Below, in pieces: positions 1 through 64,000 of a stretch of 64,000 bases of DNA. Below the pieces are notes generated by a model. That model was given only the letters and a program-made list of their open reading frames with translations. It was not told where the DNA came from and searched no databases. Source of the DNA: Amphirosellinia nigrospora (taxonomy: Eukaryota; Ascomycota; Sordariomycetes; Xylariales; Xylariaceae). The translations under genes were made by a program, and so were the position numbers. Position 1 is the first letter of the stretch. Each line of letters begins with the position of its first letter. Where the stretch lies: positions 4,173,058 through 4,237,057 of the forward strand of contig SCHM01000003.1 of NCBI GenBank assembly GCA_004123355.1. The letters are read 5' to 3'.

Positions 1-2
1 AA

Positions 3-80
3 GATAAAGCAGATCGTCTCAAAAAGGAAGAAGACAGCATGGCCAGAGAACAAGAATATGCTTTCCGAACCGAGTTCTGA
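3..80 (+). CDS. Possible 3' end of a CDS cut by the window edge
   Basis: An open frame enters from the left edge and ends at a TGA at 78-80. It gives about 25 residues, rich in Lys, Glu and Arg and ending in ARTEF-like residues (FRTEF). The charged composition fits the C-terminus of a coiled-coil or basic protein, but the stretch is too short to identify and could be chance. Sequence left of the window would decide it. Confidence 0.3.
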   Translation, partial: DKADRLKKEEDSMAREQEYAFRTEF

Positions 81-1134
81 GCACTTATTAAACAAGTTCT
101 TGAAAGAAGTGGTTCTAGGTAATGCCTCCTCTCAAATAGTTTTTCATCTTCTATACTAATAATGTACAGCGTACCGGGAGGGTTTTTTCTGTTCGGGTTT
201 AGTATGAACTATTCAACAGCGTTTGAGAAATGAGTCGGTGTATCATTTTAGGTATGTCACGAACCTCGCAAGGGTAGGGTGTAAACATCTGTCGTTGCGC
301 ACGGAGGATCAGTGAAGTCATCTCCGTGGGCTCTATGTGACTACTTGACTATATACAGAGAGTCTCTCTATCTGTGTGCCTAGATCCCTGTTTCCTGGCA
401 AGGTATGAGCAATCGTCAACTTATCAATACATATTAGATAAAAAACTAGACAGCTCCAGCATGTGAGGAAGTTGAGAATGCGAAACCTGAACTAAGTCTT
501 AAATATCTCTGGAAGAGAGATATAGATTTGTAAAATGTATAGTAAAGAACGTATGAAGGAAACGGTTTCGACGAGATGCCTAGGTACGATAAGATAAGAG
601 ATTAGGCGACCTCATCCGCCGAGGGGATGAAGCTCCCAGCTTTCACTAATAATTATACCACGTATCCAGAAATGATATTGAGCTTTTAATATCTATCGCA
701 CGCGCATTTTGATAACCATCTTCGTTCCCTACTGTACTGAAAGACTGCCGTTTCGCGGTGCATTGCGTCGACACTCGCCTCAGAATGGAATTGATTACCT
801 CTCGACCTCGGTTCCTATAGCGCTGGAGGGGTAACGGGGGAGGAATAGGGACTATACTCTGCGCCTGGACGGCGGGACGAGCTCGACGCGCTCTCGCTAC
901 TTTTCAGGTACGGCCATTCGCTCGCGGACTGGCGTTTTGGTGTGTTAGGGGACCGCTGGGCTACGACTTCGAAACCACGGCCGACGGAAAAAGAGGGGGA
1001 ACTACAATACCTAACCTATATACAAAACGCGCGAGCGCGACGGACGATCTTTCCAGGGCGGTGGAAACGTAGAAACAAGGAGACGTGGGAGATAGAGGGG
1101 AAGAAAACGCGCGCCGTGCGCAACCACATGCACG
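81..1134. other. Intergenic, upstream of ARV1
   Basis: No coding signal, RNA gene or repeat was recognised in this 1 kb. The first 700 bases are AT-rich; the last 250 become GC- and purine-rich and presumably hold the ARV1 promoter and 5' leader. Confidence 0.5.
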
Positions 1135-2368
1135 ATGCCCATCTGCATCGAGTGTCGACACCCCGTCCGGACCCTCTGGACCCAGTACTCGGGCGCCGGC
1201 GACGCGAGCTCTAATATCCGCCTCACCGTGTGCCGGAACTGCGGGCGGTTCTGCGACAAGTACGTCGAGCATGACTTTGTCGTGCTGTTCATCGATCTAG
1301 TCTTGATCAAGCCGCAGGTGGGTTCTTCTCCTTTCGCTCCTCTCTTTGTTTGTTCGATGGGGAAAGGAGCGCCTCGGGGACATGGAGGATGCACGCGCGG
1401 GAAAAGGCACGATGAGCGTGGGCAGATAATAGCTGAACTTGAAGAATGAACGAATATCTTTAGATAAATAGCTAACAAATGATCCCATAGGTGTACCGTC
1501 ACCTGCTACATAACACATTAATGCGCGATCGCGATAAATTCGATGTATGTTTCCACAAGTACACCTCTCTTTCGCCGCCGAGTACCCGAACTCGGCCTCC
1601 CCTACTCGAGCAGCGCGAATACAGGATACATAATGTGGAGAGGCTACGAAGCTGAACGACCAAATAACTAATAAATCGTCTTCACAGCCATCCATAATAC
1701 GCCTTGGTACCCTGCTGCTCTTATTCGACGTCTACTTAACTTGGGCGCGTATCGAGAAGCAGGAGTCAGGCGCAGCGTCGGCGGGAGGCAGCAATCTCGG
1801 GGTTCTAGCACGGCAGCCCATCGTGTTCCAATATATATTCTTCCGTACGCAGGCCTCTCATTCCTTATAGAGATCCCCCAGTTCACTAACAGACAAAACA
1901 AACAAACAGTAATCCTCTGCACCTTCTCGACGCTCGCCTTCCACCTCAGCATCCGCTTCCTCACCTCATCCCCGGCATCCCCCTCTCCCTCCTCCGTCTA
2001 CTGCCCACCTACACGCGGCCGAACTCGGTCTCGACGGCGCTCCTCGTGTCCAGCAGTACCAAACTATTCCCCATCCTCATGGTCATCTGGGACTACGACG
2101 TGCCCGCAGCCGCGCGGTCGCTGGGCTGGGCCGTCGTGGCCAACAATGTCGAGGCTCTCGAGATTCTCCTCGACTGTGGCTACGGTGTCGCCGTCGTCCT
2201 CGCCGCTGCTGGAGCTGTCTCTCGCTGGCTCGTCGGCAGGGCCGTTCTTTGGTGTGTCGGCCTCCACGGCGTCGACTCCGCTGATAGCGATGTTGCTGTT
2301 GACGGCCGCGCATTGTGGCACTCCTGGGGCGCGCGGGGGAATGGGGCGGTCGGCTGGCTGTTGGGTGA
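1135..2368 (+). CDS. ARV1: ARV1 family ER lipid/sterol homeostasis protein (four exons, two apparent 1-bp losses)
   Basis: Arv1 proteins are ER membrane proteins needed for sterol distribution and GPI/sphingolipid homeostasis. The first exon opens with the Arv1 homology domain: a zinc-binding Cys pair at residues 4 and 7, and a second CRNCG pair at residues 33 and 36. Exons are 1135-1317, 1491-1544, 1688-1844 and 1910-2368, all with GT-AG introns; the third intron has a CACTAAC branch site. The C-terminal half is hydrophobic with several predicted membrane segments. The frame breaks near 1970-1973 (a C run of four) and near 2319-2321. One added base at each restores a 284-residue protein ending at TGA 2366-2368; as written, the frame runs to another stop at 2522. 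It is convergent with the V-ATPase gene. The family call is firm; the C-terminus depends on the correction. Confidence 0.88.
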
Positions 2369-3099
2369 CATATTCAATACCACTACTACTGTTTGTTTGA
2401 TACTTAGCGAGCGAATTTCGGTTTTTGGTTTCTCGGTGTGGACATCCGTCCGTCTAGGTCTAGAGTTGAGTCACATAAGGTGCGGTCAAATCCTCATTAA
2501 AAGATTCCCATTATACATCTAGATATAGTGAGGAAAGCCTACTTAGCCGAGGCGTATCCTCTTTCTACCCAATCTACTCAGTCATACTGAGGCAGAGCCT
2601 TGTGGTACCATGACCCCCGGCTCTTTCCTCCTGTGATTTCCCTCCGCCCAAAACGCCTGTAGACGACGAGGAAAAGGTAGAAAAAGATATGATGATCATG
2701 ATGCTAGTTTGTCATATTGGTACAAGTCCCGCCTTCCTGAGTTGTCTCTTTCGCTTGTTGATTTCTATATTTGTCCCTGCGAATCTCTTGTTGGCAGTTT
2801 CTGTAGCCCGACCATACTAAATTGCGCGGGGTTCGGAAAACGGAATGGCTCTTGCTCCTATTTCTTTAACAGATTGATAAGCAGACGGCGCGCGTGCGTG
2901 CGTGCGGGTAGGTGGATATTTCGCTTCGTTCGGATCGGGACAGATTGATTAGATAGTGTTGCTGCAGCATCAGAGTCGTTGTGGTGATGATAAATGCAAG
3001 GTATTGTTGTTGTTGTTTGTGTACGGAAGGACGGTTGTTTCGGGGTGTTGTATGTAGATGAGTTTCGTCGTATGTCCGAGAGAGGAACGCCAACGCCCC
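2369..3099. other. Convergent 3' intergenic region
   Basis: This separates the 3' ends of ARV1 (+) and VMA9 (-). It is expected to hold both 3' UTRs and polyadenylation sites. No further gene was recognised; the overlapping open frames look random. Confidence 0.5.
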
Positions 3100-3656
3100 T
3101 TATTCGTGCTCGAAACCCGCCTTGACGTCCGTCCGGCGCGGCTCGATCAGCGGGTGCAGCTGCGCCATGAAGGTGATGAACCACATCAGGTAGCAGCTGA
3201 TGAAGGCGATGATGAGCGACGAGCGCCATGTCCTGTATTTCATTGATGGTTATGTTAGCCTTGTTCTCTCTCGGCCAGATGGTCCCTTTTCTTCTCCCTT
3301 CTTCGTCTCGAGGATAACTGTGACTGCCTCGCTCTTATTTCATTGGCTTCTTTCTTGTTCGCAGTATATAAACCGAGTCCGAAGAATAAGAATAAACGCT
3401 TGCGTGGGTGCGTGGAGAGTGACGGTTACTTACGTCTGGTTCTCGCCCTTCGGTGATAGGAACCATGCGCCGACGCACATGACGGCCACGATGACCAAGC
3501 CGATAAAGACGCTATACCTATATCACAGAGCATAAGATGTCAGTCGGGTGTTAAAAGTATTTCTACTCCCCTCGCTGTCGCATAGCGTCGATGGTGGACA
3601 GCCAATAGGCACCCCAATGAGATTGAATCGACGGGCGTGACGTACCCTTGCGCCAT
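3100..3656 (-). CDS. VMA9: V-type proton ATPase subunit e (three exons)
   Basis: This is the small membrane subunit of the V0 sector, needed for assembly of the vacuolar/Golgi proton pump. Three exons on the minus strand (3646-3656, 3434-3517, 3100-3232) join into 75 residues. The first exon codes only MAQ plus part of a Gly. The protein has two hydrophobic helices separated by the family motif SPKGENQT followed by WRSSL. The second helix ends in the conserved block QLHPLIEPRR, and a short acidic tail follows. All introns are GT-AG (GTACGT, GTAAGT donors) and phases match without correction. Length and motifs match fungal Vma9. The gene is too split to be seen as one open frame, which is why automatic callers may miss it. 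Confidence 0.93.
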
Positions 3657-4086
3657 TGTGATCAACTTTTTGTTGGAGTCGTTTCGGTGCTATAACGTGT
3701 ATCGTTTTACTGAATAAAGCACAGGTGTCGAGGGCGGGATGCGACGATAATGGTGATTGTCGAGCTCGTTATGCCGGATCGAGCTGCCTGGATGGTTGTA
3801 TCTATGGCTCTATGTAGTACGCAGCTTAGCCTCCCGGAGCTCGAGGTATCGGACAGCTACAGATTGCCAAGCCCAGGCTTAGTCATTCCAGTTTCCACCC
3901 TTACCCGGGAGCTACCTACCCTCAGGTTCATGTGACGGATGCCCCTTTCACCAATACTTATAAGCTAACAAAAATTGGTACTTGATTTAGCCTCACTATT
4001 TTAATAATTTACAGTTTTTGTCGTTTAGGTTCATTTCATTGAATTATGAATGGTTACAAGTTACGGACTAGTTACAAATCCTAGGT
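3657..4086. other. Short intergenic spacer
   Basis: This lies between the VMA9 start and the 3' end of the dehydrogenase, both on the minus strand. It must contain the VMA9 promoter. No other feature was seen. Confidence 0.5.
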
Positions 4087-5142
4087 TTAGACATCATTCT
4101 CGAACTTCAATCCGCTCTGCTTCCTCACCGCACCATAGATGCCACCTATGTCCCCTTGTCACCTCCGGCGTGATCAGTTAGGACCTTGAGATACTCGTCA
4201 GCCTCCTTGGCGAGCTTGAGCTCCACGCCGACGCTCTTGCCCAGCGTCATGGCGTGGCCGGCGTCCTTGCGCGCGTTGTCGGCCGAGAAGAGCGGCTCCT
4301 CCATCTGCCAGTACTTGCCCGAAACCATGCGCTCCGCGTAGCCGCTGTATACGCCGCCGAGGAGCAGGTCGACCAGCTTCTGCACCGGCTTGACGCCCAC
4401 CCCCGCCTTCTCGCCCAGCGTGAGCCCCTCGCCGAGCTGCGTCACGAGGTTGATTACGAAGGTGTTGCCTATTAGCTTGAGCTTCAGCGACGACTCGTAC
4501 GGCTTATCGTCGAACGCGATCTCGTCTCGCCCCATCACGCCTGCGATGTAGGGCCGTAGCTTGTCAATTGATGACTTGGGGCCCGCTGGCACGAAGCTAA
4601 GAGTGGAGGTTAGATTGTAGGTTTGCAAAACATTATAGGCTTGCCCTCGGAGAATGTAGAGGAGCACTTACATGAGCGCACCCGCATCAGCCGCGGCAGG
4701 CGCGCCGAAGACGGGGGAGGCGATAAACTCGGCTCCCTTGGCTAGCACGTCTTGCGCGATCTGCTTCGTCGTGTCTGGGTGAATGGTCGAGCAGTCGATG
4801 ATGAGCTTTCCCTTGACGTCGGACTGGAGGATGGTGCCAATGGACTCCTTCACTGCAGCATCGTTGCTAACGATGTTGAAGATGATGTCGGCCTTCTTCA
4901 CGCCCTCGGCGATGCTGTCGACGACCTCGGTTTTGCCGGCAGGTAGGCTCGCCGCCAGATCCTCGGAGCGCTTCTTGGTCCGGTTGAAGAGGATCAGAGG
5001 CTTCTCTAGATTCCCTTTCTCTACCAGGTTCTTACTCATTCCCTGTTTACTACGTTAGTCGATGTCTAAGCGTCGAGGGATTGGGATTCGTGCTCACCCT
5101 GCCCATGTTTCCAAGGCCGATCCACATTAGTTGAGGCGCCAT
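4087..5142 (-). CDS. NAD(P)-dependent 3-hydroxyisobutyrate/6-phosphogluconate dehydrogenase-like protein, C-terminus frameshifted
   Basis: This belongs to the HIBADH (beta-hydroxyacid dehydrogenase) family, which oxidises 3-hydroxyacids with NAD(P); the exact substrate is unknown. Exons are 5098-5142, 4672-5042 and 4087-4596. The N-terminus begins with the Rossmann loop IGLGNMGRG at residues 8-16. The substrate-binding block DCST lies mid-domain, and the helical C-terminal domain carries KLIGN with the probable catalytic Lys near residue 179. As written, the frame stops at 4146-4148 (288 residues). One more C in the 4-C run at 4152-4155 restores a family-like tail (start IGGIYGAV, end KFENDV), a TAA at 4087-4089 and 308 residues. 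It is divergent from the radical-SAM gene. The family is secure; the physiological substrate is not. Confidence 0.88.
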
Positions 5143-5821
5143 GATGATCCTACTTTGATTCGTAGAATAGACTAGGTTTCTAAGTAAGTTGACTCGCTGA
5201 AAAATTGCGAACCAGTTGGTTTTAAAGGGAAATGGTTTGGGGTTGCTGAGGTAGTTATGAAGTCTCCTTGGATCACAATGACGTGTATCAAGACTCCAAT
5301 AGGTGACGGAGAGGGGCACAGTGGTTGCCCTGAACTTCAAGAAATTTGGAAACAGTGAAGAGTTTGTGAGAAAAGAAAAGAAATCATCAGCGTCTGAAGC
5401 CACTCTATTTATCGTTGAAATACTTTATCAAGTCCCGATGGTTCCCGTTCATCAGATCTTCAATTCGGGTTTTATATGACCCCCAAAGCTGCCCCGCAGA
5501 GTTTCGTTGCCGACCTTTTTAGGGGGGTCAGTAGGTATAATGCAGTTACAATACCAATTACTAAGGCTCATAAATCTACGCTTTTACCGGGACGCCTACC
5601 CCATCCCAAAAACCCAAAACATGTTATCACCGAACTTTTCTTTGACAACACCGAGGTTTTGTTACTTTTCTGGCCGGCACCGGATTGGGTTACCAAGCTC
5701 GCTTATTCGCGCATTGCCGTTAGACGCGCGATTCGTAAAACCATCAGCGTGACATCAGCGGTCTGAAACCCGAGCAACGTGGCTAGGACTATTCCAGCGA
5801 TGTTCCCAGCTTACCACCACG
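5143..5821. promoter_or_regulatory. Divergent intergenic region between dehydrogenase and radical-SAM gene
   Basis: This 679-base spacer lies between two genes transcribed away from each other, so it should hold both promoters. I see no defined operator or TATA element that I can assign with confidence. Confidence 0.4.
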
Positions 5822-7134
5822 ATGTCATCAAGTAACGGCATGCAGGCGCTGCTGCTGACTGTCGCGACCCGGGCCCGCAGTGGGAAGGCTCGACTGCTCC
5901 GTCTTTCGCCGAAGTTCGAATACCGGCGGCTCCATCTCGCACCGCCCTTCCTGCTAGATGACTACACCCCTCGTTACCAACTGCTGACAGAAGTCGACGT
6001 GGCGAAGAAACGCTCGCTGGCGTATGCGCATCTGCGGAATTGTAACCTTTGCCCTCGTCTCTGTGGTGTGAACCGGTATGAGACGACGGGCATGTGCCTC
6101 ATCGGTGAGAATGTGAAGGTCAATGTCATCGCGCCACATTTCGGCGAGGGTATGTAGGCTTGCCCCTATCCTATTCCTCCTGTCCGTACCTGGTCTAATA
6201 ACGCAAAATCGTTATTTTGCGTTATGATGGACGGCAACGCCTATGGTACTAGACGCACGTTGTACGAAGATAGATGCAGTCAATTGCATATAAATATAGA
6301 CAAAAATAGATAAATAACTAACGCATACCCTAGAGCCCTGTATCCAAGGCCACAACGGGAGCGGATCTGTTTTCTTCTCAGGGTGCAACTTGCGGTGCAC
6401 ATTCTGCCAGAACTACGACATCGCTCACCAGCGGAACGGGTTCGACCTGACGCCCGAGGCGCTGGGGGCGTGGTACATGAAACTCCAAGAGGTAGGCCGC
6501 GTGCACAACATCAACCTGGTGACGCCCGAGCACGTCGTCCCGCAAGTCGCCCTGTCGATCCTACACGCACGGACGCTGGGACTCCGCGTGCCCATCGTGT
6601 ACAATACCTCTGCCTTTGACTCGCTCGCTTCCCTGGAGCTCCTCGATGGCCTCGTCGACATCTACATGCCGGACTTCAAAGTCTGGACTCGAAAATCGTC
6701 ACAGCGGCTCCTGAAAGCCGACGACTACGCCGCCGCGGCTCGGGAGAGCGTTCGCGCCATGCACGCGCAGGTCGGTGACCTCTGCTTCACGGCCGACGGC
6801 ATCGCGAAGAAGGGGCTTCTCGTCCGCCACCTCGTCATGCCTGGCCAGGAGGACGAGGCGCGAGAGATTGTCAAGTTCATCGCGGACAACGTCTCGCGGG
6901 ATACCTTTGTCAATATCATGGAGCAGTACCGACCGGACGCGCACGTCGGAAGCCAAAGCGGAAGAGAAAGGGACAAGGAGAGGAGGAGGAGAACGCGGGG
7001 GTGGGGATGTGCGTTATGCCGAGATCAACCGCCCTGTCACGGCTGATGAGGTCTCGGCCGTGAGGAAGGCTGCTGAGGCCGTGGGTCTCTGGCGCTTTTG
7101 TGACCCGCCTAGACACGATGGGTTTGCTATTTAG
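5822..7134 (+). CDS. PflX-like radical-SAM iron-sulfur protein (two exons, two apparent 1-bp losses)
   Basis: This resembles the PflX/COG1313 group of radical-SAM proteins, relatives of pyruvate formate-lyase activating enzyme, whose role in fungi is unknown. Exon 1 is 5822-6149 and exon 2 is 6334-7134. The radical-SAM motif CNLRCTFC gives Cys 127, 131 and 134, the ligands of the SAM-binding 4Fe-4S cluster. A separate N-terminal Cys motif (CNLCPRLCG) lies around residues 73-82. The conserved ENIMEQYRP-type segment and a C-terminal EINRPVT block are also present. The frame breaks after HVG (near 6948) and again at the 4-G run 7003-7006. One added base at each gives 376 residues ending at TAG 7132-7134, with a charged low-complexity linker between the breaks. 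The basic N-terminus could be a mitochondrial presequence (inference). The intron is long and carries a hairpin. Confidence 0.85.
6198..6225. repeat. Perfect 12-bp inverted repeat with tetraloop inside an intron
   Basis: The arms ATAACGCAAAAT (6198-6209) and ATTTTGCGTTAT (6214-6225) are exact reverse complements around the loop CGTT. They lie within the 184-base intron (6150-6333) of the radical-SAM gene and would form a stable hairpin in DNA or pre-mRNA. Confidence 0.85.
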
Positions 7135-7902
7135 GCGGCATATATTGTACTATTACGTGTACTACACTGGCATCTTGTCAGAGAGGGCTTGTGTACTGTA
7201 TAGATATCCAGTGACCGGCCTGTGTTCTACGGAAAGGGAGACCGGGTTTTTTCTGCCCGGGGGAGGGGCCGCTAGGGGGCTCGGCGACCGTGAGAGATCA
7301 CGCTCGAGGGTTAAAATGAGTGAAAATACAGGGAGTGAGTACTCTCAGTATAATGCTTTAAGATTAATCATAAGGGTGGCTTGGAACTACATCCAACCGT
7401 TAAACGACATGTAAAACATTTAGGAAGTTTAAGCCAAACACGACAAAATTGTCCATCCCCCTTTTCGTCTTTATATGAAAGGGCGCTTCTTGACGTCCTG
7501 ACTCTGAGGAAACGGGGCTCTAAAAGTCCTCGATTAATGCGAGGAACGTAGATCAAATAAACTGTTTTTCTAATGCATTTAGAAGGTAAATACAGCAAGT
7601 TAAATGGCACCCTGGGCTTAACGTTTGTTGTTCTGTGGTCCTAGACCCCTTTGAGTTTGAGGATAGTGCAATAAGTTAGAACATTCAAACTTAAGGAACG
7701 AATCACAAGTTTCTCTGCGGTTGCTATCAACCTAGCAGTTAAAACTTAGGTACAAGGTTGTTAGAGTCCAAGGGTATCTAGAATTGGATTTCACCGTGCC
7801 AGAAAAAATATGGGGATCCATCTTGACTTGTCGCTGTATTGGGTGTCAAACAAATAGCCCAGCAACTATTTATCACGCATGTCCATGTATAGAATATATC
7901 AT
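7135..7902. other. Convergent 3' intergenic region
   Basis: This lies between the radical-SAM gene (+) and ARPC2 (-). It should contain both 3' UTRs. No further gene or RNA was recognised. Confidence 0.5.
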
Positions 7903-9141
7903 TTAAGCGCCTTGGACCCTGAATGTTCTTCCGCTCGCTGTCTTCCTTTCCTTCTCTTCGTTCTCTGGCCTGGCTCGGCGTAGGACTAGAATATGTTAGA
8001 ACATGTAGAAAGCATCTGTTCGATACAACGTGCTTACCTTGCAGGAAGTCGGCCGTCCGCCTTCTCATACGAGAGTGGATATATGCCTACTCTTTGGTTA
8101 GAGTTGAGCGTTTAAGGATATAGATCACTCATACTTTTGAAGCTTTGATGTGGTAGTGAAAGTAGTCCCTGAAAGTCTGGATATGGGAGATTACGTCGGC
8201 CATCCGCTGGGGGGTCAGGTGACGGGGAAACAGGACTATCCAAGTTAATTGTGCTTCTTTTCAAGCCATGATTTGTAGCGTACCAAAAGTCACATATCCA
8301 ATTTCTCCGCCAGATGTTTCTTTCACGCCAGGAACTCCCTGCAATTCCAGAGGTGGGTCGTTTCTGAAGAGCACCTGTGGCGCATTCTGGATTGCTCTTC
8401 TCCGGGCGTCGACGAATTCTTGGATGAAGACCTTTCCAAATACCCTGTCGGTTTCCTCGCGAAATATAGTGCTGAAGATAACTGTCACTCGGTCGTGGCT
8501 CGCCTTGACATAAATGGCTTCCTCGTCACGGTAGTGGATTGCCATAACCTCGCCGCCTTCTCGCACGCCCTGCGGGGCCTCTTCGCTTGTGTATTTGGAA
8601 GCAGCCTCCTTCAACTTGTAATACTCGGCGTAGGCATGCTCGAACGGGGCGGCCATAGCATTGCGCTTTAGCAGGGATATCTTCTTGATCAATTCGTCGC
8701 GTTCCTCTGGATAACACCATCAGCACCCACACCCACACCCATAATGCCAGAGCCGATAGATGATCTCACCTTTGTCGGCGGGCAAGTTCTCGAGGTCTAC
8801 GAGAACAGAGAAGTCGTAGCCAGTCTCGGGGATACGACATATTGACCGTATTCGCGCTGTAGGACATCCTGGGCACCATACTTGACCAGCTCCTTGAAGC
8901 ACCGGATCTGAAGCGATACTAGGATCTGGGTCTTCGTTTCGGGAGTAGAGATGTGGAAGGTGACGCCATCGAAGTCGGACACGGTCTGGTCGATGTGGGC
9001 TGGCGGTGCTCTGCACACACGGCTTGAGTTAGGCTGGCTGGCTGGCTGAGTGACGATGGATTGGTGCGTCTAGGCTTACCCAGAGAATCTCTCTGTCAAG
9101 ACCGACTGTATCAGAACATTCTGGTAGTCTAAGAGTAGCAT
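7903..9141 (-). CDS. ARPC2: Arp2/3 complex subunit 2 (ARPC2, p34; six exons, one apparent 1-bp loss)
   Basis: This is a core scaffold subunit of the Arp2/3 complex, which nucleates branched actin filaments at endocytic patches. Exons on the minus strand are 9080-9141, 8770-9010, 8284-8706, 8135-8235, 8038-8086 and 7903-7985. It starts MLLLDYQN, as the family does. The conserved C-terminal stretch FHYHIKASK, then AYIHSRMRRRTADFLQ, is split over exons 4 and 5, and the last exon ends with RPENEEKERKTASGRTF. A G run at 8828-8831 is one base short, breaking the frame after QYVVSP. With it restored, the protein has 319 residues, the usual length. An apparent stop at 8129-8131 is only read if the GTATGA donor of intron 4 is missed. 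Its start lies 379 bases from that of UTP12, on the other strand. Confidence 0.93.
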
Positions 9142-9520
9142 CTTAGCATTGGCCGTGTGCGTATGCGTTTGCGTGTGCCGGGTTGACGCTGGATAGACTC
9201 TGCGGATTGGGAGTTGGGTATTGGGGATTGTCGATAGAGAGTTGACAGGTGGGTTGACGGTTATCTGTGGAGGACGATGAATGTAGGCAGGCTAGGTACC
9301 TCAGGTAGTCTACCTATGTGTGCTATGAAGCCCACCAACCAAGCAGTTAAAGCTGCCCGCTTACGTCGGTTGACCCTCTTTCGCGTCTAATGGTCTGTGC
9401 TAGATCCCGTTATCTTATCTTGCTGTCCCTCCAAAAAAGTTCTGGGTCAATTTTTGGTTCTGGGAATGCCGACTCTTTCATACCCGCGTCAAGCTTCCAC
9501 ATGAGGAATTGATCGCAATC
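9142..9520. promoter_or_regulatory. Bidirectional promoter region of ARPC2 and UTP12
   Basis: This 379-base spacer lies between two divergent core genes. It contains a GCTGGCTGGCTG-type repeat nearby (9033-9046, just inside the ARPC2 first intron) and a GCTAGGTACCTCAGGTAG segment near 9288-9306, a word frequent across this window's spacers. Confidence 0.45.
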
Positions 9521-12489
9521 ATGGTCAAGTCTTATTTGTAAGGCATAACTGCTGTCGCGTATTTCTTGGGCACCCATTTGACTAACCTGTCTAATTCGCA
9601 CGTAGAAAATATGAGCATGCGAAATCCTTTGGCCTCGTAACGTCCGGCACCTCTAACATCCTCTGGACCTCGAAAGATGGCACCAGCACCAGTGCCGGCC
9701 AGGCCATTGTCGCCGCCAACGAGGAGGTCATCAGCTGGGATATCAAGACGGGCGACATACTGAACCGGTGGCGGGATTCGGCTTGTGCCGCCCAGGTCAC
9801 CGCAATTGCACAGAGCAAGATCGACAAGGACGTCTTCGCTGTGGGATACGAGGATGGAAGCATTCGGTTATGGGACAAGTACGGAACCGTCGTCGTAAAC
9901 TTTAACGGCCACCGATCCGCCATTACGACGCTTGCTTTCGATCGGTCCGGGGTGCGACTAGCGAGTGGCTCCAAAGACACGAATGTCATTGTCTGGGATC
10001 TGGTGGCCGAGGTTGGGCAATATAAGCTTCGGGGCATAAGGACCAGATTACGGGCTGCAGTTTGTTGAGCCGCAAGAGGAGGTTGCCGAGGAAGACGGTG
10101 CGCAGGCCATGGTTCTCGATGGCACGGCAGACGCATCCGAAGGGTTTCTGCTAACCACCAGCAAGGATTCGCTAATAAAACTTTGGGACCTGGGTTCGAG
10201 ACACTGCATTGAGACGCACATTGCTCAGACAAATGGCGAATGCTGGGCATTGGGCCTTTCCCCTGACTACAGCGGCTGCATTACAGCAGGACATGCTGGG
10301 GAGTTAAAGGTGTGGGCACTTGATGCGGCCTCTCTTGCTTCATCTCGTCATCAAGTCGATATACCGGCAAATATGCAATACCTACACGACAGGGGGACCT
10401 TGTTTCGCCAAGGAAAGGACAAGGCTATCGAGATAATATTCCATCCTCGCTTGGACTACTTTGCCGTACACGGCTCAGAAAAGGCTATAGAGATATGGAG
10501 GATACGATCAGAGGCGGAAATAAAAAAGAGCATGGCACGGAAGAGGAGAAGGAGGCGAGAAAAGCTTGCGCAAAAGAAGGGAAGTCAGATGGACGACGAT
10601 GCACAGATCGAGGAGGTGGAAGAACAAGAGGAAAATGTCAGCAAGGCCGATATAACGGACGCATTTGCACAACATTTGATAATCCGTACAGGGGCAAAGC
10701 TCGCTCTATCGACTGGGCTGATATCACAGGCAAAAAAAGGTTACAACTGCTTGTTGCTACGACTAACAACCAGCTGGAGTTATTTCAAATCCCTTTGAAG
10801 CAAAAGAGCTCGAAATCAAAAGATCAAGATGTCCCAGACTACGAAAGAGCACTCGCTGTCGAGATTCCTGGGCACCGGGCAGACATTCGGTCATTGGCTC
10901 TCAGCTCCGACGATAGACTCCTTGCCTCTGCATCGAACGGGTCCCTAAAAATCTGGTCGCTGTTAACCCAGAAATGTGGCAAGACTTTGGAGTGCGGGTA
11001 CGCCTTATGCTGTGCATTCTTACCGGGTGACAAATTGGTTGTCATCGGCACAAAAAGTGGCGAGATTGAATTGTTTGAAGTGTCGACTGGTACACTCTCG
11101 ATAGCGTAACAGCCCATGAAGGTGCAATCTGGTCTCTCCAGGTCCATCCTGATGGTAGGTCAGTTGTGTCGGGAGCGCCGACAAATCGGCCAAATTCTGG
11201 AAGATTCAGGTTGTTCAAGAGCCGGTCTTGGGAACAGCTCGAACAACGCAACGCCTTAAGTTGTCGCACACGAGGACACTAAAAGTCTCTGATGACATCC
11301 TTAGCCTGAAATTTTCGCCGGATGCGAGATACTTGGCCGTTGCCCTGTTGGACAGCACGGTAAAAGTATTTTTCACCGACTCGCTGAATTATATTTGAAC
11401 CTTTACGGCCACAAGCTACCTGTCCTAGATATGGACATTTCGTACGACGGGAAGTTAATAGTAACATGCTCAGCAGACAAGACAGTGAGGATATGGGGCA
11501 TGGATTTTGGAGACTGTCACAAAGCAATAATAGCACATCAAGACAGTATTCTGCAAGCCAAGTTCGTGCCGAACAACCGCGAAGGCAATGGCCACCACTT
11601 CTTTACCGCCGGTAAAGATCGCACCGTCAAGTACTGGGACGGTGACAAATTCGAGCAGATCCAACGTCTGCACGGCCATCACGGCGAGATCTGGGCACTA
11701 GCTATCAGTCGTAGCACCGAGCCACCCTTCATCGTCAGCGCTAGTCACGATAAAAGCATACGGGTGTGGCACGAGACAGACGAGCAGATCTTCCTTGAAG
11801 AGGAGAGGGAGAAGGAGATTGAAGAGCTCTACGAGAGCACATTGACCGGTTCGCTCGAGCAAGACGCCGACGAGGAAGGCCAGGAGGGTGAGATCGCGGC
11901 TGCTACTAAACAAACGTCAGAGACGCTGAACTACGGTGAGCGTATCGCGGAGGCGTTGGAGCTCGGTATGGCAGACTTGCACGTCGTGAAGGAGTGGGAG
12001 GAGGCCAAAGCAGTCAATCCTCACATCGGGATACCTCAGCGTGACCCGATGTTCTTGGCACACGGGAACATCTCCGCCGAGGAATACGTGATGAAAGTGC
12101 TGTCGCGGCCCGCAGCTTCAGCGCTGAACGACGCACTGCTCGTACTGCCATTCGCCTCCGTGCCGATCCTCTTCACATTCCTCAACATCTTTGCTATGCG
12201 ATCGATGAACATCCCGTTGACGTGTCGGATCCTCTTCTTCATGCTGAAGACGCACCACCGCCAGATCGTGGCCAGTCGGACGATGCGCGGCATGCTAGAC
12301 GGCATACGAACGAACCTACGGCGGGTGCTCAAGACGAAGAAGGATGAGATGGGCTACAACATCGCCGCGCTCAAAGTTGCGGGCCTGCAGATCCAGGAGA
12401 ACAGCGTCAAGGACTACGTCGATGAGAACTGGGACGACGGCACCGACAACCAGAACGTCAGGAAACGGGCATTTGTGCATGTCGCTTGA
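9521..12489 (+). CDS. UTP12: U3 snoRNP WD40 protein UTP12/DIP2, SSU processome (two exons, six apparent 1-bp losses)
   Basis: Utp12/Dip2 is a tandem beta-propeller subunit of the UTP-B module in the SSU processome, required for 18S rRNA maturation in the nucleolus. Exon 1 (9521-9537) codes MVKSY and two bases of Leu, followed by a GTAAGG...CGTAG intron; exon 2 is 9606-12489. WD repeats recur throughout (GYEDGSIRLWD, KDSLIKLWDLGS, ADKTVRIWGMDFGD, HDKSIRVWHETDEQIF). The C-terminal Utp12 domain follows, with RNIPLTCRILFFMLKTHH-like helices. The frame breaks near 10035, 10055, 10691-10694, 11095-11099, 11171-11173 and 11394-11396. In each case one extra base in a short run restores the expected WD sequence. 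The corrected total is 968 residues, close to the yeast protein. The gene is essential in yeast, so decay at all six sites is unlikely. Confidence 0.93.
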
Positions 12490-13530
12490 ATGTAATTACC
12501 CAGACAGCCTGTTTGAAAATGTATATACAAACCAACTTAGAATTGTCATGTATTAATTAATCTTCTCAAGTTTCTCAACCAAAATGTGACATGTATTAGA
12601 TCTGGCCCCTTTTCCGAAGACCCCTACCAACCAGCCCACGTTCTCGATAGCAAAAAAGGGGGTTGGATAGTAGTCTGATCGGTATCCTGCACCTGGGTTA
12701 TATTTCGAAAGCCTTCCCCTATCATCATGTAAGGCTCCAAACTTTGCATAGTATCAGCACGTCTTGGCCTAAGAGGTAAAAAAAAAAAGGTCTTTGAGCA
12801 TGCTCGCATATGACATGATGCAATATGACTGCGCTTAACTGTGCTTCGTTTGATTTGGTCTATCTGAGATGTTTGTTCGCTGCAAATGCCTTGTAGTAGA
12901 AAAACCAGATATATACTTCGTCTAGGATATCATCCCGTCAAGTGGATTGAATGCCCCTGTACCTTGATACCGTGAGAAAGGGTACCCCATCCTATAACGC
13001 AACTAATGCAGTGGCCCGCTGCCCATGGCCTCGCGCGAGATTGATACGCATCATGTTCCATCGCCATGACAAAATTCAACATGCTTGGTTCCTTCCCTAC
13101 CTATGAATGGAAATACCCGTGCGCTTGCGCCCTTAACGCCTTCGAAAACAACTCCCTTGATGACCGTAGAGCAGAGAACCTCTTTTGCAAACGACTTCGA
13201 GTGTCGTCTAATAAATCTCGGTTGGCGGTTGAAAAGCAAAAGAAATGCAGGCCGTCTATATGAATGGAATTCGTACGCCCTCCTCAGGTTTGAGAGCATA
13301 AAAGAAAAAAATGTAATCGTCGTGCACCGTACGATTCGTTGTCGCTAGACAGATGAGATCTGTAGCAAAGCCATAGGACTAACGTAGAGTGTTTCCAGTC
13401 TCAGTATTGCTTGTGTAATCCCTAAAGAACTGCAAGCAGTCTATACTTCGAGCCAAACCATGTTCCTATGACTGCTGATAGGAAGTAAACTGGTTAGAAC
13501 CCACATGGCCCGATATTGACATGTAAGAAC
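12490..13530. other. Convergent 3' intergenic region
   Basis: This is 1 kb between UTP12 (+) and the RING gene (-). It includes a poly-A run near 12779-12788. No coding exon or RNA gene was recognised. Confidence 0.5.
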
Positions 13531-15807
13531 CTAATGAGCCAGTAGGTGGGATGAGAATCGAAGACCAGGATGTATCTGCGGTAATCCTGATGGATGCTCG
13601 TTGCCCTGCATTCCCGTCATCTCATTGGTCGCAATGGATCTGCTGAAGAAGGTCTCGTCGGGAAAGGGAACCACCATCTGTGGCTGAGTTTGATAACTTG
13701 CGTTATCAAATATCGACCTCGTCGCGCCCCAGATTGGTTGGAAGTTGTTTGATGGAGTATCATTCCAGAAATGCTGTTCGGGGCTATTTGTTAGTGATCG
13801 TCGGTTACTCAAATCCATCCCATCACCTGCATATTCAACAGGGGAGCGGGAGCGGGAACTTCTGGAGGAACGGACCGAAGTCTGTGGTGCGCCATTTGAC
13901 GGTGTGCCTCCAAATTCACTCGGGCGAGTCGATGGGGGCTCACCCGTAGACGATGACGAGTTCTCCGACGGCGATCGTATTCGATGGGGGGTGAACGACG
14001 TTCAAGACCCGCACCCCATGGCACTATTCGCACGCCGTGGGCATGGTTGCTCTCGAACCTCCTACTACCAGGCGGCGACTGGTTACTCGAGCTTATGTTT
14101 GAGAGTTGACTTTGTAGTGAATTAGTGGAATGAACCCATACTAGTAATCACGTCGTGCTGCTTACCTAGAGGAACGTTCTGTGGTGTTGTTAGCCATGGG
14201 GTGCCCGGGCTGCATTGGTGATTCTATATCCACTGCGTCGCGATCGCGAGACTGGTTTGGGTCAAGCCCCTGATAACCAGGCAAATGCTGCGCTGTTATA
14301 GGGTATGGGGGTATGAACCGGAAGCCTGGATAGTTCCGACGTGATGGTATTTGCTGGGGTTCCGAGTGAACCTTATCCCGACAGTAGGGGCAACTATCTG
14401 ACTCTTGGAACCATTTCTTGATGCAATGGTCACCAAACACATGCTTACACTTGGGTAGTCTAAGCGGCGCCTCGTTGATACCCTCAGGATTTGCTACACC
14501 AAATTCATTGTAACATATCACGCATGCTATGCAAGTTAGCGTCAAGCTAGGCGATGGTACGCGAAGACTTACTTCTCTCGCTTTCCGGTAGGTCCGCTAC
14601 ATTGACGCTTTGTAAGGACGCCAGAGCCTTTTTAGAAGCTACTCTCTTCCCCGAACAATGACCTCTCAGGAGTCGGCCGCTCATCGCGCCCTCCCCATCG
14701 GGAATCGCACCTGGAAAGCTGTCGGTAAACTCCATCAAACTTATATCACGTCGAAACGAAGCTGCATGATCACCTAGCCATTCCGATTGTGTGGCATTGT
14801 ATCGCTGCATGTTTCTCCTAACTCGACCTATCGCAGCGGTGGAAGCTCGCCGTATTTCGACTGGGTTGGTCATGCGGCCAGGTTGGTCGTTAGTGCCATG
14901 CGGTGCGGCTGATGCTGGTCCCGAAGGAGAGTGCGAGGCTGTGGTTAGTAGCATATGTTAGATCGACCTTACACACTAGACGAGACACGAAGAATAGCTT
15001 ACTTGGTCGGGAACTACCATCTACAACCGGGCCCGTAACTTGCGTTATGGGCTCGGGTGTTTGCTGAGAAAGTGGCGCAGGAGGGCTTTGTGGTGTGAAC
15101 ATCTGAGGAAGATTGGGTAATTGTTGGCCAGGATGTCTGTTTTCGTTGTTGAAGGGTGTCTGACCTATCTGTTGTATTGGGTTGTGAGAGGGTCTCGAAG
15201 CAGGATTGTGCAAAGGAGGGGCAGAATGCATTGAGCCTGAGGCAGATAGACTAGCATAGCCAGCGTTTGCTCTGTGAACGGGCCGGTTTGAGGGGTGTTG
15301 GGTATTGGCTTGGCTTGAATTCAAACTCCCAAATCCTTGATAAGCCTGACCGAAAAGCCGAGGTGCTGGGTGCATTGCAGGCCGAAATTGCTGTTGCTGT
15401 TGTATCGCAGCAATCTGTGGTGAAAAGGGCTCTGAAACGTTGGGTGTGTTTGTGTTAGTTGGCATTGGACAAAGCGGTGGCTGTGGCTGGACTGGTTGGT
15501 TTGATGTCGTTGGACCAGAAAATGTGCCCGTCACGAAAGGGTCCTGCGTGTAAGGCGATATCCTTGCCGACTGCCAGTTCTGCGGGCTCCTTGACTGCCA
15601 TATATTCCGGTGGGCTGTGTCATATGGCACAGCGCCTCGAGATGGTGAGATGGCAGGGTGCTGGTAACTGCCATGTTCCGTCGCTGCTCGGAACGCAGGG
15701 CAGCGGGCTGCTGAGGCGGAAGACGAAGCACCGCTTGATTGCTCATAATGAGGGTGGTGGTGGTGAGTAGAGTGGCGCACTGTAAAATCCATACCAGAGG
15801 GATCCAT
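13531..15807 (-). CDS. Long RING-finger E3 ubiquitin ligase-like protein (four exons, one apparent 1-bp loss)
   Basis: This is a predicted RING-type ubiquitin ligase with unknown substrates. Exons are 15003-15807, 14573-14938, 14166-14526 and 13531-14109, with canonical introns (one has CTACTAACCACAG). The first 270 residues are low-complexity, rich in Gln, Asn, Pro, Ser and His, with His and Gln runs. The RING spans residues 392-439: CVIC, then CKHVFGDHC, then CPYC. The region after the RING is Arg/Ser/Pro-rich and disordered. A GGG run at 13943-13945 (minus-strand sense) is one base short; with it restored, the protein is 703 residues ending at 13531. I chose the ATG at 15807 (MDPSGMDF) over an upstream in-frame ATG at 15873, which lies next to a CA/CT repeat typical of leaders. 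The family call is good; the role is unknown. Confidence 0.82.
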
Positions 15808-17500
15808 GCCAGCTACTAGAGAGTGATAGCTTTTCTGGAGGAAAAGGAACGGGGAAACAGCTGTCACACACACACACTCTCTCTCTCTTTCAATCTCGAG
15901 AAGGGAGCCGAACCGTCCCCGATCGCACGTATGAGAGTCGAATGATGGCGGTTTGGTGGTGAGGGGTCAGGCGGTTGAGACGAGTTCACTCAGCTAGTCC
16001 ATGGGTATGGGCCACATGGGACAAGGGTCTCTTGGTTCCGTGCAGTTGAAAGACCCGAGGACTCCGAATGTTAGACCGAGCTTTGTTGACGGCAAGGTCC
16101 TCGCGCTTTCGAAGAAGAGAGACTGACGGAGACTGACGGAGAAAGTCGAGGAGGAAGACGGCAAGGGGAATTGGTAGATAAGGTTACTACCTGTTGGTCC
16201 AGGTGCTTGGTTGTAAGACCTGGCTCATGCAGGCGTTGGCGCGAGCTGGGCCTGAGTTGGAGGGATTGGCTAGACAAGTGGGTGCCAAGGCGATGAATAA
16301 GTAGATACTGTTCAAGTAAATGACTGACCACCGGCGATGACGGCTAAGGAAAAACACTCGCTAGGGTTGTCGATATTGAGTAATGGTTAGGTATTATGGA
16401 AGAGAAGGAAGGTAAAAATAGGCGTTTGAGGTGTTTGGCGACGAGGTCGAGATGGAGATGGAGCTGGAGCTGGAGCCGGAGCTGGAACTGGACGGATTAC
16501 GCAGTGAATGAGTGAATGATACGCTTTTGGCTTGTCTGGTCTATCTGGTCTGGTCTGTGTGTGCGCCCGCTCTGAGACTGTGCCGGTCTTCTCCTTCCTG
16601 CAATAGGAGGAAGCAGCGGCAGCAGCAGCAGCGACGCTTTGGTGCCCGCTTCCGAGCCGAGTGGGTGGATGGCTGAATCACGCTCTCAATAGTCACAGGC
16701 TACAGCAACCCTGGTGAATGCAATAAGTATTTGGCTAGGCTGCTGGGCTGCTGGGCTACTGGGCCTCGAAATTCGGAACCAGGGCTACCTAGGGACTAGG
16801 ACCAGGACCAAGGACCAAGGACCAAGACCCAAACACAACACAAGGGGCTTGGGGCAAACAGATACTGGATTGCGCTGGGGTGGAAATACGAAATTTAATT
16901 CTGAATGCGGCTTGTGCTGTAGATTTGTACCACAAAGGATAACAGGAGCAGGTGTCACAGTTTAGGAGTCAATGGAGCCAGTCAATGGAGTCAGTCAATG
17001 GAGGAGGAAGAGTACCTAGTAAGAGGAAGAGGGGAATGAGGGATGGCAAATAGGATTGCGCATGTGATCGGGATTAGTGATATAGCAATGGTATAAGATG
17101 TATCCATATGTTTGTATATGTAGGAGAGAATGAAAAGGCTAGGTGGTAAACGTCCATTCAATTGATACAGTCCAGTACACAGTGACCGACCCAAGCTAAT
17201 GATGAGACGGTCTCGTCAGACAACTTAGCACATCTCACACTCACTGTGCCCTGCTCGTAGGTAGGTACTAATCAGCTGTTCTGCAGTGGAGTGCAATGCA
17301 GTGTGCAGTGGTGAGTGGTGAGGAGGAACGAAGGAAGGAAGGGGATATATTGCCTAGATAAGTACCCTACCTGATACTGTAGTTCTAGGTGCGTAACTAC
17401 AGGTAGGTACCTGTTAGAGGGTTCCAATGGGAGGGGGCCACACCCAGGGAGATAGAGGGGCAGCGGCCAGCACCGGTACCGGTACCTTAGGTATCCAGGT
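15808..17500. promoter_or_regulatory. Probable long leader/promoter of the RING gene, rich in simple repeats
   Basis: Immediately upstream of the RING ATG are purine/pyrimidine-biased and simple sequences: a CA then CT dinucleotide tract at about 15865-15888, GACTGACGGA repeats near 16120, GGAGAT/GGAGCT repeats at 16451-16490, a CAG-like tract near 16613-16634, and AGGACCA repeats near 16796-16830. These are common in long 5' leaders of filamentous fungal regulatory genes. No coding exon was recognised. Confidence 0.45.
16451..16490. repeat. Hexanucleotide GGAGNT tandem repeat
   Basis: The units GGAGAT, GGAGCT, GGAGCT, GGAGCC, GGAGCT and GGAACT follow one another imperfectly. It is a simple repeat upstream of the RING gene. 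Confidence 0.8.
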
Positions 17501-20500
17501 GAACTGAGGTAATAAATCTCGATAAGCGATACCAGGTGCTAATTAGTTGTTTGGATGTTATGCTGGTCTAATAACATACATACGCCCAAGAAGAGTGAAA
17601 AGAATAGATGCTAGCTACTGTATATACATATTACAACAACCTTAAAAGAGTGACATTTACCTGATCTATTGTGGCCATCGTCCGGCGCAAAACCTTCTGG
17701 CTGGCTAATGTACTATGTACCTAACCTAGGTCATGAAATCGGAGAGCAAACGGTGGTCAGATGACTGCAAGACATGGGTAGGTGTGTAAGTGATACAGCA
17801 GCACACGCGAGTAATGAGTTGGAAGCTTTGGATCCGGCGGAGCATGTAACGTGTATTCTGTTTCGGGCCACCTTGGGTTACCAGTAGATGCAGATGCAGC
17901 TTCTTTTGGTTGTGACCGAGCATGGAGATTCCTTGAAGCCCGGTATAAGTAGGTAGGCAATACGGACATCAGAATACCTACCTACTGTGTAGGTCCTGAA
18001 TCAAAAACAGCAATCGGAGGCCATCCCAGAAGACATCATCCGCTGGCGTCTTTACTTTGGATAGGCGACCTCGTATATAAGGCGCCTGGTTAGCCAATTT
18101 AAGTAGTGACCCTTCCAAGGTTGTTTCTTTTCACGCCCACGGCATACCGTATATTCTTGTGAAATTATACACCCCGAACCTTATCGATCACTCTAATTTC
18201 TCTACTTGTTTATCTTCGTGCATTGCTGTGCTTGGAAGCTCGCAATATTCAAATCTAGAAACGTCTAGACTAGCGTAGTCTTGCAACTGGGTGTCGGGCC
18301 ATTTCCCTGTTACTTCTATGCCACCGGGAGTTATATGTGAAGTGATTAAATCGCAAGATTGGTATGTACTTCGGGACACTAGCACTGTAGTCAACTTGGC
18401 TGGCGTTACCTGCCTTCATTTCTTTATTCACCTGAATCAGCACCCCAGATATCCCTAAGCCGTCCAGTTGCATCCGTCACTAATCTATCAGGTTTGTGTG
18501 ATAGGCTGGGGCTCTTGTGCAAATCCAACGTGTCTCGGCCCCCAACCTGAAGGTGTGCTATGCATGCCCGTAGCTCAAGATACGAGAGTGACTAGTCGCA
18601 GATGATGCGCCGGAGACGAACATAAAAAGAACGAGGCACAGGCATTATTTAAAACCACGCCTAAATTGAGAATGCCAAATCTAAACGTCACAACGAAGCA
18701 GGCGAGCTGCACTCACATGGGCGCTTACAGACACCAAAACTAAAACAGCCAGCGCGCATTCGATCAGTGGCAGCAACACTACCTACTGTAAATCACCATG
18801 ACCAAATGCATACTGTACTATATAGTATAGCCGGCTATGGCCATACGCTACCATGGAAATCGTACCAGAATAACCTCTCAATACCTATATTAGCAGCCGG
18901 AGGGACACCATTTCAGTTGCAGGCCAGCTCAGCCCGGCTTGTAAGTCGACTGAGGGATGTGGGCGCATGGGGCCAGTTTCGCCCTTCTTATAAGTCAAGG
19001 GATAAATCGCTTGGGAAAATGCGCTTGCCTGGTCCTTGCGTGTGCACTTTACTAGGGCCATGTGATCCGGAAAATCGCCAGGTAGCGAGTATGGGTCGTG
19101 CCACGTTCTTGCACCCTCGGATTGTGAGATTGTGACCGTCGTGAGAGTCATTAATGGCGTTATTATTTTATTGTTGTTGTTGTTCTTCTTCTTCCTCTTC
19201 TCCTTCTCCACTGCCAGCTACTTGGCCATTTCTTCCCGCCATTCGCCGTCAGGTAGCCGGCAACAGTTGCGGCCGGCGTAAGCAGACAGATCCGGGCAAT
19301 CTAAAACACAAACAGCTTCTGGATCCGAGTTCCATGCCCATTTCGATGCGCCCGAAGCGCATGGTTGTCTTAGCCAGCCAAAGACTCAGACTCAGCAATA
19401 ACGCCGAGAAAACTGTGGGAGTAAGAAAAAGAACAGATAAAGTGGACGGATTGCCGGTATGACATGACAGAATTTTAGCCGCTTGGCTACTGCCATTGAT
19501 GTGTATCCTATCTAATTCGGTGGATACGGCCTCTCTTCTCGTCGTGGTCATTCTGACAAACGAAACAACTTACGCAGACGCGGACGATCTGTGCGAGATT
19601 CCTACCTGTGAACCAACGTCTGATTAGCGTCAGCGGCAATAATACATTCCATACGTGATCAACGGCTGCAAGGCAACTAATATAGCAGTCGTCTCCATTG
19701 GAAAATCGGGCGTGTGTTCGGTGGGTGGTAATGTGCGTAGCAGGGGTACCTTAGTTAAGTGAGCTTAGGCGGGAGGAGGGGCGTGATAGGTGTCGTTGGG
19801 TACACCCACTGTAGGCTGACAGTAAGAGGTAGCACGGCCGACAGCCTACCTAGACCTATGCCGAGACCCCGCCTTAGCCGGACCTCAATGCGTCCGGCCA
19901 TTTGTCCGACTCGAGGGAAGATGAGAGGAGAGGGCGGCATGTATGCTGCAATATAGCACGGGGCGGGATAGAATTTCATGTGTCTGCAAGTGAGCCGGCT
20001 AGACTGCTAGAGAGCTAGGTAGCTGAGGTAGGTAGCTAGGCCAGGGCATTCTATCTCCTGTAGGTACTTAATGTAGGCCTTTTCAGCCAGCCAGCCAGCC
20101 AGCCACCAGCCGGTTGTTTTGCCGCTTCACTGTTCTACCTCTTAAGTACCGTACACTACAAGATAATATCTGTCGGTAATCTGTTGACACTTTCTCGTCA
20201 TCGTGATTGCGTGGTCCAATACACACACACAACACACATCCCTGCAACCTCGCCCTCTCACCAATGCCGCTAAGCTAACATCATACCACTGCTACCGCAC
20301 GGGATCAATCATCGGCGTGGCCTGTGCAAGTGGCCAGCTACCTCAACCGCTACAGTTTGTGTGTTTCAGGTTGTGCCTCGTTAGGCGGTCTCAGATGATA
20401 CTATATCATGAGTAGATGGATGCGCATGAACTTGACTGTACTTCACTTCATTTCATTTCATGCATTGGTTCATCGCCCGCTGTTGTCTTCTGGGCGGACT

Positions 20501-23448
20501 GGATCATCAGGAAGCGCCTGCTCAAGTACGAGACATGGCCAGTGCGAAGTAGCTCGTTTCTGGAGTCTGAGCCTGTGCACACGACAGTGACGACGACAGC
20601 TTCTTCCACGTTTGGCTACGCCTCTCTCGCGACATGCCAATGAAGGGTAGCAGATGTGGTCGTCCAATGCAACCTTTCCTTTCCCTTCCTTTCCTTGACT
20701 CACTCTCGAGGCTAGTTGGTGCTTGTCATGTTGTCACTCGCTCGCCGATGTGCTGCATGCCCCTCCACCTTCCGAGGTCAGTAATCATTGTCCATGTTGG
20801 AAGTTGGCCAAGTAGTCGTCCGAGCTTACTAGTAGGGCACGATGCATCTTTCCCCGGTTCAACCCCAAGCATACTTACAAGACCATGCACACATGCACTA
20901 TTACCGGCCGGTCACACGAACCCACAGCTATGCTCTTTTTAGCAGAGCTACACGCGCCTGGGAAAACTCGGCTGTACGATGCAATTCATTCGCCTATTAT
21001 TCGAGCTTGATAGTTGGCTGGTCCAGCCATCTCGGAGCTTTGCGGCCATAAGCTCTAAAGTCAAAACCGTGGCCGTATTTACAAGCCGGCCGAACCGGAA
21101 TGAATGAACCGGTCGCACAAACACCTCCCGTCTGGCCTTGCATTCGGGAGACGACAGTTCTTACAAAAACCACTTCTCTGCCGCTATCATGATGCAATCA
21201 AACCCCCTTGAAAGCCTTGTATTGGAAATGTTTGATACAGGTGCAGCCTGCGACAGACAGCGGACGGTTAATCAAGGGGGTTCGATCCGCCCGGTGCGCA
21301 GGAATGTGAGAGATCGCCAACCGAATCGCAACCAGGACATGTTAGGCACTTTCGGCTAGTCGGATCACTCAATACTGTTTCAAGGTAGCGCGAAGCGCAA
21401 GAGTTCCCGGACCCAGCATCATCCTCCATTCAATGTGATTGGCGAAAGTTCTTAATGCAACCACCAGCTGACGTCTTGGTCGGCTTGAGGAACATTAGAT
21501 ACGAATCTACGTGCCTAATATTGGGACCTCTGGTTATGCTAGTTTGCCACCAATAGCTTTCGTCGAATCATTTAGTCCCTCGCAAAATCTCGTCATTGAA
21601 GGCTGGTTCTTTGCCCAGTACAATAATCCTAGGCATGTCCCCCTTCCAAAACCCCAACGGCCCTCACTTGTCATTTTAGGAAGCCAAGCATGGCTAGTAA
21701 CGCCTCTCATTGGCTGAATTTTTAACACTTAACGCACCAAGCTATCCGGGATCCCTTGTCTAAGTATCCTCCTCCTCTCAGACTCTAGGTATGTTAGTTC
21801 AAGCCTCGCTCGAAAGTCGACACTTCATTGCCTCATCATGCCGGAACCATAGTATAGTAAGCTCGCCTAATGCTTGCCTAACTGTGGCACTGGACCACTC
21901 ACTGTTCACCGTATCTTTCAAATAGTAGTCAACTGCAGCCTCCGTCTACGACTCCCTACCCACAAGATCATATGAGATATCCGACCAACTATTATGTATT
22001 GCATAGAGAAGTACGCTGGTCGTTGTCATCTCTTGTCATCAAGAGCATAGCTCTTGTGCTTGTCACTATTGATCTTTAGACGATACTCCACCTCTATCAA
22101 GGCTTTATGCTATTAATTGACCCCAGTAGAGATTAGCCGTCACACCGCCTCATCCGAGTATTCGCCTCATAGCGTCCTCGGCGGATTTACGTCGCGATCA
22201 ATGAACCACCACCTCGAGTCAAACCATAAGCGCCAATGCAAACAACGGAGCATCTTACTATTGTAGCACACATGCCCTAGTTGATTCAATTCGCACACGT
22301 ATACGCGTCAGCGGATTGCCATTCCAATCATCTTTGTGCGTTAACGAAAAATATACGACGGCAGGGAAAGGCAAAAGCAAATTTCTCTCGACGTCCCAAT
22401 TTATGTGTCAGGGGCGAATTACTTGCCGCTCCTCCCTTGAAGACGAGTGCATCAAGCCAAACGATGTGGCGTTATGTGGAATTTTAATTCACATAACTCA
22501 GCAGGAGATGCAAGTTCACAAGGCTGACGTCTACCACATCATCGCATTCCTGAATGAAGTCTTGAGGTTCAGCAAGAATATTCAAAGCAGATCAGGGGCC
22601 CGCCCCGTCTGATTATTTACGAGCTGTAATCTTCTACTCACTTTTAAACACGGCCAACTTTGACAATAAAACCACATAGCCAGGTCTCGCTTTCAATTCA
22701 AAACAGGATATTTAAGGAATGCTGGGATTATATGGAAGGCCTATCGAGCTTCTTCCTTGCTACCCTACGAAAGGCTATACCTTTATCCCTAGGTATATCT
22801 GCCAGAACGCGCAATTGTCCCAGGCACCGCTAGCATTCAGCTAGTAAATTTTGGTAGGCAACGGTTCGCGTTTGATTTGATGAAAAAGCCCAGCTTGGAT
22901 ACTCGCCGGCAACAGCTACGGTAATTTTTCTTTTGACGGGGTAAGGGATTTTGGCTCTGCGCTGCACTAGAGGCATAAATTTCGCTCACGATTGCGCACA
23001 TCGGCGTCTAGCTTCCAAACTCTATTTACTAAGCTCGGCATGATAGCTTTTATCTGTAATTACCATGATTCATGAACGTAGCTTTTCTCATGCTATACGT
23101 ATTTGAAGAAAGAGGCCGAGATAGATTCCCAAGTGTATTTGTAGCGATAGTTGTCGCCGTCGTCGTCCGAAGTTCGAAGTTCGAAGCTCGAATTCTTCTT
23201 CTTCAACTCTTATGTTCACCATGTGAAGGCAAAAGAGTAGAGGCAAGGGAGGAAACCTCACGAAGAGCTGAAAGCAGTCGACTATGGTAGTTACAGTTTA
23301 CTATCCGATATTAAAGGATCATTCAGTGTATCATAGATTCGTTATCATCCCTTTCTTTAAAATTTGAGTCGCGTAAACGACAAGCCGCCGTCATAGTATA
23401 TCACAAGGGCTTCCTTGTAAGCACAGCAAGTTCTATCTTGCTTGAGTA
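17501..23448. other. Gene-poor region, left part
   Basis: This 6 kb has many short overlapping open frames on all strands but none with codon bias, domain motifs or consistent splicing. It contains a CAGC tetranucleotide tract near 20083-20106 and several TAGGTAGGTACC-like words (near 17240, 17400, 17970, 20010-20040). No RNA gene was recognised. Confidence 0.5.
20083..20106. repeat. (CAGC)n tetranucleotide tract
   Basis: About five CCAG/CAGC units in tandem, ending in an imperfect CACCAGCC. Confidence 0.75.
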
Positions 23449-23828
23449 TTATGACAAATAACGCTCTGGTGAAGCAAACAGCTCGATGGCTTTTATTTGG
23501 GCAAGGGTTTGGTCCAGGCTGTGCTCGTGGGCCTTCTTTCTCCGGAGCGCAGCTTTGGCAACTGTTGAGGGCTCGGGGTTAGTGACTCTGTGTTGCGGTT
23601 CGCGATTTGTTACATGCGATGAGGCGGACCTTTCTTGTTGATTTTTACATTCTCCCGTGCGATGACACCCTGCTCTTCTATCCGACTCACGAGGTGCCTC
23701 TCGCGCTTTTGCAACGTTTCTAGCTGGGTGCGCAACCCGAGGATAGTGTTCTTGGAGATGTCTTTCTCCTCATTCTTCTTCTTCTTCGTGGAACTGCCTT
23801 TAATAAGCCAGCTCCAAAGTCGCGGCAT
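23449..23828 (-). pseudogene. Truncated ESCRT-III Snf7/VPS32 (CHMP4-like) reading frame
   Basis: Snf7 polymerises on endosomal membranes to drive vesicle scission; full fungal Snf7 is about 220 residues. Here two exons (23630-23828, 23449-23561) join into 103 residues. They carry the conserved N-terminal helices: LWSW start, NTILGLRTQLETLQKRE, then AKAALRRKKAHEH and LDQTLAQI. After AQI the sequence diverges completely (KAIELF...) and stops at TAA 23449-23451. Helices 3-6 and the acidic C-terminal MIM, which binds Vps4, are missing. The intron keeps a CTAAC branch site and AG acceptor, but its donor is the unusual GTCCGC. Unlike its neighbours, the break is not curable by one base. It is most likely a partial duplicate or remnant; a functional dominant-negative-like short form is possible but speculative. 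Confidence 0.75.
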
Positions 23829-25305
23829 AGTAATAGTTGACGGTGAGAACGGACCTGAAAGGGGCGTATGATGGAATATGTCGAATAATGTTGAGATTTT
23901 GATACCTTTGGGCAATGTTTAAGACGCCCCTCAATTAAGCCTTGAGCAGATCGAGCGATAGATCACATACTCACCGAGAAATGCCCAGCTCCGTGGGTGA
24001 GCGTGGAATTCCGGGCGTTGTACGGGATTACCCCTTCTTTAACGCGCGTCTAACTTGGCTGCTTAGATGCCGGCCAAGATAGTCTGTTGGATCTTGGCCA
24101 AGGACCTTTTACGCAGACTCCGGGATGCGGCTAAGTTGTTTTCTCCTTTGGTAAAATAAGCTATTATATTCCCCAATGATAATTCACTAGAAGTCATATT
24201 GTCGATTCGGACATCTCCCCTTCGTCGTTGGAGATTCGGTAAGCTTGAGAGATCGAAGTACGTCCTAGAACATAGTTGAAAATATCTCTTCCCCATTAGT
24301 GAATATCTAAGACTCCCGAAATGCTTTACTCCCGACGTAATGTAATGAATGATTTCTTGAGTTGGTAAACTCTCTTGAATTACCGATGCGCGAGTAGACC
24401 ACGGAGTATCTGGCATTGTAGAGAATTAGGGCCTTCTATCATGACCCGAGCATAATGTCCTGATTTAATATACGCTCGCGAAATAGTACCTGTTGGAAAT
24501 TATCTCCCCTGAAATCTCAACCATGAAAGCTGAATTGTATCAGGCTCAGGAGCTATTCAGTGTTTTCGCTATGAGAGCAAGCTCTATATAGTCAGCCAAG
24601 CTCGTACCCGAGGTAAGTAAAACCTGCCTCCCAGGTTGGTCCTTCACCGATCGTATCGAGTACGGCAATCGTACTAATTGCTCATTCAACTATCGCACAC
24701 CGATTCGCCGTTTCCCTCTGTCGGTCATCGCTATCCTCCTAGACGATGTAGAGGGTGCCAGTCCACAGGTACCTCCCTGCCGTGCCGTGGCATAACGATA
24801 GCATCCAAAAACATGTTCGACTGTTGTTCCACTAGCAGGCATTACTGAAACTGCCAAAAGATTGGACTTACCAGTTTATTGGGCTCTACGTACCTGGCTC
24901 CAAAGTATATTGGCACTCGTGGGATATACGAAGCGAACATAGTAGGCAGTGCAGCATATACGCCCGGCTTTTAACAGTTACAAAGGGGAGCAAGCGGCGA
25001 TTATTTAGGAGAAGTCAAATTAAATATCTTCGGGTACGCTCAAACGGATAGCTGCGTCATTACGAAGCACCGTCGCAGTTCCAGTTTCCTCAACATGGCA
25101 CTTACAATAAATATATCATCTAGGCTTCTTGGGAAATGTTTCCAGTTGGTCTAAGCTACGGGCATGGCCTTATTGGTGGTGTTACCGAGGTAGCACAAAC
25201 AGTCGAGAAACAATTATATCATAGTTGTTCACCTCACAGACATTATTGGCCTCAACTAAAAGGATACTGAATTAGCACAGCATTGGTTAGTAGCTAAACT
25301 ATCAG

Positions 25306-25333
25306 TATATATATATATATATATATATATTAT
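25306..25333. repeat. (TA)n microsatellite
   Basis: About 14 uninterrupted TA units in an AT-rich part of the gene desert. Confidence 0.9.
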
Positions 25334-27347
25334 TGAAATCAGGAATAGGAGACCAGAGCCCCCGGAGACCCGAAAGAGATTATTAGTTGAATCGGACTCT
25401 AATTTCTAAGCACTAGAATAGAAGTCCTTATCGTATGAGATTCGTGCGATTTCGTCAACCTCGTAAAGTATTATAAGCATATCGAGCTAGATCTATGTGA
25501 CAATCCGGGATTGAAGACGTGTAACTTAGATTAGGTAATATAGAGAGTCCAAGATGTGGTATATCTGCTTCACTATGGCGTCCATTAAACAATGTCGAAA
25601 ACAATTTACAACGTATTAAGTATCAGGTGACGAAATACGTGCTCATGAACATGGAGGCTTTAGTTTCTACGTTTAGCATAGTTCACACGTCAACTCTACC
25701 TACAACGTACAGACACCATATAGCATGCTTGCAAGTAGGCCCTCGCAAATGTAGAATTGTCTCCAATATAGCCGCATATGGATAAACGAATTTGATCGGG
25801 TTATGCCGTTAATAGCCATGGAAAAGCTTGTGATGTTGTACAAGCTGGGTAAGTGTGTTGCTCCTTGATGAAATGAGCTAGCTTATCTAACCCCCTATTC
25901 GTAAGATGTTATTCATAATCCATCTCGCTGCATTACAACACATCATTATACGTATATAGAACTGCAATACAGCCAGTAGGGGGTGTCGTTCCTCTCTAAG
26001 TATAATGACCGATTTGAACTCCGCAGATGAAAAATGATAACGGAGAGCTTCATGCCCGCTCCCCACGAATTCAATTGTACCGAATGAAAATTCAATCGCT
26101 ATTAAAACGGCGTACATAGGAACACGAGGTTATAAAATAAAGAAAGAGGGACACATTAGCTGCCTGACAAAAAAACACAATTCTTGACTACAGCCGCTTT
26201 ACTTGCGGATAGTACTGTTCTATTATATTTGATCCTTGAATTCAATATTATACTGGCGAGTTGTTACGGAAGTGTATCGGTTGACCTTCCCATTTGCCGA
26301 AATAGTGTTTACAAGGGCTCAATTAGAGGGCTTGGAATAGCTTCATCCTTCAAAACTAATAATTGGCTATGGCGTCCAAGGACCTCTTGCTCTCCAGATT
26401 CCTGTAGCAGAGGACTCGGAACCTGACTAGCCACCATATACAGAAAATATCGGACTACCCAACGGACCTCGATTGGTCTTTGTAGCCTAATAGCTCAAAA
26501 CGGTACAATAATCGAGGGCTGAAGCCGTAGGCGAGATACGTGTAACAAATAGGAACTTATTATGGATATCTTATGAATTGACACATATTGTTAGATAGTA
26601 AAGCCCAGTAGCTTCTGGTGTTTTTCTACTCAAGTATAGAGGGAGAAAGTATTGTTAGTTTCTTCCAATTCTATGAGACGACAAAGAAATACAAATGATA
26701 TTTTTTTGATGTTGTTATATAATAAATCCAGAAGCTAGAATGTCACGCTTATGCTTCATAACAACTTTTCCGCGAGTACCGTTATTAAATCAAAGCTCAT
26801 TCTTTATTTACCACCTTTTATAGAGTCTGATAGGCCCAATTTACTGGAAGCATATGCTATGCATGTACCTGACGAGACAAGAGTGTAAGAAGAGTGAATA
26901 TTATGAGGCTGGATGATGAATGAAATAAAACACCTTTTACCAACACAAAAAAGAGTACTACTGTGGACTACAAACACGGGATAGGTTACAATAGGGGTGG
27001 TGATTGATTCCAGCAATAAGAAAATTGGAAAGGAGTATGCTGGTGTGAAATACTGTTCATAGCCCAAAATTCTTGCTGTTAGGTATCCTCTAAATATCCA
27101 CGTGCCCTTGATTCCTGTCGAGAAAGTTTGGGATTCATTCAAAGTTCAATGTGCCGTTGCACAATGAGATCAAGCCATCCCGGCATAGAACACATACGAA
27201 GGTACCCTAAGTACTTGTTAGTAACTGGATATACATAGTTTCTTCCTTGTCTTGATATTGCAAAAAGTAAATTTAAGCTCAAAAGGTGACTAAGATGACG
27301 ACCGTAAAAGTTTCCGCAAACATTCCGGACATAAGTCGACCGCTTGT

Positions 27348-27470
27348 GCAGAGACACAGCATGGGGTCCATAACGGTCTCTCCAAGCATACCTAGTTTAT
27401 ACCTCTATATGTCAAAGGGGATGGTTGAACAACGGACTTTTTTTTAAGATGTGTTATGCTGTGTCTCTGC
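27348..27470. repeat. Short element with perfect 15-bp terminal inverted repeats
   Basis: GCAGAGACACAGCAT at 27348-27362 is the exact reverse complement of 27456-27470. The 123-bp unit has 93 bases between the arms. No clear target-site duplication flanks it. It could be a small MITE-like element or a chance palindrome. Confidence 0.55.
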
Positions 27471-30400
27471 CCTCATGCTCCTTCAAGTTGACAAGAACGA
27501 GAATAATTAGGTGTAGAGTTTATCGTTGTAGTAAATTGCATTGAGTGAGCGAAGGATAATAGGCCCTTTGTGAATTACGTGGTCAAGATACAGCATACGA
27601 AATTTACCCCCTGAGGTCATCTGAATTATAACGTATATGATTGCGTTAACTCATTATTCAACATACTGATAATTAGGACGAGGCTTTAGGTGTGCTTTAA
27701 TATCTTGTTGAATTCTCCTCTTCATGATCAATTGATTATCCCTATCTAAGTCACTACAGACAGTCTTGGAACGCCGAGATAAAATTGTAGTGTGATAGGT
27801 GTGAGGGAGCAATTGCTTCCAGCACACATCTATTGGCTAGGTAAATAGGAGGATTCACCACCGCATATGATTACAGTGACATCAATGTTACAACCAAATG
27901 GGATGGGTGTGAAGAAACCCATCGCAAACTATTGCCACCACCCAAGCTCTCTACCCCAAGGCGTAACTGGTTCGTAAATCAACCTAAACGATACATTCGC
28001 GTAACATTGTTACTATTGCTGTCGTTGTCTCCTTTTCGCTACGGTTTCGAGGCCTTACTTTGATTTCGTAAAGTGACATTTTGCCGCTAATATCGACATA
28101 GGCGAAAGCGATGTCCATCGACGCCTCCCTCGCCACCCGCCCTAGCTGGATACGGTTGGTTTCTAAGTGCGTACGGGGCGTCGCTTCGTTTCAAACACTA
28201 AGTCGTGCCCTTGAGACTAAAATTGGCTAATTGCCATTTGCCACTCAGTTGGTATGGGCAAGCATCGTTGATGCTATCTGGTGATGTGGTATCTTTCCGA
28301 AGGCGTGATGCAACAACAAACATAAAACAAGAAACAAGAAACAGTTGCCGTAAATAGTTCATGTCATGACGTGTGGGCTCGCGTGTGTTTTAGCCTTATG
28401 CAGCATGCGTGAACCTACCTATGTATAGTCACGACATGCGGGATGCGATGCGCATCTTGAATCTAGCTAGCTACTGTAGGTAGCGCGAATCTGCCCGAGT
28501 GAGGGGCATGATCTCGCATAGCTCCAAGCGATATCGCCGGGAGAGAGTTGATTTGAGATGTTGTGGCAAGGCGAGGCGAGGTGAGGCGAGTTAGTTCTGC
28601 AAGCCACCTGCTCTGCTTAGACACTATGCCACACAGCCTTGTTTCAAAGCTCTTGGTGTTACTATTCTTACTTACAAGGACGATCTACAGTGGCAGGTTA
28701 GAGTCAATCGAGGCAAGCTAATCAGATAGAGTCCCTGGTTGGCAGCGGTGGGGAGAATGGAGTCGTCGTCGTACCGGGAGATCGTAAGCCAAGCCAAGCC
28801 CAGCCCCGATGGCGATCTCGTGGGAGGGATGCTGGGGATACCTTTAACCTGCTCCAAGAAACATAAACTCCGCCGAAAACCCGGTGTGCGAAAGGCTTGC
28901 CGTGACGTAGTAGTCTCTGCACTAGGTTGTGTTTCAGCTGCATAAGACTCCCCTCGAAACGAAACAACCACTCACCTGACTAACTTGGCGGGGCTCACGG
29001 TATCGGTATGCCTCTTCGGTATACATCATCATAGTGCAACTAGATCTAGTGCCGTATCGGGAGCCGGAAATTGGGTTTCGGCGAAAAAGCTGCATAATAA
29101 GTACAGTAGTATAGTAAGTGTGTACCGTTAGACTCCGATATCTATTGAAGACGTGACACTGCTCTCCCTTCACCTATAGCAATGCTGAATAAAGACTATT
29201 CGCCTCGGAGCTTAGTAGGCATATAGATTATAAAGACATATGTCCTTAGTTCTGTATTATCGCGGCCACCGAAATGAGGTCAGTGATAACCAGGCTTCTA
29301 AATTAGTTGGGCAAGTTGGGCAGGTCTTGCGAGAAACAGCAAGTATCTCTCTCCTTTCCGCCATTTCATTATAATAAATGCCACCCCCGTCTGTTTGGGG
29401 AAATTCTCGCTACGAGTGCCTAGTTGAGCCCGTTGGCATTATGCAATGTGATGCAGTAGCAATCGCAGGGGCACCAGGGACCTACTTGCACAAAAGATAG
29501 CACCTTACAGCATGCATCTCAACCTTGCCTATATGTAGGGCATAATTTCTCAGATGATCTAGTAGGTATCTGGGCAAGATATGCCTAGACGGGACGAGAT
29601 GCTGGTCAATGCATGGCAGCCTGGAGAGGTGGAGGGCTTCTTAATGCAACCACACCTCCCTTCATGTTGCAGTACATCATCGCCAAGCACCCTATCACAG
29701 CCAGTTGTTATGGCATGCCTAGATGCTGTACCTGTCTACATCGAGGTAGAAGGATCGTAATCCCTGCGCCACATGGCAAAGGCGTGGGAGGGTCGGGACA
29801 AAGAGAGGCGAGGTGAGGAGAAGCGGACTTATGGTAGAAAGAAACCAGCTTGCATGCATAGCACCTAAGCTACACATATACACGACAGTAGAAACTTGCG
29901 TACCTTGCGAACACCTACATACACAGGAGCAGGTGGGCGAGCAAGCAGGGGTTGCATCAAGATGGTAACAATATTGTTAATCAGCTGCAGCGGGGTCGAG
30001 CCAATCTTTTCACGACCCTGGCCGAGTGTATAGAAACACTGCCATGTCGCATCACTTACTGTACTGTTGCTCGTTGTGATCATATCAGGGGCGAACGACG
30101 AGTTGAGGGGGAAGACGGGCCGTCTTTCTGCTATTGTCCAATGCAGGCCAGATTGTACGGTTGCGTCGACGCCATATCATTTACCACCAATGTCCATCCA
30201 TGTCGCCATGTTCAATCACAACGCGTTCTAAGTATAGAAACCCAGGCAGGGGTTCGCGAGGAGGGGCTTTCGCTGCCATTTCACACGATACAACGTCGGG
30301 CTACCATTCACTACTAGGGCTTTAGCTGCTACGCCGCACGCACGCGTCGAGCGAGGAGATTGGACGCGTTCTCTTATCCTGTGTATCGCCTTGTATTGCG

Positions 30401-33400
30401 ACAGCGCCGTATGTATAGCATCGGCACACCATACTATGGCCGCTATGCCTACGCCCACTCCCTATTTCGAACGTCATGGATATCTACTATACGGAGGCAT
30501 GTCCATACTCATTCGGGTCGGCCAAGAACGCCATTGCCCCCGGCTAATCCATATAACCCCGATCTAATGCATGGACTTTTCCCACAGAAGCCGAGTGCTT
30601 CCTGATTCTCTCCCAAAGGATTGCATCCCATCGATGTGCTATGCCTGCTGGGGGAAGGCGGGCAGAGGATCAATAGAGGATGTATTGAATGCGTCTAAAG
30701 CCATCGCCTTCTGCGTCTATCGGCACCAGTAGCTGGAGACGAGAGGTGCGGGTATTTTCAGAAAGCCGCGCTCTGTCCGGGATGTGTGTGCTGCATGCGA
30801 AATGGATTACTAGGTTGAAGAAGCCAGGCTACTGCTCGTTCCAATCAGACATCACGGCTCTCAAAGGCCTATTATGCATACGCCGGGTGATGAATCGGCC
30901 GTCTGCCGTTTCATGTCTTCAGTCGTGGCCGGTCCCGAACTGAATTGAATGAGTAATAGACTGGGTCTATTCATTGCGCCTCTGGACCGCCGTTGTCCCA
31001 CCGTTACCGATGACTTCTTCTCCGGGCCTTGAAGTAGGAGATGAATTCAAATTGTATTCCTCAGTTTGGAGGGAGATAGCGGAGCGCTCAACGATGGTTG
31101 GTAGCCAGCGACGGACAGATGAGGAGAGTTAAATTGGACCCTCGGGTTTCTAACCTTGAGACCGGGAACCTACCAACGGCGGTCGATGAGCCGTTACGCA
31201 TGGCTTCGGCACATCATACGTCGTGAGAGGTTGCGTTAGCAACTCCTTGTTGGATTCAGGGAGATCGCGTGATAAGGCTAATGCTACATCAACTACTCAA
31301 ATACACCAATACGGCACTGATATGTCGAATCTAGATTTATAAGACCCGTAAGGATATTACGAGAGTATTGGAGAGTTGTCGGTTCATGGACGCAAGTGTT
31401 TAAGATCCAGGGGTTTTTCAACCTCGCAGGTGACGACGAAAGTCAGTCCTACAGCAATACGAGGATATAGGACAGTCTTGCTCCTAACTTTCTATAGTTT
31501 CCTTGATCGCTCGTACCAAACTCCAATAACATGCAAGTTGCGGTTTCATTAATACATCAACGCGCACGGCCCAGTATACCCGGGGTTGAATGCTCAAGGT
31601 CAAGTCGAATGAGACGCTCGCCCCTGCGTCGTCGCCGCCTCTTGCTTGCATGTTAGACGTAGAGAACTTTTCGTGCCTTTAGCAGGGAAAGATAAAACTA
31701 CTGGATCTATCGATATACGATTCCTTGTCGATAATAATAGAATCATACAATAACTTACTTCAGCTACGACGAAATTGATAGAAGGTGGCTGACAGCTCTC
31801 TCGATTGGCAATTGGACTTATTCCTTAATGAGAACCGTCTAAATGCAACTAGGCAACACGCTGCTTGTGTGGTTTGGCACGCCCCTTGAAGAGTACTACC
31901 ACACCCGTCTCGTACAGCTGCTGATATAAGCTCAGGAGTCGAACAGCTCAACTCCAAAAATATCATGGATTGAAATACTATTTGGGACAACCCTATCTCA
32001 GTAGCTAATTAGAGTGCCATTAACATGTTAATGACTAGACTCAATCTGTGACTGTCTCCTTTAAAGGCTGCCTTGTAACGGTGATTCCAGAAGCCGCTTC
32101 TAGGTATGCTTCAGCCATATTATTAGTTGGGAAGAGGGCGTTTTCTGCCCCAAACTCATCTCGCAATCTATACCCCTTTGTGAAAACTGCAGACTGTTGT
32201 TAGCCACCCGTATTGCCTCGCCGACGTTGGGTGTTTCCGTAGTTATGTAGCAAGGGGATATGGAGGATAGCATGGCATGTTGAACCGTGCTTTCTTCCTC
32301 AATGGATGACTCATCGTTATCTCTCGAGGTACTGGACAGGTCTAGACCAGGTGACCCTCATCGAAATGGCTTGTTGCTCTTTGACTAGATGCTCACTGAT
32401 TTGTTTAACTTTCAGGCATCCCGCTACCCTAGCGGCAACAGTGCCATGACTCTAACTCAGAACAACCAGGACCAAGCCAATAATCAAGAGACTTGTATCT
32501 CTCCCCAGCAGCAAAAAGCATGAGACTGTTAACGAAGTTTCAGATAGATCAATCGAATTGGCCTTGGAAGACTGCTACGCCAAATGCCATTTTGCACATT
32601 GTTTCGGCGAAGACGTATTACAAGTAAATGAATTGTCACGATGTGACGAGAAAGCCTTCTTCGTACAGAAATATCCGTATAGCGACCCCGCTACCCGCTA
32701 CCCGGTCTACCGAGCCCTATTTACCGAATATATACACAAATGTGCGTACGCGCAACCCTATCATGCCATGGTCTGACGTGGGGTTAGTTTTGTAACTTTT
32801 CCATAGCGCTGTACATCACCGTTGAGGTGAGGATTTCTACCCTCAACAGTACGGCTACTCCCCCTATTGGTCTATGATCCGCGTATCCCGGGCTTAGGAT
32901 AAGAGTACCGAAGGACCCGGGTCTAGTGGTTAGCCACATCACCACGAGTACACTATCTACTGCAGGACTATCTTGATGAGTAGTAGGTGAAAATTGTATC
33001 CCTCGGCTGGGACCTCACCGCACCCGCACCGCACCATCCTCGGATTATCCAGAGGCGGGCTGACCAGACCGAGAATGATCGAATCCAGCTAGAGTTAAAT
33101 CATATGGGCACCCGACCGGTAAGTCAGCAGTATCTGATGTCGGCCAAGGTGGCCCGGAAGGGTAGAAGTGCAGTGTAACTAGGCCAAGCAGTTGCGGGTT
33201 TTCTAGGTCACTTCGTCGATGAGTAAGACGAAATTGTTTCAATTTTGCAAAATGGAGTTAATTAGAGATGGCGAGTTCACCTGTTATTGATAAGCTGTTA
33301 AACATTGTTTCTGTTGGCCAAGACAAAAACAGTTTCACGGTGCAACTTGATTAATTAGCTTATCCTTAAATAGTCTAATCTGAACACGTGAACCTAGGTA

Positions 33401-36400
33401 GGCTGGGGTAGGTGGCGTCTGGCATCAGCTTAGATTCGCTTAGAGTGAACGATCGACGTAGAGGAGCATTAAGGTGAGATGCTGGTGTGGTTGACCAATT
33501 ATATTTCGTACCAGTGCGTAGCGTTACATGGTTCTTAGCTTGAGCCAGGCAGGGGAGACCAAAATGATGACGGCAGAGGCGGCCAGTGTTGCCATGTGTG
33601 CAGGGAACTGCCAAGCATTGTTTCCTGTGCTCACGTTATAGTGGTCGAGTCGTAACCATGGACACGCCGTGTTTCAGAATTGGTTATTTACGGATATAAG
33701 AACAGCCCGACCAACAACGGCGCAAGAGAACTAACGAGCCGGCAAAATCTCTACGACGGTGCAATAACGTCGTACTTCCATGTATGGAATATCAATAGCA
33801 GCTGTACTGCGGCGCAGTTACATCGGATGACAGAGAGAAACCTCAATCTGATGATGACCAATGGCCGTGCCTCGTCTGGCTCAGCTGGCCCAGAATGGCA
33901 CGAATGATGAAAAGATGGGCTTTTTTTATGGGCCGTGAGCTATCAATAGTATCATAACCTTGCTGAATGGAGTCTATCTGTCTTTCATGACGGTGTTCGC
34001 AACCCCAACTGGTTGCGATGAGATCACTGTTCGCTTTGCGAATGCGATCGGGTTTGGGGTCATGGGAACATCTCGGTATTGTGTCGCAACGTCGATTGAG
34101 AGGCTGACCACACAGAACAGTGGCAACGGCGCCGAACAGCTGAGCACTGCTTGGGCTGTATACGTAGAGAGTGATGATGGAGGTGGGTGTCAGGGTACCA
34201 TGCGAAATGCACATGCAACCACAACTTTGCGGAGAAACAACTCACCGGGGCCAATCGAGGGCCCGACGTTGATCTCGAGAGGACAGGGTCCCTGAGCCTC
34301 GGGCCATTCATTCAGCTTCATGTATGACCCAAGCCCTTATCTGAGCACTGAAACAGGGCGACGGTTGACTTGCTTCGGTAGGGCGACCCTTGTCCTGGTG
34401 TACCCTCGGTAAACTACCTACTGGCTGCCCCGAGGAGCAGATAGATGATTGCTGTTGAGGTTGAGTAGCGTCGTCACCTGTCTGATAAGTCCGAGAACGG
34501 CCGGCTCGTGTAGTCGCAGTTGATCAGAGCGACGACTATGGCGGGGTATCGACCCAACAGCGCGGGAGGGGCGAAGACATACTGGATTTAATGATCCTCT
34601 CATAGTAGGGATATTGTCGATAGAGTTGCTATACGGCTAGCGGGTTTCATCGTCTTCTCGAGTGGGCTGTTTCCAGGTGAGCGGACTCGGTCGTAATTGG
34701 GTGTCAGAACTTGGAAGACCTCGCCCGCCACCAAACAGACAGCCGCATATGCGACAAACATCATCTATCGAGCAAGTCTTGGCAACACGAGTCGGTGTGT
34801 CTATCAATTTTTGGAGTTGCAAACGTGAGGAGGGGGGTTCACAATCAAATTTCGACAAGGCATGTTGGACAAGCATCAGCGTCTAACGGACCATTCATAT
34901 CAAAAGCTTCACTGTAACTGAACGCTCCATCCCGTCTTCTGTAGCTGTGAAACCTGTTAGGACATTGAGTTTCTGCAGAAGTACGGGAGAGGGAAGAGAT
35001 GCATGAGTAGGTGTCGCCTCAGCCAATTACAGCCTGGCTGTAGCTGGGGTGTATATGCAGGACTATTTATGTGAATGAGAACATGCCCGCCGCACGCTGA
35101 GTGGTTGCCACACGACCTGCGTTTGCTGTGCCGTAACCATGCGTAAAACCCGAGATATTCTGAAGTTACCGTCGAGAAGACTCCAAGATGTTCGTTTTAA
35201 TCATTGGCTCGGCCGGTGAATTATGTACTTCGCTCCCGTCAAGAACCAGCATTTGGAGAGGTTCACACACACCCCTACGTGAGTACTAGGGTGCAGAGAA
35301 CAGGTATGCCCTAAGACTAGGAATGACTGCGTTGATTGGAGTGGGAACGCGGCTGTATGTATCTCTATTTCGTGTAGCATACGCAGGCTCTATGAGGTCG
35401 TTCTGCCATCCAGGTGTACGCTGGATAGCATATTTGAAGGAGAGAGTCTAAGCAAGGTGTGACCAACCAATGGGATTGAATTTAATGTGTAACAGGTCAC
35501 GCAGGAATACTAGCTCGTGAGTCTAGGTAGTGAGTGAATGCTCTTGACGAGGAACAGCATAATAGTACCGTCTATGGCAAAATGACAAACAACTGTTCGC
35601 GGGTCTATAAGTCTGTTCTACCTATTGTCGAACTAAGGGTATCTAATAAATAAAAGAACACAAGGGAGGAAAGCCTTAGGGTTAGTTATTAGTTTGGTGG
35701 TAATGTCCGTTCGCGATATCGTGGATGAAGACATTTTTATTGCTAATACGGCAGATGCCTGTCGCAGTGTATACCATACGCTACGGTACCTGGTAGGTGT
35801 TGCAAAGGCGTGAAAAATGATAGGCGTTACTCGGAACGTCAACTGCCTGACTTGGTAAGGCTATATCACTGAACATGCCTACATGAAATGGAAGAAAGCC
35901 ACGAGTGCCGAAGTAGACGAGAACTAGGTCAAAAGGGGTCTTTGTGAATTCCATTTAAGTTGGCTGGGCGATCTAGTACTTTGTCTAAGCGGCCATAACT
36001 GTTCCGTATCAGGACATGCGGAGAGAGACAGGCCTGCTACACCAGCACCAGACACAGGGGTAACGCGCTGGTTCGGATTCTCGCACTGAGGCTACTGGTG
36101 GCTGGCGAAGAAATGCCCTGGCTGCTTGGACTGTTGTTGGGCGGGACGCATGACTGACGATTTGCATAGATGGTCTAATGATAAATATCACATATAGTCG
36201 TGGGTCGTTGATCGTGGGTCGTGGACATACCTATCACGGCATCCATCACGGTATGTCGACTAGTGATGCTACCTTTTCGGTGCCGTCGCTGAGGAGGTAT
36301 GAACGAACACCCCGCACTCGCCTCCCAGCAGTGTACGGCATTACCGTCTGTGATAATCACTGCAGCGTTGGCGTACGCTGTTTCATCCCCATGGATCTGC

Positions 36401-36721
36401 ATAACTGGATATGCAGGAGCCCACACTGGTACTTCACCCTGCATGCTTGGTTACTGGCCCGTTGCCATATGGTCTGCAGGGGGAGGGGGGTAAGGCTCAG
36501 TCCACAAGCACGTGTACTGTACATAGACATGGCCCGAGTTGCCAAATTTGGTGGGGGTCGTAAATCGGCGACCATGTTTGTACACTAGTACTTACGGTAC
36601 CCTCCTTCGTCGCCGACACTCTACTCACCCAACGCTCTAGACTGCCTAGCGTCAGATGTAGTGATACCGAGCCCATACCCCTGGGCGCTGTACACGCCTG
36701 GTGTGCAACTGAACTGTTGAG

Positions 36722-36752
36722 GCTTCTAGAGAGCTTCTAGAGAGCTTCTAGA
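36722..36752. repeat. 11-bp tandem repeat (GCTTCTAGAGA)
   Basis: Nearly three copies of the unit GCTTCTAGAGA follow directly on one another; each copy contains the palindrome TCTAGA. Confidence 0.85.
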
Positions 36753-39700
36753 AATCGTGACATGACTCTTTTACCCGGTTATCTTCCCATGTGGCATGGT
36801 ATAATTCTTCGACTTGCTAGTGTAACAACCAGGGTGCTCACACGTGGTCTGAGAGAGGGAGCCGAAGCTACATATTATTCCGATGTTAGTGTGAATGTCA
36901 TCAAGCAACATGCCGCCTGCCGTTCTGCGGTGGTAGACCGCTCTACCGGAGACGGAATCGTGGACGTTTACTAAGTATAACATGTAGGTCGAGGTTGGCC
37001 TGCGAGCGTGTGTAACATAGTGAGGTTCGGATGTTTGGAACTTTGCTAGTCTTTTACCTGGTCTTCTACTGCACAAATATACAGGGGGCTCGAAAAATAG
37101 CGACCACGAGATCATACGTTGGTACTCCAACCACATGAATGTGATCGACATATGCCCAATTCCCTCAACTGAGGTGTATAAAAGAGCCATTGTTATGCTA
37201 TTATTAGTGCGCCTGGTGTGTTCGAGCTAGTGGGGAGTTACAGAAATCCGCCTTCTAGATTGGGACTAGATATATGCTCTATCCTTCTTAATTAAGTATG
37301 GTACTTTCTCCCACCTTGGTACACCACCTAATTAGCCAGGGGGATTCCTAATTGCCTGTTAAACCCAATCACACCTCCACTGACTAGCAAATTTAGACAC
37401 AGAGAGCACCCATTTCCTGCCGTACATGCTTAGTATTGTGGAGATCATCGCTGGAGCTAGTGCGAGAACCTGCACAACCCACCTGGATGGTTACTGTAGT
37501 TCGATTAGCAGATGCACTCTAGCCCGTTATAGAACATCTAGATACCATCTAGTGCAAGTATATTTAGTACCCATTGTCGCAAGAGTTGGCGCTAGTGTAG
37601 GTGAATGCGAAACGTAAACGAGCTCCTCGGTCCCGCGTAAATGAGTAACGGCCCTAACTGTGGCTAACGCTTATTACGCCTACTATATCTACCACTAGGC
37701 TACAGTAGGCATGATGAACAGCCCGGATTACGGGGGAAGACGTGAGATAAGTTGGATTATCTTGAAGTGCCGAAGCCCGCAGGTATGCAGGACTACTTAG
37801 TTTTTACACACGATAGCGGGATGATGGAATAGGCACCACGGACCACAGCTGTACTACTGGGAAATTATCATCGCATCTACCAGTGTATATATCATCATCC
37901 CCGATGATGGAGGGACTTGGTTTCGAATGACGTTTTCGTAGACCAAAAACGTATGTGCCTGTTTTGAGTATCTCTGGGAATATGATGATGATGCTGTACC
38001 CTAAAATAGAAGTCGAATCTCATAATGCATAGTACTCTGGCGAGTGGACCTGGGGTTAGATCTGGTGAGTGGGTGTGGGCGCTTTTACACTGTGTATCTG
38101 GGTGGCATGGGCATGTTCGCCGCGTTCTCATAAAGCACCACCAACATGTTGACAGTACTATACGACTTGACATATACGGTGGCATCGACGTCAGACGTAG
38201 TGGGTGGGTGGGGTTACATTGAACTAGGCGTTCTCGCGTTCTCCAAACGTGGCTCGGGTCCAGTGAGGCTTAATCTAATTTGCTCGAAACTTCAAACTTG
38301 ACGAGGGGCTGGTGTATTTGGCGGCAACGAGTGTTTCCACGATCTACTAAAATCTAAGAAAAGTAAAAAGGAATAAAGATGTAGACTTATAAGTACATGT
38401 TTTGATATTTAGCTACGCATAGGCAGTTTCTTATCTGGAACTGTAGGGTTGTGGCCACTCCCCCGCCACGAGAAGGGAGAGAGGTGGGATCACTCGCAGT
38501 AAGGAGACAGTGGGTAAATGTACCTACAGGTGTATGGCTATCGTCGGGCGGTTAGTAGTTCTATCTTTATTAACTGTTGTTAATTTCTCACGGCAGTACA
38601 ATGGCTGTGTGCGTAACCTAAGGTAGGGAGATGATAGCAACGACTAACTAGGCGCCAGCGCTTGACCAGAGACAAGCGCTGCGCTTTTGATGTTGGCTGA
38701 GTCAAGCTATCCGTCTCAGACCCGAGGCTCTTGGGCGTTCTTCGTTCTTTCGAGATAATGCGTATTTTCATCTAAGTGGGGCCACTCTTGAGCTGTTGAA
38801 TAGTGCCTGTTCTATACTAAACCTGCTAATGAGGGACTATGAAGTGCTACCTATAACTAAAAGTTTATAGCATACCTTATCGCGTTAATGATGGTTGAGC
38901 ATTCCTCTAATCTTATCACTTTAGTAAGCGTGTTGTACAGAAACATAAATTATTTGCCTTTCTTCTGCTTTTGTTTATTTCTAGCATGGCGTGACTCTGG
39001 ATATGTCGAGCCTAAGTAAATAATCTTGGTGATTAGAAGAATATTAAATTTACCTAGCCAGGTTCTATGGGCTTATATAATACCCTAACACAGTCAGGTA
39101 AGCGAATAACCATGATCACAGTACTTTTGTTATGTCTATCTATAACGGCAGCTTTAAATAACAACTGGCAATGCATAGCTACATTTCGGTATGCGGTGTA
39201 CCTATCTCCAAGACTACTTATGTAGCGATGGAAGTATACATTTTGGGACGGGCACATGTCGACTTCACTGGCCAGGTATGGGATATTGCTGCTTGTTAAT
39301 GAGTAAGGTAGAAGGACGGATGGAAAGACTGGCGGACAGGCGGGTAGGTAGGGGCTTGTATCTCTAGTACTTTTATTGAAATATGTACATGATATGGCCA
39401 ATGACCAATGGCCATCGCCAAGTGGCAGGAGGTCTGTTAGATACCACCACCAGCTGACAAGTTCCACATTTTTCTGATCGTAGTGACTGTACCAAGTGTT
39501 CCAGTGCCAGACGGTTTGGAGAGCTATCCACATGCGGCTAGTACATTTGCGCAAAATAACCTCCGCCAGGGGTTGCTCTCCCCCGCCCCTTTCTCGGCCC
39601 TGTCTTTCACTGCCTATGCATTTGTGGTCGACACTCACAACACCATCCATACCACTGCATCTACACTACACTAAATGAAGTCGGCTAGGATTGGCGTACC

Positions 39701-40825
39701 CCCGGGGCGGGAACGGGGGATGCTAGGGACCAAATGCGAGCCCTTGCCGGCCGCTGGGTCCAAGGCCCTTGTCACTGGGTTCTGTTACCCACTCAGCCTG
39801 ATCCGGCTAACTTGCGACTTAATATGGCCACGTTAAACGGACTACTTCAGAACTGTACTTAGTACACTATGTCACCCCAGTCCCTGGGCTTTGGTACCCT
39901 CACTGTGTATGTTTTCTTCGAGATACTAATGGTATGCTATTCGGAATTGTACTCACCACCTCAACGACGCCGTCGACAACATGGACTCAAGCGTACGTTT
40001 TACCGAACCGCGTTGACTCGTTAAGTCTTTACCCAACAACTTATCGTATGTTCATACCAAGGTCGAGAGAGGCAAGAAACTAGCTAGGACTCTTGCGTCG
40101 ACCATCACTGAGCACCCCGTTTGAATATAAGTCATAAGTCTGTACTACACTCACTACATATGTAGGTAACTTGGTGGAGAACATGTCACCATCGTGGTAC
40201 TGTACATGACAGCTACCTAAGATAGGTAGTGTGAGCTTGGTGCCACCCACACCCCCTTCTGCTTACCCCTACCTACATGCTTCTTTACTCTCCGACCAAG
40301 CATGTACCTAGTGTAGTCTCGTACCCACACCCTCTAATTGTCGACAGCTTGGACTAGGGTGAGTTTAAGTAAGTAAGTCCTCGACGTGCGTTTGTTTCTA
40401 GAGGAGATGGCACAGGCGGCGTTGACTACCCCCATGCCACCACTCCAAGGATTGATACTCGATCCACAAGGGTACTGCCCCAATACTCATCGTTTACTTA
40501 TAAGTGTACCAAGTTCCCCAGTCCCTAGCCGGCTTACGGTGCTTAAGTTGAGGCTGAGAGTTATCTGAAGTCAAATACCTTGTCTGCTGCCAAACATAGG
40601 CTTGAACATACATACCTCCGCCTTTCCACCTTTCGAGTTGAAATATATTCGCCCGACGACGCTTCAGTTTTAGCAGCGGCCTGTGCTTGCCTTCTCATAT
40701 ATAGCACGATATACTTAGTTGGCTCATACTATATGGGCGCAGACATCTACTAACCCGGCCAACCTAGAGCAACCGTACGTTTTGCCTCGATTTTTTTCTC
40801 GATTCTTTCCCATTTTTCCATCGCA

Positions 40826-42398
40826 ATGGATTCCTTTCGGTCTACACACGTTGAGCGATCTAACTCACTCCCGCCCAGGTCAGACATTAGTTGTGCAGAC
40901 TTGGTAGTAACAAGACCACTTATACGTCCTGTCGGCTCACCAGGTCGATCTCACGTTTACTACGAGCAAGAGATACCGCCGCGCAAGATTATTCCGCAGT
41001 CTCGGGCAACTCATTACTCTCACAACGTAACAAGCCATCCCACCCATCTAGGGCTAAATTCGTCTCTCTTGGAACACAGTCGTGGCGACCTGGATATTGG
41101 GTTGGGCGAAGATCGAGCGCAACCCCAAGGCACATCATCAATCCGACACGAGGCAGCAGCCCACGAATTTCCTCGATCTATCTCGCCTCCAATAGGACCG
41201 TCGACCATGAGGTTAGTCGGTTAACACGCATTCAGGTTCTCCAGGCTAACACCAAACCGAGCAGTGCTGTCGCAGTTTCATTTGATCCCAGGATGGAGAT
41301 GGGCGTCCCACGTTCAACGTACACTTGGCACAGTATGTTTTTCCTTTGCACCTCTTATTGAGGACTAGCACTCATGGCAAACTTTGTCCCAGGTATACAT
41401 GGTCTCGAATCGAGCCCCGAACTTCTCTCTCATGACGTAGCTAGTGTTGGTCACGGATCGGATATTAGCAGTCTGACTCCTCCAAGCGGTTCGCGGTCAT
41501 TGACATCAGGCTCCCCTCGACCTATCTTAACACCGGAACAGCGTGAATTGAAACGCCAACGCGACCAAGCGAGAAGAGATTCAAAAACATCTGCCAGAGT
41601 TCGTCGTGGTATGAGTAACAACGCATACCCTCCCGCTGCGGGACAATCTCCTCCTGTGACAATACACGACTTTTCCTCCGCTCCAGCTATGCCGATATAT
41701 ACAACAGCTCCGTCACAGATTTCACTCCTGGCTGAACCAGTAACAACTGTTGGGCCATCTTACATGTCCTCATATTCGACATCCCCTTTGCCAGACCATG
41801 GAAACTCACAGATGTTTCCTCACTATTCGCCTTTGTAGGTTATCTCCGCTTGTAGTATGGAAATGGCAACACTAATATGTTGCGAAAGGCCTTCCAACGA
41901 TTATATGGGTATGAACTACTCAACCGGATATCCTCCTCCGCCTTCGACACAAAGTCTATCTTCTCAGTATAGGTGAGTTGGAAAGCTTCTATAGTTAATT
42001 ATCTATTTTTCTAATCGAACGTCATAGTAGTCGAGCTTCTTCCATGTCCGAGTCCGGGATGATGTACTCGGTCCCGCCACCAGTTCTACCTTCGGGCAAC
42101 CCACCAACAGCCGATGCTGGCCATGTTCGAGTAGTACAAAGTAGGCCTAAACCGCAGTGTTGGGAGCATGGATGTAATGGGAGGCAGTTTTCTACCTTCA
42201 GCAACCTTTTGCGGCACCAACGCGAAAAATCCGGACAGGCAGCCAAGGCTAGTTGCCCTAACTGCGGCGCCGAATTTACAAGAACAACGGTGAGTTGGCA
42301 GCTCGAGAAATTCTAAGATGTATCGAAACTAATAGGGTCGACAGGCACGCAACGGTCATCTACTACACGACAAATGTAAACAGAGACGCAACTCATGA
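40826..42398 (+). CDS. Fungal Cys/His zinc-finger protein, putative transcription factor (five exons, one apparent 1-bp loss)
   Basis: Exons are 40826-41332, 41393-41834, 41889-41972, 42028-42289 and 42345-42398, all GT-AG. The first 350 residues are Ser/Pro-rich and disordered, with a basic patch ([13 protein letters not shown]) after position 220. The C-terminus holds the recognisable module: [16 protein letters not shown] with a following LLRHQREK, then [10 protein letters not shown], and in the last exon [11 protein letters not shown]. This is a C2H2-type finger plus a C2HC-like finger found in many filamentous ascomycetes. The frame breaks near 41219-41222; one added base there joins the two halves and gives 449 residues ending at TGA 42396-42398. 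Nuclear DNA binding is inferred from the fingers. Target genes are unknown. The gene stands alone between two empty regions. Confidence 0.8.
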
Positions 42399-44958
42399 GC
42401 TTTAATAACTTTGTACAACAGCCCCTCATATATTGGGTTCTTCGGATGATCTATTCATTATGGCGACAAATTCTTTCGGATAATGCTTTCATCATAATAA
42501 AGCAGCTACTGGCGTAACAGCGATTTGATTTTGGACGACCCTGGCCGTTTAACTGCGGTGGGCTTGACTGACGTGGCATGTTGATTTGAACCGAGGCGAA
42601 TGGTTATATGGACGGCATATTTGGTGGAGAAAGAGGAAGAGAGATGATTTACAGTTGTTGATGTTTATATACCCACCCTTCGCTTCTTGAGTCACGATCT
42701 TGACTATCCATATTTGTATATAAAAAGAATGGAAAGGAAAACTACCGGTCGTATATATGATATTATCACTCAGTATCTGAACCGTTAAAGCCCTGATAGC
42801 GGTTCCTAGGTTGGCCTAGAAGTTACGAAACCAGTGTAACCCGGCCGCAGTCTACCATGACCGGATTACTTAATGGGCTGGGATACTCCAGGTAGACTGC
42901 GATACCGTCGCAATGGTTGAACCCCTGTCATTGGGCGCCAAGGCTCGGCTGCCAATACTACGCCTACTTGTACATGGAGAACTGGTACAGGGCCAACGCG
43001 AGCTAGCCCAATGAACCAAACAGCACCCCATCCCCATAGATTTGCAGACGTGCCCTTTTGAGGAGGTTAGCTCGTTTTTCGTCGTTGTTGTTGTGTCTAT
43101 AGGGACAAGACGTAGCGACAGGCCTCATCAGCTCTAGCCATACCCACCACCCATGGCATGTTAGATCTACGTACGAATAGTGTTAAGTTATAGATGTAAA
43201 TAGCCGAACGGCAGGTGGTGGTACAGTCTCATTCCTAAGAGGTATACACATACAAAGACATGATCTGGAGAATGTATATATGTACCCCTTCGGTGGGCAG
43301 ATTGAACCACGACTGAGTGCACAGTGTGGACATACCTATCCGGAAATAGCAACAGACACCTCGAAAACTAGCGCAAGTACTAAAATGGCTATACGTACCC
43401 TGGCCATGCGTCTCGGTTTACTGTAGATGGGTAATACTTGTCAATATTGATCTTGCATCTTTCTTAAATCATCGTGGTTTACTTGGAAATTGGTTCTGAC
43501 ATTGCAACTTCTGTGTTATAAAAAATAGATATTGAGTCTGCAAACTATCTCCTCTTTTCCTTTTCTGCCTTAAATTTTTTTAAATGCTTTGGCTTTAATT
43601 CTGTGCTCGAGCGGGGCTGTTCAGCAAGTATAGATACCTGGGTACTTGTGCGTATAAGTTCGTTGCAGAACCCAAGCCTCTGGGCTTGGTGGGCTACCAA
43701 TTACCGTCAGTCTGGAGTCTAGTGTAACTAACCACCTATCTAGTGTAGGTATTCAGCACGGGCCGTCGACTCCTAGTGCAAATGAACGAACCAGTATCAT
43801 GGTGCCGGAATCGAAGCTTGAACAATCCCCAGACCCATGATCCTGGGACACCATCAATCTCAACGAACTCATACTACTGGTAGTGTAGGGAAGGGCCAGC
43901 CTTGATGGCCAGCATTGTATTCGTTGTAAATATACTGTGTGGTGCGACTATCTATCTGTCATCAAATTACTATCTTGATTTCGTTTTGAAATGAATATTT
44001 TCAAACTGATAAGGTCCATCCCACTCTTTACAAAGTACGAAACAAACAGCTAGCTGATTAAGTTGTGCGTCAGCTCAGCTCGCCTTATCACGGCTGATCA
44101 GCTCCTCTGTCGGTCGTTGTCCCGATAAGCAACACTATGAAGCGGCAGGATGCGGCCAGCAAGTAAGGCTCCTTCGGCACATGTTGTAGCCCAGGAACAG
44201 GAACCGATCGGGACGGGAAAAGGATCGGGGTTAACAGAGATAGTAAACTCACTAAATTGACGGGTTTAGAGTTTGTCGCTTGAAAAAAACTCTTACATTA
44301 CAACTACTGAGGATTTAACATTCACGCAGAGGTTGTATGGTGGACTTCAGCAGATGCGTGAGCGAGTACGGACCAACTAAGTAACGATAGCAAGCCTACA
44401 GTAGAGCAGTAGATGCGATTGCGTTATACAGCGCAGGGATCCCCGTAGCCTACCGGAACATATGTAGAATTGCACTTGTTTGTCCTGCACTGTACACTAG
44501 AAGGTCATGGCAATTTGGCCTAAGCATGTCTTGACGACGATTACCTACGAAAAGTACGCCAGAGCCTACCTACTAATAGCTAGAGTTATAACTGGGATTT
44601 TCCGTCGGGGCTTCCCTATAATATATCACAGCAAAGATGCAGTTGCATACCTAAGGTACCTAGCTAGGTGTTATAGGTAGGTACTTCGCCGCGAGACGAC
44701 TACATAGTACCACTGGTTACTGGGTACTGTGTTACTGATAAGACGAGCTACACTTTAGTGTCGTAGCACGCAACCTAGCTCGACCCAAGAAAAGCCCAGC
44801 AGTGTATCACACTGGCGATAGAATGGAGACATTGCTATCGTCCCATGCTCCCCATACAATTACTAGATTGGGTTGCGGGGGGCCTGCTGCCCAGCCAATT
44901 TTGAAATTACATGCGCCGGAGATGCCGCTACACAGTGCTATATGGCATGGCAGATAGA

Positions 44959-44981
44959 CGATGATGGATGATGGATGATGG
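44959..44981. repeat. GATGATG tandem repeat
   Basis: Three copies of a seven-base ATGATGG unit in tandem. Confidence 0.75.
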
Positions 44982-45462
44982 AACAGGGGAGTTAGTGTTG
45001 TACAACCCTCTCGGTTCTGCTCTTGGTACCCCGATCGATGGCAACCTCCAATTATTACGTACACCGCTCTAAAGCCAACGAAACTCGCCCATTTTGGCGG
45101 ACGGTGTACCATGAAGAGTCGGAGCCGCATACCCAACTTCGCGCCGCTCGTGCACGTTACCCTGGCTCTGCTCGAGCCTGGTATCTTTGCACGATGCAAC
45201 ACCACGTAATCATCACAATCATCACCCGCGGGCGTACAAAAGCTGCTGCCCGCCGTTTCCGATGCCATGTGCTCTGCGCTATGCTGTACCGCTGCTACGG
45301 TATACATGAGGTCTTGGAGGTCTAGAAAGGCGGCATGTTGTCGATGAACTGGAATTTGAAATGTCGGCGCAGATCAGTTCCGTTCCCCCCGTTTGCCTCA
45401 ACCCATCAGCAACGCCAGTATATGTAGTGAAGTCTAAAGTGCCATCAACACCACCCCCGAAC

Positions 45463-45482
45463 GATATGATATGATATGATAC
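45463..45482. repeat. GATAT pentanucleotide repeat
   Basis: Four near-perfect GATAT/ATGAT units in tandem; a shorter version recurs near 48208-48220. Confidence 0.75.
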
Positions 45483-46734
45483 TTCTTCGACCCTCCGGAC
45501 CGAGGAAGGAGTTCGCGGACAGGTACATTGAACATGCCGACAGACACTTGATACCACGCTCAATACCCCTCCACAGCCGTCGAGACGTCTTTCAAATCAA
45601 GGGCCCATTACTTATATGTACATACACTACGTTTCATCAATTACATCCCGAGCACCGGTACACTAGGTAAGATATGGCATACTCGATACCGCACTAAAAG
45701 GCCAAGAGAAGATGCCAAGACTGTATGAAATAGGTAGTCCCTCGCAGAGCGGAGTGTACATGAGCGCTACAGCAGTACCGTCCTCGCCCCGTTCTCGCCA
45801 GGCTTTCCTTAATTGTGGAAAGAATGCTACGGAACATCCACCGCTTTGTCTATCCCGGATAAGTCCTGCCCAGGGTCATGGCAGATGTTGATCCCACGCA
45901 GCTGCGTGGTACTTCTCGGCTTCGCTTTCGGCGGCCTTTGCTGCTGTGCCGCAGGCGGGCGTCCAGCCCATTTCCTGCCTCGGTCGTTCATTTGAGCAAA
46001 GTCGGTTACAGAACGCCTCTTTACAACATGAACAAAAGAACCCTTGTCATCCCGCTAGTCTACCGTCGTCTTCAAAATCTCTGTTGATATGCTATGGCTA
46101 GCGTGAGAAAATACGCCCGGCTTCTTCGGAGACGAACACTTCCGTTCAAGCGAAGTCAAACCTCATCCAGGCCTGGTTGAAAAGCATTCGTACCGCAGTA
46201 TGAAAGCCTTGCCAAGAACCATTTTTTACGATGAGGTCCTTTCGCGGCTCGTGGCCATGTATTGAGCGACTTGGAATTACAGAGCGTGTCCCCAATATGT
46301 GCCCCGAAACGCGATGATGTGATCCTATAGGCTTGGTTCTTGGAATAAGAGCCGGGATACCATGGCCCAGAGCGAATAGGAGATGCTGCCTCCCCTTCAC
46401 TGCAGCAAATACCCACAAGCCCAGCTCGACCAGCCAGTGAGCTGGACTCATTCTTAAACCTGACGCAACCAGACTGCCCGCCGACTATCGCTAAACTGCG
46501 CTTACTATTACTAACGTGCCTCAATTGCGTTTGGAGAAGGACAGCGAAACAAATCACAGGGAGCCTGCAGATCCAAAAGCCGCACCACCTTGATTGTGAA
46601 ATCTATGTTTGACAACTTTCCCATGCCGATATTAAGCTAATGTTGAGCAGGAGCAATAACCGGCTGCCGGAACATTGCTATACTCATGTCAGGAACTCGG
46701 TCTGTTTTACCTACACGAATACAACGTCTGGCAT

Positions 46735-46776
46735 GGCACAAACCAGGCACAAACCAGGCACAAACCAGGCACAAGG
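46735..46776. repeat. 11-bp tandem repeat (GGCACAAACCA)
   Basis: Three exact copies and a partial fourth of GGCACAAACCA follow directly on one another. Confidence 0.9.
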
Positions 46777-48649
46777 ACTTTGGGCAAGCTGAGAAATGGT
46801 GGCTCTTTCCCAGCTTATCTGACTCTATACGCCGCATTACAGGTCAGACAGTTCAGCTCAGGTTGTGGCCAGCCCTGTACGTCTCATAACTGTGACACGA
46901 TAGCGCTACGTGCGTCGGCAATCCAGCAGTGTGTTGCCGTTGGCCAGCTTAACAACGATTGATTGGTGGTATACGCACGTATTACGTTATCCCGTATAGC
47001 CGAAAATAGGTTGGGGGCGAATTCCAGAATGAGTGAAATTGGGACTCATGGCACATCAACAGGGACGTATGATGTGTGATACACATATAGTAACATGTAT
47101 TTTTTGGATCCCTAATAGTTAACATGTGTACACGTAATTGCTAATGCTAGCTAGTATAGACGAGACCAGACGATCTGTCGCTACTAGCGCGGCTTCGTAT
47201 GTTCTATTCATGGGTCGGACAATATACGATGGAGCTGGCTGATGTGCCACATGCCACATGCCACAATACACGCGGGTGGTTCCCAGTTAACGATACCGCT
47301 TGGCTTGCGATGACATTGAGGCCAGAACCAAGGAGGAACCTCCTCCCCGGGACCACGTCGGTTTGCGCAGCGGAGGCCGGAATAGGAAGCTAATAGGCAA
47401 GGGCCATCTTCTGCTTTACATATCCACCACTTCCTAATAACAACGAAACCTTCTAAGTCCCTAGGCTGCCGTCCATAGAGTCTAAGTATAATCTGAGGGG
47501 CTCATCTGTTAGTGGTGTATAATGAGCTGTGATTGGGACGCATACCTACGTTGTTAGTGTGGAATAGTAAAACTCCGTTATAGTGCAGCAGAGGTAAATG
47601 AGCACGCCAGGCTGGTTATATCATCACATTCTACTACCACTATTTTCTAACGCATGAGTACGTCACAACTCAACGATACCATCTACCTATATACCGGGTA
47701 GTACTACCAGAAAAGTCGGGCAAGTAGAGCTAGAAATTAGTGGGCGGGTCGGGCGTTGTCCTCAGAGCTCGGTTTACCTGGAAAGTCCTACGTATAGCAC
47801 ACATGCATTGGCGTATCAGCTTCCAATAGAGCCTATGCTTCACCATGCCCAAGTAGGTACGGTGCAGTAGTCCGCGGGTCTCTGGCTGCACGTTTCGCGT
47901 AATGGAGGGGGAATACCAGACGTCTTTGGTTGGATAGGCCAAAACCATTGATCTGATTAAATGTACGTCGGTGTGGACATAACCATGTTATACAAGTTGG
48001 AGATAGCCGGTAATCATTTTAGGTGCGCATCCAGTCAGAACAGACAAAGTTCCAAGTTGTATGCATGCTGCAGTACAACAACACTCAGGTAGGTATTGGT
48101 ATTCAGGTGTACTTGGCGGCAAGCACATTTACACAGCTGAGATGAATAATAAACGCCGCCCAGTTTTCAGCTGGACAGAGGTCCCCACTCGCGCTTATCT
48201 CGTTAAGATATGATATGATTAGATAAACGCTAAGAGACGCGCTTTAGCGCCTCCACCGCCTTCCCAAAGCCCCTAAAAACCGCCTCAGCCCTCGGTCGGG
48301 GCCGATTTTGCCGTCCACCGGCCCAATCACGCTTCATCCTCATGCCCAGACACAACACTCGCCCATCTACGCCACACTCCCCTAGGCCCTTAGGCTCACC
48401 ACGAGGTTTCACGAGAAGCTGTGTGGTTTGTGGTTTAGTGCTGGGGCCATCACCTCGACGAGACGGAAATATTACCGCTGTCCCATGCATGAGCCGCCCT
48501 TGGGAGAAAATGTTGGGCGCATTTTCTACCCCCTTTCAACCTGCCACTAGCCTTGGTGGCTTCATCGATCGGACCTTCATCTCAGCGCAACCGGCTCATT
48601 ACGGCACGCACACTACGGCACTGGGGGCAGAGCAGAGCTAAGCCGACCA

Positions 48650-51389
48650 GTGGCTAAGAACATGGCGGCCGTAGATACGAAATGGAATACACGGAGGCGA
48701 CGTGCCGTCCAGGCTGTCTTCCCAACCGACAGCTTCTCACAGCCAACACCCCACTCAACACCCTCGGCAACACCCTCAGCAACACCCTCGGCACACTTCA
48801 CGGACCAGGGCCGGCCCTTTGGGGGGGCCTTAGCACAGGTGCAGACGCAACAGCCACTAACACCCCGCAAGTGGGCTGTTCCTAGTGTTGGTGAGATATC
48901 ATCTCTGCCTTGGTCGGCCTCGCCAGAAAATACCCACGCCTCTCACCAAACCCGCTTCGACCGCGCCTGGCACACAGTCACCGCACGAATCTCTCTGCCG
49001 CCTTCGGTTTCGGCAGAGGACTCATTCGGATCGCTTCCCAACCCGCAGGATTTGGATGGCGGTGGTTTTGAAGACGCCCTGCTTGACGTTCTGGATCCCG
49101 CTTTACGCCTGCCCCTGGCCAGGCACACCGAGGATGTTTTAGCTTGGCACACGCAGCAGGTACGGCAGCATTATGTTAGCCATGTACATCCCCTGTTGGC
49201 TGTGTGTGACGGCTATGAAGACCAGACACAAGTTCTGCTGGGCAGTGTTCGGACCCTGGAAGCGGCACACCGCCAGTATCTGTATGGCTTGTCGTTAATC
49301 ATGCGGCCCATGGCCCCAGACCAGGCAGACATGGCGCTTAAAAACTTCCACCGAGATCTACATGCCGTTGTGGGAAATTCCATGTCCAGTGCTCTAGTAT
49401 CTGCCTTGCGGTCTGTTCTCGGTCACATGATGAAGACCGTCCTAGGGATAAACTCTACAAACTCTACGAATCTGAGTGGGAAGAAGCTTAAACAGCCCCC
49501 AGCCGACGTGGACCACACCAGAGAAGAATTGATTCAGTTAATCGACTCGCTTTGCAAAGTTGGATTGGCTGGCGAGCGATTCCAGATCTTGTTCGCTGAG
49601 CTTCTGGATGGCATGATGATCATGTATGTGCAAGAGTCGTTTTGCGGGGACTGGGGCTCAACAGACCAAGATGTCCCCATGCTGGATTCACTTACTGGCC
49701 AAAACCAGTCAGCTCAGCCTCATTGTATACTGCAACTATCGGACTGGGTAGAAAACCATTATGCTCGCCTAGCCGTAGAAGTTACTACTAGGCTCGAGGT
49801 TGTAGAAGTTTCCTGGACTGATGTAGAGAGGTGGAAGGAGACGGCCGTTGGTAGGTTGGCCACACTTCGTATCAATGAACTGTTTGACATAGCAGTCAAT
49901 TGGCCGAACAGTGGGGGGGATTGAGGATCTCCGTTTCGCTGTCACCACCCCTCAGCGGAGACTACAACTTACCGACGCATTCTCTGCAGCCTTACAGAAC
50001 CGCTTACTTCACCCAGGTCGCTCGACTCTAGAGATTTTACGTACTTATATTGCGATGATCAGGACATTTCACAGGTTGGACCACTCCCGCGTTCTACTCG
50101 ACCGCGTAGCCTACTCCTTACAACTTTACCTTTGCACACGCGAGGATACAGTGCGTATCATTGTCTCTGGTTTACTATCCACACCTAAGGAAGTAGACTC
50201 GGAAGTTCGTAAAACAAAGCTGGTCGAACTCGTCGAGCTGCTTTATGACCCTAATCAATATCGCTCGGAGCGTCAGGATGAAGAATGGGACGATCTCACC
50301 TGGGTTCCGCCACCGGTAGATGCAGGCTCTAACTATAAACGCCGCAAATCGGAGGATGTTATCGGGACTCTAATCGGCGCACTAGGTTCCCCTGAAGTAT
50401 TCATCAAGGAGTTCCAAAACATTATTGGCCACCGATTACTATCAGAGCAGTCTTCTTTCGAGCAAGAGATTGGCGTGCTTGACCTCTTGAAGAAACGATT
50501 CGGTGAATCGTCTTTACAGGCCTGCGATGTAATGATTAAGGACATCCAGGATTCACGAAGGCTTGATGGTGCCATCCACCGCGGCGTTCTCAATCAGGTT
50601 GAGCAGATATCACGAATCCAGAATATTCACGCGAAGATTCTCTCCCGACTTTATTGGCCAGAGGTGGGCGAAGAGGATTTTGACCTACCTTCTACAGTTG
50701 CCACAATGCAGAAGACATACGGGTCTATATTTGAGCACCTTAAACCGTCACGTAAGCTCAAGTGGCTCAACCATCTCGGACAGGCTACTGTGGAACTTGA
50801 GTTTGAGGATCGCACTCTTATCGAGGAGGTGCGCACCTATGAAGCAGCTGTCATCAATGCCTTTAGCGAGGAGAATGCATCTAGCTGGACATTTGATGAG
50901 CTTTGGATGAAAATGCAAATTGATGAAGATCTTCTCACGGCCGCACTTCAATTCTGGGAGAAAAAACAAGTGCTACGTAAACAGCACGACGGTCGCTACG
51001 TTGTCATTGAGAGGCTTTCAGATGCCACCCAATCATCTTCAGCGGAACAATTTGGTTCGGCCGCACTGTCATCTGCTCCTGCAAATACTGTTCAAATGAG
51101 CCCCCGTAAGACTAAGCCTGGCATGAGTGAGAAAGAAAAGGAGAAACGCGCAGTATACTGGCAGTTTATCGTGGGCATGTTGACCAATTCCAGCCCTGTC
51201 ATGCCCCTTAATAACATTGCCATGATGATGAAAATGCTTATCCCAGATGGTTTCCCCTGGAGCAATGAGGAGTTACAAGAATTTCTCGCCGAGAAGCTTG
51301 GCGAAGGGGAGCTGGAACTCGTTGGGGGCAAATATAAGCTTATCAAGAATGAAAACAGAGGTGGCCGTGTCGTATTTTGGAGTTGCTGA
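48650..51389 (+). CDS. APC2: Anaphase-promoting complex subunit 2 (cullin-like), one frameshift in a poly-G run
   Basis: APC2 is the cullin-type scaffold of the APC/C ubiquitin ligase, which pairs with the RING subunit APC11 to trigger anaphase and mitotic exit. The gene is intron-free. The N-terminus has an Arg-rich start (TRRRRAVQAVFP) and Ser/Thr/Pro repeats. The middle is helical cullin-repeat sequence. The C-terminal half contains the cullin homology region (DVMIKDIQDSRRLD, then LSRLYWP and KTYGSIFEHLKPSRKLKWL) and ends in the APC2 winged-helix domain (VGMLTNSSPVMPL to the C-terminus, residues about 850-910). The frame changes at a 7-G run, 49913-49919: six Gs (or nine) would join the halves WPNS-GG and IEDLRFAV, giving about 912 residues. 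An in-frame ATG at 48662 is an equally possible start. Confidence 0.92.
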
Positions 51390-52439
51390 GATCACGTAAT
51401 CAAGCAGACGGCGCCACGTTAATTTCGGATGTTCGTCTCAGCACCAGTGTTTCGCGTGTTCTTATCCAACCACTGTACCCCTTTTATTTTTATTTTATTG
51501 TAAATTATTTTTACTCCTCTAAAGAAAGAACACAAAAAGGGAGGGGTAGGAAGGGATGTCATTCGGAACGATAGGTGCTACTTAAACCCGGTTAAGACGA
51601 GACACGATAAATATGGAATGCTTACGTTAACGTCAGAGTTGAAAGAGACAAGTCAACTCGCCAAACATATGCATTCCGCGGCATGCTAGCTATTCTAGAC
51701 GCTATAATGATTAACCATCACCCTAACCATCTTTAGAAGCTGTCAGTCTAGAGTAGTGGATGGGTTTATAGGCTGCTGACGCGGCCGCGGCCGTGCAGGC
51801 TGACCCGCGCTATCATTTCTAGTTCGCCCGTCAGGACCCACGAAGCCATGATCGTCGTATGCTTGTCGCATAAGTCAGACTCTCCACGCGGAGGATGGAG
51901 AGAGCAGCAGGGGGGCCGACGGCCGAGATACTACCTCCGGCAGGAAGGGTCTTAGGTGTTTGTGTATGGATTATGCGTGGTGGGGATAGGCCTGATTACG
52001 CGTTATGCCAACGCCTGTTCATCGGGTTTCTATTGTGTAGAGTACATGTACCAACCAAGGGCCCTGTCTACATGATACTGTAGGTTTACCACCGAGGGAC
52101 CCCGATAGGTGGCTTTAAGAGTTAGACAAGATAGACAATGTGATGCAGTAACACATAGATAGGCATAACCCGGACAAAGAAGTTGGTACTGCATGATGCT
52201 ATGATAGACAAACATATCGTCCATCTCTGTGCATCTACATCAGCATTCTTAGTTTTATTTCTGCAATGATGGCGATAGTAAATCGCGAGATAAATGCTAT
52301 ACTTCCACATGCACATGTCTAATGACTGGTTCTTATGCATGGACGCCATGTTCGCATACGTAGTAAACGAAGACGTGGAGATCATTCGCTCGGCAACATG
52401 AAAAGAACTAGAGTATATTTATATGTTTCAAACGAACCT
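51390..52439. other. Convergent 3' intergenic region
   Basis: This is 1 kb between APC2 (+) and the ABC transporter (-). T-rich sequence at 51480-51515 may belong to the APC2 3' UTR. No gene was recognised. Confidence 0.5.
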
Positions 52440-55400
52440 TCAAGCACCGTTTCTCATCGTTGAAAACAATTCGGACTCTCTCAAAACTTCCGTCGGGGTT
52501 CCAAAGTGCGCCACTCTGCCGTTCTCAAGCACGACGATACGATCGTATTCTAGCGCCGTCTCGAGACGGTGAAGTACGGATATGATGGTCTTGCCCTGCA
52601 ACTTATCTACTATGAGGTCCATGATCTTCTTTTCCGTCGCCACATCGATGCTAGCAACTCGTTAGCGGGTGATATCGTACTTGGTAACGGGGACGGATTC
52701 TTCTCACCTGCTCGTCGCTTCATCAAGCAAAATAACGCCCCCTGCTCGTCCGCCCGCTTGGAGGATGGTCCGCGCGAGCACGAATAGCTGCGCTTCGCCC
52801 ACGGAAAAGTTGGCGCCGCTCAACATGCCGCCGAGTCCGCCTACGGCCGTGACGTTGTCCATGATGGCGCACTCCCGGAGGACGTGTTCGATAGCATCAT
52901 CTGTGAATGCATTGTCCGGGTCTAAAGCCTCGCGCACGCTCTCGCCTTGCATGAAGGTATCTTGGGAGATGGCGTGGAACCGAGATCGAAGCAATGACTG
53001 AGGGACGCGCGAGATATCCACGTCGTCGAGAAGAATCCTGCCCTTGGGGCAATCGATGAGGGCTAGGAGAGAGAGAAGCAGGGTCGACTTCCCCGAGCCG
53101 CTCCTCCCGCAGATCGCTACCCGCTCGCCGGCGTTTATGTGTAAGCAGATGTCATGTAGACTCCATACGGGGTCTTCTGAAGCAGGCCCGCTGCTATTAT
53201 AGCTGGCGTGCAGGTTCTCGAACTTGAGCTCCCCCCTCTCGGGCCACTTGGCGGATACCTCGACGGGCGAAGAGACTTTCGTCTCCGCTGGCGTATCTCG
53301 TTCGAAGGCTTCTATCCTCGCGATGGCGCCGAGGGAAATCTCCAGAGACGTCCATGAGCTGATGAGGTTGGTTAGCCCTGTGCCTAGCGTTACTAGATTT
53401 AGGAAGGCAACGCCAATCGCTCCTCCGCTGGTGCTGTGTCTCGTGGCTACTGCCACCCCTACGACGACGACTGATAAACCGGCTACTAGGAAGGACATGA
53501 CGAGCCTTAGCCAGGCCTGCACGACGAGAAGCAGAAAGTCCGGCTCCTGAGTTCTGTCGACACACTCCCGGAGCTCGCCGAGCATCATGCCCTGCCAGCC
53601 GTGGGTTCTGATTGTAGCGAGGCCGGCGTATGTTTCCGACGCCTTGGCTTGCAATCCTGCCTTTGACTGTAGGTCCATCTGTCGGAGCTGCTTAGATGTT
53701 CGGAGGTAGACGTGCTGTATGAGGAATAGTGCGAGGAACACGACGGGAAGCGCTGCCAGAACATAGATGGCTGCGATGGCGATCAAGATGGTCTGAGCGA
53801 TGATGTCAAGTAGCCCTGACACCGTGTTTAACAGATCAAAAGGCAGTCTGATATCGACCATGAGAAGGTCCTGGTTGAATCTATTGATCAGGTCGCCAGT
53901 ATCGATTGCGCTGATAGTCACAAATGTGGCGTCTATCACTGTCTTGAGCAGTTTCCTGTGCAGTGCTATGCCGGACTTTGGGATCACGGCTAGAACCAAA
54001 TGGGCGCCCCAGGAAGCAAGCGTGAGCAGTGGCAGCACGCTTAGGAAAGCATAAAGACCTATCCAGTACCCTGTCGGGTGCTTTCGCGTCAGGGGATGAG
54101 ATTCATCTGCGGTCCACCATTCTATCCAGACGGCTGTGACAGGAGATCAGTATAACATGGAACAGTTATGGACTGTGGTGCGTTACAAACCAGGAAATCT
54201 CTGAGTAAAAGCAAAGGCCACGCCGAACGCGAGGAATATGCTCAAATGTGCCCGCCCTATAGAACCGAAATAAGTGCGATAGACTTGACGATCTGTTATC
54301 TTCAAGGCTTGAGACGTCTTAGATTTCTTTTCAGCTTTGTTCAGCGGTTGAAACTATCACTCGACACGTCGGGTTCTTGAGCTTCGATAGAGCCCGGTAA
54401 TTGATCTTCCCTGGAGCCAAAGTCTGGAAATTTGTGTGGAACCAAGTTTCCGTTCTCGATCTTGAGGACACTGTCGGCGAATTGAGCGGATTGATCTACG
54501 AGTATTATGTCAGTACATACACGCTAAACGTCTACAAGGGCGAAAGTACAATCTTGAGTAACCTGTATAACGGCAGTGCCTTGCTTCGCAAGAAGGCCAT
54601 TTACCCCAAAGAGATTCTCGAGGATATGTTTCTTAGTGGTCTTATCAACCGCGCTGAGAACATCATCCAGAAGTATGACTGATGGACGAAGAGCGACAGC
54701 CCGAGCTAAAGCCTAGAATTCAATGCGTTAATCTTAACTCGGAGTGCCCCTGGCTTCGTGTTGGACTGGAACCTGACTTACTAGGCGCTGTCTTTCGCCA
54801 CCACTGATTTTTGCGCCGTTGCTGCCGATAGTTTCATCTGTGCTTTTCGCCTCGAGTAGCTGTCGTAGAGCACATGCCTCGATGACCTTTTCTTGCCAAG
54901 CAACATCGTTTGGAGCTCCTCTGACGGCATTTTCACGGACGGTCACGTTTTCCAGCCATGGTGTCTGACCGCAATACGCAATGCGGTCGTCTCCGGTCCT
55001 GATTTTCCCGAGAGTGCTTGTATCTCGCCGATAATTGCTTGGAGCAAGAGCGATTTCCCACTGCCAACCGCCCCGGTGATGACGATATGTTCTCCTTTAC
55101 TGATACTAAGGTTCACGTCCTTAACGAGGACTTTATCATCCCAGCCGAAACAGCCATCAGTAATCTCAATGATGGGTTTGGGTTTTCTGAGCTGTGAGTC
55201 AGAGTCGTCTTTCTCGGTCGTCTCAATCATCTTGGCATCAAACTGATCTTGGGCGTCGTCATAATTGGATGAGTGGTGCGGACGCTCTCTCGAGTCAAAT
55301 AGCTCTTCACCTTGAAGAAAGTCTTGGATGCGGCTACAACACCCAAGCGCTGCCCCTATCTGAGTGAACGTCTGCAGTAGAACTACGAGAGGGTTCGCAG

Positions 55401-57280
55401 TAAGGTTGATCAATATGAGCGAGCTAAAGAGCCGGCTCGAGTTCAGATCCTGGTGCTGCGAAGCAGTAGCCCCTATGTAAGCACCGAAAACGACGACCGG
55501 CGACAAAGTCAGGGTTGCGAATGCTGCATCACAGATCAATTAAGACTTCGATGATCACTAGAGCTTGTATGCCTGATCCACTCACACGAGAATAGGCCGC
55601 CGACCAGTAGCTTGCGCAATTTCTTAGACGATTCGAATTCTAGGCTTCGTAGTTTTTTGATAGCAGCAGCCGCTCTCTCATCCGCACCTGTCATCTTGAT
55701 GGCCTTCAATGATGAGAGCATGTGCTTCGTCCCTGAATCCGCCTTTCGATGGCTGCCTGCCAAATCCTCTGCTGAACTGCCGTTCGCTTCCCAATGAAGA
55801 TAGAGGCAACTACACAGACTGAGAGTAGAGCAGGTCAGCCTCCTGCACTCCGATAGATGTGGCATTTACTCACTCAACACGATTCCGAGTGCGGCCAAGC
55901 TTGCAGGCCCTACCTGCCGCCATAGTAGCCATGTGCTGATCGCCGTTTCGATTGGGGCGATCCAAAACTCGTGCACAACCCTGAGAGCAACAATAATACG
56001 CTGCAGATCACTAATCATCAGGGTAAGGACCTTCGACTCGATGCCTTTCTCTTGTTTGACCTTGAGCATTTTATGGCTGAGGGCCATTATAATCCCACCT
56101 CTGACTTTGGCCGTCAATTTAGAATTCAAGTAGTAGTACCACCCAGTGCAGACCTTGAGACGCGTTAACGACGGATAATGAGGTTAGCAGTCCAGCTAGC
56201 TTACCGCAATCCCAGTATACACGAGGAACGACGCTCCAATCAGCCCATATCCGTCATTGTCAGAAGTGTTTTGGCTCTCGTCGAGATAATTGATGAGCGA
56301 AGACGCTAAAAATGGTTGTGCGAATGTGAATGCACTCAGGGCAAGCCGAGGGAGGGCGGGCGCTAAAGCATATAGCCCCAAGGACTGAAAAGTCAGTCGA
56401 ATAAGTCCGTAGCGTCCAACTGCAAATCCATCAGTATTTATCAGCGTCAGGGGATAGAGGCAAAAAAAGGGCATCCTCGGTTACATTTCTTGGCGGTTAG
56501 AAGTCGACCGAATCTCGGCTCGACCTCTGTTGTTTTTAAGCCTCTGTCTATGATCCGAAGATCAGAGTTCGTTAATTGTTGTCGGTACCCCTTGAAAAAC
56601 AGGCTATTGACCCAGGCAAGTAGACTCCGGCTGAGAAAGCTCGAGCTCTCTTCAGGAGTGCCTCCAAGGCTACCATCAACAAGCCACCGGCGCTTGCTAC
56701 AGCTCTCGAGTGCGAGGAGACTAAGCTGGACGAGGAGCGAAGCGAGACTTAAGGAGGCTATGGTATGAAACCCATCAAGATACCAGTACGTGCGCACTAC
56801 CGCAGCTCGTAGGAGAGGCGTAAGGACAAGGTAGATCCCTAGGATATCTGATGTTCGAACAGAGCGTACATGCTCAATATGCGACAAGACGAGCAACGCT
56901 ACAGAGGCAACGAAGCATAGTGCAGCTGTGGCAATACTGATCGATGTATGGCGTCTAGAACCAACGCATGTGAGTATCAATATGGCCAACTCAAGAGCGG
57001 TGAAGAGCCCGGCTATAGCCTGCGACGTGTGAGTAAAGAATTCATGCCCTATCTATTCTACCAAGATTCTTACGGTTTTGGTAAAGTACAATAAGCCGAG
57101 GCGAGCCTTGGGCGAATTTCTCGCAAGTACTACGATACGACCGACGGCGACAGTGAGGAAAAGGATCGAAGGGAGTAATTTGAAAAAAAGTTCCTCGAAG
57201 AAGAGGGTGAAGTCAAACACCCGGCGACACTCTGTGACCGCAGGCCCGAACGACTTTTCGGCCTCAAAAGTGCAGTCCAT
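52440..57280 (-). CDS. ABCC/MRP-type ABC transporter (nine exons, three apparent 1-bp losses, one in-frame TAG)
   Basis: This is a full-length ABCC-type exporter with TMD0/TMD1-NBD1-TMD2-NBD2 order, expected in the plasma or vacuolar membrane. Exons run 57074-57280, 56485-57013, 56205-56419, 55874-56153, 55586-55818, 54782-55523, 54191-54712, 52708-54133 and 52440-52650. The N-terminus has the family CR-x-FDFTLFFEE block. NBD1 has Walker A GAVGSGKS (near 55055-55078), signature ISGGERQR and Walker B VILLDDVLSAVD. NBD2 has Walker A GRSGSGKS, a variant signature FSVGEAQL and Walker B ILLDEATSS. One-base losses appear at 55731-55733, 55003-55006 and near 54345. Corrected length is 1455 residues, normal for the family. 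A TAG at 54524-54526, just after NBD1, remains in frame and is not cured by a single base. The substrate cannot be predicted. Confidence 0.88.
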
Positions 57281-60200
57281 TGAGGGACGACAGAGGAGGC
57301 ATCAATATTAATTCCGGGTACTGAGTAAAATCAAACATCAATTCATTTCACTGCACTTTGAATAGGATATCAAGCTGCCTTAATATTCAATGCTGTTGCC
57401 TGTTATCATTATTTTCGTTTGTACCACCCCTATACGTATACAACTTCAAGGTAGGTATCTACTTAAGTAGGTACTTCCCTCCCAAAGAGCGGTTACCAAC
57501 CCGAGAGTATTCACTTATCGGATTAGTATAATCGGCTGAAAGGGCCCCTATTAGCCCTAAAAGGAAGGTGAATATTTACCCCATGTACAATTAGAGTTAG
57601 CAACGACTTTTGATTAGCTGCTTTCCGACGTTAGCAAGAGCGGGCAGCTGCGTATGATTTATTTATTAAAAGGGACTTGGCAGAACCGAAATAGAGGTGA
57701 ACGAGGAAGCTTGGCACCAAGAGGCACACCAAGCATCGGTCACGATCGAATAGCCCGAACAGCAACGGTTTTGCAGCTCATCCTGGTGGAGCAGAGAGCT
57801 CCTCGAAGCTATCGGCCGAAATGAAAACCAATTGCGCAGCTCTACTTGTTTGATACGATGAAAAGCTATCGGGCATGAAACGATAGGAGACCACATCCCC
57901 ATTTTGACACGTATTCGTATTCGTCACTCCAAACCTGTATACGGCTTCCGGGTGTGCACATCCACGCGTGGTTGGACATGTACACCTCAGGGTTTCGCAT
58001 GAGAATCTAATGCGCAATAACGCTTCCCTCGTGCCGCTTGTTGGGTGCTGGCGCTTGTCCGAGATGCGGAGGCTTGCGAAATCCGGCTCAGGATATGGTG
58101 AATCCCTCGTTGATATATTTAAAAGTCGTTGGCAAGGTTGCAGAAGGAGAATACCGAGTTATACTGCTCGCAGGACCAAGAAACCCTATCAATGCAGTCC
58201 AAATACGAATGCGAAAGTGAAATGTTCCAAACAAGCGGGGGGTTCGGTGATGAGAGTTTTATTCGTATGAACGTTAAGCTTATGAGACAACCTGCTAATG
58301 GCTTTCTAGCATTAGGAAAAGCCGTTAAGCGAGTTCGTAGCGAGTTCGTAGACGAGTACGATGAGTGAGTGTATGATGATAGCTGCCAGACGTGGAATCT
58401 CCTCAGCTCGTCATTGAGCATTAGGTTGGCCTTATTGATATTGTCATGTAGTGATTATCATATCTCCACGCTTCTGATGTAAACGTCTCGACCTGACAAT
58501 TCTTGATGGATGCTCTGCACTTGTGAGCGTTGTATGTCGCAGTAACTGGTGAATTTGGTAGTCACTTAACCGTCGACAACCTCGTTAGAGGTACTCCCTC
58601 GAGGGAATCACCCAATAAATGATCTTCTATATATTAGATCGTATATGCACGTAACATAGCACGTGACAGAGCTCGCTACCTGAATTCTTCTTCTTTCAAC
58701 CTTGTAAGCAACATACCAACCAAAGCGGGGATAGGAGAGAACGTAATTTACCAAAAGTGATCATGGCCGACCTCCTGCCCACCCAGTATGAAGACGATAT
58801 GGCTAAGAGTACCGTCTCACTTTATCGATCTTCGTCGACTACTTCTAACGACATGAAGATTCATGCCTGCCAAGAATAGGGGGCACAAGTACTTGGGAAA
58901 TCTAAGGGGATTCCGAGACTATAAGTTAGGTACTTTCCGACATCACTTATTTCTCGAATGACACTTGAATCTCAGCTCTCACATATCGATAAGTTGTTAA
59001 GTAGTTACATAGTCACCGGCTCGTCTGGCATACGCAAACCGAACATCTACATGGCACACATTATTTTGTCAGCTTATGGATGTATGCAATGTTAGGCTTA
59101 TAGCTTACCTGTAGCCCATAATAGTCCAGGGCCCGTTGTGATAGGCTGCCCACTTGCCTCTATGTTCCCGTGACCTGTGGGCTAGTCTCTAGTTTCTCTC
59201 CGAGATTTTAGAACCCAGCCTCATCTCCGCATTTTTAGGGCAGTGAGTGGGCACTACAACGCTAACCAAACGTTGGATGCCGAAGCAGGGTATTTGTCAA
59301 TATCTTAAAATCGACGCCCACCTGCAACGATCTTTTCAACAGAGTTAGTTAGTTCCTTGCACCGAATCCCTTGGCAGGGAACTAGAATACAGTACTTATT
59401 TGATGGTTGAAGTTCTTGTCCACATCTAGACTCGTTCGAGTTCGACAGTGTGTTGCGAGTATGAATCTCTTGTATGAACTATACAGAAGGCTGCTCGGTC
59501 CTGTAATAAAGTGCTTTCCGTAAGTACCTACAAGTAATGCCCTGTTTTCTTCCGGGTGTAAGCTAACTCTAACTCGTGCGTACCTGAGATCACTTCCTTA
59601 GTATCACTTTAGTGCTGCTTTACCCCCTCTCTCCCGTAATCGGAGGCCCTCATGACAAGCAGCGAAAACTTCTTACCCCGTCCTCACCTACTTCACTGAG
59701 ATTCTACTTCCCTTCTCCTTATCTAGAGATACAAGCGCGAGCACAGAACACGTTTGAATTGTGACCCAGATATAGAGAAGGGCTCTATCTCGCGTAATTT
59801 CGTCGTAGGTTAACGTATAAAAAGAATTTGGAGTATGAAAGGCAGGAATTCTTGTACAATAACCTTGTCTCGGATTCAGGCCCAACTCTATCTGTCATCC
59901 TAAAAGACCTGTTAGGTAAATATATACAAAGGTTCGGGAACCTAATCACCTGAAGAGAGGTTAGTCATTCGCTCAATAAATAGGGTTGCTTGCTTTCTGG
60001 AGGTATTACTTCTAGATTTTGACAACAAGGCCTCCTCTTAACTGATTTCTTACTGATTCTGTTGATTTGCCTTTTTTCGTAGGAGACATCTACAAGGATA
60101 TTGTAGAACTATTGGGTGTTAATAGAAAACTTAGAAGCATGTAAGCAAGATGCCCTGTCATAGACAGGCAAAAGTTGCTGAGGCTGAGGAGTCGTGCGGA

Positions 60201-60484
60201 GGGAACATCACGTTTGTCTAATCCTCATCAGCCACAAGATTCAGGAGCATGGAGGCAGCTCTCAAAATGACACGCCAGATTTCCTTGCAGAGTCATCTGC
60301 CGCATAGGTTATCAGTTTGTATATTAGACACCGAATATACCATGTTCAAACGCTAGGTATGGAGTATGTAGTCCAAGCTTCTGGTGTCCACATACTGCAT
60401 AAGGCAAAGACAGCCACGTGCGTTTCTTCTAATCCCCCATTGGTCTAGACGTTGAAGATTTTTCTTGACGAATGTATTGGGTTG
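57281..60484. other. Gene-poor region between ABC transporter and unassigned gene
   Basis: Part of the first few hundred bases should be the ABC promoter; a TAGGTAGGTATCTACTTAAGTAGGTAC segment lies near 57450-57475. A possible secreted-protein exon is listed separately (57778-58017). A 38-codon frame with a good ATG context at 58763-58879 (MADLLPTQYEDD) may be a stray first exon. The rest shows nothing recognisable. Confidence 0.45.
57778..58017 (-). CDS. Possible exon of a small Cys-containing protein
   Basis: This 79-codon frame has a plausible protein-like composition: several Cys in the first third (CETLRCTCPTTRGC), then SYRFMPDSFSSY and a hydrophobic QLVFISADSF segment. An AG acceptor-like site sits just upstream of the Cys-rich part, so it could be a terminal exon whose signal-peptide exon I could not find. 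It may equally be chance. Confidence 0.25.
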   Translation of the reverse strand: MRIRFSCETLRCTCPTTRGCAHPEAVYRFGVTNTNTCQNGDVVSYRFMPDSFSSYQTSRAAQLVFISADSFEELSAPPG

Positions 60485-61436
60485 CTAATTGATGAGGACG
60501 TTTTTGAAACGTCTGTAATGCCTTAGAAGGATCCTTTCCCCGTACTCCTCGCCTAGACTCAACGAAACGCAGTTTCAAAATTCGAAGTGATAATTTGCAG
60601 TCATGATGTGCCTCCGCAGGGCAATTGGCAGATCGGAGTTCACCTACCATACAGCTCCCGGTATGGTGCTAATTGCTTTTCACCACAGATCCTGCTAATC
60701 TCTGCACTGGCTTTCTGGTACTCGGAATCCACTGCAACATTTTGATCAATAATCACTGCTTAGGCAAGGTGTTTGAGTGCTTCAGGAATGATGATAGTTG
60801 TAGTGACTTACAAGTTCGGAGAGCCTTATCCCGGCCCTTGCCATCTATGCCATATGCCCTCACGGCCTCATCTACGGCGTATTGAAATGCTTGTTCCACT
60901 ATTAACACCAGCATCAGCAACAAGTTTTGAAGAACACCTTTGTAGATCTGAAGCAGCTTTAATTTCTTAGCGGTGAATACACTGGGGTCAGTTTCAAAAT
61001 TTTGCATGTTGTCACCGTTACGTAATGTAACAATAAAAGGGTCAAATCTTACTCTGAGCTTTTATCGTGAGACGTGCTTCGTCAAACAGCAATGCCATGT
61101 TATAATCCGTCAATGTTTGTTTAATGTGATCGGCCAGGCGAATTTCGGAGTCGTATAAAGTACAGAACTTGCATTTGCCATCCAATGTATTTTTGTTGGG
61201 CGAGTTGTACTTGGAGTAGGCTGGATTAAAGATGCTAAAGATGGGGGTTGTGGGACTGGCGGCGAGCGGCGGGAGCTAGATTGATCATTGAGACCACTCT
61301 CGATAGTAAGTTTACCACAAAAAGATTGACCAGGCTTGCAAGATGAGCATCGAGTTATGAGATCGTTTAGATGCGTTCCAACAGTGCCGTCCTCCCAACC
61401 GCTCTGTCGTGCATGGTTGCAGCCATGAGAAGTCAT
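60485..61436 (-). CDS. Unassigned multi-exon protein with Cys-pair motifs
   Basis: I do not recognise this family. Four exons are supported on the minus strand: 61053-61436, 60812-60981, 60648-60731 and 60485-60552, the last three with matching phases. The N-terminal part has Cys pairs (ITRCSSCKPGQSFCG and KCKFC) that could form a zinc site, followed by helical sequence DHIKQTLTDYNMALLFDEARL. The second exon is strongly helical (KLLQIYKGVLQNLLLMLVL) and may include a membrane or amphipathic helix. The tail is charged (EEYGERILLRHYRRFKNV). A T run at 61190-61194 (A run in coding sense) is one base short, and the phase between exons 1 and 2 needs one more base. The start is uncertain: another in-frame ATG lies at 61460, and coding-like sequence extends further up. 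Confidence 0.55.
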
Positions 61437-61460
61437 TATAATCGTACCGACACGGCACAT

Positions 61461-62220
61461 GACGACGCTAGTAATTTCAGGTCTCGTTCGTTGGAGTGGC
61501 TTCGAGTTGGCAGTGGAGGTGCTCAGAATCTAGGTCAGAATAGGATTCTGGAAAAAAGAACACTCAGCCTCGAGCGTCCATTTCAATACAGCCGGTGTTG
61601 CCCTGGACTCGGAACCAGAGACTGAGCGGCCACATATGGCATTGAGAGACCACAATGACTAACATAATGATGCATCCTATAGCACGATTGGTTTTTGTGA
61701 TTTTCGTTTGTCGTAGGAATAATGGACGGTAAGATGGCCCGGTTGTACGGGGCCGGGATTCTAGTGCTATTACCTAACAAGATCAAGGCATTGGCCCGGC
61801 GACCTCGCGCATTAGTAGCACCGAATTGCGTGCGGGGATGACACCATGTGCAAAATCGAAAGAAATAAAGGGATATAGGGGCGTACAGCATATGCTGCGG
61901 TAGGACGCGTATGAGTGTGATCCCCTGTACAAATTGTACGCGGGATCTCCGCGGCGGCTGCGAGGTCTTCACGATGCAACCGAGACACACTCTTCAGTCA
62001 ATTGGCACCAATCGGGGGGCAAAATTGCACACGAACGTTGGACGACCACAGTTAGTTCCATAACTTGATTCGACCTTGCCCGACGGGTACAGCCCGTTAC
62101 TTAGCGAAGTCGACAGCTGATCAAATTTCCATCAGGTCTGGAACACTAAATCTTATTACATGTTCCCTAGCACGAGAAATCATGCCTCACACTCAGACAT
62201 ACCCCAGATCTTTGTCTCCA
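61461..62220. other. Spacer between two unassigned genes
   Basis: This may include 5' exons of the gene ending at 60485: frame-consistent sequence continues upstream to an AG acceptor-like CCTAG near 61530. The 135-codon minus-strand frame at 61583-61990 could not be linked to it convincingly. Confidence 0.35.
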
Positions 62221-62931
62221 TCAGCGTTGGAGGTCACATAGCTCCTTGGTAAGCTGCACGATGCGCTGAGAAGCTTTCGTGAGATCCTTGGTCGCTGTAT
62301 TTTTCCTCTGGCACTGGCGATTACTGATGTGACCCTGAAGCTCGAACTGCCGGAAGACGTCCTTGAGCAAATTCTTCGCGCGATCAAGATCAGCGAAGGC
62401 GGTATCCAGCTGCTGTTGAACACTAGCTATGGCTAGCAGCCGAGTCACAGACCCGCTAAAGTTCTGCAGTCGAGTAACGATCTCGCTAAGCCTGGCGTGG
62501 TTGCGACGTTGTATCGCGGTCGTTGGTCGAGCACCATCGAGAGCGCCCTGAGGCTCACACTGCCCGAGGGGGACTGCTGGACTGCTCGTGACAGCCACAT
62601 GTTCAAGCGAGCTAAGGCTCGCATCTCCATCCTGCTACCTGTCAGTGTACGCTCAAGGGAATCGCTCGTAAGCGCCGGTTTCACCTACAACAGGTTCATT
62701 CGAAACAGGATTATACTCCAAGACTGTATTTGAAACACTACCGTGAGTGCTCTCCTGCTTGAATCTAAACACCGGGACCTCTCCAGGCTCCAGCTCCAGG
62801 GAATCATCTATTCCACTGCCCTCCTGGGCGGTCGCTCGAGGCTCCGACTCAGCTATGAAAAAGCTGGATGGCAGACCGGGGATAGGCAATTGGGGTGGAC
62901 CACCCGGCGTCAACATTAGTTGGTTAGCCAT
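62221..62931 (-). CDS. Unassigned two-exon coiled-coil protein
   Basis: I do not recognise a family. Exon 1 is 62689-62931 and exon 2 is 62221-62631. The 57-base intron has a GTAGGT donor, an ACTGAC branch-like site and a TAGCAG acceptor. Phases match without any correction and give 217 residues. The N-terminal half is Pro/Glu-rich and acidic (DDSLELEPGEVPVF), with an IPGLPSSFFIAESE segment. The C-terminal 120 residues are a predicted coiled coil (ARLSEIVTRLQNF, then VQQQLDTAFADLDRAKNLL and RIVQLTKELCDLQ). It resembles small nuclear or kinetochore-type adaptors in shape only. An upstream in-frame ATG at 63024 would add 31 residues; I prefer 62931. Confidence 0.65.
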
Positions 62932-64000
62932 GATGTCTACTGCGAGGGAGGCCGAAAAAAGATAGGGAAGATGATGATCACCGGGAATCTCAGTCTTGTA
63001 AGGAAACGACTGCCTCGACTTCATGAATTAGGGTTCAACTTAACTGGTGCTTGGAACACATCAGCCTCTTCTGTACATAGCTGGCAAAAGGGGGAAGCTA
63101 AGGTAGGTTCTGAAAAAAAAAAACTCATGACTACTTGCTCTCTCGAGGTAGGCGCAAAGGTGCTCTGTAGTTCCCTCCATACATATTGTCAGGCTATAAT
63201 CAAGCTGTTCCTTCTACCTTCGATCACGCAAGTACTATACATAAGCAGATTACAAGAAGGCGCCCCTCCCTTCTATCACGGAATACGGCATCTACCTAAC
63301 TTGAGAATTACTGCCTGCAGGTGCGCCGATTATGTGCAAAGCGAGCATAACTACATGTGGGTAGGTATGAACTTAAAAGGTCCGGACAGATTCGTCAAGT
63401 GTTTTCTTCCTCAGCAAGCACCTACTTAGAGGCATTGTAATTAATCTCTCGCCTGAGAATCTCCTTACAGAACAGGTTCGGTTCACTCCTCAAGCAGCGT
63501 AAGAGCAATACGTACGAGTTTTATTAATCGAGATGGTCACACGCACAGTTTCTGGGCTTGTAAACAACTCTACTCAGCACTTGACAGTGTGGTGATACTT
63601 ATTGAATGGCTTTCATGTCGTTGTGTCTGTTCAGAGCTGTGTCCCCGCTCCCGGTCACTTGACCTACCTACTCTGTTAGTGTAGCACCTTGGTGAGGTAG
63701 CTGGTGCAGGATCTGGTTGCATCGCGTCTTGGCAGTTACCTACACTATGCAATATTATGTATTATGCGTGGCTTCTTTCAGGGCCCGGGTTCGTCATAGG
63801 AATCGGTTCGTGGAAAGGAAGGCCAGACATGGCCACGCCAAGATGTCAGCTGTATACCTTACTTACATAGTAGGGTTAGGGTAGTCCATAGGGACAAAGA
63901 GGACAAAAGTCGGACTAGCACCTAACAAACTCCTTGCCAAGGGATTTTAGGTAGAATTCACAGTGCCTGATATATTATTAAGTATATGTTTTTTTATATA
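62932..64000. other. Right-end intergenic sequence
   Basis: No gene was recognised. It contains a poly-A run at 63112-63123, an ACCTACCTACTCTG word near 63662, and two adjacent TTAGGG-type units at 63871-63884. Confidence 0.5.
63871..63884 (+). repeat. Interstitial telomere-like repeat (two units)
   Basis: TAGGGTTAGGGTAG contains two TTAGGG-phase units, the usual fungal telomere sequence. It is too short to indicate a telomere and may be a protein-binding box or chance. Confidence 0.5.

Follow-up and report, generated by a model that had tools for sequence, protein, structure and literature searches.

In nanopore reads deletions are the commonest error, and homopolymers of C and G are read worse than those of A and T. 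In the part of that study on which we draw, the harmful words lying outside runs are mainly composed of C and G, and runs below five nucleotides are mostly well read (PMC8486125). A fungal genome with breaks of this kind has been described in Drechmeria coniospora, where, in the portion of the report that deals with nanopore-only assemblies, conserved genes are frame-broken by wrong homopolymer lengths and were corrected by short reads (PMC7500977).

We have analyzed a stretch of 64,000 nucleotides (the window, positions 4173058–4237057) of an assembly of Amphirosellinia nigrospora that comprises 48,114,038 bases in 11 contigs. Separate open pieces were matched to Pfam, and the three frames of the unaltered sequence were read in each gene region concerned. 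This locates 13 frame breaks across seven gene regions, 12 of which are minus one, with the remaining one, in APC2, being either +1 or –2. The breaks are truly present in the assembled sequence. Judging from that sequence alone, we consider that they arose at the base level in a long-read assembly and are absent from the organism itself, with a probability of around 0.93. The initial annotation had claimed about 18 breaks, all of them cured by the addition of one base. Twelve minus-one breaks are indeed seen, in the ARV1-like gene, the dehydrogenase, the PflX-like gene, ARPC2, UTP12 and the first nucleotide-binding domain of the ABC transporter, and the claim that one added base cures them all is slightly too strong.

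The ARV1-like gene (1135–2300, plus strand, with an approximate 3′ end) has three exons or more and is recognised by PF04161 in pieces covering positions 1–55, 69–129 and 152–202. Its one minus-one break lies close to a region with many C runs at about 1966–1995. An NAD-dependent dehydrogenase of the 3-hydroxyisobutyrate dehydrogenase type (4100–5142, minus strand, both ends approximate; PF03446 and PF14833) has a single minus-one break close to its C-terminal end. The 3′ part of a PflX-like radical-SAM gene lies at 6318–7134 on the plus strand (PF04055), with two minus-one breaks, both in the final third. The presence of such an enzyme gene in a fungus is an observation in its own right. ARPC2, the p34 subunit of the Arp2/3 complex (8030–8950, minus strand, ends approximate), is matched by PF04045 in pieces 1–30, 31–51 and 52–184 and by the PDB chain 3dwl_D, and has one minus-one break close to the N-terminal end. 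There is a one-base overlap between the pieces 1–30 and 31–51, the second of which is a weak match (E 0.13).

UTP12 (9595–12489, plus strand) has six minus-one breaks. It is matched by pieces of PF25173, PF25172 and PF04003, and its best PDB match is 5oql_I, a chain that we take to be from Chaetomium thermophilum. This match, the shortness of the introns and the content of genes all indicate a filamentous ascomycete. Three of the breaks are tight junctions between pieces of PF25172 lying in different frames (1–71/72–112, 72–112/97–167 and 97–167/161–293); each is one base short, and there is no room for introns at these junctions. The three further breaks emerge from three-frame reading, two of them at a site whose profile positions had suggested an intron. 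A RING-finger piece of the RING gene is matched by PF13639 at 14165–14596 on the minus strand. APC2 (48551–51389, plus strand) is matched by PF25773, with positions 8–34 and 37–111 in different frames, and by the PDB chain 5g04_N; a PDB search using the first APC2 piece gave no match. Its single break coincides with seven consecutive G at about 49905–49925, and was absent from the earlier list. In the ABC transporter (52443–57301, minus strand, ends approximate) the first nucleotide-binding domain is split over two frames, with PF00005 pieces 1–41 and 54–117, and this first domain has one minus-one break.

Where in the sequence do the breaks fall? A G/C run of at least four is found in 7 of the 13 break intervals of the window where 1.23 would be expected (P 0.0002), and a run of at least three in 9 of the 13 compared with 5.4 expected (P 0.04); these P values are generous because the intervals were drawn after the sequence had been seen. 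An A/T run of at least four is found in none of the 13 intervals, with 1.35 expected. Run lengths were also counted in 311,352 bases, comprising the window and 77 loci of which a few overlap. The chance of a G/C run continuing is 0.22 at length four, 0.18 at five and 0.09 at six; for A/T runs the corresponding values are 0.29, 0.34 and 0.50. Judged within this genome alone, long G/C runs are scarce beyond a length of five, and A/T runs are not, extending up to 12 in the sample. These observations bear upon the idea of a mutator lineage lacking mismatch repair, the genes of which are truly losing homopolymer bases. Fungal mismatch-repair mutators have been described in the parts of the literature on which we draw (PMC5614558, PMC5449657, PMC6528967), and a preference of the losses for runs is what a mutator would give. 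Yet A/T runs should then also be hit; they are not short in this sample, and none of the 13 breaks in the window is at an A/T run of at least four. Such a lineage would also have had to lose essential genes. We therefore regard a mutator as very improbable.

How widespread are the breaks in the genome? The initial annotation had proposed counting indels in universal genes. Five families were searched in the same genome: CCT/HSP60-like chaperonins, HSP70, the proteasome, the actin family and class I tRNA synthetases. Omitting isolated weak rows (2 of 20 for HSP70 and 4 of 25 for actin), the matches form 45 gene groups with 57 junctions. By a loose criterion 23 junctions are out of phase, 16 by minus one and seven by plus one. 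The tight set comprises 16 junctions where the pieces touch or slightly overlap, with an excess of no more than four bases; the seven looser junctions excluded from it, in which the gap was wide, the overlap long or the excess greater, are three of minus one and four of plus one. The 16 tight breaks occur in 13 of the 45 groups, and 13 of them shift the phase by minus one (the excess being –4 in one case), two by minus two and one by plus one. In a two-sided sign test the losses are 15 of 16 (0.0005) if minus two is taken as a loss, and 13 of 16 (0.02) if it is taken as a gain. The affected groups are 5 of 10 for CCT-like, 4 of 8 for HSP70, 2 of 14 for the proteasome, 2 of 7 for the actin family and none of the 6 tRNA synthetases, and many other housekeeping groups give long unbroken matches. 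The breaks that this count revealed in genes for CCT, HSP70, the proteasome and the actin family are thus mostly one-sided. The claim that the direction is that of loss holds for 12 of the 13 breaks in the window and for 13 of the 16 tight breaks genome-wide, or 15 if minus two is taken as a loss, with one tight plus-one break as an exception. That break, the one with the excess of –4, and the ratio of 16 to 7 that results when the looser junctions are added all count against assembly error as the source.

A cell needs its chaperonin, HSP70, proteasome and actin-family genes. To find them frame-broken would be unexpected in a living cell, and this is one of our reasons for favoring an artefact. 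True pseudogenes, disabled in the living fungus through decay or because they lie in a dying or duplicated region, would leave breaks in the sequence as given, and such breaks do exist. However, the breaks extend beyond the window to housekeeping genes spread over several contigs, essential genes among them. Decay would call for genes that are dispensable or backed by an intact copy, and it is housekeeping genes that are hit. Second copies were sought with two queries, ARPC2 and the C-terminal domain of Utp12. The latter has three matches in the genome, one of which is the gene in the window. An intact second copy elsewhere had been named in the initial annotation as counting against its reading; ARPC2 was looked up in the whole genome and has a single match, with no second. 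In addition, most of the breaks are losses of one base and the intervening pieces still match their profiles strongly, unlike those of decayed genes. Pseudogenes are thus a very unlikely explanation.

The genome-wide break windows were set by the ends of the profile matches, and were compared with random draws. A G/C run of at least four is present in 5 of the 16 tight windows (random mean 1.38, P 0.004), and one of at least five in 3 of the 16, compared with 0.19, a number reached in none of 5000 draws. Runs of at least three are not enriched in these windows (8 of 16 compared with 6.17, P 0.23). As to the proposal that the breaks usually lie in a G/C run, runs of four or more are enriched at the breaks, both in the window and across the genome, but eight windows of 16 contain no run of three, so some losses fall outside G/C runs of at least three. 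The tight breaks amount to some 0.34 per kb (16 over roughly 47 kb covered by the matches, with overlaps counted twice), a rate that is likely to be too low because one junction in UTP12 resembling an intron held two losses. By extrapolation, at 0.34 per kb the whole genome would carry some 16 000 such errors.

Untranslated sequence provides a further view. Scans of the window for Rfam families and for tRNA genes gave no match. Elsewhere in the genome, 5S rRNA genes are scattered singly and fall into more than one sequence class, with 17 of 30 copies differing by no more than five substitutions from the consensus and the rest by 6 to 23. The best 30 of the 33 matches listed were aligned, with the majority consensus as reference. 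These 30 copies contain 21 one-base losses, 18 of which are at G or C, and four longer losses, with no one-base gain and one gain of two bases. Of the 17 near-identical copies, eight carry a total of nine one-base losses, each within a G/C run of three to five, and there is no gain; at the C run there may be natural variation, because the consensus simply follows the majority and forms with four C score as well as those with five, and this tells somewhat against an artefact at that site.

The losses in 5S genes are important for two further explanations. In the first, many genes would rely on programmed minus-one ribosomal frameshifting, which would agree with the mostly one-sided sign and the preference for runs. 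But the 5S genes are not translated and carry the same losses, six events would be needed in UTP12 and, by eye, the contexts of the breaks share no motif beyond G/C runs. Frameshifting on this scale is exceedingly unlikely. In the second, the missing bases would be put back into the transcripts by insertion editing. This would account for one-sided losses in both coding and structural RNA genes. However, we know of no such insertion editing in fungal nuclear genes, and it leaves unexplained why run length is the sole difference between near-identical 5S copies; editing is hardly credible as the cause.

At 255–401 the window carries a dispersed SINE-like repeat, about 146 bases long. It has at least 40 further genomic matches, the majority of them with 86–96% identity. 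Its subfamilies differ by losses of four to six bases and by an 11-base gain. We used 28 copies of the repeat as a non-coding control. Here the loss bias is not found: there are three one-base losses, all of them outside G/C runs of at least three, and gains of one base (two) and of two bases (three), four of these five lying at a single G run in one subfamily. This counts against assembly error as the origin of the losses. So does the behaviour of the tRNA genes, where 37 of 47 loci fall into clusters of like copies, almost every one of them the same, and the genes contain two one-base gaps; this sample is biased towards intact genes because the loci were chosen as the best scoring.

Taken together, the mostly one-sided breaks in housekeeping genes, the enrichment of G/C runs of at least four at the breaks, the scarcity of long G/C runs, the loss bias in the 5S genes, the single ARPC2 match and the similar bias of published nanopore data support the deletion-biased long-read error proposed at the outset. 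A long-read assembly would have dropped single bases, for the most part in G/C runs but also in other words rich in G/C, and any gene holding such a site would then appear frame-broken, with the genes presumably intact in the living strain. The technology was most likely nanopore, most likely without effective short-read correction. Nanopore is favored because the part of the D. coniospora report considered here regards PacBio-only fungal assemblies as free of such breaks (PMC7500977); low-coverage PacBio might nevertheless have been the source. An artefact of this type is ordinary and understood in kind. Were the losses instead real in the strain, it would carry many thousands of them, each of one base and most within G/C runs, some rRNA genes included, and these would have to be tolerated by slippage in transcription or translation, or by a second nucleus or allele hidden from the assembly. 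If true this would overturn what is known of fungal gene expression; it has little support, and we give it almost no credence. If the breaks are indeed assembly errors, gene models, pseudogene counts and selection tests derived from this assembly would be wrong, and our results serve as a warning against annotating it as it stands.

How does the locus compare with the described systems? The profile of nanopore reads is like that found here, being dominated by deletions with G/C homopolymers the worst affected. The parts of that study considered here concern reads of bacteria and human, and not a consensus, and short runs are mostly fine there whereas they are hit here; that half of our tight windows have no G/C run of at least three, when runs below five are mostly read well in those data, is a point against the artefact (PMC8486125). 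So is the outcome of polishing in D. coniospora, after which, in the portion of the report on which we draw, over-long runs were commoner than short ones; here losses prevail, in an assembly whose technology we infer (PMC7500977). The D. coniospora case is like the present one in being a fungus with chromosome-scale contigs in which conserved genes are frame-broken (PMC7500977).
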